A stretch of DNA of 64,000 nt from the NCBI GenBank assembly GCA_012845835.1, contig JABAKD010000016.1, positions 14,897,625 through 14,961,624 of the forward strand, written 5' to 3'. The stretch is from Undaria pinnatifida. Lineage: Eukaryota > Sar > Phaeophyceae > Laminariales > Alariaceae. Of the stretch, positions 1-64,000 are shown one piece after another (positions within the stretch are counted from its first letter, which is position 1; the number at the start of each line of letters is the position of its first letter). Under the pieces are notes generated by a model. It was given only the letters and a program-made list of their open reading frames with translations. It did no database searches and was not told the DNA's origin. The translations under genes and the position numbers were made by a program.

Positions 1-20
1 GCGCATGGCAACCCCCGCAC

Positions 21-166
21 CTGACAGCCGCGGCGAACACTTCCGCTGCCGAAGCGGTGCCCTTGTCCACCAATAGGGTAAGCGGTGGGCCTTTAGCAGC
101 GGGTCCCGCTTCCATCGTTGTCCTTGCTTCGACTGAACCGTTCTTGCGGATGATGAACACCACGTC
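21..166 (-). CDS. ctpA: CtpA exon 7: catalytic serine exon
   Basis: Acceptor tatgccccag, donor AG|GTGCGG at 20-15. It encodes DVVFIIRKNGSVEAR and PPLTLLVDKGTASAAEVFAA. The S of TAS aligns with the catalytic Ser of Tsp (Ser430) and D1 protease. It ends in phase 2, so the next exon, carrying the general-base Lys, is outside the window. Confidence 0.93.
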
Positions 167-3100
167 CTGGGGCATACCGGTACACATCACATCGTAGTAG
201 ACTCAGCCGCAAGAAAACAATTGAAATGGCAGGGGCACACAACAAAAAAGAGGAAACGATTCCGCAATCCAACAAAGGTCCAACAAACAATTAGCAACTA
301 ACCAGCGGGGCGTGAGTGATTCATGTACAAAACAGATAGATGAATAGCAGCTTTTTTATTTTTTCTTGATTTTAGTATACCCCCCCCCCTCTTCGTCTCG
401 AAAGGGATGGGTGGTCAATGGTCAAACGACTAAAAGACAAGCAACACATGAGTACCCCACCCCTATTCGACTACAGCCATGCATGAATATCGAGTACACC
501 CCCCCCCTTCCCTGCTTGAGCCTCGAAAATCAAGTGCTGTTTCGATTTTTCATTTTTCTTGCATCCCTGGATACGACGGCAAGATATTAAAATAATATAT
601 GATAGTTTCGAACTTTATTTCGAGGTGAGCACGGTCCACCGTCATCTGAAGTTATAACAAAAAACACGCAAACATCCTACGCTAGTACCCGCTGATATTT
701 TTCTTGTTTCCGACGATACTGACTTCTCGTGCTAAGGTTATACCCAGGGAGGCACCAAAAAGAGAAAACGGAGCCATCCTCCTGAAGGAGTTGAAAAAAA
801 AAAAAAAAAAAAAAGCGTTGTGATTTTTGTGCGAATCGAGAAAATGACGGAGGGTTTACAAAAAAAATAAAAAGGCTTTGGTAAGCCCCTCCCCACCCTG
901 TGCGACTCGCCGAACGACTCACAGCGCTTCGCGCTTGGTGCACGCGATGTCTGCCTGGTCGGTGAAAACCCGACCCGCTCCGTGCCGGCATCTTCGGGAT
1001 GCGAGCGTCGATGATTACGGTTATGCATGAAACAAGACCACCCCCCCCCCCTCCCTGTCTGGCTCTTTTGAAGCGTGGGCAATACTATTTTTATTAGTGT
1101 TTCCTTGGGGTAACCGAAAAACACACACACATCTCGATACCATACACCAATCTGATATGCATGAGACCTAGACAAGGGGGTATGCTACAATCAAGTAAAA
1201 AGCCATTGAAAAAAAACTTCCTTCTAATTTGTACAGAATTCCGACGCACCTTATTTGTTTTGATCGGGCATAAGCTTTTCATCGCCTACTCTACGCCATA
1301 TGGGAAAGCCCGACTAGGAAACACGCCACACCAAACCCGGTGGCACGTTTCGTTATTACTAGGACTTTCTCGAGCAACAGCACAATTCTAAAAACAACGC
1401 CGCGACCTATAATGCTCTACATAAGGATATGTATCATTGGACCCTACAGCACCTTTCCAGAATCTAGAAACAGGCCAGCGGTGTCTATCCCGGCAGGTAG
1501 CAATCCCCCCACGTTGCCTCTCAGATCGACAACGAGTCGGTTCACCCCTTTCGACTTAAAACGATCCATGGCAGCTTGCACGTCCCCGACCGTGTTGGAG
1601 CTGAACGACTTGATCCGAATAATCTGTCACACCAAAAAGCGCCAGAAGAAATGAGACAAAAAAAACAAGAAAAAAGACACCATCTACATCGCTTGATCTC
1701 CGTATAATCTGTCAATTTAGCACACGAACGCGCGGTAGGAAGTGGGAGCAAAAATAAAAACTAAGGTTACACGTGCTTGATCACTTGATCCGTATGATCT
1801 GTCCCACGCAATCACGACATAATAGCAAGTGGGAAGTAAAAGACCAACACAGCAGTTATCGGCACGTGCTTGATCAGACACGCTCAGCCCTTATCGGCGA
1901 CAAGCTCCAAAGAGCGGGGGGACCTGTAACGCTGCAACAATACAATCGGCGGACTCGACCACCCGGTACGTCAAGTTGCGCAGCATTCGACGAGCACGCA
2001 TCATGAAGTGGCGCGAAGGATTTACACCAGGCCATCTTCGCTGTGATAATGAGTATCGACCCTAAATTTGTCGAACTCGCAGCTGACGTTGTTAGAATAA
2101 TCTTATACAACACGTTTACGAGTACAAGCTGGGCCAGCCATAAAACGCGCAACCAATCATGGAGTCGCATCTCGTACAATCTATGGCGAGTTAGGACATG
2201 AAATTTAGAGGGATTGACCCTGGCTGGCACCTTAGTGTATAACATACGCGAAAAAGAGAAAAAAAAACGTGCAAAATCACGGATTGGGTCACATCTCCCG
2301 GGACGGGCCGGGTCAGGGTTGATTTGCAACATTTTTAGGCTTCGACTTGATCTTGCCGAGATATCCGTGAATCCTCCAAAAGTACTTGCACCATTTCTGT
2401 TTTTAGCCGACGTTTATAACCTCAAGTTCTCCTATGACAGTTCCAAAATCGCCGTTCCCGATCGAGGCAAACATTGGTGGAGGCGTTACTGGGAGCACAA
2501 GGAGAAGATCGACAACACTTTTGCTGCCCAATTGGTGGCCCATCACGACATATGTCCAAAGCAAATATCTATACTTTAATCAAGTGTAACGAGGAAAATG
2601 TTATATATTGCGATGCACCGCTCAATTTGGTGGCTTTTTGCCTGGAATTCGAACACCGTATTCGTGACGCCGGTGCCAAATTTATTACCTGGGTGTTAGG
2701 TGTCGCTTATTATTAGCTACTATTAGCTACTACTTTGTTAGTTAGTACCTGGTATTAGCTAGTATTAGCACGATATAGTCAGTCAACTCGCAGCTCCAAT
2801 AAATACTTGCCACGAAAGCACTTGTGGCAATCGATCGACTTGTGCGCTCACCCCCACACTGCGTCCGTCGATGTTGGCCTCCTTCGACACCACCCCTTCA
2901 ACCTTGAACTTCCGTCTAGTCACGATCAAGTCTAGCTTTTCTCCCTTGCCCACATTAGCACCCCCCCTCCCCCCCCCTCCTGCCGCTGCCGAAGCTCCCC
3001 GCTCCGCGACGATGCCAACCTTGGTGTTCTCTGTACCTCTCAGGAGTGCTGCAGCGTCGTCAGGAGTCAGACCTCGGCATTCATCCCCGCTGATCTGCAA

Positions 3101-6100
3101 CAACAGATCTCCAGCCTGCGCACGTTTGGAAGGATAGCATCGGCAGGAAAGCGACTACATCAAGCGATTGCATCAAGCATCAAGCGATGGCGAGCAAGAT
3201 TTTCAGTTTTTCGGTTGTCGCACCTCAGGCAGATACTGTTCTAGCTGGAGCTGCTGTAGAGCACGAGATACGATAGATGTAGGCCTTCCAAGGTGTTTCT
3301 TTTTTGTGATTGATGGCTCTCTTTAAGCGACTGAACTGAGGACCTATCCACAGATTTTAATCGGATCTACTATATATACCCGGTAGACAGGTAGCCCCCT
3401 CCAAAAGGTAACTTACACTATAATTATCTGTTTTATGCATGTCTAATGGTTTTGTCTACCAAAATGCGGGTTATAAAGTTTCCGTGCGCAGAATAAGGCT
3501 GAACGTCTCAGTCCTGCTGACCCTGGTATCAACAGGGGAGTCACCGACCTGCATCCTTCACGAGGGGATGCACACCCCACCCCGTAACACTTGCGATCGA
3601 AGTATCACACGCAGTTGGCAAAGCTGAGTTTTGATAAAAATCCTTTTTTGGTCGATCTCACAGCTCAAGGGTATTTTTTCATGTTTAAAATAGACAGAGT
3701 TACCCGTTAACCTCCTAAAGTAGTAGACCATCGGATTGCGTGTTCGACGTAATTCACATTTTTTGTCACCAAGTCGGCTGAATGTGTAATGTATGGGTGC
3801 GTGATATATGCTAGGTACCAGGTATACAACCTTGTCGTGGTCGCTATCTCGGAGTCGCAAAAGCGTCGTCGAAATGTCACACAAAACGTCAGCCCGAACG
3901 CAGCGTAGTACTATAAAATGAAAACACACTCCAGCTGTGAGATCGAAGATTTCGTCGAAACTCATCTTTGCAAGCTGTGTGTGATATGTACCAGGTATAC
4001 ATGAACAGCAGTAAAAACTAAACATTAGGCTATGAGCCTGACTCCATCGGTATGGAGGCCGCTGTCCTTGGTTGGGGCTTTTGGCATACGTAAGTCATTC
4101 GTATACCATACGTATAGAGCACCTCAACTGAAATGAGGTGCAAGTGCTGAACCCCATTGTACCACGCGTCGCAAGGCAGAGGGAGTCAGCTATGAGGGAG
4201 GGGCGTATTGCGCGAGTTGATAGTCAGCTTCACCTGGAGACCGGCCTCTTCTGCTGGGGTCCCCTTCTCAATGCCAACGACGAGCGGCAGATCCCTCTCC
4301 ACATCAAACGACAGCGACACCCCAACTCCCGCAACATCGCCAGAGGAGGACTAACACAGAACGGTGAGATTCGACAGAGGTACGGGCGGGAGGTAGGGGT
4401 GGGGGTGACGGTGGGGAGGGGAGGGGGGAGGGAAGACGGGGATAGGGAGGGGGTGAGGGTGGAGAAGGGCGTGGGGGTGGGGGTGAGGCAAGAGAGCGGG
4501 GAGAGTGGAGTCGCTATCGAAGGAGAGCGACACTCCTACAACCCGCAACAATGCCCGAGGAGGATATAACCCCCAACCGCTGAGGCCAGAGGCAGGGTAG
4601 GGGCAGCGAGACGGTATGGACAGGGAGACGGCGCAGTAGTAGTGCAGATGGCGCGAAAGCATAGACAGTAGGAAGGGGGCATCATGCATATTTCAACGAC
4701 GCTTCAGACGGGTGCAATAACATCAAAATTTCACTCTTGGGGAGCGATAGAAAAAAACATCAAGGACGCGTGCTACGATACGGGTATACTATGGTACCAG
4801 TGTATATTATGGTATATATTATGGTCTATATTGTGCATATTTTGCGACCATAACGTGTCTGATGGCCTGTACGATGCTACTAATATGACTACTAATACTA
4901 GTAATATTACTAGTTTTTAGTAGTATTACTAATACTACTACTACTACTACTACTAATACCATGGCGGCGTCATGCCATACAGCATATACAGTACCTGCAC
5001 GATGGTAGCGTACTTGGCGGGTGGAAGGTACCTCGTGTAGCGATCCCCCAGGGACGCCAGCAACTTAGCTAGGGACACGTTCAGCTCGGCCTCCGTCATG
5101 CCCTTTGCGGCGTCCTGCGGAGAGCATGCGGAATCAAGCACATTGAATGATAGGGGGCATAGCCAAGAAACCTTGATTAGGCCACAAGCAGAGATTGCAC
5201 ATACTGGTGCGACCTATCATATCCATTGGACAGATCACTATCTACAGAAAATCACATAGATCATCTAGACCATCTAGATCATCTAGATAATTTAGATCCT
5301 TCATCTCTCGTTGTGATATGTTGTGCAGGATCTATGTAGTACAGATCCACCTGCCACATTTTCGATACGAGGGCGTGCAGATAATATAGATCATACATAG
5401 ATGATGAACATGGATTCGATCTGTCCACCGTGAGATTGTTCTACAATTCTACAAAGGTGGTCCAGGATCGATGCCGTAATGTACGAGTGGTACATATACT
5501 GAATAATATATTGCGAAACATGTGTCCCGGGGCGAGTGGATTAGCATGATGGACGAAGCGGCAAATCAGCCACCACCTATCCACGACCACGTACAGTGAG
5601 GGTCTACCTGTAGCGCCGTCTTGAATAGTGCCTAATGCCGGTATAGTGCCGGTGAAATTACCTAGCACAACTGGAACAAGCTACACTATTGCAGTACCAA
5701 GTACCGGTATTGTACCCAATAGTGCCGGTGTCCGGTACAATGCCGGTATTTGGCTGGCATATGCCGGACTGGACTATAAGTACGAGTTGAGCTAGTCAAG
5801 ATTATATCAAAACATGAGATCGGCCACGCACCGCCCAATTTTACGCAGGTGGACATGAATATATATGACACGGCGTTGTTCATGCACCAACAGAGACGTG
5901 TCTTCCCGGGCTTCTTTTTTTTCCCGCGAGACATGACCGAAAATGCAGTCCGAAAAAAAGAGAAACGCAACAGATACTCATCTGAGAAAAAAAAAATCGA
6001 AACGCCAGGAAAAACTTAATTTCGCACGGGCGTCAACAACACGGGGTGAAATTCCACATGAAAAAAACGCAAAATTGAGCGGTGCATCGCAGCGTATACC

Positions 6101-8532
6101 GTTTTTTCGTTGCAATTGGTGTGAATAATAGCTTTGGCCATATCTCGTGATGAGCGACGAATTGGGCAATAAGACTGATGTCAATCTTCTCCTCGTGTCC
6201 CCAGCAAAATCTGCACCAAATTTTGTCTTGATCGGGAACGACGAGTTTGGAACTGTGATGGGAGATTAATAGTACTTTAATAGTGCATAAACGTCGGCGA
6301 TCGTTTTTTAAAAAATTGTGCTTTCTGAGCATTACGGACATCTCGGCGAGATCGAGTCGAATTCCAAATATATCATAACTGCATTTTTTTGCATATTATA
6401 TACCCTAAGGTGCCAGGGTCTGTCCTTCTAAAATTGACATCCCAACTCGCAGTAGTTCACGAGTGTTCGTTTCATGACCAGTTGAGTGTTCGACGCTCAG
6501 CATTGCAAGCTGCGAGATAATTCGGCCGCGCGCTCTTACACGATACTTCCTTGTCAAGGGTATACATACCTGGTACGAAGTAGGTTAGCGACTCCTCTGC
6601 ATGCCGCCAGGGTGTTTTTTACTTCGTGTTTTGGAAAGTACCCTTAGTCGTAAACGCTCAATGACGGCAGCCACGATGGCAAATGCGCGCACTATGTCAC
6701 TCCTGCTGCATCATACGGGCTCGCACCTTGAGAGCTTGCTGCCGCAGACCGAACCAGTCTTGCCCGGCAAAAGTCCGATCAACGTACAATCGGTCCACGG
6801 TCCGCTGTGAAGTGGGGAGGGGGTCGGGGGGGCGGAAAGTGCCAGTTGATGGGGCAACGTGAGCGATTGCTTGGCTCCTCGAGGAGGAGCTACGAACTGC
6901 CAGTTCGGTGGGGAGGATGTCTGGTCCACGCCTTGTGGCTGGTCATGCTGGATTTCGAGACTGCTGTATTCTAGCTATTTAATACTTGTACACCGCAAAT
7001 TAACGAGCATAAAAAGCTGAAAATATTGACGAGGATAGTAAGCTCAAAAGCGGGAATGCTGAACCCAACGCGCAGTAAAAAATGAAGCCATGCACGGGGG
7101 GGGGGTAGAAGGGAAGACACCTGTGACCACGGCCGGTCAAGAAGGTCGCTGAGGGTAAAAACCTCCTACCAGTTGAGCTAGAGAGTAAAAGTGATTATTA
7201 AAAAACACACGCGCAGATTCACAACTCGGACAGATCACGATCTAAATCATACATTCACCTATTAATAGATTATCTAGATCATATAGATAATCTACTGTAA
7301 GATCCTGCATCTGCCGTTATGAGATGTCTGACAGGATCTGTATAAAGAGTGCAGATCGAACCCTGGAAAAACAAAGCTAGCTCCTGCAGATCGTACGGCT
7401 CCCACCCGGCAACATGAACCAGATAGATCATACAGGTCTATTCCCTGAAATATCTAGATAATCCAGTGGGGATAGCTCATCTGTCCGACGTGCACGAAGT
7501 CCAGGTAGTTTGTCGCCAAGGACGTGGGTTGTTCCTACGCAACATACGGGGGATACGGATGCCATTTTAACTCACAAAGTTATGACACCATCATGACATC
7601 AGCGCGACGTCCTCGGAACCCTAAAACTGCAGCCCTAAATTGCTAAATTGCAAGCCGCGCGCTACTCGTTTTGTCAGGGTGAAAGTGTGTGAGGGTGAAA
7701 GGCGTTGTCTGACCAACCCCATTGGACCACACCTCCATTTTGTTTGGCCAACTCTAATCCCACCCCGCACCCTTTATCCCACCTCTAGGTTAGGGCTGAG
7801 ACTTCTGGTTGGGTTGGGGCCTGATCACACCCCGAGGCCGTCCGTGAGTGCGTAAGCGCGAACCGTAATCGTGTGGTTTGCAACTGACTAGTACTACAGC
7901 AGTCGTAGGAGTGCACGGCTGCGCCCCATGATCGTATCAACCCAGGATATGACACCACGACAACCAGGTTCCCATATGTCCGGAAATTTAAGTGCCGTTG
8001 GTATATGAATAAGAATATCAAACGGTTCTTACATGTCTGGACAGAGCAGTACGTTGGGCACTACTCTCGTTGTTGTCGCTTTGTAAAATTATTTTAACTC
8101 GAAAATAATAGAGAAACGTGCCTGCACGATACGTATCACAGCAGTAGGTCGTGGGTGCATACACGATGCCATGCCGCTGTAAGCTGAGCAACTGGTAGGG
8201 TAGAGCAAGGCAGTCAGTAACTTTGATGGAGCCTGCCTATACTGTAAATACCATATATGTCTGGTACTGCAGGCCGTACTCACCCACGTCTCGGCGATGG
8301 CCCGCTGCTCGTCGTTGAAGCTCGCTGCGCTCGCCGAACGCACTCCTCCCCCTACAGAAGCAACCCTTGCAGTCGTCTGCGAGTGCTCCATTGACCCAAA
8401 CCCGACTTCCCACGCGGGCACAACACCAGTAAACACAACAGCGGTCGCCAAAATGGTGGCTATCACAGCTCTAGCTCTCACAGAATGCCAGCTAGGCGTG
8501 TCACCGTAGTCTCCTCGAGATGACTCTGCCAT
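21..8532 (-). CDS. ctpA: C-terminal processing protease (CtpA/Tsp, peptidase S41), seven exons, 3' end outside window
   Basis: Serine endoprotease of the Tsp/CtpA family. Plastid members cut the C-terminal extension of precursor D1 in the thylakoid lumen. Exons in transcript order: 8284-8532, 6727-6804, 4995-5114, 4234-4350, 2852-3115, 1453-1623, 21-166. All joins are in phase and give about 381 residues to the window edge. Seen in order: a hydrophobic segment (about residues 22-40), the helical domain (VDRLYVDRTF, GQDWFGLRQQ, SLGDRYTRYLPP), a PDZ domain (GVGVSLSF to LLRGTENTKVGIV), and the S41 core (IRIKSFSSNT, VDLRGNVGGLL, VDKGTASAAEVF). By alignment with Tsp the catalytic Ser is the S of GTASAAE, about residue 372; the catalytic Lys should lie in the missing 3' exons. 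A plastid role is inferred from the family. The bacterial-type fold and N-terminal hydrophobic stretch fit lumenal import. Confidence 0.95.
167..1452. other. CtpA intron 6, repeats only
   Basis: Holds a plus-strand repeat at about 345-500 (cttcgtctcgaaagggatg, shared with 43.4 kb), a poly-A run at 793-814, a copy of the 45.9-46.1 kb repeat split around 750-1080, and the 880-1015 segment described separately. No exon signal seen. Confidence 0.6.
880..1015 (+). repeat. Coding-like repeat shared with 60.56-60.70 kb
   Basis: About 110 bases match the minus strand of 60.56-60.67 kb, reading RLAERLTALRAW, then TRCLPG, in both copies. Reading-frame similarity between two intronic copies suggests a fragment of a mobile-element protein. 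I do not recognise the family. Confidence 0.55.
1453..1623 (-). CDS. ctpA: CtpA exon 6: S41 core (DLRGNVGG)
   Basis: Acceptor gtgtgacag, donor AAG|GTGCTG. It encodes IIRIKSFSSNTVGDVQAAMD and VNRLVVDLRGNVGGLLPAGI, the central beta-sheet and oxyanion-side glycine loop of S41 peptidases. 57 codons, phase 0 at both ends. Confidence 0.94.
1624..2851. other. CtpA intron 5, dispersed repeats
   Basis: Contains a copy of the 'ATGAGTATCGACCC' repeat (about 2030-2120), a truncated GC-rich MITE end (2270-2335), and tandem ttagctactattagc near 2710-2770. No additional exon recognised. Confidence 0.5.
2852..3115 (-). CDS. ctpA: CtpA exon 5: second half of PDZ domain and linker
   Basis: Acceptor gtgcgcag, donor GTGAGC. 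It encodes AGDLLLQISGDECRGLTPDD, then ALLRGTENTKVGIVAERG, a Gly-rich insert ([16 protein letters not shown]) and the returning strand LIVTRRKFKVEGV. The Gly-rich insert is not usual for the family. 88 codons, phase 0 at both ends. Confidence 0.93.
3116..4233. repeat. CtpA intron 4 with fold-back repeat copy (about 3470-4000)
   Basis: The stretch around 3590-3680 reappears inverted at 3900-3990, with a core of gagatcgaagatttcgtcg and caagctgtgtgtgat. The same unit occurs near 12.0, 42.6 and 54.6 kb, so this looks like a DNA element with long inverted ends. Confidence 0.55.
4234..4350 (-). CDS. ctpA: CtpA exon 4: first half of PDZ domain
   Basis: Acceptor gtgttag, donor CAG|GTGAAG. It encodes SSSGDVAGVGVSLSFDVERD and LPLVVGIEKGTPAEEAGLQ: the PDZ carboxylate-binding strand (GVGVSL) and the conserved 'SPAxxAGL' helix. 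A decayed partial copy of this exon lies 0.2 kb upstream in the transcript, at 4507-4568. Confidence 0.92.
4385..4500 (+). repeat. G-rich minisatellite (GGGGTG type) next to CtpA exon 4
   Basis: Plus-strand runs such as ggtaggggtgggggtgacgg and ggagaagggcgtgggggtgg. In the transcript this is the C-rich tract upstream of the exon 4 acceptor. It has G-quadruplex potential on the plus strand. Confidence 0.8.
4507..4568 (-). pseudogene. Ghost copy of the 5' part of CtpA exon 4
   Basis: The first ~55 bases of exon 4 and its acceptor side are repeated here: tcctcctcgggc, attgttgcgggtt and gtgtcgctctccttcgat on the minus strand versus the real exon at 4299-4355. Small insertions put it out of frame with the real exon (a shadow frame reads VVGVSLSFD). 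It runs into a G-rich minisatellite, so it is probably an unused duplicate. Confidence 0.7.
4995..5114 (-). CDS. ctpA: CtpA exon 3: SLGDRYTRYLPP block
   Basis: Acceptor ccgcag, donor CAG|GTACTG. It encodes DAAKGMTEAELN then KLLASLGDRYTRYLPPAKY, matching the 'LGDPFTRFL' block that precedes the PDZ domain in CtpA. 40 codons, phase 0 at both ends. Confidence 0.93.
5115..6726. other. CtpA intron 2
   Basis: Contains a copy of a 'gatcatctagatcatctaga' repeat family (5195-5430; other copies about 7215-7490, 35570-35850, 37075-37185, 58150-58260) and AT-rich unique sequence. No exon seen. Confidence 0.5.
6727..6804 (-). CDS. ctpA: CtpA exon 2: helical domain (VDRTF..GQDWF)
   Basis: Acceptor cttcacag just above 6804, donor AAG|GTGCGA below 6727. 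It encodes RTVDRLYVDRTFAGQDWF and GLRQQALK, the hallmark N-terminal block of CtpA proteases. 26 codons, phase 0 at both ends. A long pyrimidine tract, read as G-runs on the plus strand at 6810-6835, precedes the acceptor. Confidence 0.92.
6805..8283. other. CtpA intron 1
   Basis: G-rich tract at 6810-6835 (C-rich acceptor tract in the transcript), a second copy of the ctagatcat repeat family (7215-7490), and a short repeat at 7110-7190 (acctgtgaccacggccggtc) shared, inverted, with 46.19-46.26 kb. No further exon recognised. Confidence 0.5.
8284..8532 (-). CDS. ctpA: CtpA exon 1 seen: N-terminal targeting/hydrophobic segment and start of mature protein
   Basis: It ends in FNDEQRAIAETW followed by donor GTGAGT (8283-8278). 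The ATG at 8532 gives MAESSRGDYG, then RARAVIATILATAVVFTGVV, a hydrophobic run suited to a thylakoid-transfer or membrane segment. The frame stays open upstream, with another ATG at 8739 (MESTRYRGLLLVLVL), so the true start and the heterokont signal peptide, if any, are uncertain. An upstream exon is possible. Confidence 0.75.
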
Positions 8533-8739
8533 GGGGCTGGTTCGAGTACGACTGATGGCCGTGATATATCTGGTACCTCGTGGTTGCGACGGCAGTGTTG
8601 GTGCGATGGTGATTGACTCCGGCGAAAAAACTCCATGCCGACATGGCCGAGGAGGGGGCACATGTGATACTAGAGAATGGATTGGCCCGTGTTGGAGCAC
8701 GAGCACGAGTAAGAGACCACGGTAGCGTGTTGATTCCAT

Positions 8740-10280
8740 CACGATATCAAACAGGCAGCAGAGACATTCATGTTTTTTCTCCGTTTTCGAAAACAGCAAA
8801 AATGGAGTTGCGTCAATTGGCGAGGCGTTGATCGCAGGGGACGTCGTTACGACACAACCGGCCGCGCGTAGCCTGGCGCGCCGGCCTGTCGCGCGTCCCG
8901 CCTTTGTACATGGGTGTATTGTTTGTTTTACCGGTGTACCGGTGTCGTGAAGGGGTTGAATGGTCATGCATGCAGCCGCTAGGCTTCTCAGCGGGAAGGG
9001 ATGGGCAGCACAGATGACATACACGTGTCGAGAAACTTCGGCTTTATTAGTTCATCCTAAAATCAGTGCAGGCAACACTACTACTAGCTATTAATAGGCA
9101 ACACCCACCGCGCATACAAGATTTTCAGCCTTGGCCGGAAATAAATTTACTTCTATTAATATCAGGAATGTACCAGCTACCAGGTACCTGGTATCTATTA
9201 ATAATACCAGGTACTCTGTATCGGTGGACCGACAACGTCGCAACCTGTGACGCATCTATCAGGCACTAATGAAACATCTGTGACTAAATGCAAGCAGTTT
9301 GTCCCCAAAAACGTACCTGGTAGGTGCGTGGGTGTATTTCACACCACGTGATACATACACGCACCAGGTGACGTAGATTTTCACGGGTCAGATCCCTTCT
9401 CGCGGGTCGGATCGTGTCAAGGTGACCCGGCCCGATCCATGATATTAGAAAACTTTCTGACCCGACCCGACGTGACCCGTGAGATTTCCAGCACATGCTG
9501 ACCCGACCCGACTCGACACGCGGGTTTTTGAAACACCTTCTGACCCGACCCGCGGGCCGGGTCATGGCCCGTGGAAAACCTTGGCTAACTATTAATACCA
9601 ACACGGACTACAACAGTTACTGAGCATACTGTTGTAGCGCTCAGAAAGTGCGCTCGCAGAAACAGGCCTCGCTCCGAAGGAATCTGCATCGTAAGGTACC
9701 GTACACCAGCCTCCCTCTCTGCTTCAGAACAATGTTGGTATCATACCACAAACTAGACTGACGTCTATTATTAACATCATCAGGTACCAGATACCACTCT
9801 GGCCGGAAATGTGAGGACCGTTTGATAGGTATATTAATACCAAATAGGTCCCTATATTTACCCCCAATGGTACAAAGGACGGCTCTGGTGAAAGCGAAAC
9901 ACTCGTTTGGAATCCATTATTAAACTCGTACTGCAATCATCACGTCGACTTGCTACGCCGTTCGCGACCAAGCGCAGCAGCTCTGTACGAAGGCCGCTAG
10001 GGTTAAACTTACTTGTCGAAATAGTTATAAAAAGAAGTATTCATTACGATAACTAATTACCTGTTCTTGCTCTCTCCAAGGGCGTGCGTGCCCGCGCGCG
10101 ACCCAACACTACACATTATCACCACCCATCTAGCACTACAAGCGTACGAAAAATTACTAACCACTAAAAACCACGAAACAGTGCCACCTAACAACTACAA
10201 ACTATTACCAATTTAACACTGCAAAATATCACCACCTTCAATCCCCGCCGCGTTAGGTGCTGTTTTGCATACATTTTACG
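8740..10280. other. Intergenic region between TERT 3' end and ctpA 5' end
   Basis: About 1.5 kb separates the TERT stop from the furthest upstream candidate ctpA start. It holds one GC-rich MITE (9376-9585) and small palindromes built on taccaggtacc (9170-9215). It must contain the ctpA promoter and the TERT poly(A) region; I see no clear motif for either. Confidence 0.6.
9376..9585 (-). mobile_element. GC-rich MITE, CCAGGGCTTTTCACGGGTC family
   Basis: Inverted ends tttcacgggtc and ggcccgtggaaaaccttgg enclose repeated gacccgacccg blocks. Similar copies lie at 29299-29555, 46782-47041 and 51452-51703. Non-coding. The CAGGG-type ends resemble hAT elements, but no 8-bp target duplication was visible. 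Confidence 0.65.
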
Positions 10281-10595
10281 TCAAGTCTCCGCGGTAAGCG
10301 TGTGCAACAGTTCCAAGGCATCTGCACATCCCACTACCCGATGGAGCCTCCTCTCGGCCCCCCTCCGCTGAGCTTCCATCTTTGATCCCCTGTTATTTGA
10401 CCCGTTGCACACGCCCGAAGAACCCTCCTGAGACCCGTCCTTCGACTGCCTCCCTCCGCCCCCCCACCCGGCGGCTTGGAGAGCATCGTCAACGTCCAGT
10501 TTGCAGCGATAGAAGCCGCGGTGTTTCACTGAGAATTTCGCGTAGACTTCTCTGAAGGCGTGAAGGCCCAGCCAGGTTACCTCGAAGCGGCGAAC
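10281..10595 (-). CDS. TERT: TERT exon 24: C terminus and stop
   Basis: Acceptor gagtactcag, preceded by a C-rich (CCCCAA-like) tract. It encodes [18 protein letters not shown], matching the 'WLgl.AF..vl' helix near the TERT C terminus, then a Gly/Ser/Arg-rich tail and [11 protein letters not shown] before the stop at 10281-10283. The tail beyond residue ~40 of the exon is not conserved. Confidence 0.88.
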   Translation of the reverse strand, partial: VRRFEVTWLGLHAFREVYAKFSVKHRGFYRCKLDVDDALQAAGWGGGGRQSKDGSQEGSSGVCNGSNNRGSKMEAQRRGAERRLHRVVGCADALELLHTLTAET

Positions 10596-13500
10596 CTGAG
10601 TACTCGCAATCGGGGGGGTTGGGGTTGGGGATGGGGTTGGGGTTGGGGTTGGGGTTTGGTGGGGGGGGGGGGGGGGGTATCCTCAATTGTTGCTCGCTTT
10701 CGCCATTTGGCAATTGACCACGCATCCCTTTCGAGACAGAGCACCGTTCCTACCCCTAACAGAAACACCTCCGACATTCGGGTGTTCACGAAGGATCACC
10801 GTGGGGATGGGCAGGGAGGGAAGTCAACGGGCGAAACAAGATTGACGCTTCTGTAAGGGGACTCGAAACAATTTGTTTGGTGCTCGTTTTCTCCCTCGCG
10901 TATTCGTCGCCACTCTCCTTGCCTATCGTTGCTAATGGGGCGGATTCAAAGTGTCATAAAAATATGATGGTAGCGGACGTGGCTACAGTTCCTTCCCTTT
11001 CTACAGCAGTTATTTACGCGCATTAACCCTTTCCAAACCGCAAACGTAACTCAAAAGTCAAATTTCAAGTAATTTGTCCCAAAAAAAGTGGGTCCTATAG
11101 TTCTAAAAAACAACAGGAGCGCTACTGTATTCGTCGCCCAAAGCCATTCTTGATATAGATATATGTATATATTTGTATGCGCGATCCGATGCACGCTTCC
11201 ATGGGCTATAGCATTAGTAAAACGATTACTTTAATTGAAAAATAAAACGGGTTTATAAATATATGCAGTTCAAGAGCAGCCCCGTCAATCAACCCCTCCC
11301 CCCCCTGTCGAGGCGTCGCTCTTCGTGCCCACCCTGTATAGATTGCAAGACACGCTCGCAGCTCTTGATAGTTTTCAACATTTAAGCCCCATCACTTACG
11401 GCGCCTATTACACGCCATCATCTCCGAAAAATGGCCCCGACCTCTTCGCGTATTTGCTAGGAGGGTTTTAGTCCACTGGGCTAGCCAAGTGCCCAACCCA
11501 GCTACAGCAAGCCTGACAACATGTAGCTCTACCATCGCATACTGCTGGTTGTCCTCTGGTCCACCATCGATGGGGATCTTCCATCGGAGACTGAGGAGTT
11601 CAATTACTTGACAAGGGATTATTTCAGCGGGATACGAATATGTTACTGCGGGACACACCTTGCAGACGCATTGCACGCCTGCAGATGTCCCAAACCCCCC
11701 TTTGCGCCTGTTGGATCGGCTCTGAATGAGGCTGTAGGCGTATGCCGTTGTCTCCAGGGCACCGTGTGACAGCAGGGACGTGTTGCCGGCCGGCCCGTGG
11801 GGTAGTCGGAGAGCTGAGGCTGCCGTTTTGGCGGCGCATACCAGCAGCATCTCGTACCTGTCATGAAAACGAACGCACGTACGTACGCGTTGCGGTGGGG
11901 GTGGATTCATATTGTTAAAATATTCCTAACAGGCGGGTTCCGGGTTCCCTCCTCAACCAACACACCAGGTACAATAATATAAAAAATGAAAACACACTCC
12001 AGCTGTGAGATCGAAGATTTCGTTGAAACTCATCCTTGCAAGCTGTGTGTGATACTCCGATCGCGCGTATTACGAGTTGTGTGTCCTCATTAAGGATATA
12101 GGTAGGCGACTCCCCGTACAACTACAGTGTAGCTATGAGGGTCCCATATTATACCGAATACCTGTTGGAATCACAGTCGTGGTTTAAAGTGCTATTTTCA
12201 GTTTACCTGACGACGCGCGGTACAATAAAGGTGCACCAACCATTGTTTTTTCTGAGGTTCCTCAATTTGGGAGCTTGACCCCTTTACAACTGCAAACCCG
12301 TTTTGCGGGACAAAATCACTTGGATTTATTATAGGGAGGGGTTCGGGGCTCTGAAGGGGTTGAGATCTCTCCCAAAAACTGATTTGGAGAAAAATATAAT
12401 TGCTACCGGATTAAAAACTCCATGGCCTGGGGTACACAACGAGATTTATGCAAAAAAAAAGTTCTATTTTCGACGATTTTGGGGTAAGGATCCCCATCAT
12501 TCATAAAACAAAATAGCCAAAAAAAGGTACACCTCTATTGCAGCGTGCGTCCTACAGTAGGACGCGTGCTATGTTCGCTACAGGGAGCACAATTTTCGGC
12601 TGAAACGTTTCCTGAATGGCGGAGCCCTCCTTAACCGAAAATCGTCAGAAAAAAAAACATTTTTGGTTATTTTTGCAAAAATGTTGTTTTGTTGTATGCC
12701 TAGGACATGGCCTTTGTTCTTCGGGAAGCGCTTTAATTTTCTCCACAGTCAGTTTTCGGCTGAGAGGGGCATGCATGCTCCTGAAGAGAGGCGCCCCAGA
12801 AAAAAATTGTTGCACCTCTACCGCAACATGCGTCCTTTTTTTCTCTTTAGGCTTATCCCATCAATTATCTTCGCACTTTTTTTTTTTCTCTTTCTCCGTC
12901 TCGAGACGCGTGCTACAATTGAGGCGCACCCACTTTTTTTCGGAGGTTCCTCGATTTGCAAGCTTAAGCCCTCTCCCAAAACCTGATTCGGAGAAGAAAA
13001 AAAAAAAAACTGCTACCGGATCGAAAATCCCATGGCCTGGGGTACACAATGATAATCGTGCAAAACAAAATGGCCTATTTCCGACGATTTTGGGTTATAA
13101 CCCCTTTACAATTGGAAACCCGTTTTTGGGGACAAAATTACTTGGATTTATTATAGGGAGGGGTTCGGGGGTTCTAAAGGGGTTAAGGAGCACCCCGTCA
13201 TTCAGAAAACCATTTTCGCCAAAAAAAGGTATACCTTTAATATTGTAGCACGCGTCCCGATACGTAACTCAGATACAGGGTCACTACGCAGGGTCTTGTC
13301 TTCTCCCCCCTCCTCACCACTGCTGTGGGCGACTTAGTTTTATCGCGAGAAGAGTTCAGCCCTTTCTTCCCTCGTCGACTCGCATCGAATTGCACCTACC
13401 CACGCTGCTAGGCTAGGCTATGGGATGGTTCATTCTGAAAAAAGTGAGCTGTCGCGTACTGTATGTACGGAGAGAGGTCCTTAGGCGAGGACAGCCCCAT

Positions 13501-16500
13501 AAAAAAAGGCACACCCCTATCCAACTATTAGTACCATGCGCCTGTTTTTCTCTCACATTGATTGCCTCATTGCGATATATGTTGTGACGAACAGTAGAAC
13601 CTACTGCTGCATCGCAAGATGACCGCAAACTTTCGGGAAGAGAAACGAAGCAACAGTGATCGATCTGCTAGCAAAAATCCCCCCACCGGTCAGCTCTTGG
13701 TGCACTATTCCGCTAGATTATTGGGTTTCCGCCGTACGTAGAGCAGTTTGACGCGAGTCGACCACGGAATAGAAAGCTGAACACCCTGTTCCCACGCATC
13801 GTAGCGTGTGTGGGAGGAGGTGGCGGGCGGGGGCGGGGGCAGGGCGGGGGAAGGGCGGGGGGGCGGCTACCTGCCATGTGGCCCCAGACCTTAGTTACGA
13901 AAACGAACGGAGATGTAGAAAAAATGAATAGAAAACAGATGGGATGGGGAAAAAAAGCAGCAGGAGAAAAAGCGCAAAAATACTAGATGGGGTGGGGAAA
14001 AAGAGCAGGACGCACTCGATCGAGCAAGAACATATCGGGTCGCATTTCGATTAAACTCACACGTTGACTAGGACTGTGTGCCTCGAGTTGATGCCCAGCT
14101 CGCCTTCGTCGAGCATGAGAGCATGACACTTGGGCGACAGGAAGCGCTTCATCTTGCCCATCAGGCACGCCCCCGGGTGTCCAGATTCCACCGTTACCGA
14201 TTCGGAAACTCCGGATTTGGAGTACCTAAGAGCACGGACGATTGATTGATACACGAAAAATATTACTCCGTTTCTACGTATACATCGGTACGAACTAGCG
14301 AGTGATGGATTCTAAGGATGAAAAAGGACCGCGAGTAAGCCCAAGTCAACGCAAGCAGTCGACCGGACCGGTGTTGGAACTGCTGACCCCAGCGAACGCC
14401 ATAAGGTAGCAGAAGGGGCCAGGTGGGGAAAGGGGAGGTGGAGGAACGAACGTCGTGCGAACTCAGCAAGTCGGAACATGCTACATGAACTGGACTGACG
14501 AAGGCGGCAAATGCTTTAAACGTTATTATAAGTAGTACATTCACAACATGTACCGGATACGTACATAAAAATCGGTTGCAAATACGTAGTATCAGCGCGC
14601 AAAATGACAGTGGGCCGAAATCGACCTTGGGGGAAAAAGTAATTCTCACCAACATCCGGGGGAATCCTATATCTCCAAACGAGTAACACACCTGTACAAA
14701 CGTGCGGCCGGAGTATCACGTAGCTTGCAAATATAAAAGTATCGACTATCGACCCTTTAATTGGTCGAACAAAAAGCTGTGACATCTTTGAATGTTTTTT
14801 TTTTTTACACACGTACACCGGGGACAGATTACAGCTGGGATTCGTAGTCTCGATCTGCGACTGTCCATCAACTGGCTACAAGTATCAACTGGCTACAAGT
14901 ATCAACTGGCTTCAAGTATCAACTGCCTACAAGTATCAACTGCCTACAAGTATCAACTGCCTACAAGTATCAACTGCCTACAAGTATCAACTGCCTACAA
15001 GTATCAACTGCCTACAAGTATCAACTGCCTACAAGTATCAACTGCCTACAAGTATCAACTACCTCTTAATATCAACTGCCTATACCTGGAATAATCGGCC
15101 ATAATCTCGCACGTGTTGGTGTTGAAGCGCAACCCGCACCACGGGAACATGCCTCCTTCGATCCGTCGAACCTGTGAACACGCACACCGAGCAAAGTCCG
15201 CCACAGCAGCAGTAACAAGCTGCACATTATTGGATCGTAAACATCATAATAATGATGACAAATGAGAATATCAATATAATAGTAACCATGACAAAAAAAA
15301 AATGTAATGATTCTGAAAACAACAAGCAGACAATACACAACAACAAAAAATCAAGACCAACCCGCACCAGGAAACATGCCTCCTGCCATCCGTCGACCAA
15401 AACACACTAAGCAAAAAGCTCCAGCAGGAAAAAAAAACACAAAACACATATGATACGAGAAAAGGATAAAACGATACCACCCTCCTAAACGTGCGAATGA
15501 AAAACGAAACTGAGGGTTGTGATCTCTGTACGAAAAAAAAAAAACTTCCGATGTATTTTACTTGATTTTAGTATACCCCCCCAAATGCCGTGCCAAAGAC
15601 TGCGGTGCCGCCATTTTTGTTTTCCCTGCACTCTCGAGTCCGCCGTCAAAACGCAAATAGCCAGCGCAGGCGTAATAGAAAACAACCCTAAAATCGACGC
15701 AGCAGTATCGGATCCCGTACGAGTTCGTACACTATTATTAGTATAGTTAAAGTCTCGCGCTGTGGTGGGGCATGAACCATTTTACTGCAGCAAGAACTGA
15801 TCTCACATAAATTCTAATCAGTCTTCCATCCAAATACGTGAATGAAATTGGATAAGGGTTCACATGACGATTTCTCCTCTTGTGCGTTCAGCACCATCAG
15901 GCAAGCGGACGGAAACATTATGCGTTCGGCCGCCTCCGTTGGCGAGGGATCACCTGCCTGTCTTAACCCCTTTAGAGCCCCAAAATCCCCCCTGTACTAA
16001 TTTCAAGTAAAATTGTCCCCAAAAAGGGTTTCCAGTTGTAAAGGCGTTAAGCTTAATTTTTCCCCATCCGTTCGAGGATGAAACTAGAAGAAATTTTGAA
16101 AAAAAAACAAAAAATCACCTGTTGGTTGAGTTCTCCGGAACTCCCCTTCAGTGTCATGTCGAAGTTCACTTTTGTCTGAGACAGAGGACAAGCATGCGCG
16201 GGAAGGGAGGGCAGCAAAAACAGCAGCTGAAATATAGTTCAGTTAGAAAACATAAATATGACCCGTCGCCGACGTCACACTCCTCGAATTGCGATTAATA
16301 CAGTGCGCGTTGAATCCCTTGTATTATTGTGCGCCCACACCAATCACTTAAACTAAGACTGGATTGGATGATGCCTCCTGCCCCAGCCTGTGGTCCTACC
16401 CACGATTCAATGCATTCCTTTTACTCTTCATTTTCCGCTGGACTGGGGTCGGTTGTCTCACACAAACTTTCCTTAACTCTGTTAACATCCCGCTTCGACG

Positions 16501-19500
16501 GCCTGCCTGGGCACACAGCATCGCTTCGACGTGTGCTCAGCTCAACCTCAGTAGTGTACAGTCGTCCCCGCTTTAAAGACACTCTTCTTAAGGAAACTCC
16601 CCGCTATAAAGACACATATTTTTTCCCAGAACATGGTGCCCCGCAGATGTACAATAATAAGGGGGGGGTACCTTTTCCACTTTGCGCCCCCCCCCCAATT
16701 TTTTTTTATGGAGCAGCACACTGCTGTATAACATCGACAGCGGTCTGCTGCAGCCCGCACTACCGCGTGTGGGTATGGAGAGATTCCTCCCATCTGCTGG
16801 CGGGTCGTCAGCTGCCGGCTTGAAGCCATGTGGCGAACCCACGTGCCAGTCAAAGTCTCAACTCGTGTCACGCAGTCAAAGTTTGGGATTTTTTGCCTTT
16901 CTAGTGGAGTTAAATTTTGGTATTTCAATTTTTTTGTTTTGTGTTTTTGCCTCGTGTTGACCTTTGGGGAAGAACAGTGTCCTCTTTTCCCGATTTTCTT
17001 GTATGTTGTGGTCTGCGCTACCGACCGTTTCCTAGTGTCCTTCTAAGGGGTCGACTGGGTTTGTTTGGTCCCTATGTGGCAGGTAACTTGCGTGTATCGT
17101 ATCAGAGCTAGTTCCAACGAACTGATGTGTCTCAGGTGTGTTCGCGATATCTCGGGCATGATGTTCACCGTGAGGATAACGACTTGACAATAAGAAAAGC
17201 CTGCAACAACACCAGCGCACTGCCGTACACATTACAGCAAGAGCCTGCATCAACAACAGCGCACTGCCATCCACATTACAATAGGTCGTGCTGCACTCCT
17301 TCCCGCGTTTCGGTGGTGGAGGGAAATTCAAAATGTGTAAAGTATTGGAGTGTACTACAGCAGTAGGGTTGCGGCCTTTCAAATCACGTGTTGTAGTTTT
17401 TAAGCAACACAGTTTCGTGGTCGCATTCCTGCTTCAAATGCGCGTATTTTGACATATGTTACACCTCCATTGGCCCCGGGGACGGTGAGTTAGTGGCCCC
17501 AGAATCCTAAAGACACTTCCCCGCGTTAAAGACACTCCCCAAAAAAAAACGCGGTGTCTCTTTAAAGCGGGGTCGACTGTACTCTGAAATAGTTACAGCA
17601 TGCGTGTGTCGCAAGAGCAAGCAGTCAGTGAAGGTAGAAAGAGGCCATGGATACCGAGCTGCACGCGCACAGCACACCCCAACAACCACACATAGAAACG
17701 CAAACCGGCAAGCAGGACAACGCAGCCCAAGGCAAGCCAGCAGCACGACATAGACAAGAAAAAAAGCAAGCAAAACAGAGCCTATACCTTCGCCTCATGT
17801 ACGCTGAAACCCCACTCCCCCGTCTTAGCCTTGTCGTGCATCTCCCGAACGAACGCCTTCGCCTTTTCCTTGCTCGTCGTCACCAGTAGGAAGTCGTCCA
17901 CCTGACGCAGCAAGGTGCAACCACCCTCGGGGTGTGGGAAAGGACGGGTTTCCCCGTCCGAATCTCCCCGCTGATGCTCACGGTCACGGTCCCAGTGAGG
18001 GGAGGGGCGTGTTTCGCCCTCAGAACCTCCCCCCTGATACCCACGCGGGTAGTTCCTACTGCAGCCGCTCCTGGCGCTGTTTCCAGCCTCGCAGGGGTGG
18101 CCAATTAGGTTGCGGCAAGCCCGGGCACAGCATGCGCCTTCCCCGGCACGGCTGGCACCACACATCGCTTCCGTAGTCCCACAAGGTTTCCCTAGCATAA
18201 AACGCGCGCCATTTGATGCTGCGCTTGCTGTTGGTCTTGCTCCCATCCCCGGCCCATTCTCACCGACCTCCCAAGCGGCAGGCTGGAGACGACCGCTGGG
18301 GTGGGCTGCTGTAGCACCCCCGGTATCACCTTCGCAACCAGGGCGCGCACCATCTGCATCTGAATTTTTCCTACCGCTGTCGTTGGAAGGGTCGGTTGGC
18401 GGTACATCTCGCTGCATGCTTGAGGTGGGGGCCGGGGGTGGGGAGGGGTGGGGTGGGGGTGGGGGGGCGTACTCATTATCATGATTTGCGCTATTGATAG
18501 TACCAAGATCATAGATCATTAAAGCGGGGTGTACTCATGTAAAGCATAGCCGTAGTCTTTCAACGCCATAAAGCCTCGCATCTCTACCACGCCGGACTCT
18601 CGCAGGGGGGGGGGGGGGGCGGAGATCTGGTGGTGCTTTTACTGCGGGAGATTCAAACCTTCGGACACATGCTACAAGTACTAGTGAAATAGTGTAATGG
18701 TGTAACAATGTAATATCATACTACCGCATATAGGTGTGCACACCTTGTTTTTCCTGAGGCTCGTAACCACTTGAGGAGGTCCATTATCAAAATACGCCAC
18801 CCAAAAAACTGATTTACTTCGAGAAAACACGAAGGTGCAACGCAGTCAACAAAGGGCATAACGGCCTGCACATAAACAGCAGAAAAGCGGCTCATCCCAC
18901 GGTAGGGTCTGCACTTTTGGGCCATATGGCGTGTCTGATCGGGGGGGGTTGACCTCGAGTGAGGAACTATCGGTCATTCTAATCATTTCACGAGTAAATT
19001 TGCTTAGGATTAAAGCACATTAGTTGGTCGGGGTGCGCGATTGAATGCCTTCGAAGGCATGTTTCGGTCGGGTGATGTTGATATTGATTGAGCTCCTCGC
19101 GTTAGGCGCTCAGAAAATTCTCAGAATCTGCTGCACCTATGCCGTGGGTGTGTTGCAAAAATGATATTACTACCATGTTATCATAGGTGTATTGCAACCA
19201 GCTCCAGCCCCGTTACTCTCATGTATTTTGGCGTAAAAGTGCTGCGAGTGCCTCTATAGTAGGACGCGCGTCCTTGAGCTCGTTACGGAGATCCGCTGCT
19301 AGCAGGAAGAATGATATTATCACTCAAAAATGGGGGGCAAAAAAAAAAAGAAGAAGCGCCTTCGTTTAATAGCGTCTGGCTCAAGTGTTTATTGTGTTAG
19401 GTGTTAGCGTGGTCTTACTAGAAATACTGATATAGCGTAGGAGAGCTCGCCCGAAAGGTGGCGATGCTTTCCTTTTTTCGTGCATCATTTCATCCTGTTA

Positions 19501-22500
19501 ACAATGGATCTCAGTAGTAGTTGACTTTATTTACGTCGGCGGTGTCCTGTCGATACGCTTCATCGTTCATAGAAAAACGAGAAAAAAAAAGCAAGTCGGT
19601 ACCTGGGGGCAGGGGGTGAATCGAGGATGTCCCCGAGAAGGCGTTTCTCTATGTAGCCGAAGAAGAAATTGCAGAGGAGCCCCGAGAGCACCGATCCTTG
19701 CGGAATGCCCACCGTCTGACGCCGTACAACATAAACAACAATAAAAGGGGGATGGAAAAAAAACAAGGAGGGGTGGCAGCCGGCGGTTGTGTCAATCGAT
19801 GGTATGTAACGTTGTCGACACGTGCTCCACGTTAGCGGTGCACCCTCTGGTAGCGCTCGGCAGAGCCGGTGTCCCCGCAGGGCATACTGGAACCGATTTT
19901 ATTTTTTTAATATTCACTTGAAGATCTCTATACCTCACCGTACAAACTGATTTTGAGCAACAAAAAAGTGCAACCCATTGGACAAATACGACACGATCGC
20001 GATACCTAGATTCATGATGATAAAGGAGACTTCGTTATGTATTCGATGTAATGCATCAACATTAATTTCCATGCCATCTAACACGTTAATGCATTCGTCA
20101 GGGTTCACTGAAAAAATATACGAAAAACGGGCGATCAACGTAGCACGCAGCTTATCAAAGATGAGTATCGACCCACAAATTTGTCGAACTCACAGGTTGA
20201 CGTTGTTAGAACAATTCTAAAAAATACATGGCCCAAGGATAGAAATCCTTCATATTGCCAAAACAAGAATGGTATCCATATTGCCGCGTTTCAGAAACTG
20301 ACTATTTTGAGTAAACTGAAAAGTGCGTTAGTGATGGACAAACCCATGGCCTACTGTAGGTATACAAACCCTTGATGTTGCAAAACAAGAAAAGGACATT
20401 CTGACGATTTTGGTTTAACGCCGTCGCAACTGGAAACCCTTTTTTTTTCAAATTGACTTGAAGTCAGTATAGGGAGGGATTTGGGGGCTCGAAAGGGTTA
20501 AGGAGCCCCCGTCATCCATAAAATATATTTTCTAGCCAAAAAAAGGTACAGATAGCTCCTCTATTATATCGTAGCACGCGTCTCTGCCTGTCTGTCTGTC
20601 TGTCTGTCCACATCTAATACCTTTAAAAAGGGGGACACGGTATACGGAACAAATTACTTGGAATTAGTATGGGTCGCACATTTTGGGGCCAAAGGTTTCT
20701 GACCTTCTGACCGATGTGACAGATGTGACCGATGTGACCGATGTGACCTTCTGACCGACGTGACCGACGTGACCGCTTGAGCTCCTCAAGCGTGACAACT
20801 ACCGGTTAGTTGGGTGATTTTCCGAGCAGCATAAGTTATTTTCAGTACTAATAATAGTATTAACAGTATTAATTACTACTAGTAGCATTAATATACTGGC
20901 GCATAGCACTGTTGGTCGGGTTTGCGCGAACGAACGCCTTCCAAGTCACGTTTCGGTCGGGTGAGATTTTGATTGAGCTGCTCATCTTAGGAGCTCGGGA
21001 AATTCTTAGAATCTGCTGCACGACCACCGTGGGATGACTCCGCACTATTAACAGCATAGTTCGGGCTAACAGAATCGCAACAATCACCATTCCAACCCAT
21101 CCCGCCAGACACATTTTGCCGTTACAAACAGGGAAATTAAGCCCATGGTGCCCACAACATGCACCATGCCAGGAAATCGTTTCCGGACCCTCAGCAACCG
21201 CAGACCCTGGATATCAGGCCACGCAAGCGCAGCAAGCGCTCAGAACGGTACTTCCGTGGCAGAAATAAATCCTAGCCAATAAGGTGCCGTAAACTTCGAT
21301 AGGCCATAGGGGTGCACCTAATTTGCGGAGGCTCCCCGGTTAACCCCTTTAGAGCCCCCAAACCCCTCCCTATACTAATTCCCTATATACTAATTCCAAG
21401 TAATCTGTCCCCAAAAATGGCCTTCCAGTCGTAAAGGCGTTCAGGGGCTCTATTTTATAAAAATATTTCAAGGACGTCAGCCGTGAGTTTGACGAATTTC
21501 GGGTAAATACTCGTCTTTGCAAGATGCGTTGTTGGTACTTGTAATATGCTATGTGGGTGAGTTTTTTCATAATAGGAGGGGTCATATTGTTTTGTTAAAA
21601 AAACACACACATATATATACGAGTATATACATAAATATATACTCCGGAGTATAAAATCATTCCTTGAATATCGAGTCATTCCTTGGTGTCATGGACTTTG
21701 GTCAGGAGTTTTTTGTCTCGGCCTAAGTATGCGATTCGCGGAACTGGAATTCTCGGTCGAATATAGCTTCGTTCGAGCGCCGCCTTCGGGGGGCGGCTCC
21801 AACGCCCCTCGCCCTGCCGTGTCCGTTCCGCACATCGACGAGAACGCGGACGGGTGCCGAGCGAGACGAGCGAGTGTCGAGGAGGAATTTTGGAAAAATT
21901 GTTGAATCTTAATGGCTGCAACGCCTGAATGATTTACAAAATTGGCATCATTTCCAAACGGTACGCGATAATGATTGGAATTTTGCGGTGGCATACTCTC
22001 GAGCGTTAGTGTCTTTGCTGTACTTTTTTACTAGTTCGTTTGGTTTCTTGCTCGGCATTTTATTGCTTTTGTTTCTGCTCGTTTTGCCAGCTGGAAATTC
22101 AATTTTTTAGTGTGGGTTCACCTAAAACGTGACACAACTTACCGACGATATCCAACAACTTCGTGACACAAATTACCGACGGCAAGACGTTTCGTGCATA
22201 CTCTCGAGCGTTAGTGTCTTTGCTGTACTTTTTTACTAGTTCGTTTGGTTTCTTGCTCGGCATTTTATTTTTTTGTTTTTGCTCGTTTTGCCAGCTGGAA
22301 ATTCAATTTTTTAGTGTGGGTTCACCTAAAACGTGACACAACTTACCGACGATATCCAACAACTTCGTGACACAAATTACCGACGGCAAGACGTTTCGTG
22401 ACAAAATCACTCCCAAATCATGATACTTTCACGTAACAGAATTTCGAGACAAAACCAAGCAGATAGAGCCGTCTCTTCGGCCTTTGGCCCTGGCTTTAGC

Positions 22501-25500
22501 ACGGCCGCTGACACTCCAGGCAGCCTCTGCTGTAGGCATGAACGAATGCGGTTGATTCGCAGCGAACTATCCCGCTGTGCTCGCTTCTATGTGGCCATTG
22601 TCCATGCCATTTCATGTCACCTCCCTTCTGTTTTGAGCTCGTCGTCGTACGGTTGAGGTACGAGGAAACCCGCACGTACTCGGTGAGAACAGCAGTATGT
22701 ACGACGAGCATGAACGCCAACTGACGACATTGGCAAACACACAACAGCAGGTGTACAGCAGTAGCCGAATTGCGAAACGTCTAGCACATAATGCAGCAAC
22801 AAGTAGCAACCAGAACTACAGCAGATGGCTCAAAGTGCAGTGCGAGTGCCGTTCGTTGGCAAGTTTAGTCGTACACGCATCACTCTCAAGAGCCAACAAG
22901 AGGCAGGGCAGGGGCCCCCAACACAGAGACACGTGACAACCACGGCCAGCTGTCGATCGCGTAATTGGCCGGTAGTCCGTGCTTCGGTGGGTGTGTCGGA
23001 AGTCGTTCGTAGTACTACTGCTGTAGCCGGTCGAAACACCACGTGACATGTGACATCCCGTTCTGGTGGCAGCCTCGCCAGTAGACCCCCCAAAATTTAT
23101 TTTTGTTTTCTTTTTCTTGGCCCCATGCACCCATTTCCTTTCCTTTCTCTTTGTTCTTTGTTTCTTTTTTCCAATTGACTTGCGTCTGTTGTGCGTATGC
23201 GTAGTGATAAGATACTACGTGTGATATTTACGTGGTAGTCTTGGGTGGCAAGCGGTATAGTCGGTTTTCCCAGGCGCGAGTAATAAGACGTATGCACCGG
23301 TATGGACCTGGCACATCGTAGGGTGACTCCCGATTTCACTTTTATATGTTTCTGGTGGAGGCATGAATTGCGTCAGCTGTGATTTATGCGTGTACCACCT
23401 TGGGTTGTTTGTGTTTTTCCCCTAGGGTATTCCTCTGCTCCAGAGTGACTGGAACCAGTCCTGTGACCACGGACTGGATTGTGCGAGTTAATGTGAGAAC
23501 AACAACTGAAATATTGCCTGTTTCTTGACCTTTCAGCTGCTTCCTGCAAATTTGGTTTTTTTGCCAACACGATTTTGAACCCTATGCAAATATCCTGTTT
23601 TGTTTTAATCAATTGTCAGCCGGCCGCCCCGGTGGTCTAGTGGTTTTACCCTCGAATACCTCCAACGTTTGGTTGTCCTTGAGTTCGACACCCACCACGA
23701 TGAATATGACCTAATTTGCAAAAATGCAATAAAAAAAGAGATCAACTGCTGAGAGCGCCTGCTAGGTACAATTCGACGCGAGTCGACGAGGGAAGAAAAT
23801 GCTCGATTTTCCTCGCGGTAAAAATGAAGGCACGTGCCGAAGTGGGGAGGGAGGAGGAGGGCCCGCTATGTGACCCCGGATCTGAGTTACTACTGAGAGG
23901 GAGCGCGCGAATGGTGCGGGGATGATAAATAGGATGAAGAAAAAAAATGTTGAAAGAAAGGTATATTATTATTTCTACCAGTAAATAATATGTCAGTCTC
24001 TGGGAAATACGCACGGCACCATCAGCAGTCGTCATGGTAGAGACACTCCGGACACTCCGGATATTATGTATTGAGGGGACGCGTCCGATTTCGACAAAAC
24101 GTGAAAGCACCCACGAAGCAAAAATAGCAGACACACATATCCCGCCTTCCCGAGAAAAAACAGAGAAGAATCGCTACGCCAACCTCCCGTACGAGCAAAG
24201 CCACCCCCGCACCTATCTTAGACAACGCCGACGCAACGAGAGATCGCCCTCCTCTTCTTCGTTTTTCTCCTCGCCCGCAACCGCGCAGACCAATCAATGC
24301 GACAGCCTTCACGTAACAAACAAAGCAATCTTCTTCCAAAACCTCGCCGGCTGACATGGCCCCATGTCGACGTTTGATGCAAACCGACTTTGCATCCTGT
24401 CGACTTCGAACCTCCATTGCCACGAGGACAGCAGTGCAGTCTCTTCATTAATGCCAAGGCCTCTTTCGTTTCGCCTAGAGGCGACGCAGGTTCTCAATAA
24501 GACTATTTTCGGTATTTTTGTTTGATAGACGCCAACTTTTACTTGACGGCGCATTTGACATACTATGTTTCGCCTATCCTTGCCTTCTTTGTTGTATAAT
24601 ATTACGTTTTTTTTCTGTCAAATCATGACTTTCATAATCCCATGTTCGTATTAAACTCTTGGCATTACTTTAAAGTTCAATGCATGCCAAATCGGACAGC
24701 TACACCTTAAGTTGTCGAAGTGCTGCCCTGCCCTACCCGAAGCATGGGCGCCGTCGAATGCCGGCGCCCATGCGGAGCCCTTGTATTTAACAAAAAATAT
24801 TTCAAGGACGTCAGCCGTGAGTTCGACCAATTTCGGGTCAATACTCATCTTTGCAAGCTGCGTACTTGAAATATACTATATGGGTGAGTAATACCTCACC
24901 CAAACGCTGCCTTTGAGAAGCCACGAAAGTGCCACCCCCTGAATGAATAAATAGTCATAAAAAAAAAAACATGTTGAGCGCACAAAAGGCGTTCAAACAA
25001 TACTGGGCAAGTAGTTTGTTCGCGCAATAAGTCTGCTTGATCGATTGGATCTATTTGATCTGTTTGATCTATTTGATCTATTCCATCTATTTGAGGAGAA
25101 ATACATATTTTGGACTAAAAGCGCTACACGTGTCATATCCCCGTCGTCTAGTAGCGTGCATCCGGCACACTATTAGTTGAAAAAAAAAAAAAACTGAGGC
25201 CCACGTCCGACGATAGAGGTTCATCTAATTTTTTTCTGGAACGTTTTTTCAACAATTTCAATGGGGCCCCTTAACCCTGCTTAACCTGCTAATACAATTA
25301 ATACAATCATCGGAATTTCAATATTTTCCAGGAATAATTTTTCGTTGCATACACAATACCATTGGATGGCTCGTCGGGTACTAATGTCTGTAAAGTAGTG
25401 CTTGTGTGATTTTTTCTCAACTGTTTTTGGCTCAGAAGGCAAAGGGCTCTTCGAGCCATCATCCTCACAAGGAAAACGGTGCACTTCTACTAGTATGCTT

Positions 25501-28500
25501 AGTCTTAGTCCTAGTCTTACTTAGTTTTTTTTGTTTTTTATCCTCCGGCGGATGGGGAAAAATAAAGCTTTAGCTCACCACACTTCCACGTATTTTCATA
25601 CGCGTCGTGTGTCGATTTAACTCAGTTGCTTTCGCAGCCCAACGCTAGCTGGCGCACCCTTCGGGTCCCATTGTAGGTATAGCGTAAGCTGTCCCTATCA
25701 GTGTTTCACTTAGTCTTAGTTTTAATCTAGTTCGTAGTCTTGTCTTAGTCTTGGTCTTAGTCTCTGGTCTTAGTCTTACCTGTCGAAAGTAGGCGTCCCG
25801 CCCAGAGCCGCCGGCAGCCGGCACTCGAACAACATTTCTTTTGACGTGGTCTTCAATCATGCCCAGCACGTCACTCCTTCACCATAACACAACAACAAAA
25901 CAGCAACACGATAACACAAAAAAGGCAAACGTAGATGCAGCTCAAGGTGAGGGGGTGAGTACATACTGTCGCAACGAGTGGGAACGCGTGCAGACGGACA
26001 TTTTTGACGGCCTTCAACTTGCTGCTGTTGCCTAAATTTGCTGCCATGTGATTTGCACTACCTAAAATATTGTTCTTGCAAAGGGTGGAGCCGTATGGCC
26101 TCTATGATCTACTGTACCTAGATGTTGTTCTTGCCGCAAGTAACTACTTGGATTAATACATTTTTTACTATGATAGCTGTTGCAAACAAAAAAGACCTCA
26201 CTAAATCCAAGTAGTTTGTCCCCCAAAAACGTGGAGGGAGTTCTAAAGGAGTTAGCCTAACCTTCTACTACTGCAAAACATATCCCACATTAAATTCAAG
26301 TAGTTCGTGCGAAAACGTGGGTACAGTTCTAATGGGGTTATACTAGAAACCATTTTATTATTGCAAGAAAACAATACTTCACTAAATTCAAGTAGAATCC
26401 CAAAAAACGTGGGGGCAGTTCTAAAGGGGTCACACGAACCATTTTACGACTGCAAAAAAATATCCCTCACTAAATCCAAGTTAACTGTCCCAAAAACGTA
26501 GAGGCAGTCCTAAAGGGTTTTTCAGACCAACAGATATGGATGATACGTACGATGATGTTACGATGATGTTATGATGATGTTATGATGTTATGATGACGTT
26601 ACGATGATGTTTTCATGATGATGTTATGGTGGTGTTATGATGGTGTTATGATAATGATATGATGATGTTATGATAATGTTATGATGATCTAATGATGATG
26701 TTGTGATGATGTTATGATGATGTTATGATGATGTTTTGATGATGTTTTATGATGATGTTTTATGAGGATGTTATGATGATGTTATGATGATGTTATGATG
26801 ATGTTATGGTGATGTTATGACGATGTTATGATGATGTTATGATGATGTTATGATGATGTTATGATGATGTTATGATGATGTTATGATGATATTATGATGA
26901 TGTTATGATGATGTTGTGATGATGTTATGGTGGTGTTATGGTGGTGTTATGGTGATGTTATGATAATGTTATGACGATGTTATGATGATGTTATGATAAT
27001 ATTATGATGTTATGAGGATGTTATGATGACGTTATGATGATATTATGATGATGTTATGATGATGTTATGGTGATGTTATGATGATGTTATGATGATGTTA
27101 TGATGATGTTATGATATACCCCGAAAATCACGACCGGACGAGTGACTGACTTGATTCTGTACCTCACGGACAATTTTTTTTCGGGTAGTGTTTTGGGTGC
27201 TGCGCAGCTCATGTTACGGTATTTCCCTGGGAGGCTAACAAGGCGTGAGACCCAGGATGCGGAAACGATATAAAAGGGTTTCACGTGCCTTTAAAGGCAT
27301 GTGCGTATAGGAAAAAGGTGATGACGCATTTGCTCCTCGGATTAGCAACGCGTTGAACGCTCAGTTCAATCCGTGGCTTGTGGGACCAATACAAGAGCTT
27401 GTCTAATACAGTGACCATTGTTGAACCTGCCTATTTAATAGTAGTAGAGGGACCTGCAAAGAGGGTGGCCTGTGTCTGTAACAGCCCCTAACTTTGTTCT
27501 ACATGGCGTCGTCGGCAGGAACCCCTGATCTTCCAATACTTGACACTCAAATACTTACCACACCATTCCATTCATATCGCAAAATGAAAGCAGCACGAAA
27601 GCTTGATATGGCAAAGGGACATGGTGCCACTTGTGCGAGTGACCTCGAGCCACTAAAATTTGATGCGAGTCGACGAGACAAGAAACGGCTCAAGTCTCCT
27701 CGCGATAAAAGCGATAGCACGTACCGTGGTGGGGAAAGGAGGAGAACACCCGGCTTCGTGACCCCGGGCAAGAGTTGCGTCTACGGAGGGAGAAAAGATA
27801 TGAGAAAAGGTGTGAAGAGAATAGGAGGGATAAGCAGAAGAGGAAAAAAAAAAAAAAATGCCCCAAACATGATCCCCCCCTTCTTGCTGCTGCAACATTT
27901 TTCCGACACTAAACTCAAGTGGTTTGCCACCAAAAATGTGGGGGGAGTTCCAAAGGCGAAAGCTGTTGTAATACCGATAACTTGCAAAAAAAAAAAAAAA
28001 AACTAGAAAATTGGCAACTATAATATAAGTAAATGGATACGTATGATATTAATGACGTAAATCATATTTTTGAAAATCTAGAAAACTTGAAATGGCCAAG
28101 TCCGAAACGACGGCGAGTCCGACCTCGACACGACTCCATAGACGACTTGATCCGTGAAGATGGTGTCGACGCTGCCGTTCGCTAGCTCCTCGCACCGGGT
28201 TCTAAACTGGGACATGTCCTCCATAGCCACCGCCTCCTTTACGTGGGACACCTGTCACAAAAATAAATAATCAGCAGTACAGACAAACGAATCAAGAAAC
28301 AGCTACAATTAATAGGAGAAATAACACTAATAAGGCTAATGTGACTGATAAGGACGTGGGGCGATAAGAACGTGGAACACCTAAAAACAAAAATACAGAC
28401 ACACGAATAAAGGAACAACTACTAGGAGAAATAAGACGAATATGATAAGGCTATATGACTAATAAGGACGTGGTATGACTAATAAGAATGTGGTATGCCT

Positions 28501-28771
28501 GAAAAAAAAATACAGTACAGACACACGATTAAGAAAATATGCTACATAAGAGACCGCGGTTTGCCCCCCCGCGACAGAGCGCCCCTTCACTATTACTCAT
28601 TTTGGGTCTTCCTTGATTATGTCTTGATTGTAGTAGTTGTAGTTGTAGGTGTAGTTGTAGGTGTAGTTGTAGGTGTAGTTGTAGTTGCAGTTGTAGTTGT
28701 AATTGTAATTGTAGTTGTAGTTGTAGTTGCAGTTGTAGTTGCAGTTGTTGTTGCTGTTATTGTAGTTGTAG

Positions 28772-28842
<71 letters not shown>

Positions 28843-31800
28843 CTCATATTTACTCGCATAATCAAGTCCGTGGTCACATGTATACAGACCCAAAGAGCGA
28901 CGAGCGCGAGCGATCTAACCAAGCGTCTAGGAAAAAGTTGAGGAAATCCGAGTATCGTCACGCATCACTCTTGCCTCACAGCTTCTTGCTGCGTCGCAGT
29001 TCATCAACACATCTCCGAATACACCAGCACCAGCACCAGCTATTAATATGTATTTTGTGATAAATAATCACGTAGTAGGAAGGCGTTTTTTTGGGGGGGT
29101 CAGATTATGTGGTTGTCGGAATAATTGACTCTGCGCTCGCAGCAGCATCGATCGCAGCGTTTGGTTGGGATCGGGTGAGTGGCAATACCAAGCGGCTACG
29201 TAGGAGACCGCGGTTTAAACCCCACGACAAAGCGGCCCTGAATTAAAATGAGAAGATGAAGAAAGAAGGCCTTCACGTGCCCCTAAAGACCAAACATACC
29301 AGGGCTTTTCACGGATCGGGTTGGGTCACGTCTCAAGTGTCGGGTCGGGCCGGGTCAGGGCCGGGTCAGGATGACCCGGCCCGACCCATGAGATTGAAAA
29401 CATCCTCACCAAACTCGATCCGACCCATGAGATATTCGAACAACTCCTGATTCGACACGACCCGTCCCGCGAATATTTGGAAAAATCTTGACCCGACCCG
29501 AGTCGACCCGACCCGACCTGACCCGCGGGACAAATGGCGACCCGTGAAAACCCCTAAAGAAGACCAGCCTCCTCTTAACGTTTTCACGTCTGGAAACCCG
29601 TTTTGGGGGAAAGTTATTTAAAATTTGTATAAGAAAAAAAACTGGGGCTCTAAAGGGGTTATTGTAAACAACAGCTGTCTGTTCGCGTGTTGTACCAGTC
29701 TGCCAGCACCGTCCCGAGCGGCATCCACTTGGTATCTCCACAAGCGCGATCAACCAAACAATGCCAGCTGCTGCTGTTAAAAGTGAGCGACGTACTTCGT
29801 ATTCCGCCAAATAATATGAACCATAACGCCGAATTCTTTCTAGAACAACAAACAACATACTACTATTATATCGGTTCCCGATTCCTAATAATATTTCTCT
29901 TTTGCCACTGTAAAAATATCCCACACTAATTTCAAGTAGATTTGCCCCAACAAACGTGGGTGCGGTTCAAATGCCTCAGTTTTTGACCAGCAGCAATAAG
30001 GTACAGAAATGCTGAATACAAAACCGGCCAGCAGCAATAAGGTACAGCAATACCCAATATAATCGACCAACAGCAATAAGGTACAGAAATACCAAATATA
30101 GTTCGACCAAAAGCAACATGGTACAGAAATGCTGAATACAAAACCGGCCAACAGCAAAAAGGTACAGAATACGCAATCGACCAGCAGCAATAAGGTACAG
30201 AAATACCAAGTATAATTCGACCAACAGCAACACGGCACAGAAATGCCAAACATAATCGACCAGCAGCAAAAAGGTACAGGAATACCCAATACCGGTATAA
30301 TCCACCAACAGCAGCGATGAAGGTACAGAAACACCAAAAATACACATGGAACACGCGCGGTTGACTTGTATCACGCAGCTTGCAGAACAGATTACCGACT
30401 ACTCAACCCGGTCCAACTCACATATCACGTATTTTGAAGTTTCTGAAACGTCTGACCGTTCAACAAACCAAGTCTGGGTTTTGACTTGCCTGCACCCTTC
30501 CCATCGCCTTGAAGGGGTGTGCTTTCGTGTGCTTCTGCACCACGTAGTCTTCCGACGTAACCAAGGGCCGAACGATTTCCATGAGGCGAACCTGTTGTGT
30601 CGTTAAGTTTAGGTGCGAGAACGAAAAAGCAAAAGGGGCAGCAAACGAGCGGTCATATAGTTGTACTTGATATGCTATATGACTATACTAGTAACTGTGT
30701 TTGATATGGTATTGTAGGTGAATTTGATTTGCTATATAGTTGTATTTGATGTGCTATATAACTGTGTTTGATATGCTGTAGCTGTATTTGACATGCTATA
30801 TAACTGTGTTCGATATAATATTATAGGTGAATTTGGTATGCTATAGTCTATAGTTGTATTTGATATGCTACATGCTATATACTATATACTAGTTACATGT
30901 TGATAGCGGGAGAAACAAAAAAAGGAACACAAAAAAGAGCGCTCATAATCGCAACTAAGAGTTCTAATTGGTAGCAAAACAACACAAAACACACACAAAA
31001 CGAGCGCTCATAATCGCGGGTCGTGTTTTGGCTTGGTAATGGGAACATTATGAGATACTATCAATAAGCCTGTAATCAGCGCTGTCTCGACAGCAACTGA
31101 GCGTGTGTTCTACACCTGGTACGTAGACAGCTTTAGAGAGCGCCTGTGATGCCTCCACAACGAAGGGAACAAACCTTTGACCGCTCTATTGAGCACCTGT
31201 GATGTCTCCACAACGATGGGAACAAACCTTTCATATTTGACGGAATTTGTCTTGTATGGCCGCGATGTGCAGACGTACGCTGCCGGAGTAGCAACGGTAG
31301 GGACCACTCGCGCTGTTTCTACTACGGGAACTGAAGGATACACCAACCAGCACTGGAGTGCGAATACAATCGAGTTAACGCCTTTAGAACCGGAAACCCG
31401 TTTTTGGGGACAAACCACTTGGAGTTAGTATAGGGAGGGGTTAGGGGCTCTAAAGGGGTTAAACTGACACACGAAAATGTATGAAAATACGTGGAAGTGT
31501 GGTGAGCTCAAGCTTTTTTTTTTTTGCCCCATCCGCGGGAGGATGAAAAAGGAAAAAAAAAACATTAAAAAAGGCGCATGCTACGATAGGGTTAGCAACC
31601 TACAAAAGCTATTCTAAGGCTTCTCGCTTGAGGAGGTTGTCAACCAAAACACAAGCACTTGACGTCGCGAAATACAGAAGCTATTCTAAGGCTTCTCGCT
31701 TGAGGTGGTTGTCCACCGAAACACAAGCACTTGACGTCGCGAAATAATGCAAGTGCGACCCGAAAAACACCCCCACGGCCTACACTTATTATCAACCCAT

Positions 31801-34800
31801 GGTAATATTTCGGTGAAGTACCTGGTAGTCATTACTCGTAGATGTATTAATAGTAGCGTTGGGAAGCATTGACAACGGGCTCATCTCATTTTTTGTTGTT
31901 GCTTGGTTTAGTTTGTTCAGTTGCTTGCTTGGTTCGTACAGCGCTTAACGTGGTGGCATACTACGGTAAATGTAATGTACTCACGAAATCATGTTGCATT
32001 TTAACATTAACACTGAAACCCATATGGTTTGTTTGTACACTAAAACACACACCTACACTTCTGTTTGTTGAGATTTTGCGGTAGGCACTAGGCATGCTAA
32101 AATCCATACAAGCCCATACATTATATTCGTATGGCGTTTAGCACACCATACTAAAAATCCACACAGTAAAAATAATCAATAACCAAGGCCCAGTTGCTTT
32201 GATAATGTTTACAAAGCAAGCAAAAAAAAAAACAAGTTGAGGAGGAACCAGTCAGAAATATTGTGCTATTGTTGGCCAAAAAGAGGTACTGTACCTCCAT
32301 CATTATGGCCGAAAATATCATTGTGGCCAAAAAGAGGTATTGTACATCTAAAAAAGAGGTGGGTACCGCACCTATATACCGTAGCAGACGTCGAAAAAAA
32401 ACAAAAGCGAGAAGAGAGCCCTACCTGATCAACGGTGTCGTAGCAATGCTTAATGTCCACTGACGCAAAGTACAAAGCAGGCCGCACGCCAGGGCAGACG
32501 CCCCCCCTCCCCCCCGCTCTCCCTACCCGACCTTGCTCCACGCCGTCGGGTAAGTCCACAGCGGATACCTCCGACCTTCGCTGGCCTCGGCACCCTCCTT
32601 CCCGCCTCCTAGCACCCTTGCTCCGATTGCTCCAAGCCACCCCACCGTCATGAGATACCGCGGGGGCTTCCCGGACCCCGCCCCCACTGATCGAGTTTCT
32701 CGATGAAGTAGGGGGGCGCCCAGTCAGGGAGTCAAACCGCGGTCTCTGACTGGGGCGGTCCGTGAAGGCGTCAAACAGCGGTCTGCCGGGAGGCGAGTGG
32801 CTCGCCGAACCACCACCTGCCCTTGCGCCGGGATGGGGTCGGCTTCCATTTAGACCAAAAATGCGAGCTTCGCTGTCCTCGCCGCGGCCGCTGCTGTTGT
32901 CGCTCGGCCGCGTGGCCGGAGAAAAGAGGGGGCGGAGGTTTCGAGCTACGAAAGGTTTCATTCGGCCGAAGACATCGTCGAGCCCGAACGTTCCTGCGCC
33001 CACCAAAGACGGTTTGCGGTGGTACTCGTGCTTCAAAACCTGGGGATATCATGCGCGCGAGAAAGGAGTGGATCGTCCATGCCGGGCATGTCACTACGAC
33101 AGACGCAAATCAATCGGAAAAAAGAAAATAATAGGAAAGACAGAAAAAAGAAAAGGGTCAACGCGAGTCTCTTGGAGGGGCGAGCCTCGAAGAAGTGCGA
33201 CATCGGCGAGACCACCAGGGCACAGGCCATGGGAGGGAGGATACATACGGGCCTGTTGCCTTGGGCCAGCCCCGACGGCATCACTGCGCTCAGGCTACAG
33301 TGGGGGGAGGTGGGGGGAGAGCGACTAGACTGACGAGCGCCAGGCAGGAAGCACACGGTAGCATGAGGTAGATGGTGGCGATATGTATGTCCACGTAGAC
33401 CGATCTCGGCCATTCTTTTTGATCATCCAGTAGAGCAATATGAGCGACATTCCGACACAACGGACCAACTATTCACGGCCGGAAAAGAGGCGCGTGTGGC
33501 ATTTTTCACGACAAAAGCTTCGCAAAAACGTGGAAGAAAAAATAACTACGGGCCTGTGTCTCAGCCAAAAATACGAAGTCATGACGTAACACACGTGCGA
33601 CGGACACACACACATCTCCCCCGGCATACACCGTCAGGGGATCCGATCAACCTTCCCGGTCAGGCCAAGCCAGGCCAGGCCAGGCCCCTCGGAACGTACA
33701 TGAAATGCGTTGGAAAGCTGCATGTTAGTTGAAGGCAAAAGGGTGTGCCGGCCTCCGGCCGCCGCCCCCCCAGCACCAACTTTCCCACGCTTCCCGAGCT
33801 TGACGCCTGCCGCTGCCGTTGCTCCTCCTCGTCCACCTCCTCCCCCCCCCCCCTCCTCCCCCTCCTCCTCCTCCCCCACCTCCCGCCACTTGTGTATTCG
33901 CTGCCCTGGCTCCATCCGGCTGCGCGGACGTGTTGCTCGTGAGATTGCTCTGGGCCGCAGGTCTTCGCGGTGCCTGTTCAGAGGTGTTATTGAGCAGGGA
34001 TGCGTGTTGCCGCAGATAGACAAGAGTGCGAAGAACCGCACACGGTAATACCGCCAAAACGACCCGTTGGGAGAACAACACACGGTATTCTCGTACCGCC
34101 AAATGACCAATCGAGATATCCGCACTCCAGAAATACAGCACTTGACCAACTGCGATAACCGCACTTAACAACCGCTACCAGAAAAAGTTGCGGTAGGAGA
34201 TGGATCGATATCATCATCTTGTGAAATGAGCCGTCCCACGGTAAGGATGCACAGCATAATCGATCAGTCTCTGAGCTCCTCACATGAGGATTTCAATACC
34301 TCACCCGAAAAATGACTTCGAAGGCATTCGTTCGCACATCCCGACCAACGCTTCCGTGCCTTAGTCCTAAAAAAATATGTACTCGTAAAACTGCTTTACA
34401 GACCGGTAGTTCCTCACATGAGGAGCTCAATTGGCCAGGGACTTTTCGACGCAAAAACTGTCACCCTGCAGCTTGCGCTGCCGGGGTTGTAACGAAGACC
34501 ACTGATAAGAACAGCTTACGCTATACCTACGATGGGACCCGAAGGGTGCGCCAGCTAGCGTTGGGCTGCGAAAGCAACTGAGTTAAATCGACACACGACG
34601 CGTATGAACATACGTGGAAGTGTGGTGAGCTAAAGCTTTATTTTTCCCCATCCGCCGGAGGATACAAAAAAAAAAAAAAAAAAAAAAAAAACTATCGTGG
34701 GATAATTCGAGACTACGAAAAAAAGGGCAGGACTCCACGCGTTGGACGGATCGCCGACCTCCAATCGATGGTCTACAGGCTGGTTCACGCAGAGAACCCA

Positions 34801-37800
34801 ATTTTACTCCCCGGCGTATGTCCACGCCGTTTTTTCGATCCAGACGGTGAAATTTTTTTTTTGTACACGTCCTCTATGTGCCGTTGCGAAGACCTCACCT
34901 GTCGTTTTTTTCTTATTCTTTTTTTTCTTGTCTGATTTCTCGTCAGCTAATATTGTTTGGAAAATGTGGCCCACCTTAGACGAAAAAAATTTCGGCAAGA
35001 AAAAAAAAGGAAGAAAAAACTCCCGGAGGTCAGGCCTCGGGATGGGCATGTAGAATACGTGTGCAAAATTTCAGGGTATTATCTCTCAAAAAGGGCGTGG
35101 ACATTTGGACTTCTGTGCGTAAAAATGAGTAAGACACGTTATTTACGACAAATTACTTGGTTTTAGGCTAGGATGCAGTTTTTTCGATAGATTCTGGTTA
35201 CGTTGATTGAACACAGGCAGGTCAGATCTTTGATTTATTGCGCGAAAAATTCTACCGACATGCCTTGGAGTACCTCCAACCGGCTTGCGCAAAATGCGGC
35301 GCATTTTTTTTTCTCGCCTCCGCTTGGAAAAAGCCTGAATACTACTGAAGAATATGAAGGCCTGTCACTGGTCGATACCTGGTGCGAGTTTTGCTCCTAG
35401 AGACAGCCCGAGGCCGTTAAACAGAAAACTGGCCATGTCGCGCTCTTCCACTGGTCATGGTGGTCAGTATGATACCAAATATTCACCCTTTGACTGGATA
35501 TTGCGAGCGGCATTCGCCGGGCAGATAATATGGTTTTTTTTACGTGAACCAGCCTGAAGATCTTCCAGGGAATATCTGTATGATCTGCATGATCTATCTA
35601 GCTCATGTTGCCAGGTGGGAGCCGTACGTTCTCCATGATCTAGCACGTGTTTCCAGGGTTGGATCTGCAGTTCCTATATAGAGATCCTGCACAACATCTC
35701 AAAACGGCGTACACCGGGTCTACTCCAAATGATCTAGATTATCTAGAGGATCTGTATGATCTGTATGATCTATATGATCTATATGATATGGATGATCTAG
35801 ATCTACGATCTGCATGAGATATCAAGTGTGTTTAGGGTAGGATATGTAGTTCTTTTATGCGAGCGAAGCGAGTTTCCAATCTACACCTGGGCCTCGCAAT
35901 ATAGTCTCCCATGAAAAAAAAATAGTTTGCGTGCGTGTCTTCGACTGGACTTGATTTTAGTGTGGGATCATTTGATTTTAGAATGCAGGTGTAGGCAGAC
36001 CACCACGGAGCGACAAAACACATTCGAGCAGACCACCACGGAGCAACAAAATACACACAGCAGACCACACGGGCAAAAACAGCAGCGCACACCGCTCACA
36101 CAGCCGGCACACAGCGCTCACAGCGGGCAGCACACAGACAACGGGCGCAGCGGGCGACAATAGTGGCCAGCGGAGAGCGGGCATGGAGAATGTGTGCCCG
36201 CTAGGGGTGTGTCCGCTGAGTGTATCTACTGCTGTCTCGTGGTGAGAGTAGGTCATCATGGAGAGACGTCCGTTGGGGGCGATTGACCCAAACTCGGTCC
36301 GTGCGCCAACGCCAGAAGGGCGACAGCAGACACGGCGGAGGGGCTTGAGAGGGACCTCTACCTAGCTAAGAGAGCCAAGGTCATGCTCACGAAGAGCCTG
36401 TACCAACAAGTTGGACTCGTGAACGGCATTCGAGGCCAAGTCGTCGAGTTGGTGTTTGCAGACGACGCGCCCCCGCCGAACCTCCCCCTTTACGTTGTCG
36501 TCAAGTTCAGAGGGTACTCAGGGGGGGAATGGTCGTCTCAGGAGAGATACAGAGGGTGTGTGCCGATTTCTCCCGTAGACACTACTTGGCAGGACGGGGG
36601 AACGCAGGTCAGGACGCAACTGCCGTTGAGGCTCTGCTGGGCCATTACTACGCACAAATCACAGGGGCAGACTTTAGAGAAGGCCGTCATAGACTTGGGG
36701 CCGAAGGAGGCCTGCACGGGGCTTACTTCCGTCTGTCTCAGTAGGGCTAAAAGACTAGTGGACCTCATGGTAGAGCCAATGAGTTTCGGCAGGATAGGCA
36801 AGCTTGGAAACTCCGACACCGTGAAGGCTAGGTTGCGGGAAGAGGTTAGGCTGGTGGACTTAGCACAAAGCACGCGGGGTGGGTACACAGGCATGGGCGT
36901 CTTCAACGCCGTCGCGGCCAACTAATGACCACATCAATTGCAATACAACAAACGTCACATCGGCTCTATTCCACCTGTGGTGCCCCTCGCAATCACACGA
37001 ACCAATGGCCCGTGGACGCACACGTCTGACGGCAGTTACATCTATCAGCTGTCGCTCGTTTTAGCGACAGCTATTGCATCTTACAGGTCCTTCACAACAT
37101 CTCATAACGGCATACACAAGATGTCACAAAATGTACTGTAGAAATTTTATATAATCTAGATCGTGATCTGTCCGAGGTGCAGAGGATTCCAACATAAGCA
37201 TGAAAGCTTTCTACAAGTATACCTTTGGAACCGTTACCAGAAAAACTTCAAGAACCCGCGTTTGCGTTCCGGGAACCGCACGTATGGATGTGCTGTTCGT
37301 TGTGCGCTGACTGCAAGAACTCGGACGAGAGAGGAAAACCCCCTTACAAGTACATGTGCTTCATCGACCTGCAAGAAAGAGTATGACTCTGTCGACCGAG
37401 AGCTACTGCTGTGGGAAGTGCTCGCAGGCTTCGGTGTACCATCCAGGATGGTTGCAGTTATCCGCCAGTTCCACGACGGCATGCGGGCTCGCGTGCGTAC
37501 GGACGACGGTGAGCACGTCGTGAAACGGGACCGGTAGCACTCATTGGTGGCATGCTACGTTACGATGGAGGTACACAAAAAAATTGATATGATATGAGGC
37601 TACTTGTAGCCCTATACCCAACTGCAATAGAGTGTCAGTATAGCTGGCAATAGATTCGGTGAGATAGCCCGCAGAGTTATGGTCTATTGGCCACAAGAAG
37701 ATTCTCTTAAACGGAATATTCTGGGTGGAGAAGATAACCCGTAGAATCTAGCTAGATTATACTACAAGAGCGTTCTCGGTCGTGGAACGTTCCTCCTCTG

Positions 37801-40800
37801 GACAAAATAGATGGAAGTAAGCGCGTTAAGCGCTCATGGGAACATGTGGAACGTCCCTCCTCTGGACAAGACAGACAGAAGTAAGCGCGTTAAGCGCTTA
37901 CGGGAATATAGAACATCTAGGAGAACGTTCCTTGTACGTTCCATAGGTAAAGGTCCAGAAGAGAGCACAGCAGCAATGCTGGGGTGGAGCGAACTCTGTG
38001 AGCCTCACCCCACCCCCGTGCTCTCACTCCTCCTCTTTCTCCTCTTCCTTCTCCTTTCCTGTCTCCTCGAGCTTCTCATAGCTCAACGCCAGTAATAAGA
38101 AATCTACAAAGAAGAACCGGTGCTGTCTCCAAGCGAAGCTGATACCCCAGCGTCCCTTCCCTCTCACCTTCCGGCACCACGACTCTTTCACAATTGGCGT
38201 CGTCGGCAGGACAACCAACCAAAATCTTCTCGCATAATCAAAATCAACGCGCAACTCGATGAAAAAAGAATAATATACATAGGCATATAAAACGAACGGC
38301 ATTGGGAAGACGCAAATGAATGGTATTGGAAAGACACAAACGAATGGTATTGAAAAGACACAAACAAATGGTATTGGAAAGACACAAACGATAGATAATG
38401 GAAAGACACAAACGAAAGATATTGGAAAGACACTAACGAAAGATATTGGAAAGACACAAACAAATGGTATTGGAAAGACACAAACGAAAGATAATGGAAA
38501 GACACAAATTAAAGATATTGGAAAGACACAAACGACTGATATGGGAAAGATAAACGACTGGTATTGGAAAGACACAAACGAATGGTATTGGAAAAACACA
38601 AACGCAATCGGTAGAGGTTGACCTGCATCATTATTTTTCGGCGGTTCCCTGCCTCAGCACTAAAAAAGAATGATATACGAGTATGAGGCAGCAATAAAAA
38701 CACACACAACAATCACCCTGGGACGAGCAGCATCAAACCAACAACACTTTTATTGTTTTCGTTCGGAATGAACCTGAGCGTCGCCGAGTGAAGGCCGGGG
38801 GGGAATCGACGAGCAGCATGAAAAAACAAGCACCTTAAATTCCACGGGAATATCGACACAACCGCGAATACGAATCAATTTTGGAAATGCACACCCCTTG
38901 CTCTTTGGGGACAACTTACTTGGAATTAGTGTGTAACATAATTTTTTCAGGCATCACAGGGTAAAACAAAAGTTTTTTTAACCGCAAGCTAGCGAAGAAA
39001 TTAACATTAGTTCTTCCGCGGGTGACAACTTGAGGAGCTCTACACTCTACACCCCGCCCAAAGTGCTACGCAAGTGCTACATGGAAACAATATACAAAGG
39101 GTTTCACATGCCTTTGAAGGCATGTGCGCATAAGAAAAGGGGGATGGTGTATATGCTCCGCGGATTAGCAACGCGTTTTCAGCATTCAGTTCTTATCCGT
39201 GGCTCTGTGGGGCTACTACAAGAGCTTGTCGAATACACGTGAGTGACCAACGTGAAACCTGCCAGTTAAATAGTAGTAGAGAGATCTGCAAGAGTATGGT
39301 CTGTGTCCTGTAACAGCCCCCAGTCTTGTTATACATAGGTGTACCCGATGAGCAGTCCCATGGCCTTGGTAGGCGACACGCACTGCAAAACAAGAGAAAA
39401 AAAATCCAACGATTTAGGTATAACTTCGAAATTCGTACAATAATTTTCAGTTACCATCGAAAATATCACCCCGATATTAGACGTATTTAAGCCTGACGAT
39501 ATGCCTATATTTTTGGCTCTAAACCAAATTAAGCCCTGTCGTGTTTTAAATGTCTAAAAAATAGGTCTATTTTATCGACCTAACGACCACGGCAGACCAC
39601 GGTGAGATGTGGATTTTCCCAAAATATGCACTTGGGCACATTTTGGCCCAAATGCATATTTGAAGCAATTTTCCGAGTATTTTCCATCAAACGACAGCAT
39701 TTCAGACGACAAAAGCTCGAGGCAACAACAAACACTCTGCAGCAGCAGCACAGCACAACACCCACGCAGTAATTGCAACGCTCAACCTAGCAAGCCGCTT
39801 GGTGTATCCCCAACCCGGGTTAATCAACCTGCGTGTACAACACCATCAGGAACGTTGGCGGTGGTTAGAGGCGTCCCACTCTCGTGGAGCGGCATGCCTC
39901 TACGAACTATTACTTGAAAAGGAGCCCTTGTTCATTCACGAGGATCGAGCGCACACACAACACAACACACCACAAAACAAAAACAACACAGCACAACACA
40001 CAGACAACCAGCACCCCAACAGCCAACCCAACTACAGCACAACTAGCCGGTGGAAAACGCCCGCGAGACTCCTCCTATCCTGGCATTCTCTGCGGTCAGA
40101 GAGCTGGGACTTTGACATAGTTCGTCGCGCGCTCGCGCTCCTGCTCTCTCGTCCTGAGGCTTTAATTTTTCGATGACACATTTTTTTTTGTTCCCGACGT
40201 AGCGCATGGCCGGAGCTGCTGCAGTTTACAACCCTGTTGCCTCTTTCCCGCGAATGCCTACATTTCGAGGGTGGAAATTTGATCCGGGTTGAGGGCCAGT
40301 CCTGCTGTGCTGCTGTACTGACTGCCACACTGAGGCACACCGAAGGCGGCAGACGCCTGCGAGGTATCCTACATATGAAGCGAGTATGGAGTACGAAGCA
40401 CTCAATGTTTTTGCCAGGCACCAGTTATTTGTTTTGGCCGTTTGTTCAAGCTCGCACAGTAGCATGGGCAGGGGAGGGTCTTTCTCGAAGTTTCCACCCA
40501 CTCATGTGCTGACTGATGACATAAATCCTCGTCTTGCCATCTGCGTCTGGAGTAGTGCAGAAATATCATAGTCTATTTTCAAGTAGTTTGATCTTTCCTC
40601 GGCTTTTCTTTTTATGCGTACTGGAAGAGACCACTATTTCGAGTTTTAGACATGTGGTGTTTTTTTTATGCGTTAAGTCGAAATATCGAATGGCCTAGCT
40701 CTTCCAGTTGGAAGTACTTAAGACCTAACCTCGAGGCTTAAATACGTATATTGAAACAAAACTCCACACTGCCGTTTTCTTGAAAAAAAAAAACGTCTAA

Positions 40801-43800
40801 AAAGATTTTACACGTGGGACAACTAGAAAAAAAAAACGTATATTTCTAACCCTTTCGCGGCCCGTTTATATCGACCAAGGACAAGATATGTTTCGATGTT
40901 ATCCACCGTCTGGTCTAGGAAGAAGAGCCCGCAGAAGTCGACGTTACACTATTATTAGTATCAGAATGCGGTGCGAGTGCATTGTCCTACCGCCGTTGCG
41001 CTTTGAACGAACCCTCTACCCGGCGTCCCGGCGGTCTGCGTTGTGTGGCCGACTCTGTTTTCGGCAAGTCGTTTCGTCAAACAAAGGTCTACCTCTCAAG
41101 CCCCAAAAGGGTGAATGGGGCCCGTCATTCAGAATATGTTTCCGCCAAAAAAAGGTATACCTTAACGCCTCTGTCGTACACACAGCATAAAAAGAGGTAT
41201 ACGTTATAAGGCTTAGTTTGGGTAAGCTATCGGTCAACCTTTTGCAAGTGGTCAAACGGACTAATACCCCACTAGTCTAATACCTTAACAAATGGCGTCG
41301 TCGGTAGGACATGGGTTTTTTGGGTCGTGGGTTCAAATCCCACATCCATCATAATAAACTTTTTCAGACTTTCGTCCGCATGTCGAACTTGAAAAACACT
41401 CTCCCCGGTATCCCCAGGAATTGAAACGGCTTGGGTATTGCAAGGTCCGCCCGTATATCCGGTCGACCTGCTATCCCGCCGTTTCAGGGGGGGAAGAGTG
41501 TCATAAGGCTTAGTTGGGGTAAGCTATCGGTTAACCTTTTGCAAGTGGTCAAACGGACTAATACCCCACTAATACCTTAACATATACCTGCAATAAAACA
41601 CCAGTAGTGCGTGGTGCACACCTCGGAATTGATTGGGGGGGTCCACTGCAGTGCGCAAAAAAAAAAAAAAAACTCGATGTCCTTCCAAAAGCCGTGAAGC
41701 CAGCCGCGTTTCTGGCTAGTTTTAACCCCCCGTTTTTTTTGCCGCGGGGTTTCGGTCGTGTGTTGAGCGCCTATTTCCAACCCGCATGTTCCAAAAAAAA
41801 AAAACGCGATAGCACGCACAGCCTAACGAGAGGAAATCAGCCCAGAGAGACAAGCGGACGTCTCACCGGAAGCGGGACGCCTTTGACCCATTGCACGCAG
41901 TCTCTCTCCGCCCACACCCTCTTGGACAGGTTCGCGATAGCCCGGACTCCGTTGGCTTTCGGCACAAGTCTGACCCCAGACACCCGAAACGCCCACACGC
42001 GGCCCGCCTGGCACTTGCCACCACCTCCTGCGACGGCGGCGCGCCGGCGTGGGTGGAACCGTGTTTTTATTTTCGATAAGCGACATAACCATTAATAGAC
42101 TTAACGCCTTTACAACTGGAAACCCGTTTTGGGGACTGAATTGCTTGGAATTAGTGTAGGGAGGGGTTTTGGGGCTCTTAACCCCTTTAGAGCCCCCAAA
42201 CCCCTCCCTATACTAAATCCAAGTGATTTTGTCCCCCAACACGGGTTTCCAGTTGTAAAGGGGTTAGGGGGTTAAGGGCACGATGGTAGAGGGAGGTTTT
42301 ACCCTCGTGTCCGTTCCGAGCAGCGTATCAAACGATTCCATGATGCGGCGTAGTGCGCGAAACAATGGCGTGTTTTGCGGATAGTTCCAACCTCTGTTGG
42401 GTTGGGCAAAAAAAAAAATGTCAAAAAAGTATCGAAACCGACGGATGTCAAATATAGTTTCCGTGCACAGACTGACTAACATCACCCTGTTGACCCTGAT
42501 AGCTACACTGTAGTTGCAAGGGGAGTCGCCGACCTATATCCTTAATGAGGACACACAACCCGTAATACGCGCGATCGGAGTATCACACACAGCTTGCAAA
42601 GATGAGTTTCGACGAAATTTTCGATCTCACAGCTGGAGTGTATTTTTATTTTTATAATATTATTATTGACAAAATATTCGATCTCACAGCTGGAGTATAT
42701 TTTTATTTTTATAATACTATTTATTAATAATAATATTTCGATATTTTGTCGAAACTCATCTTTGCAAGCTGTGTGTGATAATATATACCAGGCCGGGCCT
42801 AAATATAATACACGTTTGTAAAGGATTATACATGGCAAAAGTGTCTTACATTCGGACTTAGACCGGTAGGGTAGTCCAAGACCAACCAACCCGCAAAAAG
42901 AAACAGGTTAGAAAAAAACAAAATGGTACGAGGAAAACGTATTTCCTACACAATTTTTAAGCCACGTTTATATTGGATTATAGTTGGGAAAAGTGGGTTA
43001 TATTTAGACCCAGACTGGCAGTCTAAGGTCAACCAACCCACAACAAAAAACAGCTTAGAAAGCAAAAAAAAAAATGGTATAATAAGAAAACATATGTCTT
43101 AACCTTTTCTTCGGCTGCTCTTTTCGTGGGTAGGATTGGCCTTTGGATTGTGACGTTCGATGGTTTCAATACCATTCTCAGTACATTTTCCTACCCAACC
43201 AACTCCTACCCAACCTACCCAACCAAAGTTGGTACATCGCAAAAACACCGTAATGGAGCACAAGCGACAGGGCAACGAATTAACCCCGTGTGGTCCTGAC
43301 CTGCTAGGCAACCATAAATACGATAGGCACTCGCGCGAATGGCCCTGGGCCCCTGAATACCAAAGACACTACGAGTAAAAGCCAAAGCGTGTACCCCCCC
43401 CCCGCCATTGCTTCGTCTCGAAAGGGATGCGTGGTCAGTGGTCAGAAGACTAACACGAGCAACAAATGAGTACGTCCTCCCCCCCCTCCCTCCCCCCCGT
43501 CCTCCCCTCCTCCCCTAGCCTTGATCAGTAGGCATGCACATTTTAAGTCATCCTTTTAGCCTTGCAAAAGTATGTCCACACTAATTTCAAGTAATCTGTC
43601 CCCAAACACAGTCAAAGGAGGAGGCAGTTCTAAAAATTTTGAGTTGCTTATTTTAGTTGCTAGCTTGTAAGAACAGTGAAAGCAACTATTAATTCGTAGG
43701 CCTTCCGCATCTGAACATTTTAGCTGTATGAATTCAAGTACCTGGTATGATACATCCCACGAAAACAACGTGTTGCATAAGGTGTGACAACGCCCGATGT

Positions 43801-46800
43801 ACACTCTAACAAAAAAAGCGTAACTTTTTAGCGAACAAGTAATTCATACCTGGTGGTACGGGTATGGGTTTTAGTCTAGTTTGACCATACTCAAACGTCC
43901 TACAATCGCACACACCTAAGCTCCATACAAACTAAATAATGAAAGCATGCTTGATTAGGCAGCCCTCCCTCCCCGCCCCCCCCAGAAGAAACAACGCAAC
44001 CCTTTTTTTTTAGTTGCTTACCAACACTGCCGTGTTTCCTAGCATTGGAGGCGTTTTGGGGGCAAGGGGTACCACCAGCCTCGCGAGGGTGGTGGGAGAA
44101 GGGAGGCCGGTCTGATGCCCCCCCGTCTTCGTCGTGACCGTCACTCCATCTCAAAGCTTCGTGGGCGGTGATCCGCCTGTACTGCCTGTCCGTGAGGTGT
44201 CGAAGAGACGCCGTCCTGCATAACATTTGTCGCGAGATAAACGCGGCAGGGAGGAAGGCGGAGCGGAGAGTAAGGCGGGTTCGGTCTAACCAACGCAATG
44301 CATGACAAACGTGTGGAATAGCGGGAAATTCTTGCCGCTCGGCGAGCGCCCGGCAAGAGGCTTCTCACACTAGAATAAGTCATCCAAGTCTACGGAGGTC
44401 TTGACGAAGCAGCCGTCATGCGGACCTTCCCACACCACAAGGACCTCCCCAGACTAAAACCAGTATATTACGTCAAAGGAGACCTTAACGGGGCGACGGG
44501 TCGAGTCTAGACCTTCAGCTGACACGTAATACTTGCTGCATGCGTGAGGGTTGGGCTGCGACAAAACAAACCACATGCGCGCAAAACAAAAACGCATGTT
44601 TATATATATACGAAGTACATGTGCAATATATTTATTAAATATTTATTGAGACATGGCAAGATAAGAGGTAACGTACTTGTAGCGAATTTGAGCCGAACCA
44701 TTTATCATTTGAGAAGCTTGCTGCCCAAGATCTTTGGACTATATGTGAATGAAGAAAAAATGTTTCCAATATATATATTTATAGAGCTGAGAGTCGGCAG
44801 GATTTCACGACAGAAAACTAATCGGTTGGTGCCGTTAGCCGACTAACTGGCTAAGCCAGCCAACTAGTTTCCCCCTCCCCCGTCCAGGGGGATATGGCAC
44901 CCCAAAAGGAAAAATGCGTCCCACATTAAGCACTCCCTCGTACATGTATGGAAACCAAATAAGTCGGATAGTCGGCACCTTCGGGAAACGACTAATTAAT
45001 AGTCCAACTAATAACTAGTTGTTGACTTAAGTCGTGACGACTCACAGGTCTAAATATTTAGATACCTAGGACGCGTCCTACGACAGAGGCATCAATAGCA
45101 CTTTTCGGCAAAAGAAAAAAAGAAAAATTGAATGACGGGGGCTCCTCAGCCCAAACTAGTCGGGGATTAATTCTTGTTTCGCAATGCGAATATTCATTTT
45201 TCTTAGCCGAAAATGGTCAGAGTTTTCATTCTTGTTGTACAAATGTGAATATTTATTTCGGAGTACCTGGTACGATAGGTCATGGATTTGTTTTTATCGG
45301 GTGGCACTTTCCGTTTTACTAAAAAAAAATGGCTTTCGCCTCAGAACGCAAAAAGTGCCTCAAGTGGGGACTCTCAGAAAAAAAGGAGCACGTTTACCGC
45401 AGCATGTGTCCTACAGCGCCTTTGTCGTAGAATTTTGTCCTATAGCACCTTCACCGTAGCATGCGTCCTAGTCCATGGGCTTGCGTATCGGGCTTACTGT
45501 ACTGCTGTAGCTCACATTTTTTTTCAACTTCGGTCATAGGGTAAGGTTTATGTAAAGGGTAGCTCAAGCGAGAACTCTCAAAAATATATATGGTGCTATG
45601 GTCGTCGTGCCCGAGTCGATAAGGGAACGGATTGGAACCCCATTGTGACTTCACGCGCAGGTTCGAGTCCCGCGTACTATGGGCAATGTGGTCCTAGGGA
45701 CCGGTCACTGCTACGCAGGGGTGCCTCAGGCTCTGTACTGGTCACTCACACGAGGGTTGCATGGATGATACGTCGCTGGTATTAGTTGCTTGATGTCCGC
45801 CGGATACCTTCTGACAGAGGGGGGGGCGGAGCCCTTCTTTCGGGCAGGCGATAACGCCTGCCAGCTATAAAGGGGACAACTGCTATAAATCATAACGCCT
45901 CAACGGGGTGGAGGGGATACCATTACATGGATATGTCAGGTGAGCACATCAAAAGGAGAAAACGGAGCCACACTCCTAGAAAGGTCAAAGCGAAAAAAAA
46001 AAAATCGGAGAGCGTTGTGATTTCCGTGCGAATCGAGAAAATACTCGTATATTACAACTTGTTAAAACTTGATTTTAGTATCCTCCCTCCCCTGTCTGGC
46101 TTCATAAGAAAAAATTGTGTAAGTTGGTTTGTTTTTTGTGCTTCCCTGTGATGTATATGTAGTCTATGCTTTTAATATTTACTTTCCAGGTCAACTCGTA
46201 AGAGGTTTCGCCCTAAGCGACCTTCTGGACAAGCCGTGGTCACAGGTGTCGTCCTTTCTCTCCCCCGGTGCTTGCCTTCATTTTTATCGCGCATAGGGTT
46301 CAGTTCAGCATCCCCACAGCCTTCCCACTTTTCGGCTTTCTACCGTCGTCGGTTTTCATCGAAGTTCGCCAACTCAACTCACCCACTCACGCTTTCCGCT
46401 AGTAATAGTCATTTTTTCTAACGCAAGAGGTAGTCCCTACGAGCAAGAAAATGCGCTCGGGAGGAATCGAAACCGCCTCATTGGCCTTAGTAGGGACGAG
46501 ATTCGCCCACCACTCCAAAGGGACACCTGCCAATATGCATACCTCGTCAGCAATCACCACAGTAGGGCACCCAAAAAACTCTTACCCGCGCGGCAAACAC
46601 CTCATTCCTTACGCTACCATTGCACGGAATGGTACACCACACCCGCAATGCCGTTCCCTTTGGAGTATTGGCGCTACTACTACGGTGAACGTACTACTTT
46701 GTGCTCGAAAAAATCGTCCCTTTCATCGGGATGGTTCGGTAGCCTTCGTTGTGACCACGGATTAGATTTGATGGTAGTTAGCAAGGGTCTTCACGGGTTG

Positions 46801-49800
46801 GATCACTTCTCGCGGATCAAATTCGGTCGAAGACCGACCTATTTGAGATTTGACCAATTCCTGACCAAACCCGATTCGATGCGTGAGAATTCAACCACCT
46901 CCTGACCCAAGCCGAGCCGAGCCGAGCCGACGCGTGAGATTTCGACCGCCTCTTCCTGACCCGACCCGACTTGACCAGCGAGAATCTGAAAATCTCCTGA
47001 CCCGACGCGCGGATTGGGTCATGATCTGTGAAAAACCCTGGAAGTTTGCTAGTGTGAAAAAAATCATCATATCATCATCAATCACCATCATCATCATCAT
47101 CGTCATCAATCGCTATTACCATCCTCATCATCATCATCATCACCACCATTACCATGATCATCATCGTTACCATCATCATTATCATCATCATCATCATCAT
47201 TACCACCATCACCATCAGCACATCATCATCATCAATCGTCATCAGCACATCATCATCATCATCATCATCAATCGTCATCAGCACGCGTCAACTCGTCACC
47301 TGAATTTGGCCCAGACGGGCTTGCGGAAGAAAAAAACCTCTTGGGACGCCGTCTCGCACTCCGTCACGTAAAAAAGGGACCGAACCTGCAACGAGTCCGT
47401 CGGCACAACATAACGTAACAAGGTCGAACGCAGCGGGGTCTCAAGTCAGGGGAACTAACACCGGGAACACACGTGACGCGTGCTTATGAGACGCATGCTA
47501 CGATAAAGGTATACCGTTTTTTGGCGAAAACGGTTTTCTTAATGACGGGGCTCCTTAACCCAAAATCGTCGGGAAAAAAAAAAATAATAAGCCATTTTTA
47601 CTCTTTGGGATTGATTTGTGCTGTATACCTAAACGATGGGGTTGTTGTTGTAAGTCGGGTGGCACTTTAGTTTTTCCCCACGTATGATACAAGGATACAA
47701 GGCAAATCACTTCTTGGGAGGGGCATAAAACAAGGGTGAAACTCTACCGCAGCAAGCATTTTTTATAGAGGTACCACGGTAGCATTCCTGTCGCCATGTG
47801 GGTAGCGCCCCTGACAGGTCACTTCTTGCGTGTTTTTTTTGTGGTGTGGAGATCACACCGAGGTGGGCCGGTATCTCGGGTCAGCACGGAACGGAGTCCG
47901 GGGGACCTCTGGTGACCTTGACCTTGTGTGCAACGAGGCGGTGTGAAGCATGGAGCGCTTCATCAAGCCGCAGAAAAAAATAGGCGCGCACGCCTACCAC
48001 AGCATGGTTCAAAGTGACTACTCAAGTGACTACTCAAGTGACTAGTGATGGTATACATCGATCTGATTGTTGGTGAAGTCATCCGACGGTAGGAAAGGTC
48101 CAAGAACCGTTTCTGACCTTCTGACGGATGTGGCCGGTTTGAGCTCATCAACTGTGGAACCATCGGTTAGCATGGCAAATCCTACGAGAGCTTGGTTTCA
48201 GGACTAGCGCATCGAACTGTTGGTCGCGTTGCACCAACGAACGCCTTCGAAGGCATGTTTCGATCGGGTGAGATTTTGATTTGAGCCCTCCATGTTAGGA
48301 GCTCAGAGAATTCCTAGAATATGCTGCACCCCCAGCGTAGCGCGGGATGTCTCGGTGGCACACCGTAGACGTCGCGAGCTACTCACAGCAATCACGCCAA
48401 AACAAACACGTGCAGTTCTTCTTGAGTGCGAGTCGGCGGTCGGGTAATCGAGACCACCCCCAAGGCGTCATAGTTCGCCCCATCAACCTAACAAGCGGCC
48501 TTGCAGTCCACCATGTGACCACCACCTTCCAATGCCTACGAGCCTTTTCAGAACTCCACCCACGTTTTTGGGATCGAACCAGTCGGAACTTTATGCAATT
48601 CGATGCGAGTCGAAGAGGGACGAAAGGGCTGAAGCCTTCTCGCGAAAATAAAGAAGGCGTGTATCGTGATGGGGGGGGGGGAGAGCCTGCTTGATGACCC
48701 CGGATCTGAGTTACGACTATTAACAGGGAGGGAGAAGGAGAAAGAAAGTATGAAGATAACAGTGTGGGGAAAGTTTTAGTAGTATAAAAGCGTTAAGGGG
48801 GGTGCCACAACAACAAAAAATAAGCGGCGGGGGCGGGGGGGGGGGGGGAGTGTCATCGACGTCCAACCGTACACTACTTACCAAAGGCACGATCACGTCT
48901 TCGAAGGTCCAAACGACCAACGATTCCAGTAGCTGGGTTCGTTTCGCCAACTCGCTGGGAGGGCATCGCCGACGCCCTGCACCGCCCCCACCTCTCCCCC
49001 CGCCCCTGCCAGCACGCGACTTGCTCCGTCCTTCCGCCGCCTGACCCCGCTTTCTCTTGTCTCGCGCCTTGCCCTTGGCCATCTCAAGCTTTTCGCCTTG
49101 GGCACATATACTACTGCCACTCATGGAACCTTTGGCAGGATCCGCCTCTTGGCCTGCGCCCGTGAGATCGATTTTCCGCCGCTTTCTGCTGCCCCACCCT
49201 TCATACCCCTCAACGCCCCCCTCCCGTTCCCCAGCAGTGTTGCCGGTGCCTAATCCGAAGGGGCAACCCTGGCGTTCGGTAGCGGGTGTCATGCTACCCA
49301 AGTTGGCTGCGTTCACCTCGCTATTTCGGCGCAACGATACCCCCCGTGAGAACGGACGGGGTTTAGCTGTTTGCGGGCTACTTGTGGCACCGGCGTCAAG
49401 AGACATCCAATCCAGGTCCGATGTATGCATGCCGGAGGTCACCTGCGCAGAAAAAAAAATACATATATACATATATATATGTATGCGTCATGTTCTGTGA
49501 ATGCACTCGCCTGACTGCGTCGCTACGCCGCGTTGCTACGCTGCGTTGTGGTCGAAACCATCGAGCGGCGTATCGACCATTCAATTGGTCGCACTCACAG
49601 CTTACGTTTTTCGAAGTGTTTCTAATAAAACCAATAGTAATCTACAAGCTTCCCCATCGGGGTTGTCTTAAGTTGAAAAAGGGGGAAAAAACTCTCCTAA
49701 AAACTCAAGAATAACAATCAGTCATCGCGCAAGTAACCCGGCACGTAACAACGGCCAACACCGGCCAGCCCAAAACGGAGGATAACAAAATTTCAAGAAA

Positions 49801-52800
49801 AGTACGACACCGGCGGGATTTCAAAGACAACGGGCAGTGCCTCGGTTAAAAACCCCCATCACTCTCGTTTTTATTTTTAAATACCTTTTTATACCGTAGC
49901 TGTTAGCTCGTAGCACAAAAGTGCCACCCGCATCGTAACACATCGACACACGCGTCATGTGTGTGTCAGTATCAGCGTGCTAGGTTTCCGTGCTTCACCA
50001 AACCATGTGTTAGGTATACCTGGCAGCACAAGTCAACCTACTCAATTTCCTGGTACTCCGTACAGCAACACACACTCGCTCGCTCACCTCCAACACAGAC
50101 ATATTTTCGTGTCGTCTCAGCACAACAAAGCGCTCCACCGCTCGCATGAGACACACCATGTTGCGCTTCGACCCCCACAGCGACGTAGGAAATATCTGCG
50201 TGAAGGATTCCGGACAGCGACGAGGGGGCAGAGGCGGAGGTGTAATCTCTCCTGCTAAACGGATTCCCTCCGTTCAATCCGCATACTAGAGCTGTGAGTC
50301 GGGCAGGAGTTCACCACTAACGACTTACCTGGTAGCGACTACCAAGTACTCGGTACGGGGCTGTTATCCAACTAACCGACTTTAGTCGGCAAATCGGATG
50401 GTAAACCCAGCTGATGGCCAGCCGACTTGCCGTCATGAGTCAGGCAAGCGACGCGAGCCAACCCCCCCCCCCCCCCCCGCCCCAGCCAAAGGGCCCCGCC
50501 CAAAAAAACCAAGCCCCCCCCCCTGGCCAAGGGGGTCACGCCCAAAAATAAAGAACGCATCCCATTGTAAAACAATCCTTGCTATAAATGTGGAAACCCT
50601 AAAGCTGGATAGTCGGCACCTTCGAAAAAAACGGCGACATATTACTATAGTCCGACTAACAACTAGCTGGTGACTTAACAGGTGCCGACTGACTGCGCTA
50701 CCGCACATATAATCGAGTTTTGTACGCAAACAGCCAGAACGTACTCGCCCCGCCCTGTAACATTACCGGTTCCAAATAATTCCAGTGTCTTTAGGCACCA
50801 GGCATCCTGCCCGGCCCCGTACTTTCTCTGCCCAAGCACACGATACACAGCAGTTTGGTTTACACGAGCGAAGCGGGTTTCTAAAGTACGGCGGCGCCAA
50901 AAAAAACAGGGGTTCCTTTCCAGCCTCGCGTGCCCGAAAGACCAATGTCCCGAGCCCCGTCCGACCACCTGCCTTACTCCCAGACGACGGTATGATAGGG
51001 AGTTCATTTTGGGGGGGCTTTTTTCGCAGGGGCTCGGGGTCATTCGCGCGAGTAACCCCCCCGTTCCTTTGCGCTCTTAAGTGTTTTCAGCGCTGTTCTA
51101 ACCGCTGCTTTTACATACCTGGTATGCGATATCAATCAATCCGCAACGGAGTGGTGAGCTACGCTGCGCCAAAAACAACCGTCAAAAGTCATTTTATCCG
51201 TGAGGTACATTCAAGGTTCACTTCGTGGTAGTGCATATTAATATCACTGTTAATATTGGTAGTGCTGAGAAAACGGCGGTGAACGTGGTGGAATGATACT
51301 AAAAATGATACCTTGGTACTACTGCTGTGGCCTTGCCTTAGCCCTTGGTCATCATGGCTCCCGAAAATAGAACGATAAACAAAATGGAATCGCCGTGTGC
51401 GACGTGTTCGACTTGTCTGCTACCCACACAGCTAACGACGGTTACAAATGTCCAGGGCTTTTCACGGGTCGGGTCGGGTCAACTCTCAAGGGTCTGATCG
51501 TGTCAGGGTGACCCGACCAAACCATGGAGATTTTAACCTCCTGACCACATCCGACCGTACCAGACCCGACCCGACCCGACCATACCCGACCCGACCCGTG
51601 AGATTTCGAACACCTCCTGGCCCGACCTGACTCGACCCGCGAGTAATTGAAAAAAAAATTCGCCCGACTCGCGGGCCGGATCATGACCCGTGAAAAGCCC
51701 TGGTTTAATCCACCAGTGCAATTTCCTAGCTAGAGCTACAGCATCTTAGCGGCAGTCTCTTCTGATAAGCTGACGCAAAAGCTGCGATACGGGAGGCAGC
51801 ACTGAATTTTTTTTTTGCGGGTCCTCATGTACGGCGAGCTCTCCACCTCACCCCCCCCACTGACTTTCGAGAAAGAGGAAACGCGCACCCCAACGAAAAA
51901 GCAAAACGGCCTACGTATCGAACGAAAAACGCAAGACCATTATTCCAACGCCGTAGAAATCGAGGCGCGTACCTCAGTGGAGCGGAGGGGAAAGAGTCTG
52001 CTTAGCGACCCCGGATCTGAGAAAACGTCTATACTAACGAGGGAGAACGAGAAGGAGCAAAAAAAGTGTGAAGATATAATAGGTGGGATGAGCAAAAAAA
52101 AAAAAAAAAGTACGTTCATTTGTTGAGGAGCCTCATCAATCACGACAAGAAAAAAAAATCGGCAAAAACTGCTACTCTCTTATCTCGGTGAGCTCACTCG
52201 GTGGCACGCTTGGCAAAGAAAATTGACCACTCCGCGGTGCGGAGTAGCCATCTCCATGAAGGTCATGTCAGAACCGAAGCCCAAAGCCGGCGCCTGCTTC
52301 GTCCGGCAGCCCCGCTCCCCTTCCACTGCTGCAGCCGCCGGGTTTATCCCTGCGCAAGCACAAAACCAAGGCGGTTGGACACCGACGAGGGACGATTGCT
52401 ACGATTTTCGTATTAATATATTACTAGTGGTACTCCCGAAGTATGCCAGTTGCCGGCCGGTATGGCGGACAAAAACAAATTGATGCTGTATTATCCCCTG
52501 TATGTATGTACTAAACAAACGAAATAGTAACAGGGCAGCAGTACGGCAGTGCAGTGCAGCAGTACGTACAGTAGTAAAGGTATAATCCTCTGCATGAAAG
52601 TACTAAAAAAACAAAATAATAACACGGCAGCAGTACGGCAGTGCAGCAGTACGTACGGTAGTGAAGGACAGAGGAGTGCAGCAGTGGGGACGGTGGCACT
52701 CCCAAGCACCCAGTGGGAGGCCGGTATATAATTGTAGAAAAAAAAAAAAAGGTTCATCTCCCACAGGACGCAAAAAGACTCCCACGTACAGAACGGCCCA

Positions 52801-55800
52801 CGCACCCACCACGGACGACGCAGTGTACCCTACACCCACCCACCGACCAAACCTTTACTACATACAGCCGTACAGCAGGTGCAGCAGGTGCAGCAGTACG
52901 TACTGTTGACGCAGGCGCGCTTGTCGCCTCGTGTCCATGGCTCAAGTGGCCAAAAAGCAATTCGAAAGTTTAATATAGTTGGAGTTCGGGAAAAAAAAAG
53001 CGGGCAGCGACGAAGAAAAAGCGGGGGGGGGGGGCAAGCGAGCCGTCCCCGGGAGGGCGATTTCCACGCTCCCCCCTCGCCGAGGTGGGGCACCGACGCC
53101 CGTTCTTTCGCCCCCACGTCGTAGTGCTGCTGTGCGGATGGGACGTGGCGGCACCGCGAGGCCGCCGGAGGCCGAGTGGAGTGGAGCTCGGGAGTCGCAG
53201 CTTTTTTTGGGGGGGGTGTTATAACCAAGATATTTTCAAAGATCCTAAAAAAAACACCACCACGACGTTAGCGTATTATATAATAAGGATTAGCACTTTT
53301 CGCGAAAACGTTTTCCGAATGACGGCCCCCGAATCCCTCCCCATACTAACTTCAAGTAAATTTGTCCCCAAAAAGGCTTTCCAGTCGCAAAGGCGTTTGA
53401 CCTATTAATACTAGTAATCAAATCGTCGGAACGTCAATTTCTAGTTTTCGCATTAAGAATATTTCGGTTTCACCTACCGTAGGCCATGGGCTTTGGTCAT
53501 CGGGTTGCACTTTCAGCTTTTACTCCAACGATTTTTTATCGCCTCAGTGGGGTATAGAGCCAGCTCCTCCAGCCAACAACTTTGCAGGGAAAAAACAACG
53601 GTTGGTGCACCTTCGTTTACCGTACAAGTAGTACGTGTCGAAGAACACATTCATTAGTCGAAGAACAAAAATCGTTAGCCTTGTTAGGGCTAACAGCGGG
53701 AATAAACAACTGGCGGATAAACCTGACGAGTGCACCACCCCGGGCAACTAGACTAATAGCGGACGACGACTTTACGGTGGTGCTGTCGTAACTCCAATGC
53801 CAAGTACCCGAAGGGCACGCGCACAGCTTGCACTGCCGTGTGCTGCATGCTCGGACCATGATAAGACCGCGCTGACACTTTGTTTTGTCGCCAGACGTGC
53901 GGGGCCTAAAGGGGGCGTGCTGTCTGTCCTGCGGCAGCAGCCGCCGGGTTTTACCCCTGAACAAGCATAAATCCAAAGTGTTTGAGCCACCGACGCAGAA
54001 TAAACTATCGAGGGGGGGGTGATACAGTACGGGACACCCAATAATGAGACACGGGGAAAAAAGAAAGGCAACGCTGATACATGAGAAAATAGAGTTGATT
54101 GAAACACATACAGTACGATTTTACAGGTGCCAACCCGGGATGCAAGCGCTTCGAATTTTTTCGGCATGCGTGAGACTGGTATGTATCTCTCGGGCAACAT
54201 CACTCGGACGTGTTCTGACGAAAGCCTCTATCATGACGGCGACAAACGCAAATTATTTTACGTGGGGGAAATAAAAAAGAGTTGTTGTACTGATCTTAGT
54301 GTAGAACGCACAGCTTTTCTCAAAATAGAAACCCAACCTTGCTCAGTACTTATGTAAATAGGTGCCCTGAACTACTACATATGTACTGTCTGCCTGCCCA
54401 TCGTAGCTGATCCTCGTCATCCCCGAGCACCCTAGTAGGACAACGAAGCTTCAAGCGTATGCAGGCGGCGCCACTCGAACTCCGCACCCGGCTCCCTCGG
54501 ATGCAGGTTGTCGAACACCATTACACGAGATGACATCGTGGTATATTTAAACCATAAAAATGAAAATAAATACGCCCGTACGGCTGTGAGGTCGAGAATT
54601 TCGTCGAAACCCATCTTTGCAAGCTGTGTGTGATACTCCGATCGCGCGTGTTACGGGGTGGTGTGCACGTCCTCACGAACGGGACATAGGTCGGCGACTC
54701 CCCATCTAGGTCTAGTTATCAAAGCTGTTAACACCTAGTGCCATAATATTGTTGCAACAACCCATACGGCAGCACAAGTGAGTGCAAAAAGATTGGTTGC
54801 GAGCGGAGGCGCGTTGGGATAGGGGGGGGCGCTTTTTGGCCATGCATTTTCTGGCTGATGGTGCCGGATAAGTCAGGAACTACCCAACACGAAGCGTATG
54901 TGCAATTTCTAACTTCTGTTGGATTGGAAAAACAAAAGAAAAAAAAATAATTGAAACCGACGACTGTCATAGTCCAAGGCCTACCAACCAACACACGGAA
55001 AACATATCTTGAAAACAAAAATGGCAATGGCATAATAGGAAAAACGTATTTTTAACCATTTTTTTGGTTAACTTTTCGTGGGTCAGGTTGGCCTTGAATT
55101 GTGACGTTTGGCGGTTTCAATACTATTCTTGAGTGTTTTTCTAGTCAAGTCCTGCCCAATCAAAGTTGGTACCTGGTACCAGGTACATCGCAAACACCCT
55201 AACGTGGTTAAAATCGCAACTAAGTTTTACCATATTATTCGTTAAAAGTGGTTTAAGGCCATCCGGTTTAACCCCTTTAGAGCCCCAAAATCCCTCCCTA
55301 TACTAAATTCAAGTGAATTTGTAAAAAGAAAAGGACTTCCAGTTGTACAGGCGTTAAGACCACCTGGTTTAAGACCGTACGGTTTGAGACCATCTGGTTT
55401 AAGACCATACCTGGTACCTGGTACTATTTAAGACTTTTCGGCGGACAAGACCAGGTGAATGGGGTCGTTCGTCCCAATAAAACACACTACTTGGAATTGA
55501 CACGGGATACTTTTCGCAGTATACAGTAAAACACACAAAAAAAAAAAAAATGGAGATAAGACCCACTGAAATGGTCTGTCGCGAGGTTGCTCTTATAGCG
55601 GATATGCAAGTGTGGTATATGCACCTAGAGCAAGGGAGTGCTTGTCTTTTTCAGACCCAGCCCAATCAGTGACTCCAGCGACGAGACTCAGAAAAGCTAA
55701 TAGCCCTTGCGGAGCTTGAGAGGGAAAAAATGACCACAAATATTGACGATTACAGCACCTTCCACACGAGGCTAAGCGGGCTGCCACCTTAGGATGGGGT

Positions 55801-58800
55801 TCATGTATGTGCGGAGTACTGTACACTAGTAGCAATACCTCGTAGTCGCAATAGCAGCAAACAAATCAACCCAAGGGGCTGTACGACACAAATTCAAGGA
55901 GTTGTGCGACACAATCGACCCAAGGAGTTGTACGAAATTATCAATCCAAGGAATTGCACGACACACTTGAGCAACGGCGTGGTGGCATGGTGCGTGATGC
56001 CGCTCATTTTGCTGCGCTCTCACACAAAAATAACTGGTAAAGCCGCGCGTCTCGATTGTTTCGATCGCCTTTTTTGGGGTTTACAAGTCTTACCTCCTAG
56101 AATTGGTTCAACCGGTTCAACCGGTCCAACCGGTCCAACCGCCTCGGCATCGAGCGGTGCAAGTACGGGACCCTCTCCGACGATGGCCGGACCGGTGGCC
56201 GGACCGGCCATACAGTCGCCGTCTTCCTCCTGTCAAGAGGAACAGAAAAGGCATTGCGGTCGTACCGTACTGTATAAAGGAAACCTAACAAGGAACAGAA
56301 ACATATCGACCCAGGCTGGGGTTCTTATTTGGGAGAGTACACGCTCTACTCTAACTTCAGTATAACGGCTAAGTAATACACGAAGTACATAGACCAAGCA
56401 ATCTTGGGTGTAACCCATTTTTTTGGACTTTCAGAGGGGAAAAAAATGACGACAAGTGTTGACGATTACAGCATCTCCCCCACGAGGCAAAGCGGGCTGC
56501 CACCCCAGGAGGGGGTTCAATTACATTCCGGTCTACAGCACAATCATTCCAGGCAAACGTTTTTTTATACATGATGCCGCTCATTCTTACCACGCGCTCA
56601 CACAAAAACCGTTGATAAGACCGCGCGTGTCGATTGTTTCGATCAAGTTCATGGGGTCCCAAAAGAGTGTAATAGCTCACCGTGCGAAGCTCCCCGGGAG
56701 CGTCTGTGGGCCAATCGTCCCGCACCGGTCGCCAGTGCTGAGCATTGTTGTGGGACGGGGCTCCAGCCCCGGCGCCATTCCCTCGGCCGACACCCCAGCA
56801 CGCCCTATGGCCCGGCACACCGCCCGCCGTAGGTGATTGCGATTGAGGTTGAGACTGCGACTGCGGTTCCGAGCAAGGGTCTCTTAAGGTAGAAAAACTG
56901 TTTATGCTCCCTTCCTCGTCGCCACTGCTCCCGACGTCCTCCTCCCCGCTCTTGCCATTCACCCCCCCCGCTTGTGGCCACGCCGATGCTGCCTTGGCGC
57001 CCTCCGTTTCCGGATCACGCAGTGTAGAAGCATCCGACAGGCTGCCATCCGGGGACTTCGGGGGGAGCTGCTCCGCGTCGGCTGCGCCTGTGCATAGCCC
57101 CCGCGCAGTCTGGCCCGGCGCCTTCTTTTTTAAGGCGGATTGCGGTAGAGGGCAGTGCGCTTCCAACAACCTGCCGAAATTGCAGCCGTGCGCCCTCTCC
57201 AGCAGCTGTTCCATCAGCGGCACCACGCGGCGCAATCGTTTCGGTAGCTTGCGCCCCCCCTTCACCGCCTTCCCGGTTACCATCGCGTCTGCTCCCGACC
57301 GCTGGACCGCGGAGCCGGTGCTGTTGTTGTTGTTCTTGTGCGCTCCTTCGTTTCTGTTTCGCTGACTTCCAGCGCCATCTAGTCGGCAAAACACGTCGAA
57401 AACCAGGCGGTGGGCGGCTTTGGAGGCAGCTGGGTCTTTGTGACCACTGCTGCCGCTGCCCCCTTCGGCGTTTCGGGTATTCCCGAGCTCGCGGGGGGCA
57501 ATAATGGCCGGGTTGCGCTGGCCGATAGGGGGTGGCATCTGGCCGCAGGGGCTAAGCGGATGCCCACGCGGGAAGCCAGCCTTCCTGGAAAGCGAGGTAA
57601 TATATAGGGCGGACGTTTTCTTCCCAAAATGGGTCATTTTGATGTTGCCGCGAATAGTAAGAGTCCGAGTATTGCTACACTATTGTACAGCATAGTCTGT
57701 CGACGCGTGCTGCACGCCACTACCATATGTATCCCACAACCCTTGTTTTCATTTCCTTGAATTTTTATTCCACACAATTTTCAAGTACTTTGTCCTAAAA
57801 AACGTGGGTTCATTCAGTACCAAAGGACCTCAACTCATAACACCCTTGGGACCCCCAAAAATTCTATCAAAGGTTTTCAAACAATCCGGATGTGCGGCCT
57901 TCTTGATCGTCTAGTGAGGGCACGCGGCAAGACGCTTAGCATCATGACCACACTACGCGCGTGTGCTGTACAACTCCTGGGACTGTGGTTTGGAATGTAA
58001 ACTTAATACCCCTTGAGCCAACAGCTCATCTTGTTTCGTGCGATCGATGTTGTACTCGTCGATTTATTTCGTCAACTTATTGAGCTCTGAAAACCCCCAA
58101 AAAGATAGTTTGCATCTCAACCCCTTTGTCTCCGCAAAACATATTCCGCAGATACAGATCCAGCACACCATCTCAAAACGGCAGAGACGGGATGAATGTA
58201 CTGTTGATGATCTATATCATCTATACGATCTAGATCCTGATCTATCCGAGGAAGAAATCCACGCTAAGACCAAGCAGTTTTTCCACAAAATGTTGGGTGC
58301 GTGTCCAAAGGGGTTACGTCAACCCTCTCGGATCTTCAGTTATCTTGATTATGGTATAGCGAAAAATTGACGAACAAAAGTGACCATTTCCGCATCGGTC
58401 ACACGAAGAAACCCGGGCAGCTAGACTAGCTCACGACGCTTTTTACTGGCAAACTCCACTGCAAGTACCTATAGGGCACGCGCATAGCCTGCACTATCGT
58501 GTGCTGCACGCTCGCACCATGATAAGGACGCCTTTATACTTTGTTTTGTCGCTGTATCATACTTAGTATAATACATGGACCCCAAAAAGGTTCAGGGTCA
58601 TGACCGAAGACGACCTCTGTGGTACCGACCTGACAAAGGTGCTGGAGTAGAAGATGCGCCGGCGGGACAGCAGCGTCATGGGTCGCGGATTGGGCCGCCT
58701 CTTCTCCCCCGCTTTCCCGGCCCGTCGTTGCCCCGAACTAGCGCCTCCACTCTCCACAGCGGGTGCGGCGGATGAAGCCTGCGCATAAGGGTTCTCCAAA

Positions 58801-61800
58801 CGAGCTTCCCCGCAAAACGCAGGTGGTGGCACACGACCCCGTTGGGCGCCGTTCGGTGCTACGCTATTGGGTTCTGGTCGTTTGCCGCTACAGCGGTTGC
58901 CGGGCTTGTCGGCGTTTGGAGCCCCCGATCGGGCAGTCGTAGCCATTTTCGATGGGGCATTCCCGGCATCAGGCGTTGCAGCGACGGAGGCGGATAGGGC
59001 GCTTGAAGTGAGACCTAGGTGGCGGCATAGCTCCGATACTGGACGCCCTGCAAGCTGCGGGTGAACGCCGGCAACCGGGGGAGTAAAAAAAAGAGACTTC
59101 GTAAAAGCGGAGATAATCCAGCACGATAGGCCTCATTTTTCAGCTTCCAATGAACAAGGCTATCGTATATACGTCGAAGTAACCTGGAAACAACAACCCT
59201 GAGTTTAATAGTACAACGAACAAGACTATCTCATATATACAGTAGAGCGTCGAAATTTCTCCAATTTTCAGGTTACAACGAACACATATACGTCGAACTA
59301 ATACGTTTCAGTTGCCAGACTACAATGAACGAGACTAGCAGAATAACATTTGTTGGAGTAATGTTGCTATCTGTATACTGACATCGGGTGGGCTCTTAAC
59401 ATTTGAAAGTCGCCGGTCACCCGCATTTATAGTACCTTAGCCTTGGTAGGCACGCAGGCACTGCAGATGTCGCAGTCAAAACGGTGGTCATCCAAAATAA
59501 CGTGAAACTATGTGCTAGAAGAAGTGCCACAATCCCGCTTGTGCGGGGCCGCGCAGATTAATTTGATTGAAACCCTTGAAGACATTTGAGGTCCAGGCTA
59601 GGCCGCCAGGCGTACCCTAGATTGTGTTTTAGTTAGACGCACACCATTACCACCAAGGTAGCACAGTCAGCATTGACATATAGTTGCTTGAAAGTTGACT
59701 GATAGCTCAGTTGGTCACAGGTGTATTATCAACACAGGTTGCTCCCGGACAAGAGCAAGAGAAACCGGCTGCTAGCTCAGTGGTCAAGTACCAGGTATCC
59801 CCCACATAGGTGGCTCGCAGATAAGAACTAGAGAAGCTGGCCGCTATAGCTCAATGGTTGCGTCTTACTCCTCGCACACATCGATCCCAGACAAGAGCAA
59901 GAGTAAGCCTCCTTGCCTGCATGTAGCAGCGATTGGGAAGGCGTTGCAGCACGGCGTGCTGGCGCAGGAGCAAAAACATCAAGTCATCTCCAATCCTGGC
60001 CAACAGCAGCTCCCACGTTTCTGAGCGGATGACGTTGACCGTGGTGTTGGGAAAAGTGCACGCAACTCCCTGAACACTCAAGAGCTCGCTCTTCGCTTGA
60101 GGACCCGCCACCCGACAGCCGAGGGAGAGGACGTTTCGGCGGGGATCGTAGCCTTGACCGCCAGAGTATCCGCTGACATTGCCTCCCTACATGTGGGGAA
60201 CGTGTAGCAGAAAAAACTGAGCAATGCGTCATGAGTTCATGGCAGAGTGGAGTAAGACAACAGTGCAGCATTTCCGGGCACCAGGAAGGCGTGAACAATC
60301 GGACACTCTGCCGGCGACAATGCCAGAAGGGAGAAGGGTCAAAATTCATAAATTTCACTTGCTACCGCTATGACTATTCCAAGTTTAGCGAGTTGCCAGC
60401 GACACGTAAAACATAGGAGCCCCTTTTGAGCTGTGTTAGACATCTGCGCCGCCCGACCCAAAATCTCCAACGGGGGGGGAGGGGGGTGTACTCATTTCAT
60501 GCATAGCCTCTTCAGACCATAGACCCTCGCATCCCAACAATGTCGGGACGGAGCACGTCGGGTTTTCCCTGACCAGGCAGACATCGCGTTCGCCAAGCGC
60601 GAAGCGCGGTGAGGTGTTCGGCGAGTCGCATGAAGGGTGAGCTGTATCCTTCCAAGAACCGCTCGTAAGACGGACTTCGGCACCTTGTGCGCACTTTTTG
60701 GGTATGGATGACAGCCTCGAACGGACTCATTTGGAAGGGGGGGGTTATGCCTTCCACCAGCGCGAGCCCCCATGTATATCGGTAGTGTATAGCGAGAGCT
60801 ACCCTGGCTTCAATAGCTCAATGCTACTAAATACTATTCCAAGAATGCCAGCAAACACATACCAGACGTACAATATACCATACCAGGTACAGCTGCTGCA
60901 GTACGAACCACAGGTAGAGCTGTGTAATTATGCAACCACGGCAGCAGCAGCAATAGCAACAGCAACAGCATCATCAGCAGCGCTTATCACGACCAGCGAG
61001 GGAGCAATTTTCGAATCCACGGCTCCAATAATTCCACCGCCATTAGCACTTCACATTCTATGATGGAAACGAAACTAGGGCAGCCTGCATACGAACAAAC
61101 AAACAAAAAACAGGCTTCCCAAACCTGTCCGGTGCTCGGCGATCGTAAGAGAGACCTGACGACGCGGTCCAAGAGGTCTGCCATTGATGAGCTGTGCTGG
61201 AGCGATGCATTGCGGGGCAGTGGCGCGCGATTCTCGTCCGGCACCAGTGTTCCGGGAGAGGAGCAGAAGGCGACCAGAGTCTCCTCCAGCATCTGGTTAC
61301 GGCGAGGCACGTGCGACGTCCACAAATCACATTGATGTCAAGCATGCAGCATGCCACTTACAAAACAGAAAATAAAAACACCTTGTGATAAGCCGCGAAC
61401 CGCGAACTGCGTTTCGATGTTTTTATTTTGGTCGAATATATAATTTCATGTTTCAAAATTCAAAGTTCAACATTCAAAATCAGGTACCAGGTTCCTGATA
61501 CCTGATACTGAATTGTGTCTGCCGCGTGTGCAGCGTACAGCATGTTGCTCTTGCCGGCTCGAGCCAACCACGAGCCCTTGCCATGCTCAGTGCCGCAATC
61601 GCTCCACCCACCCACCCACCCACCCACCCACCCACCGACTAATACCACCGACCCACTCACCTGCTTGAACTCTGGCTGGTCATTTTTGCGGGTAAGGTAG
61701 TCGGCAGGTCCGCCGAATCTACTAATAGCAGCTGCCGACGACGAGGCTGGTGATGCCAACGCGATGTCGCGCAGCCACGCCTCTAGGTAGGGGCCCAAAG

Positions 61801-61942
61801 TAGTCGCATTGGGGTACACGAGCTTCAGCATCCACCGGCCATCCAGGCCTTCCCCCTTGCCAGCCTTGCCAGCCTTGCCAGCCTTGCCATGCGGCTGACC
61901 CCGCGCCTTCGCTGGCGACCCTACGCTGGGGGGACCCACGTT
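10281..61942 (-). CDS. TERT: Telomerase reverse transcriptase, 24 exons seen, 5' end not certain
   Basis: Catalytic subunit of telomerase: it copies telomerase RNA template onto chromosome ends in the nucleus. Exons in transcript order: 61661-61942, 61125-61292, 59917-60186, 58630-59054, 56681-57584, 56094-56229, 52198-52349, 50088-50195, 48882-49442, 47300-47385, 44022-44215, 41867-42027, 33700-33900, 32425-33039, 30496-30591, 28124-28251, 25780-25876, 19603-19715, 17788-18418, 16119-16175, 15086-15171, 14061-14225, 11659-11857, 10281-10595. They sum to 6,150 nt with every junction phase matching. Domains seen: TEN (1-~260), CP (~490-525), QFP (~765-815), T (~1002-1031), motifs 1/2, A, B', C, D, E, thumb. 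Usual TERTs are about 1,000-1,300 residues; this one is about 2,050 because of linker insertions. Catalytic Asp residues are intact, so it is likely functional. Confidence 0.96.
10607..10678 (+). repeat. GGGGTT-type G-rich tract
   Basis: About six units of ggggtt with small variants, followed by a G16-type run. It lies in the last TERT intron, where the transcript reads CCCCAA and serves as the pyrimidine-rich tract of the exon 24 acceptor. It resembles ciliate telomere repeats but is short and interstitial. Confidence 0.85.
11659..11857 (-). CDS. TERT: TERT exon 23: thumb, middle
   Basis: Acceptor tcatgacag, donor AAG|GTGTGT. It encodes [19 protein letters not shown] and [20 protein letters not shown], equivalent to 'YKILLLQAYRFHACVLQLP' and the 'a.y.y..l..r' helix. 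The frame stays open beyond the donor to 11392, but the phase of exon 24 supports the donor used here. Confidence 0.93.
12275..12363 (-). mobile_element. TTAA-type MITE, ~88 bp
   Basis: Starts near ttgacccctttacaactg and ends ctgaaggggttga. A diverged member of the family whose clear copies start TTAACSCCTTTA and end TAAAGGSGTTAA. Confidence 0.7.
13097..13186 (-). mobile_element. TTAA-type MITE, ~88 bp
   Basis: Reads from acccctttacaattggaaac through tagggaggggttcggggg to ctaaaggggttaa. Same orientation as the 12.3-kb copy. Confidence 0.75.
14061..14225 (-). CDS. TERT: TERT exon 22: thumb, first part
   Basis: Acceptor gtgctcttag, donor GT|GTGAGT. It encodes [15 protein letters not shown] and [20 protein letters not shown], matching 'R..l..kLf.vl.lKchsLFLD' of TERT thumbs, then RHTVLVNV. 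Phases 2 in and 2 out. Confidence 0.95.
14868..15078 (+). repeat. 17-bp tandem repeat, about 12 units
   Basis: Unit caactgcctacaagtat. The first three units read caactggct and the later ones are nearly identical, ending just before exon 21. A minisatellite in TERT intron 21; it has no spacers, so it is not a CRISPR. Confidence 0.95.
15086..15171 (-). CDS. TERT: TERT exon 21: motif E (primer grip)
   Basis: Acceptor cgtgttcacag, donor AG|GTATAG. It encodes [20 protein letters not shown] and CEIMADYSR. The FPWCGL...DYS pattern is specific to TERT. A decayed copy of this exon lies 0.2 kb away at 15358-15430. Confidence 0.97.
15352..15430 (-). pseudogene. Ghost copy of the TERT motif-E exon
   Basis: On the plus strand ccaacccgcaccaggaaaca, tgcctcctgccatccgtcga and the following acacactaagcaaaaagctc parallel exon 21 and its acceptor-side intron (15128-15210). 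The copy lacks the acceptor AG and is frame-broken relative to FPWCGL, so it is probably an unused intronic duplicate. Confidence 0.75.
15963..16050 (+). mobile_element. TTAA-type MITE, 88 bp, nearly canonical
   Basis: Begins ttaacccctttagagcccc and ends cagttgtaaaggcgttaa: perfect TTAA at both ends with imperfect inverted repeats starting CCCCTTTA / CGCCTTTA. It lies within 70 bp of exon 20. Confidence 0.85.
16119..16175 (-). CDS. TERT: TERT exon 20: motif D
   Basis: Acceptor ctgtctcag, donor CAG|GTGATT. A 19-codon micro-exon, [19 protein letters not shown], completing the 'K(T).vNF' motif D. Phase 0 at both ends. Confidence 0.93.
16559..17579. mobile_element. pogo/Tc1-mariner-like element with TA target site
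   Basis: The left end cagtcgtccccgctttaaag and the right end (reverse complement) cagtcgaccccgctttaaag are inverted repeats of about 25 bp, each flanked by TA (16557-16558, 17580-17581). The CAGTCGACCCCG-type end is typical of pogo/Tigger-like elements. Further ccgctataaagacac / ccgcgttaaagacac units lie just inside each end. No transposase is readable, so it is non-autonomous. Confidence 0.85.
17788..18418 (-). CDS. TERT: TERT exon 19: 164-residue insert, then motif C
   Basis: The acceptor cacctcaag follows a very long C-rich tract; donor AAG|GTATAG. After a Gly/Ser/Asp/Arg-rich region without stops it encodes [18 protein letters not shown] (motif C, the DD pair is catalytic), [13 protein letters not shown] and WGFSVHEAK (start of motif D). 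The phase-2 end of exon 18 fits this long version and not a short exon starting near 17925. Confidence 0.9.
18419..19602. other. TERT intron 18
   Basis: C-rich acceptor tract in the transcript (plus-strand 18421-18470 ggggtggggaggggtgg), a G17 run at 18606-18620, and a dispersed repeat at 18940-19145 (ccttcgaaggcatgtttcgg) also found at 20690-21035 and 48105-48340. Confidence 0.6.
19603..19715 (-). CDS. TERT: TERT exon 18: motif B'
   Basis: Acceptor acggcgtcag, donor CAG|GTACCG. It encodes [18 protein letters not shown] then [12 protein letters not shown], the diagnostic motif B'. Phase 0 in, 2 out. Confidence 0.96.
20415..20501 (-). mobile_element. TTAA-type MITE
   Basis: ttaacgccgtcgcaactgg to tcgaaagggttaa, with TTAA at both ends. 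Confidence 0.75.
21340..21441 (+). mobile_element. TTAA-type MITE
   Basis: Starts ttaacccctttagagccccc and ends ccagtcgtaaaggcgttc. An internal 13-bp tandem (ccctatactaatt) makes it longer than its relatives. Confidence 0.75.
21991..22403 (+). repeat. 205-bp direct duplication
   Basis: Two nearly identical copies starting gcatactctcgagcgttag at 21991 and 22196. Part of the unit (ttggtttcttgctcggc, tttctgctcgtt) reappears near 62.57 kb, so the unit itself belongs to a dispersed family. Confidence 0.9.
23622..23710 (+). repeat. tRNA-derived SINE-like unit
   Basis: Box A-like tggtctagtgg and box B-like gagttcgacac lie 46 bp apart, as in tRNA-derived SINE heads. The acceptor stem does not pair, so this is not a functional tRNA gene. 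Confidence 0.5.
25545..25712 (-). repeat. Inverted copy of 34497-34672
   Basis: About 170 bp closely matching the reverse complement of 34497-34672, including cttcgggtcccat, gcccaacgctagctggcg and ccatccgccggagga. A partial third copy is at 31462-31560. Confidence 0.8.
25780..25876 (-). CDS. TERT: TERT exon 17: block before motif B'
   Basis: Donor CAG|GTAAGA. The acceptor is one of two adjacent AGs (25877 or 25874 side), both in phase. It encodes [17 protein letters not shown] and GRDAYFRQ, the 'l..H...N.v..g..yyrQ' block leading directly into TVGIPQGS. Confidence 0.9.
26190..26520 (+). repeat. Tandem array of MITE-derived 65-75-bp units
   Basis: The core of the TTAA MITE (taaatccaagtagtttgtcc ... 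gcagttctaaaggggtt) repeats about five times with intervening accattttactactgcaa. Array formation from a MITE core. Confidence 0.7.
26530..27115 (+). repeat. ATGATGATGTTA microsatellite, ~590 bp
   Basis: Imperfect 9- and 12-bp units of tgatgatgtta throughout. No coding or structural feature beyond simple repeat. Confidence 0.97.
27190..27503 (+). mobile_element. LTR fragment with adjacent primer-binding site (fossil)
   Basis: An old LTR-retroelement relic. The segment ending tttgttctaca is followed at once by tggcgtcgtcggcagga, a TGG-starting primer-binding-type site. A diverged solo copy is at about 39055-39335. The LTR start is approximate. Confidence 0.6.
28124..28251 (-). CDS. TERT: TERT exon 16: IFD-like segment
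   Basis: Acceptor ttttgtgacag, donor AG|GTCGGA (weak). It encodes [16 protein letters not shown] then [20 protein letters not shown], the part of the fingers insertion before B' ('..tIfvDqv.y...'). 42 codons plus two bases. Confidence 0.88.
28622..28845 (+). repeat. GTT/GTA trinucleotide array
   Basis: Near-perfect (gtt)n with gta and gca variants. It generates long spurious poly-Val, poly-Asn and poly-Thr frames. Confidence 0.97.
29299..29555 (+). mobile_element. GC-rich MITE, CCAGGGCTTTTCACGG family
   Basis: Starts ccagggcttttcacggatcg and ends gcgacccgtgaaaaccccta, with internal gacccggcccgacccatgag blocks shared with other copies. Confidence 0.75.
29980..30330 (+). repeat. ~60-bp minisatellite, about six units
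   Basis: Units of cagcagcaataaggtacaga followed by aatgctgaatacaaaaccgg or aataccaaatataattcgac. The unit looks compound (two alternating half units). Confidence 0.85.
30496..30591 (-). CDS. TERT: TERT exon 15: after motif A
   Basis: Acceptor gacacaacag, donor AGG|GTGCAG. It encodes [20 protein letters not shown] and FKAMGR, matching the 'L..vi..ii....Y.vr.y' segment of TERT. 32 codons, phase 0 at both ends. Confidence 0.92.
30592..32424. other. TERT intron 14
   Basis: A tandem of tatagttgtatttgatatgc (30655-30900), a TTAA MITE (31375-31462), the partial copy of the 25.5/34.5-kb repeat (31462-31560) and a two-unit ~75-bp repeat (31600-31750). Confidence 0.65.
31375..31462 (-). mobile_element. 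TTAA-type MITE, 88 bp
   Basis: ttaacgcctttagaaccgg to gggctctaaaggggttaa, with TTAA at both ends. One of the cleanest copies. Confidence 0.85.
32425..33039 (-). CDS. TERT: TERT exon 14: pre-A block, 146-residue insert, motif A
   Basis: Acceptor tatccccag, donor CAG|GTAGGG. It opens [20 protein letters not shown] then [10 protein letters not shown] ('svlGlDDI...F') and closes [18 protein letters not shown] (motif A; D of VDI is the first catalytic Asp). Between them lies a Ser/Gly/Arg-rich insert with a peptide repeat ([13 protein letters not shown] / [12 protein letters not shown]). 205 codons, phase 0 at both ends. Confidence 0.95.
33700..33900 (-). CDS. TERT: TERT exon 13: Glu/Gly-rich insert and NMQLSNAFH block
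   Basis: It ends [11 protein letters not shown] with donor CAT|GTACGT, running into VLKHEY of exon 14 exactly as 'vN.qL..afhvLkhE' in other TERTs. The first ~45 residues are a poly-Glu/poly-Gly stretch. The acceptor at 33900 is the in-phase choice; a better pyrimidine tract before 33950 would be out of phase, so the 5' edge is uncertain. Confidence 0.75.
34497..34672 (+). repeat. Dispersed repeat, inverted partner of 25545-25712
   Basis: cactgataagaacagctta to ccatccgccggaggat, followed by poly-A. The 3' poly-A next to a fixed terminal sequence suggests a retroposed SINE-like element. Confidence 0.6.
36305..36925 (+). mobile_element. Pif1/Helitron-type helicase C-terminal fragment
   Basis: The open frame reads [36 protein letters not shown], then [35 protein letters not shown] and [13 protein letters not shown], the final motifs (V, VI region) of Pif1-family helicases as carried by Helitrons. 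It ends in a stop at 36923. The Walker A part and any Rep domain are missing, so this is a truncated transposon piece lying antisense in a TERT intron. Confidence 0.8.
37245..37530 (+). mobile_element. LINE reverse-transcriptase fragment
   Basis: Successive frames show [16 protein letters not shown], then [10 protein letters not shown] and [20 protein letters not shown], the A-motif region of non-LTR reverse transcriptases ('[16 protein letters not shown]'). The fragment needs at least two frame changes and stops at 37537, so it is dead. No 3' tail visible. Confidence 0.8.
37975..38192 (+). mobile_element. LTR-like 3' end with primer-binding-type site (fossil)
   Basis: The segment ending gactctttcaca is followed by attggcgtcgtcggcaggac, the same TGGCGTCGTCGG site seen at 27504 and 41293. 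Start of the LTR not resolved. Confidence 0.45.
38300..38605 (+). repeat. 24-bp minisatellite, about 12 units
   Basis: Units of ggaaagacacaaacgaatgg/tatt with variants aaagatatt and aaagataat. It yields a spurious repetitive frame on both strands. Confidence 0.95.
39055..39335 (+). mobile_element. Solo LTR related to 27.2-27.5 kb (fossil)
   Basis: Shares gggtttcac.tgcctttgaaggcatgtgcg, ggattagcaacgcgtt, aatagtagtagagagatctg and gtctgtgtcctgtaacagcc with the 27-kb copy. No primer-binding site follows, so it is a solo relic. Confidence 0.65.
41202..41582 (+). mobile_element. TRIM (terminal-repeat retrotransposon in miniature), fossil
   Basis: Direct repeats of about 85-89 bp (41202-41290 and 41499-41582), ending ccttaaca. 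Just inside the left repeat is tggcgtcgtcggtaggac (primer-binding type, 41293) and just before the right repeat a purine tract (ggggggaagag). TATA flanks both sides as a likely target duplication. The 208-bp interior is non-coding. It looks structurally whole. Confidence 0.8.
41867..42027 (-). CDS. TERT: TERT exon 12: RT motifs 1 and 2
   Basis: Acceptor gccgtcgcag (chosen by phase), donor CCG|GTGAGA. It encodes [20 protein letters not shown] (motifs 1/2) and [17 protein letters not shown]. 2 + 53 codons. The 5' boundary is less certain than the motif itself. Confidence 0.9.
42101..42266. mobile_element. Two TTAA MITEs back to back in opposite orientation
   Basis: Copy 1 runs ttaacgcctttacaactgg to ggggctcttaa; copy 2 starts with the same TTAA at 42178 (ttaacccctttagagccccc) and ends gtaaaggggtta. 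Together they form a large near-palindrome. Confidence 0.85.
42459..42800. repeat. Fold-back repeat element
   Basis: cacacacagcttgcaaagat, gagtttcgacgaaat and gatctcacagctggagt in forward orientation (42590-42680), with part of the unit inverted at 42730-42780 and an internal duplicate at 42675-42720. Related copies at 3.5-4.0, 12.0 and 54.6 kb. Confidence 0.7.
44022..44215 (-). CDS. TERT: TERT exon 11: between T motif and motif 1
   Basis: Acceptor gttatgcag, donor G|GTAAGC. It encodes [20 protein letters not shown] then LRWSDGH, matching the helical stretch after the T motif, followed by a Ser/Pro/His-rich linker. 1 + 64 codons + 1, phases agree with both neighbours. Confidence 0.88.
44785..45050 (+). 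repeat. Dispersed repeat, partner of 50283-50700
   Basis: Both copies share gagctg/tgagagtcgg..agga..tca at the start, a C-rich middle (gccccc/tccccc), aatgcgtcccac or aacgcatcccat, ggatagtcggcaccttcg, and tccgactaataactagttg..gacttaa. Non-coding. Confidence 0.65.
45600..45690 (+). repeat. tRNA-Ser-like sequence, probably SINE head
   Basis: Perfect box B (ggttcgagtcc) and a Ser-type long variable arm (attgtgacttcacgcgcagg), with gga in the anticodon position. The D-arm (gcccgagtcgataagg) is recognisable, but the acceptor stem does not pair. A pseudogene or SINE head rather than a working tRNA. Confidence 0.5.
46782..47041 (+). mobile_element. GC-rich MITE, diverged copy
   Basis: Starts gcaagggtcttcacgggttg and ends gatctgtgaaaaaccctgg, with tgacccgacccgacttgacc inside. 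Confidence 0.7.
47060..47280 (+). repeat. ATC/ACC trinucleotide array
   Basis: catcatcatc with caatcgtcatcagcac interruptions. Source of spurious His-rich and Met/Asp-rich frames. It lies directly downstream of exon 10 in the transcript. Confidence 0.95.
47300..47385 (-). CDS. TERT: TERT exon 10: T motif
   Basis: Acceptor ctcgttgcag, donor AG|GTGACG. It encodes [10 protein letters not shown] and [13 protein letters not shown], a clear telomerase T motif (FYVTE...YRK.VW). 28 codons plus two bases, phase 0 in, 2 out. Confidence 0.97.
47386..48881. other. TERT intron 9
   Basis: Dispersed repeats at 48105-48340 (ccttcgaaggcatgtttcg family) and 48590-48790 (gatgcgagtcgaagaggga family), and a G13 run at 48836-48849 within 40 bp of the exon 9 donor. 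Confidence 0.6.
48882..49442 (-). CDS. TERT: TERT exon 9: linker with likely nuclear localisation signal, pre-T helix
   Basis: Acceptor ttttctgcgcag, donor TTG|GTAAGT. It starts [15 protein letters not shown], continues with about 130 residues of Gly/Arg/Ser-rich linker holding [10 protein letters not shown] and KARDKRKRG (basic, NLS-like), and ends [20 protein letters not shown] then VIVPL, the helix before the T motif. 187 codons, phase 0 at both ends. Confidence 0.92.
50088..50195 (-). CDS. TERT: TERT exon 8: QFP motif, second part
   Basis: Acceptor ccttcacgcag, donor GAG|GTGAGC. It encodes [13 protein letters not shown] and [17 protein letters not shown], the 'P..LWGS..N' and 'F..L.rhE..SL' blocks that contact telomerase RNA. 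36 codons, phase 0 at both ends. Confidence 0.95.
50196..52197. other. TERT intron 7
   Basis: Repeat 50283-50700 (partner 44785-45050) with a C17-type run, a GC-rich MITE with clean ends (51452-51703) and a gcgagtcgacgaggga-type remnant (51930-52110). Confidence 0.6.
51452..51703 (+). mobile_element. GC-rich MITE, best-preserved copy, 252 bp
   Basis: Inverted ends ccagggcttttcacgggtcg and (reverse complement of the right end) ccagggcttttcacgggtca match over 19 bases. The interior is gacccgacccg repeats. Non-coding. Confidence 0.85.
52198..52349 (-). CDS. TERT: TERT exon 7: QFP motif, first part
   Basis: Acceptor gcttgcgcag, donor CGA|GTGAGC. It ends [17 protein letters not shown], which runs into IFPTSLWGS of the next exon and matches '[22 protein letters not shown]' of other TERTs. 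It begins with about 25 Ala/Gly-rich residues. A decayed copy of its 5' part lies at 53928-53998. Confidence 0.9.
53928..53998 (-). pseudogene. Ghost copy of the 5' part of TERT exon 7
   Basis: Plus-strand gcagcagccgccgggtttta, cccctgaacaagcataaatc, caaagtgtttgagccaccga parallel the exon 7 start and its upstream intron (52328-52390: gctgcagccgccgggttta, tccctgcgcaagcacaaaac, ggcggttggacaccga). The conserved part covers the acceptor and about 20 exon bases. The exon's conserved QFP part is not present, so it is unlikely to be used. Confidence 0.65.
55268..55357 (+). mobile_element. TTAA-type MITE, 90 bp
   Basis: ttaacccctttagagcccc to agttgtacaggcgttaa, with TTAA at both ends. Confidence 0.85.
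56094..56229 (-). CDS. TERT: TERT exon 6: Gly-Pro-Val linker
   Basis: Acceptor ctcttgacag and donor GGAG|GTAAGA are both strong. It encodes [14 protein letters not shown] and a [12 protein letters not shown] repeat. No conserved motif, but the phases (0 in, 1 out) fit exons 5 and 7 exactly. The repeat is read from tandem ccggttcaa/ccggtccaa units on the plus strand. Confidence 0.75.
56681..57584 (-). CDS. TERT: TERT exon 5: CP motif and long acidic/Ser-Gln linker
   Basis: Acceptor cgctttccag, donor ACG|GTGAGC. It encodes [24 protein letters not shown], then [20 protein letters not shown] and [14 protein letters not shown] (CP motif). A linker follows with poly-Asn, acidic stretches ([14 protein letters not shown]) and a [10 protein letters not shown] tract. 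The phrase STLRDP appears twice in the linker. 301 codons plus one base. Confidence 0.92.
57585..58629. other. TERT intron 4
   Basis: MITE fragment near 57760-57830, a gatctatatcatctatacg-type repeat (58150-58260) and a repeat at 58430-58600 (ggcacgcgcatagcctgcac) also seen at 53770-53895 and 62090-62260. Confidence 0.6.
58630..59054 (-). CDS. TERT: TERT exon 4: end of TEN and first linker
   Basis: Acceptor ttcacccgcag, donor AG|GTCGGT (weak). It starts [15 protein letters not shown] (the 'vxGxPLxxL' block), then runs through about 95 residues of Ala/Gly/Pro/Arg-rich linker and ends [12 protein letters not shown], equivalent to the 'KHFLYSS' block. The phase-2 end joins exon 5. Confidence 0.9.
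59055..59916. other. TERT intron 3, GC-AG type
   Basis: Begins GCAAGG and ends cccgcag in the transcript, one of the minor GC-AG class of U2 introns. It carries tandem tRNA-like units (59695-59910) next to the donor and AT-rich repeats of aacgaacaagactatcgtat type (59150-59340). Confidence 0.85.
59695..59910 (+). repeat. Three tandem tRNA-like units, ~71 bp each
   Basis: Units start gactgatagctcagttggtc, ggctgctagctcagtggtca and ggccgctatagctcaatggt: each is a tRNA-like 5' end with a near-perfect box A. Each ends near ccgga/cgcaga/ccagac plus aagagcaagag. The third has box B-like catcgatccc. Tandem array of tRNA-derived sequence, not functional tRNAs. Confidence 0.65.
59917..60186 (-). CDS. 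TERT: TERT exon 3: TEN domain core
   Basis: Acceptor ccacatgtag; donor is CAG|GCAAGG, a GC-AG intron. It encodes [32 protein letters not shown] and [17 protein letters not shown], the 'NVLxxG', 'PNTVT' and 'W..LL.RvGDD' blocks of TERT. 90 codons, phase 0 at both ends. Confidence 0.93.
60187..61124. other. TERT intron 2
   Basis: Contains the coding-like repeat (60505-60730) described separately, a G-run (60473-60489) and a gcagcagcagcaatagcaac tract (60942-60980). No host exon recognised. Confidence 0.6.
60505..60730 (-). repeat. Coding-like repeat, partner of 880-1015
   Basis: Minus-strand open frame [66 protein letters not shown]. The central part recurs at 0.9-1.0 kb, and the 3' flank (gcatagcc / ggtgtactcat) near 18.53 kb. 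Probably part of a transposon protein; family unknown. Confidence 0.5.
61125..61292 (-). CDS. TERT: TERT exon 2: TEN domain
   Basis: Acceptor gccgtaaccag, donor CAG|GTTTGG. It encodes [18 protein letters not shown] and [18 protein letters not shown], matching the 'LVxxCLVCVP' and 'ELVARVLQRL' segments of other TERT TEN domains. 56 codons, phase 0 at both ends. Confidence 0.85.
61600..61637 (+). repeat. CACC tandem repeat
   Basis: (caccca)n run 20 bp inside intron 1 from the exon 1 donor. Confidence 0.9.
61661..61942 (-). CDS. TERT: TERT exon 1 seen: N terminus, GKAG repeats
   Basis: Acceptor ctcttcgaacag, donor CAG|GTGAGT. It encodes a [12 protein letters not shown] tract then [20 protein letters not shown], typical of the extreme TERT N terminus, and ends [16 protein letters not shown]. 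The Met at 61831 could be the translation start; otherwise an earlier exon supplies it. 94 codons, phase 0 at both ends. Confidence 0.8.
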
Positions 61943-64000
61943 CTGTTCGAAGAGCAAACCAGCAAACCGATCATGGTTTCTTGTCAGTGCCAGATTCTAT
62001 ATGTACCTTGCAGGACTCCTCGGGGCTTCTCAGGAACAAAAAGCGACGAATAAAATTGACGGTTACAGCGCCCTTCTTCACACAAGGCAATGCGGGCTGC
62101 TGGGTTAGGTGGCGACGATTTTACTGCCGAACTTCAATGCAAGCGCGTGTAAGATACGCGCATAGCCTGCACTGCCAAGTACTGCGCAATCGCGCCATGA
62201 CGAGAACGCGCTTATACTTTGATTTGTCGTTGTACATGGGCTCCAAAAGGCTTAAGCAGAAACTGGAATAAGAATGCTGGCTCAGGCCGGGTTTCTAGGG
62301 TGCGTTCGACACTGCTGTCGTCAATACAACGTACGGCTCCAGACTTTCTCATCTCCTGTATATCTCGGTCTGGCTTTCTCGTTGCATGTTTTCTTACTCA
62401 CGATGGCAAGTACCAGGTATTAACTGTTAACTAGTGGTACTCCCACCAGCTGGTATTATTATTGAAATAATATAAATATACTTTACTGACTTCTTTCTGC
62501 TGAAAGTGCTCGGTTGGTGCATCCCTGGCATTTCCGGGGTCGGACTACTTGCGGAACGGTCCAGCTTTTCTTTGGTTTCTTGATCGGCCTTTATTGTTTT
62601 TGTTTCTGCTCGTTATGCCAGTTGTTTCTTGACCTTTCAGCTGCTTCCTGCAAATTTGGTTTTTCTGCCAACACTATTTAGAACCTTATCGCGATTATTT
62701 CTTCCTTTTTGTTTAGTAAAAGTTGAACTTCCTACCATTTGCCGCTGAAATTTGCCGCCCGTGCGTTACTTGCGGAACGGTTATTCTGAAGCTTTTCTTT
62801 GATTTCCACAATATGTTTTGTACGTGGCACAAAGTTGCATCAGATGAGATATCGCTCAGCACCCCACCGCAGCGCTATAGCTCAGCAGCGCAGCGCCGTG
62901 CAGTGCCGTGCCCTGCGATGCCCTGCCGTGCCCTGCAGCTCAGCTCTGTAGCGCACCGCAGCGCTAGCTCAGCAGAGCGCAGCGCCGTGTGCTTTACCGT
63001 GCTTTACCGTGCTTCGCCATGCTGCGTGCTTTGCTGTACTTTTGCTAGTTCATACATACATGCCAGTAACATTCGAAGTATCATACGTACCGGTACATAC
63101 ACCAGGTTTGTTTGTACCTATTACGTTGTTGGATCATGAATAATGCACCCCCAGCTCAGATCAGCCCGGCTATATATAGCTCAGCAGCACAGCGCAGCGC
63201 AGTGCGGTGCCGTGCCCTGTCCTTCATTTTGCGGTGCTGCGTTGTGCGGCGCTGTGCGTTCTTTTGAACATATAGCGGTAGTAGTACCAGGTATGATACA
63301 GGTACCAGGTTTATGTACGCGTTGTGTACTCGTCTTTTTGCTTTCTTCAGTTGATTGTCCTCTCTCGGTCCCCATGCCCCCCCAGCAAATAGCATACGTA
63401 CTGCCGTTCAGAACGTGACATGAACAAGAACACAGCACAGCGCAGGGCAATTAGCCCTGCACAAGCACCTCTTGGCATTATTATCAAATAGATATTCGCA
63501 CCAAAGAATCACGGGTCTCTTCTTCCTGCCCCCTTCACATATGTTTCAGTTGCATTCTTCCGTGCGCGAGCGTAGCGGACGGCGTCAGCCGCCCGCGGAG
63601 CGGAGTTCTGTGCTTTTTTTAGCACCACACAGAGTATCACACCAGGTATTAGGCGAAGTACCAGGTACCAGGTAACGGTAGCACGTGCGTGTACTCGTCT
63701 TTTTTGCTCTCGTCGTTGATTTTGTTCATCTCGGTTTTCTTCGCAATTTTTTCTTCGCAAATTACACCCGTACTTCTGCCGATCAGAACGTGACGTCGCC
63801 AACAAACAGCACAGCCCAGACAGGGCAATCAGCTCCGCACAAGTAGCTCTTGGCATTATGAAATCGCCAGTTGCACTAAATCATGGGCCTCTTCTCTCTG
63901 CCCCCTTTACATTTAGTTGAAATCTTCCTCGCGCGAGCATAGCGGGCGGCGTCAGCCGCCCGCGGAGCGGAGCGCTTGTAAATAATACGAGTACCTTTGT
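61943..64000. other. Upstream of the first TERT exon seen: repeats, possible first exon or promoter
   Basis: Contains a repeat at 62030-62280, a ttgacctttcagctgcttcc repeat shared with 23.5 kb (62560-62710), a gcagcgc/ccgtgcc low-complexity tract (62850-63030) and a ~370-bp-spaced direct duplication (about 63320-63640 and 63690-63985) with gcggcgtcagccgcccgcgg hairpins. I recognise no TERT 5' exon or promoter motif. Confidence 0.5.
63320..63985 (+). repeat. Diverged direct duplication, period ~370 bp
   Basis: Shared blocks: gtgtactcgtctttt, gcagggcaattagccctgcac / cagggcaatcagctccgcac, aagcacctcttggcatta, and agcg(g/c)acggcgtcagccgcccgcggagcggag. The last block contains an inverted repeat (gcggcgtcagccgc). 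Confidence 0.75.

Follow-up and report, generated by a model that had tools for sequence, protein, structure and literature searches.

Telomerase is the enzyme that rebuilds chromosome ends. As reviewed, plant TERTs carry the same 11 canonical motifs as other TERTs, part of the TEN region is missing in some TERTs, and exon counts are 12 in plants, 16 in mammals, 14–17 in other vertebrates and 1–19 in ciliates, with 19 in Tetrahymena (PMC7658794). The human TERT gene is described as spanning 42 kb; it has 16 exons and encodes 1132 residues (PMC8150890). Enlarged TERTs are described in Plasmodium falciparum (~280 kDa) and Toxoplasma gondii (PMC5855555, PMC12457308). For the Saccharina genome, the mean intron is reported as 1,057 bp, and no word in the main text of that report begins with 'telomer' (PMC4421812). 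A literature search, with most subscription papers outside its coverage, found no paper on a TERT gene from brown algae or any other stramenopile.

A 64-kb window of the Undaria pinnatifida genome (the window being the whole stretch of DNA analysed) probably contains one TERT gene, apparently intact and of about 24 exons, on the minus strand and with the full domain order, which is enlarged by inserts to about 1,720 to 2,030 residues. The gene lies between about 61.8 kb and 10.28 kb of the window; the span of 52 kb, which an earlier note on this DNA had given, is ordinary beside the human gene. The six motif strings named in the same note as TERT hallmarks were all recovered by a string search of the minus strand and follow TERT order as the coordinate falls: the T motif FYVTE (47359-47373), an 11-residue string of motifs 1/2 (41930-41962), motif A VDIKHCYD (32437-32460), motif B' GIPQGS (19692-19709), motif C QVDDF (17890-17904), and motif E FPWCGL (15130-15147). 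The RT motif names (1, 2, A, B', C, D, E) are those to which we take the strings to correspond. The catalytic aspartates are kept in VDIKHCYD and QVDDF, and GIPQGS, the T motif and motif E are intact. In the spliced model these are joined by TEN-like exons (61831 to 58630), the CP motif (in 56681-57584), the QFP region (52349 to 50076), motif D (16119-16175), and, from 14225 to 10281, a C-terminal extension.

The gene model was built with a splice-aware dynamic programme that uses codon log-odds and generic splice matrices, keeps phase, and gives a bonus to anchor strings chosen by eye in the motif exons; exons 1 and 14 were then corrected by inspection. An earlier 24-exon model of 2,083 residues, starting from 61942 (M1), was used for the Pfam and PDB searches. 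In the final model (M2), 24 exons of 57-904 nt alternate with 23 introns of 368-6,288 nt (22 GT-AG and one GC-AG), and 2,030 codons with no internal stop lead from an ATG at 61831 to a stop at 10281. Leaving out the unsupported exon 40262-40368 would lengthen the longest intron to ~7.9 kb. The start replaces an acceptor proposed earlier at 61942, and an upstream exon may exist. M2 agrees with the 24 exons and 2,050 codons of the earlier note, and the shortest exon is again 57 nt; the longest exon is 904 rather than 630 nt, and the longest intron is 6,288 nt or ~7.9 kb rather than 8 kb. The match of all 23 junction phases stated in that note is also true of the model, but phase matches are not evidence by themselves, since model building guarantees (here enforces) them.

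Several candidates from early splice runs were not kept. A Trp/Gly-repeat extension of exon 1 was dropped in favour of a strong donor at 61660, and an exon 14 end at 33652 was replaced by the donor at 33699. Exons at 46899-46985, 45808-45864, 55967-56018, 53808-53956, 51561-51616, and 50463-50522 (or 50377-50522) were dropped as lacking homology, and the extra exons of low-penalty runs (37 and 50 exons at penalty 4; 23 and 27 at penalty 8) were not adopted. In eight runs without anchors, 13 to 19 of the 24 M2 exons were recovered exactly per run, which is weak support, given that this gene supplied the training data for the codon scores and that runs of this kind had guided the choice of M2.

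TERT becomes clear only after exon joining, as single open frames gave mere scraps of homology: among eight tested unspliced, one matched PF12009 (6.6e-5, 48720-49487), one matched RVT_1 (0.021, 17782-18534), and six matched neither. In M1, the Pfam TRBD model (Telomerase_RBD, PF12009) matches in two stretches at 4.7e-30 (104.9 bits; cut-off 25), TERT_C (PF21399) matches at 1.6e-13 (51.5 bits; cut-off 27), and RVT_1 matches at 2.4e-8. The TEN_TERT model, which the earlier note had proposed together with PF12009 for searching the joined translation, reaches 1.8e-4 and 22.2 bits, below its cut-off of 25. A PDB search with M1 returned 14 distinct sequences (E ≤ 0.01), of which 13 are TERTs and one is a designed protein (0.0079); the best match is human TERT (7qxa; 4.9e-41). 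Human TERT aligns with M1 in nine blocks, eight in TERT order and one, of low complexity (-5.9 bits), out of order. Two of the nine, the T block (2.6e-6) and the block from motif C to the CTE (3.1e-23), are significant alone; the CP, QFP, TEN, motif 3, A, and B' blocks are weak alone and lend support through their order. Judged from these sequence matches, TERT identity can be regarded as secure. With the 162-residue motif C-CTE query, a viral contig set yielded no pattern match, and a genome contig set yielded 19 pattern-matching stretches, none of which encodes a relative.

By M1 exon boundaries, ten of the 23 junctions lie inside well-scoring TERT alignments (two within residues 976-1041, three within 1485-1603, four within 1768-1967, and one more within 1882-2005), and three lie inside weak alignments (one within 184-247 and two within 769-835). 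For the remaining ten the basis is splice signals and phase, with likeness by eye as an addition in three. Seven aligned exons (7, 11, 16, 17, 20, 22, and 23) were proposed without an anchor; exon 7 lies in a weak alignment.

The predicted exons, all on the minus strand, begin with a TEN-like region. Exon 1 (61661-61831) contains the possible ATG at 61831 and a 16-residue string leading to PEFKQ; its likeness to a TEN start was judged by eye, and it ends at a strong donor (CAG/GTGAGT). Exon 2 (61125-61292) was assigned by eye and by the splice model. Exon 3 (59917-60186), with an 18-residue TEN-like string, falls in the TEN_TERT match (184-247 of M1) and in a weak PDB block; its donor at 59917 (CAG/GCAAGG) belongs to the only GC-AG intron of the model, and a GT donor may exist nearby. 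Exon 4 (58630-59054) comprises the TEN-like end, a linker, and a 10-residue string; the junction of exons 3 and 4 is within the weak TEN alignment, and the linker comes from the splice model. Exon 5 (56681-57584) carries the CP motif (a 20-residue string, with PDB TRBD blocks) between long flanks. Exon 6 (56094-56229) is a putative linker exon that shows no homology and comes from the splice model only. The QFP region starts in exon 7 (52198-52349; a 12-residue string, in the weak PDB block 769-835 of M1) and continues in the anchored exon 8 (50076-50195; SLWGSKRN, with a PDB block at an i-Evalue of 0.28 against human TERT). Exon 9 (48882-49442) has TSDLDWM at its start, an insert of ~147 residues, and then a 23-residue T-region string; each end of the exon is covered by Pfam TRBD and PDB alignments. 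The T motif is in exon 10 (47300-47385), within the TRBD match 976-1041 of M1 and a PDB alignment, and exon 11 (44022-44215), the segment from T to motif 1 with a 15-residue string, has its first residues within the T alignment.

The RT region begins with exon 12 (41867-42027), identified by the motif 1 and 2 string and the splice model. Exon 13 (40262-40368) is putative, likewise shows no homology, and comes from the splice model only. Exon 14 (33700-33973) ends in an 11-residue string recognized by eye and has a donor CAT/GTACGT; its 5' part is unsupported. Exon 15 (32425-33039) contains motif 3 (a 13-residue string), an insert of ~152 residues, and then motif A, with weak PDB blocks at both ends and the RVT_1 alignment starting from the motif A end. 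The A-B' segment, a putative IFD, is present in exons 16 (28124-28251) and 17 (25780-25876), within the RVT_1 alignment 1485-1603 of M1. Exon 18 (19603-19715) carries motif B', with RVT_1 and PDB matches. Exon 19 (17788-18376) carries motif C, in the PDB block 1768-1967 of M1, preceded by a doubtful B'-C insert. Motifs D (exon 20, 16119-16175; TKVNFDM) and E (exon 21, 15086-15171; motif string) are within the same block. The C-terminal extension occupies exons 22 (14061-14225) and 23 (11659-11857), both with TERT_C and PDB matches, and exon 24 (10281-10595), which includes a low-complexity tail and the stop; the TERT_C match (1882-2005) crosses the junction of exons 23 and 24.

The length of the protein depends on how much of the sequence between conserved blocks is translated. 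The 2,030 codons of M2 fall to ~1,720 without the stretches that lack flanking homology (exons 6 and 13, and the 5' parts of exons 14 and 19), and, by arithmetic, to ~1,270 if the inserts of exons 5, 9, and 15 are also removed. A TERT of normal or near-normal length, ~1,270 residues once all four large inserts are taken out together with the unsupported exons, is considered unlikely, with evidence on both sides; what look like inserts would then be short introns, or frames that stay open by chance where the DNA is GC-rich. Open frames of more than 120 codons are common (81 in the window). In exons 9 and 15, however, the insert has TERT sequence on either side in one open frame, and the chance of its staying open, from its own first-order composition and excluding a further frame factor of about one third, is 0.021 for exon 9 and 0.05 for exon 15, which argues against a chance frame.

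Synonymous codon use was scored in 11 stretches. The assumed frame was the best of three in four of them (both flanks of the CP motif, the tail of the last exon, and the start of exon 12) and was outscored by a shifted frame in seven, including the inserts of exons 9, 15, and 19, a result in favour of the normal-length protein. Among 433 null windows, 132 scored as high as the exon 9 insert, 41 as high as the exon 15 insert, 315 as high as the B'-C insert of exon 19, and only 3 and 18 as high as the exon 5 flanks before and after CP, these fractions being rough because null windows had up to 60 codons and inserts up to 156. Codon use is exon-like in the CP flanks, which speaks against their removal, and at best moderately exon-like in the inserts; GC3 is 0.54 in the B'-C stretch versus 0.71 in conserved blocks.

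Splitting of the long exons was followed in four splice runs, two without codon scores and two using scores derived solely from conserved blocks. Exon 19 was split in two of the four (both with codon scores) and exon 9 in one (one of the two with codon scores), as a normal-length protein would predict. Exons 5 and 15 were split in none, contrary to that prediction, and exon 15 has no in-frame internal intron from its first to its second half above the site threshold. A single donor is listed for the B' exon; it leaves phase 2, and downstream of 18055 no acceptor of that phase is above threshold, so that ~45 B'-C residues, or an unseen exon, would remain. The B'-C insert looks the least coding-like of the inserts. 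By a residue set of our own choosing, 82-86% of residues in the four large inserts are disorder-prone, compared with 64% in a conserved 200-residue stretch, and on this compositional basis the inserts are probably disordered loops. A length of 1,720 to 2,030 residues is the most likely range. The 'functional, unusually large TERT' of the earlier note stands as to identity, and large size is likely, but the exact figure is uncertain and 'functional' is inferred from the open frame, the intact catalytic aspartates, and the usable splice sites.

An active gene would be the simplest reading of the sequence. A decayed copy (pseudogene), with the active copy elsewhere, is very improbable: one donor is GC rather than GT, and the survey covered the 64-kb window, but the conserved blocks are free of stops and frameshifts, the introns are kept, and the motifs are intact. 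Another reverse transcriptase (a Penelope-like or LINE element), to which the RVT_1 domain common to RTs and the transposon-like fragments in an intron might point, can be dismissed almost entirely in view of the TERT-specific TRBD and TERT_C domains and of PDB matches that are TERTs but for the designed protein.

Downstream of the TERT gene, pieces of a carboxy-terminal processing protease lie on the minus strand at ~1474-4341 (Peptidase_S41, 5.6e-9; PDZ_6, 3.4e-5, below cut-off). Three joined pieces have photosystem II D1 protease as their best PDB match (1.3e-12), ahead of bacterial relatives; a neighbour of this photosynthesis type suggests, by its sequence, a photosynthetic eukaryote. Within a TERT intron, on the opposite (plus) strand, a Pif1-helicase-like fragment (36287-36925; Pif1_2B_dom, 2.7e-6) is perhaps a Helitron remnant, and an open frame at 37160-37537, also on the plus strand, resembles by eye a retroelement RT fragment (YDSVDRELL) and has no family match in Pfam or NCBIfam. 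Tandem repeats at 14867-15082 (17-bp units), 25709-25778 (6/13-bp), and 47063-47280 (3-bp) abut three TERT donors, the distance from the array end to the first base of the following intron being 3, 1, and 19 bases for exons 21, 17, and 10, respectively. Intronic minisatellites are located at 26551-27115 (11-bp unit, 51 copies) and 38290-38613 (24-bp unit, 13.5 copies). A search of the whole window against Rfam gave no RNA family match at gathering scores.

As for the working of the intact, enlarged TERT, a transcript spliced from ~24 exons would encode a catalytic subunit of telomerase that comprises TEN-like, TRBD (CP, QFP, T), RT (1, 2, 3, A, B', C, D, E), and C-terminal regions. If it works like the TERTs studied so far, the TRBD would bind telomerase RNA, and the motif A and C aspartates would serve in copying the RNA template onto chromosome ends. 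The low-complexity inserts between conserved blocks, probably as disordered loops, would enlarge the protein. More tentatively, a TERT of ~2,000 residues may have its RT core itself broken up by low-complexity inserts of ~150 residues that are translated, one immediately ahead of motif A and perhaps another between B' and C, with a shortened A-B' segment; this would be an enlargement outside apicomplexans, and the core would tolerate or use large disordered loops near its active site. If the model is right, the locus offers a full-domain, exon-rich TERT and natural insertion sites tolerated by the RT core. In intron-rich genomes, annotation alone is no basis for concluding that TERT is absent.

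Compared with human TERT (7qxa), the encoded protein keeps the same order in eight of the nine blocks, with one alignment spanning motif C to the CTE, and the gene has ~24 exons instead of 16, a number that would also exceed the counts reviewed for plants, vertebrates, and ciliates (PMC7658794). The residues between blocks in M1 and human TERT, respectively, number 176 and 135 for TEN-CP, 219 and 26 for CP-QFP, 144 and 6 for QFP-T, 242 and 58 for T-motif 3, 153 and 7 for motif 3-A, and 162 and 5 for B'-C; only the A-B' gap (25780-32460), with 65 and 96, is shorter among the seven. The T region also aligns with Tetrahymena TERT (6d6v; 2.8e-14). Like the Plasmodium and Toxoplasma TERTs, as far as these can be compared by description, the predicted protein keeps the TERT motifs and is probably enlarged by inserts, which are rich in G, A, P, S, and R, whereas those described in Plasmodium are asparagine-rich. 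With its photosynthesis-type neighbour gene, the locus gives no sign of an apicomplexan host. The locus is thus a further example of a known gene rather than a new kind of system, and possibly represents a second lineage of enlarged TERTs.
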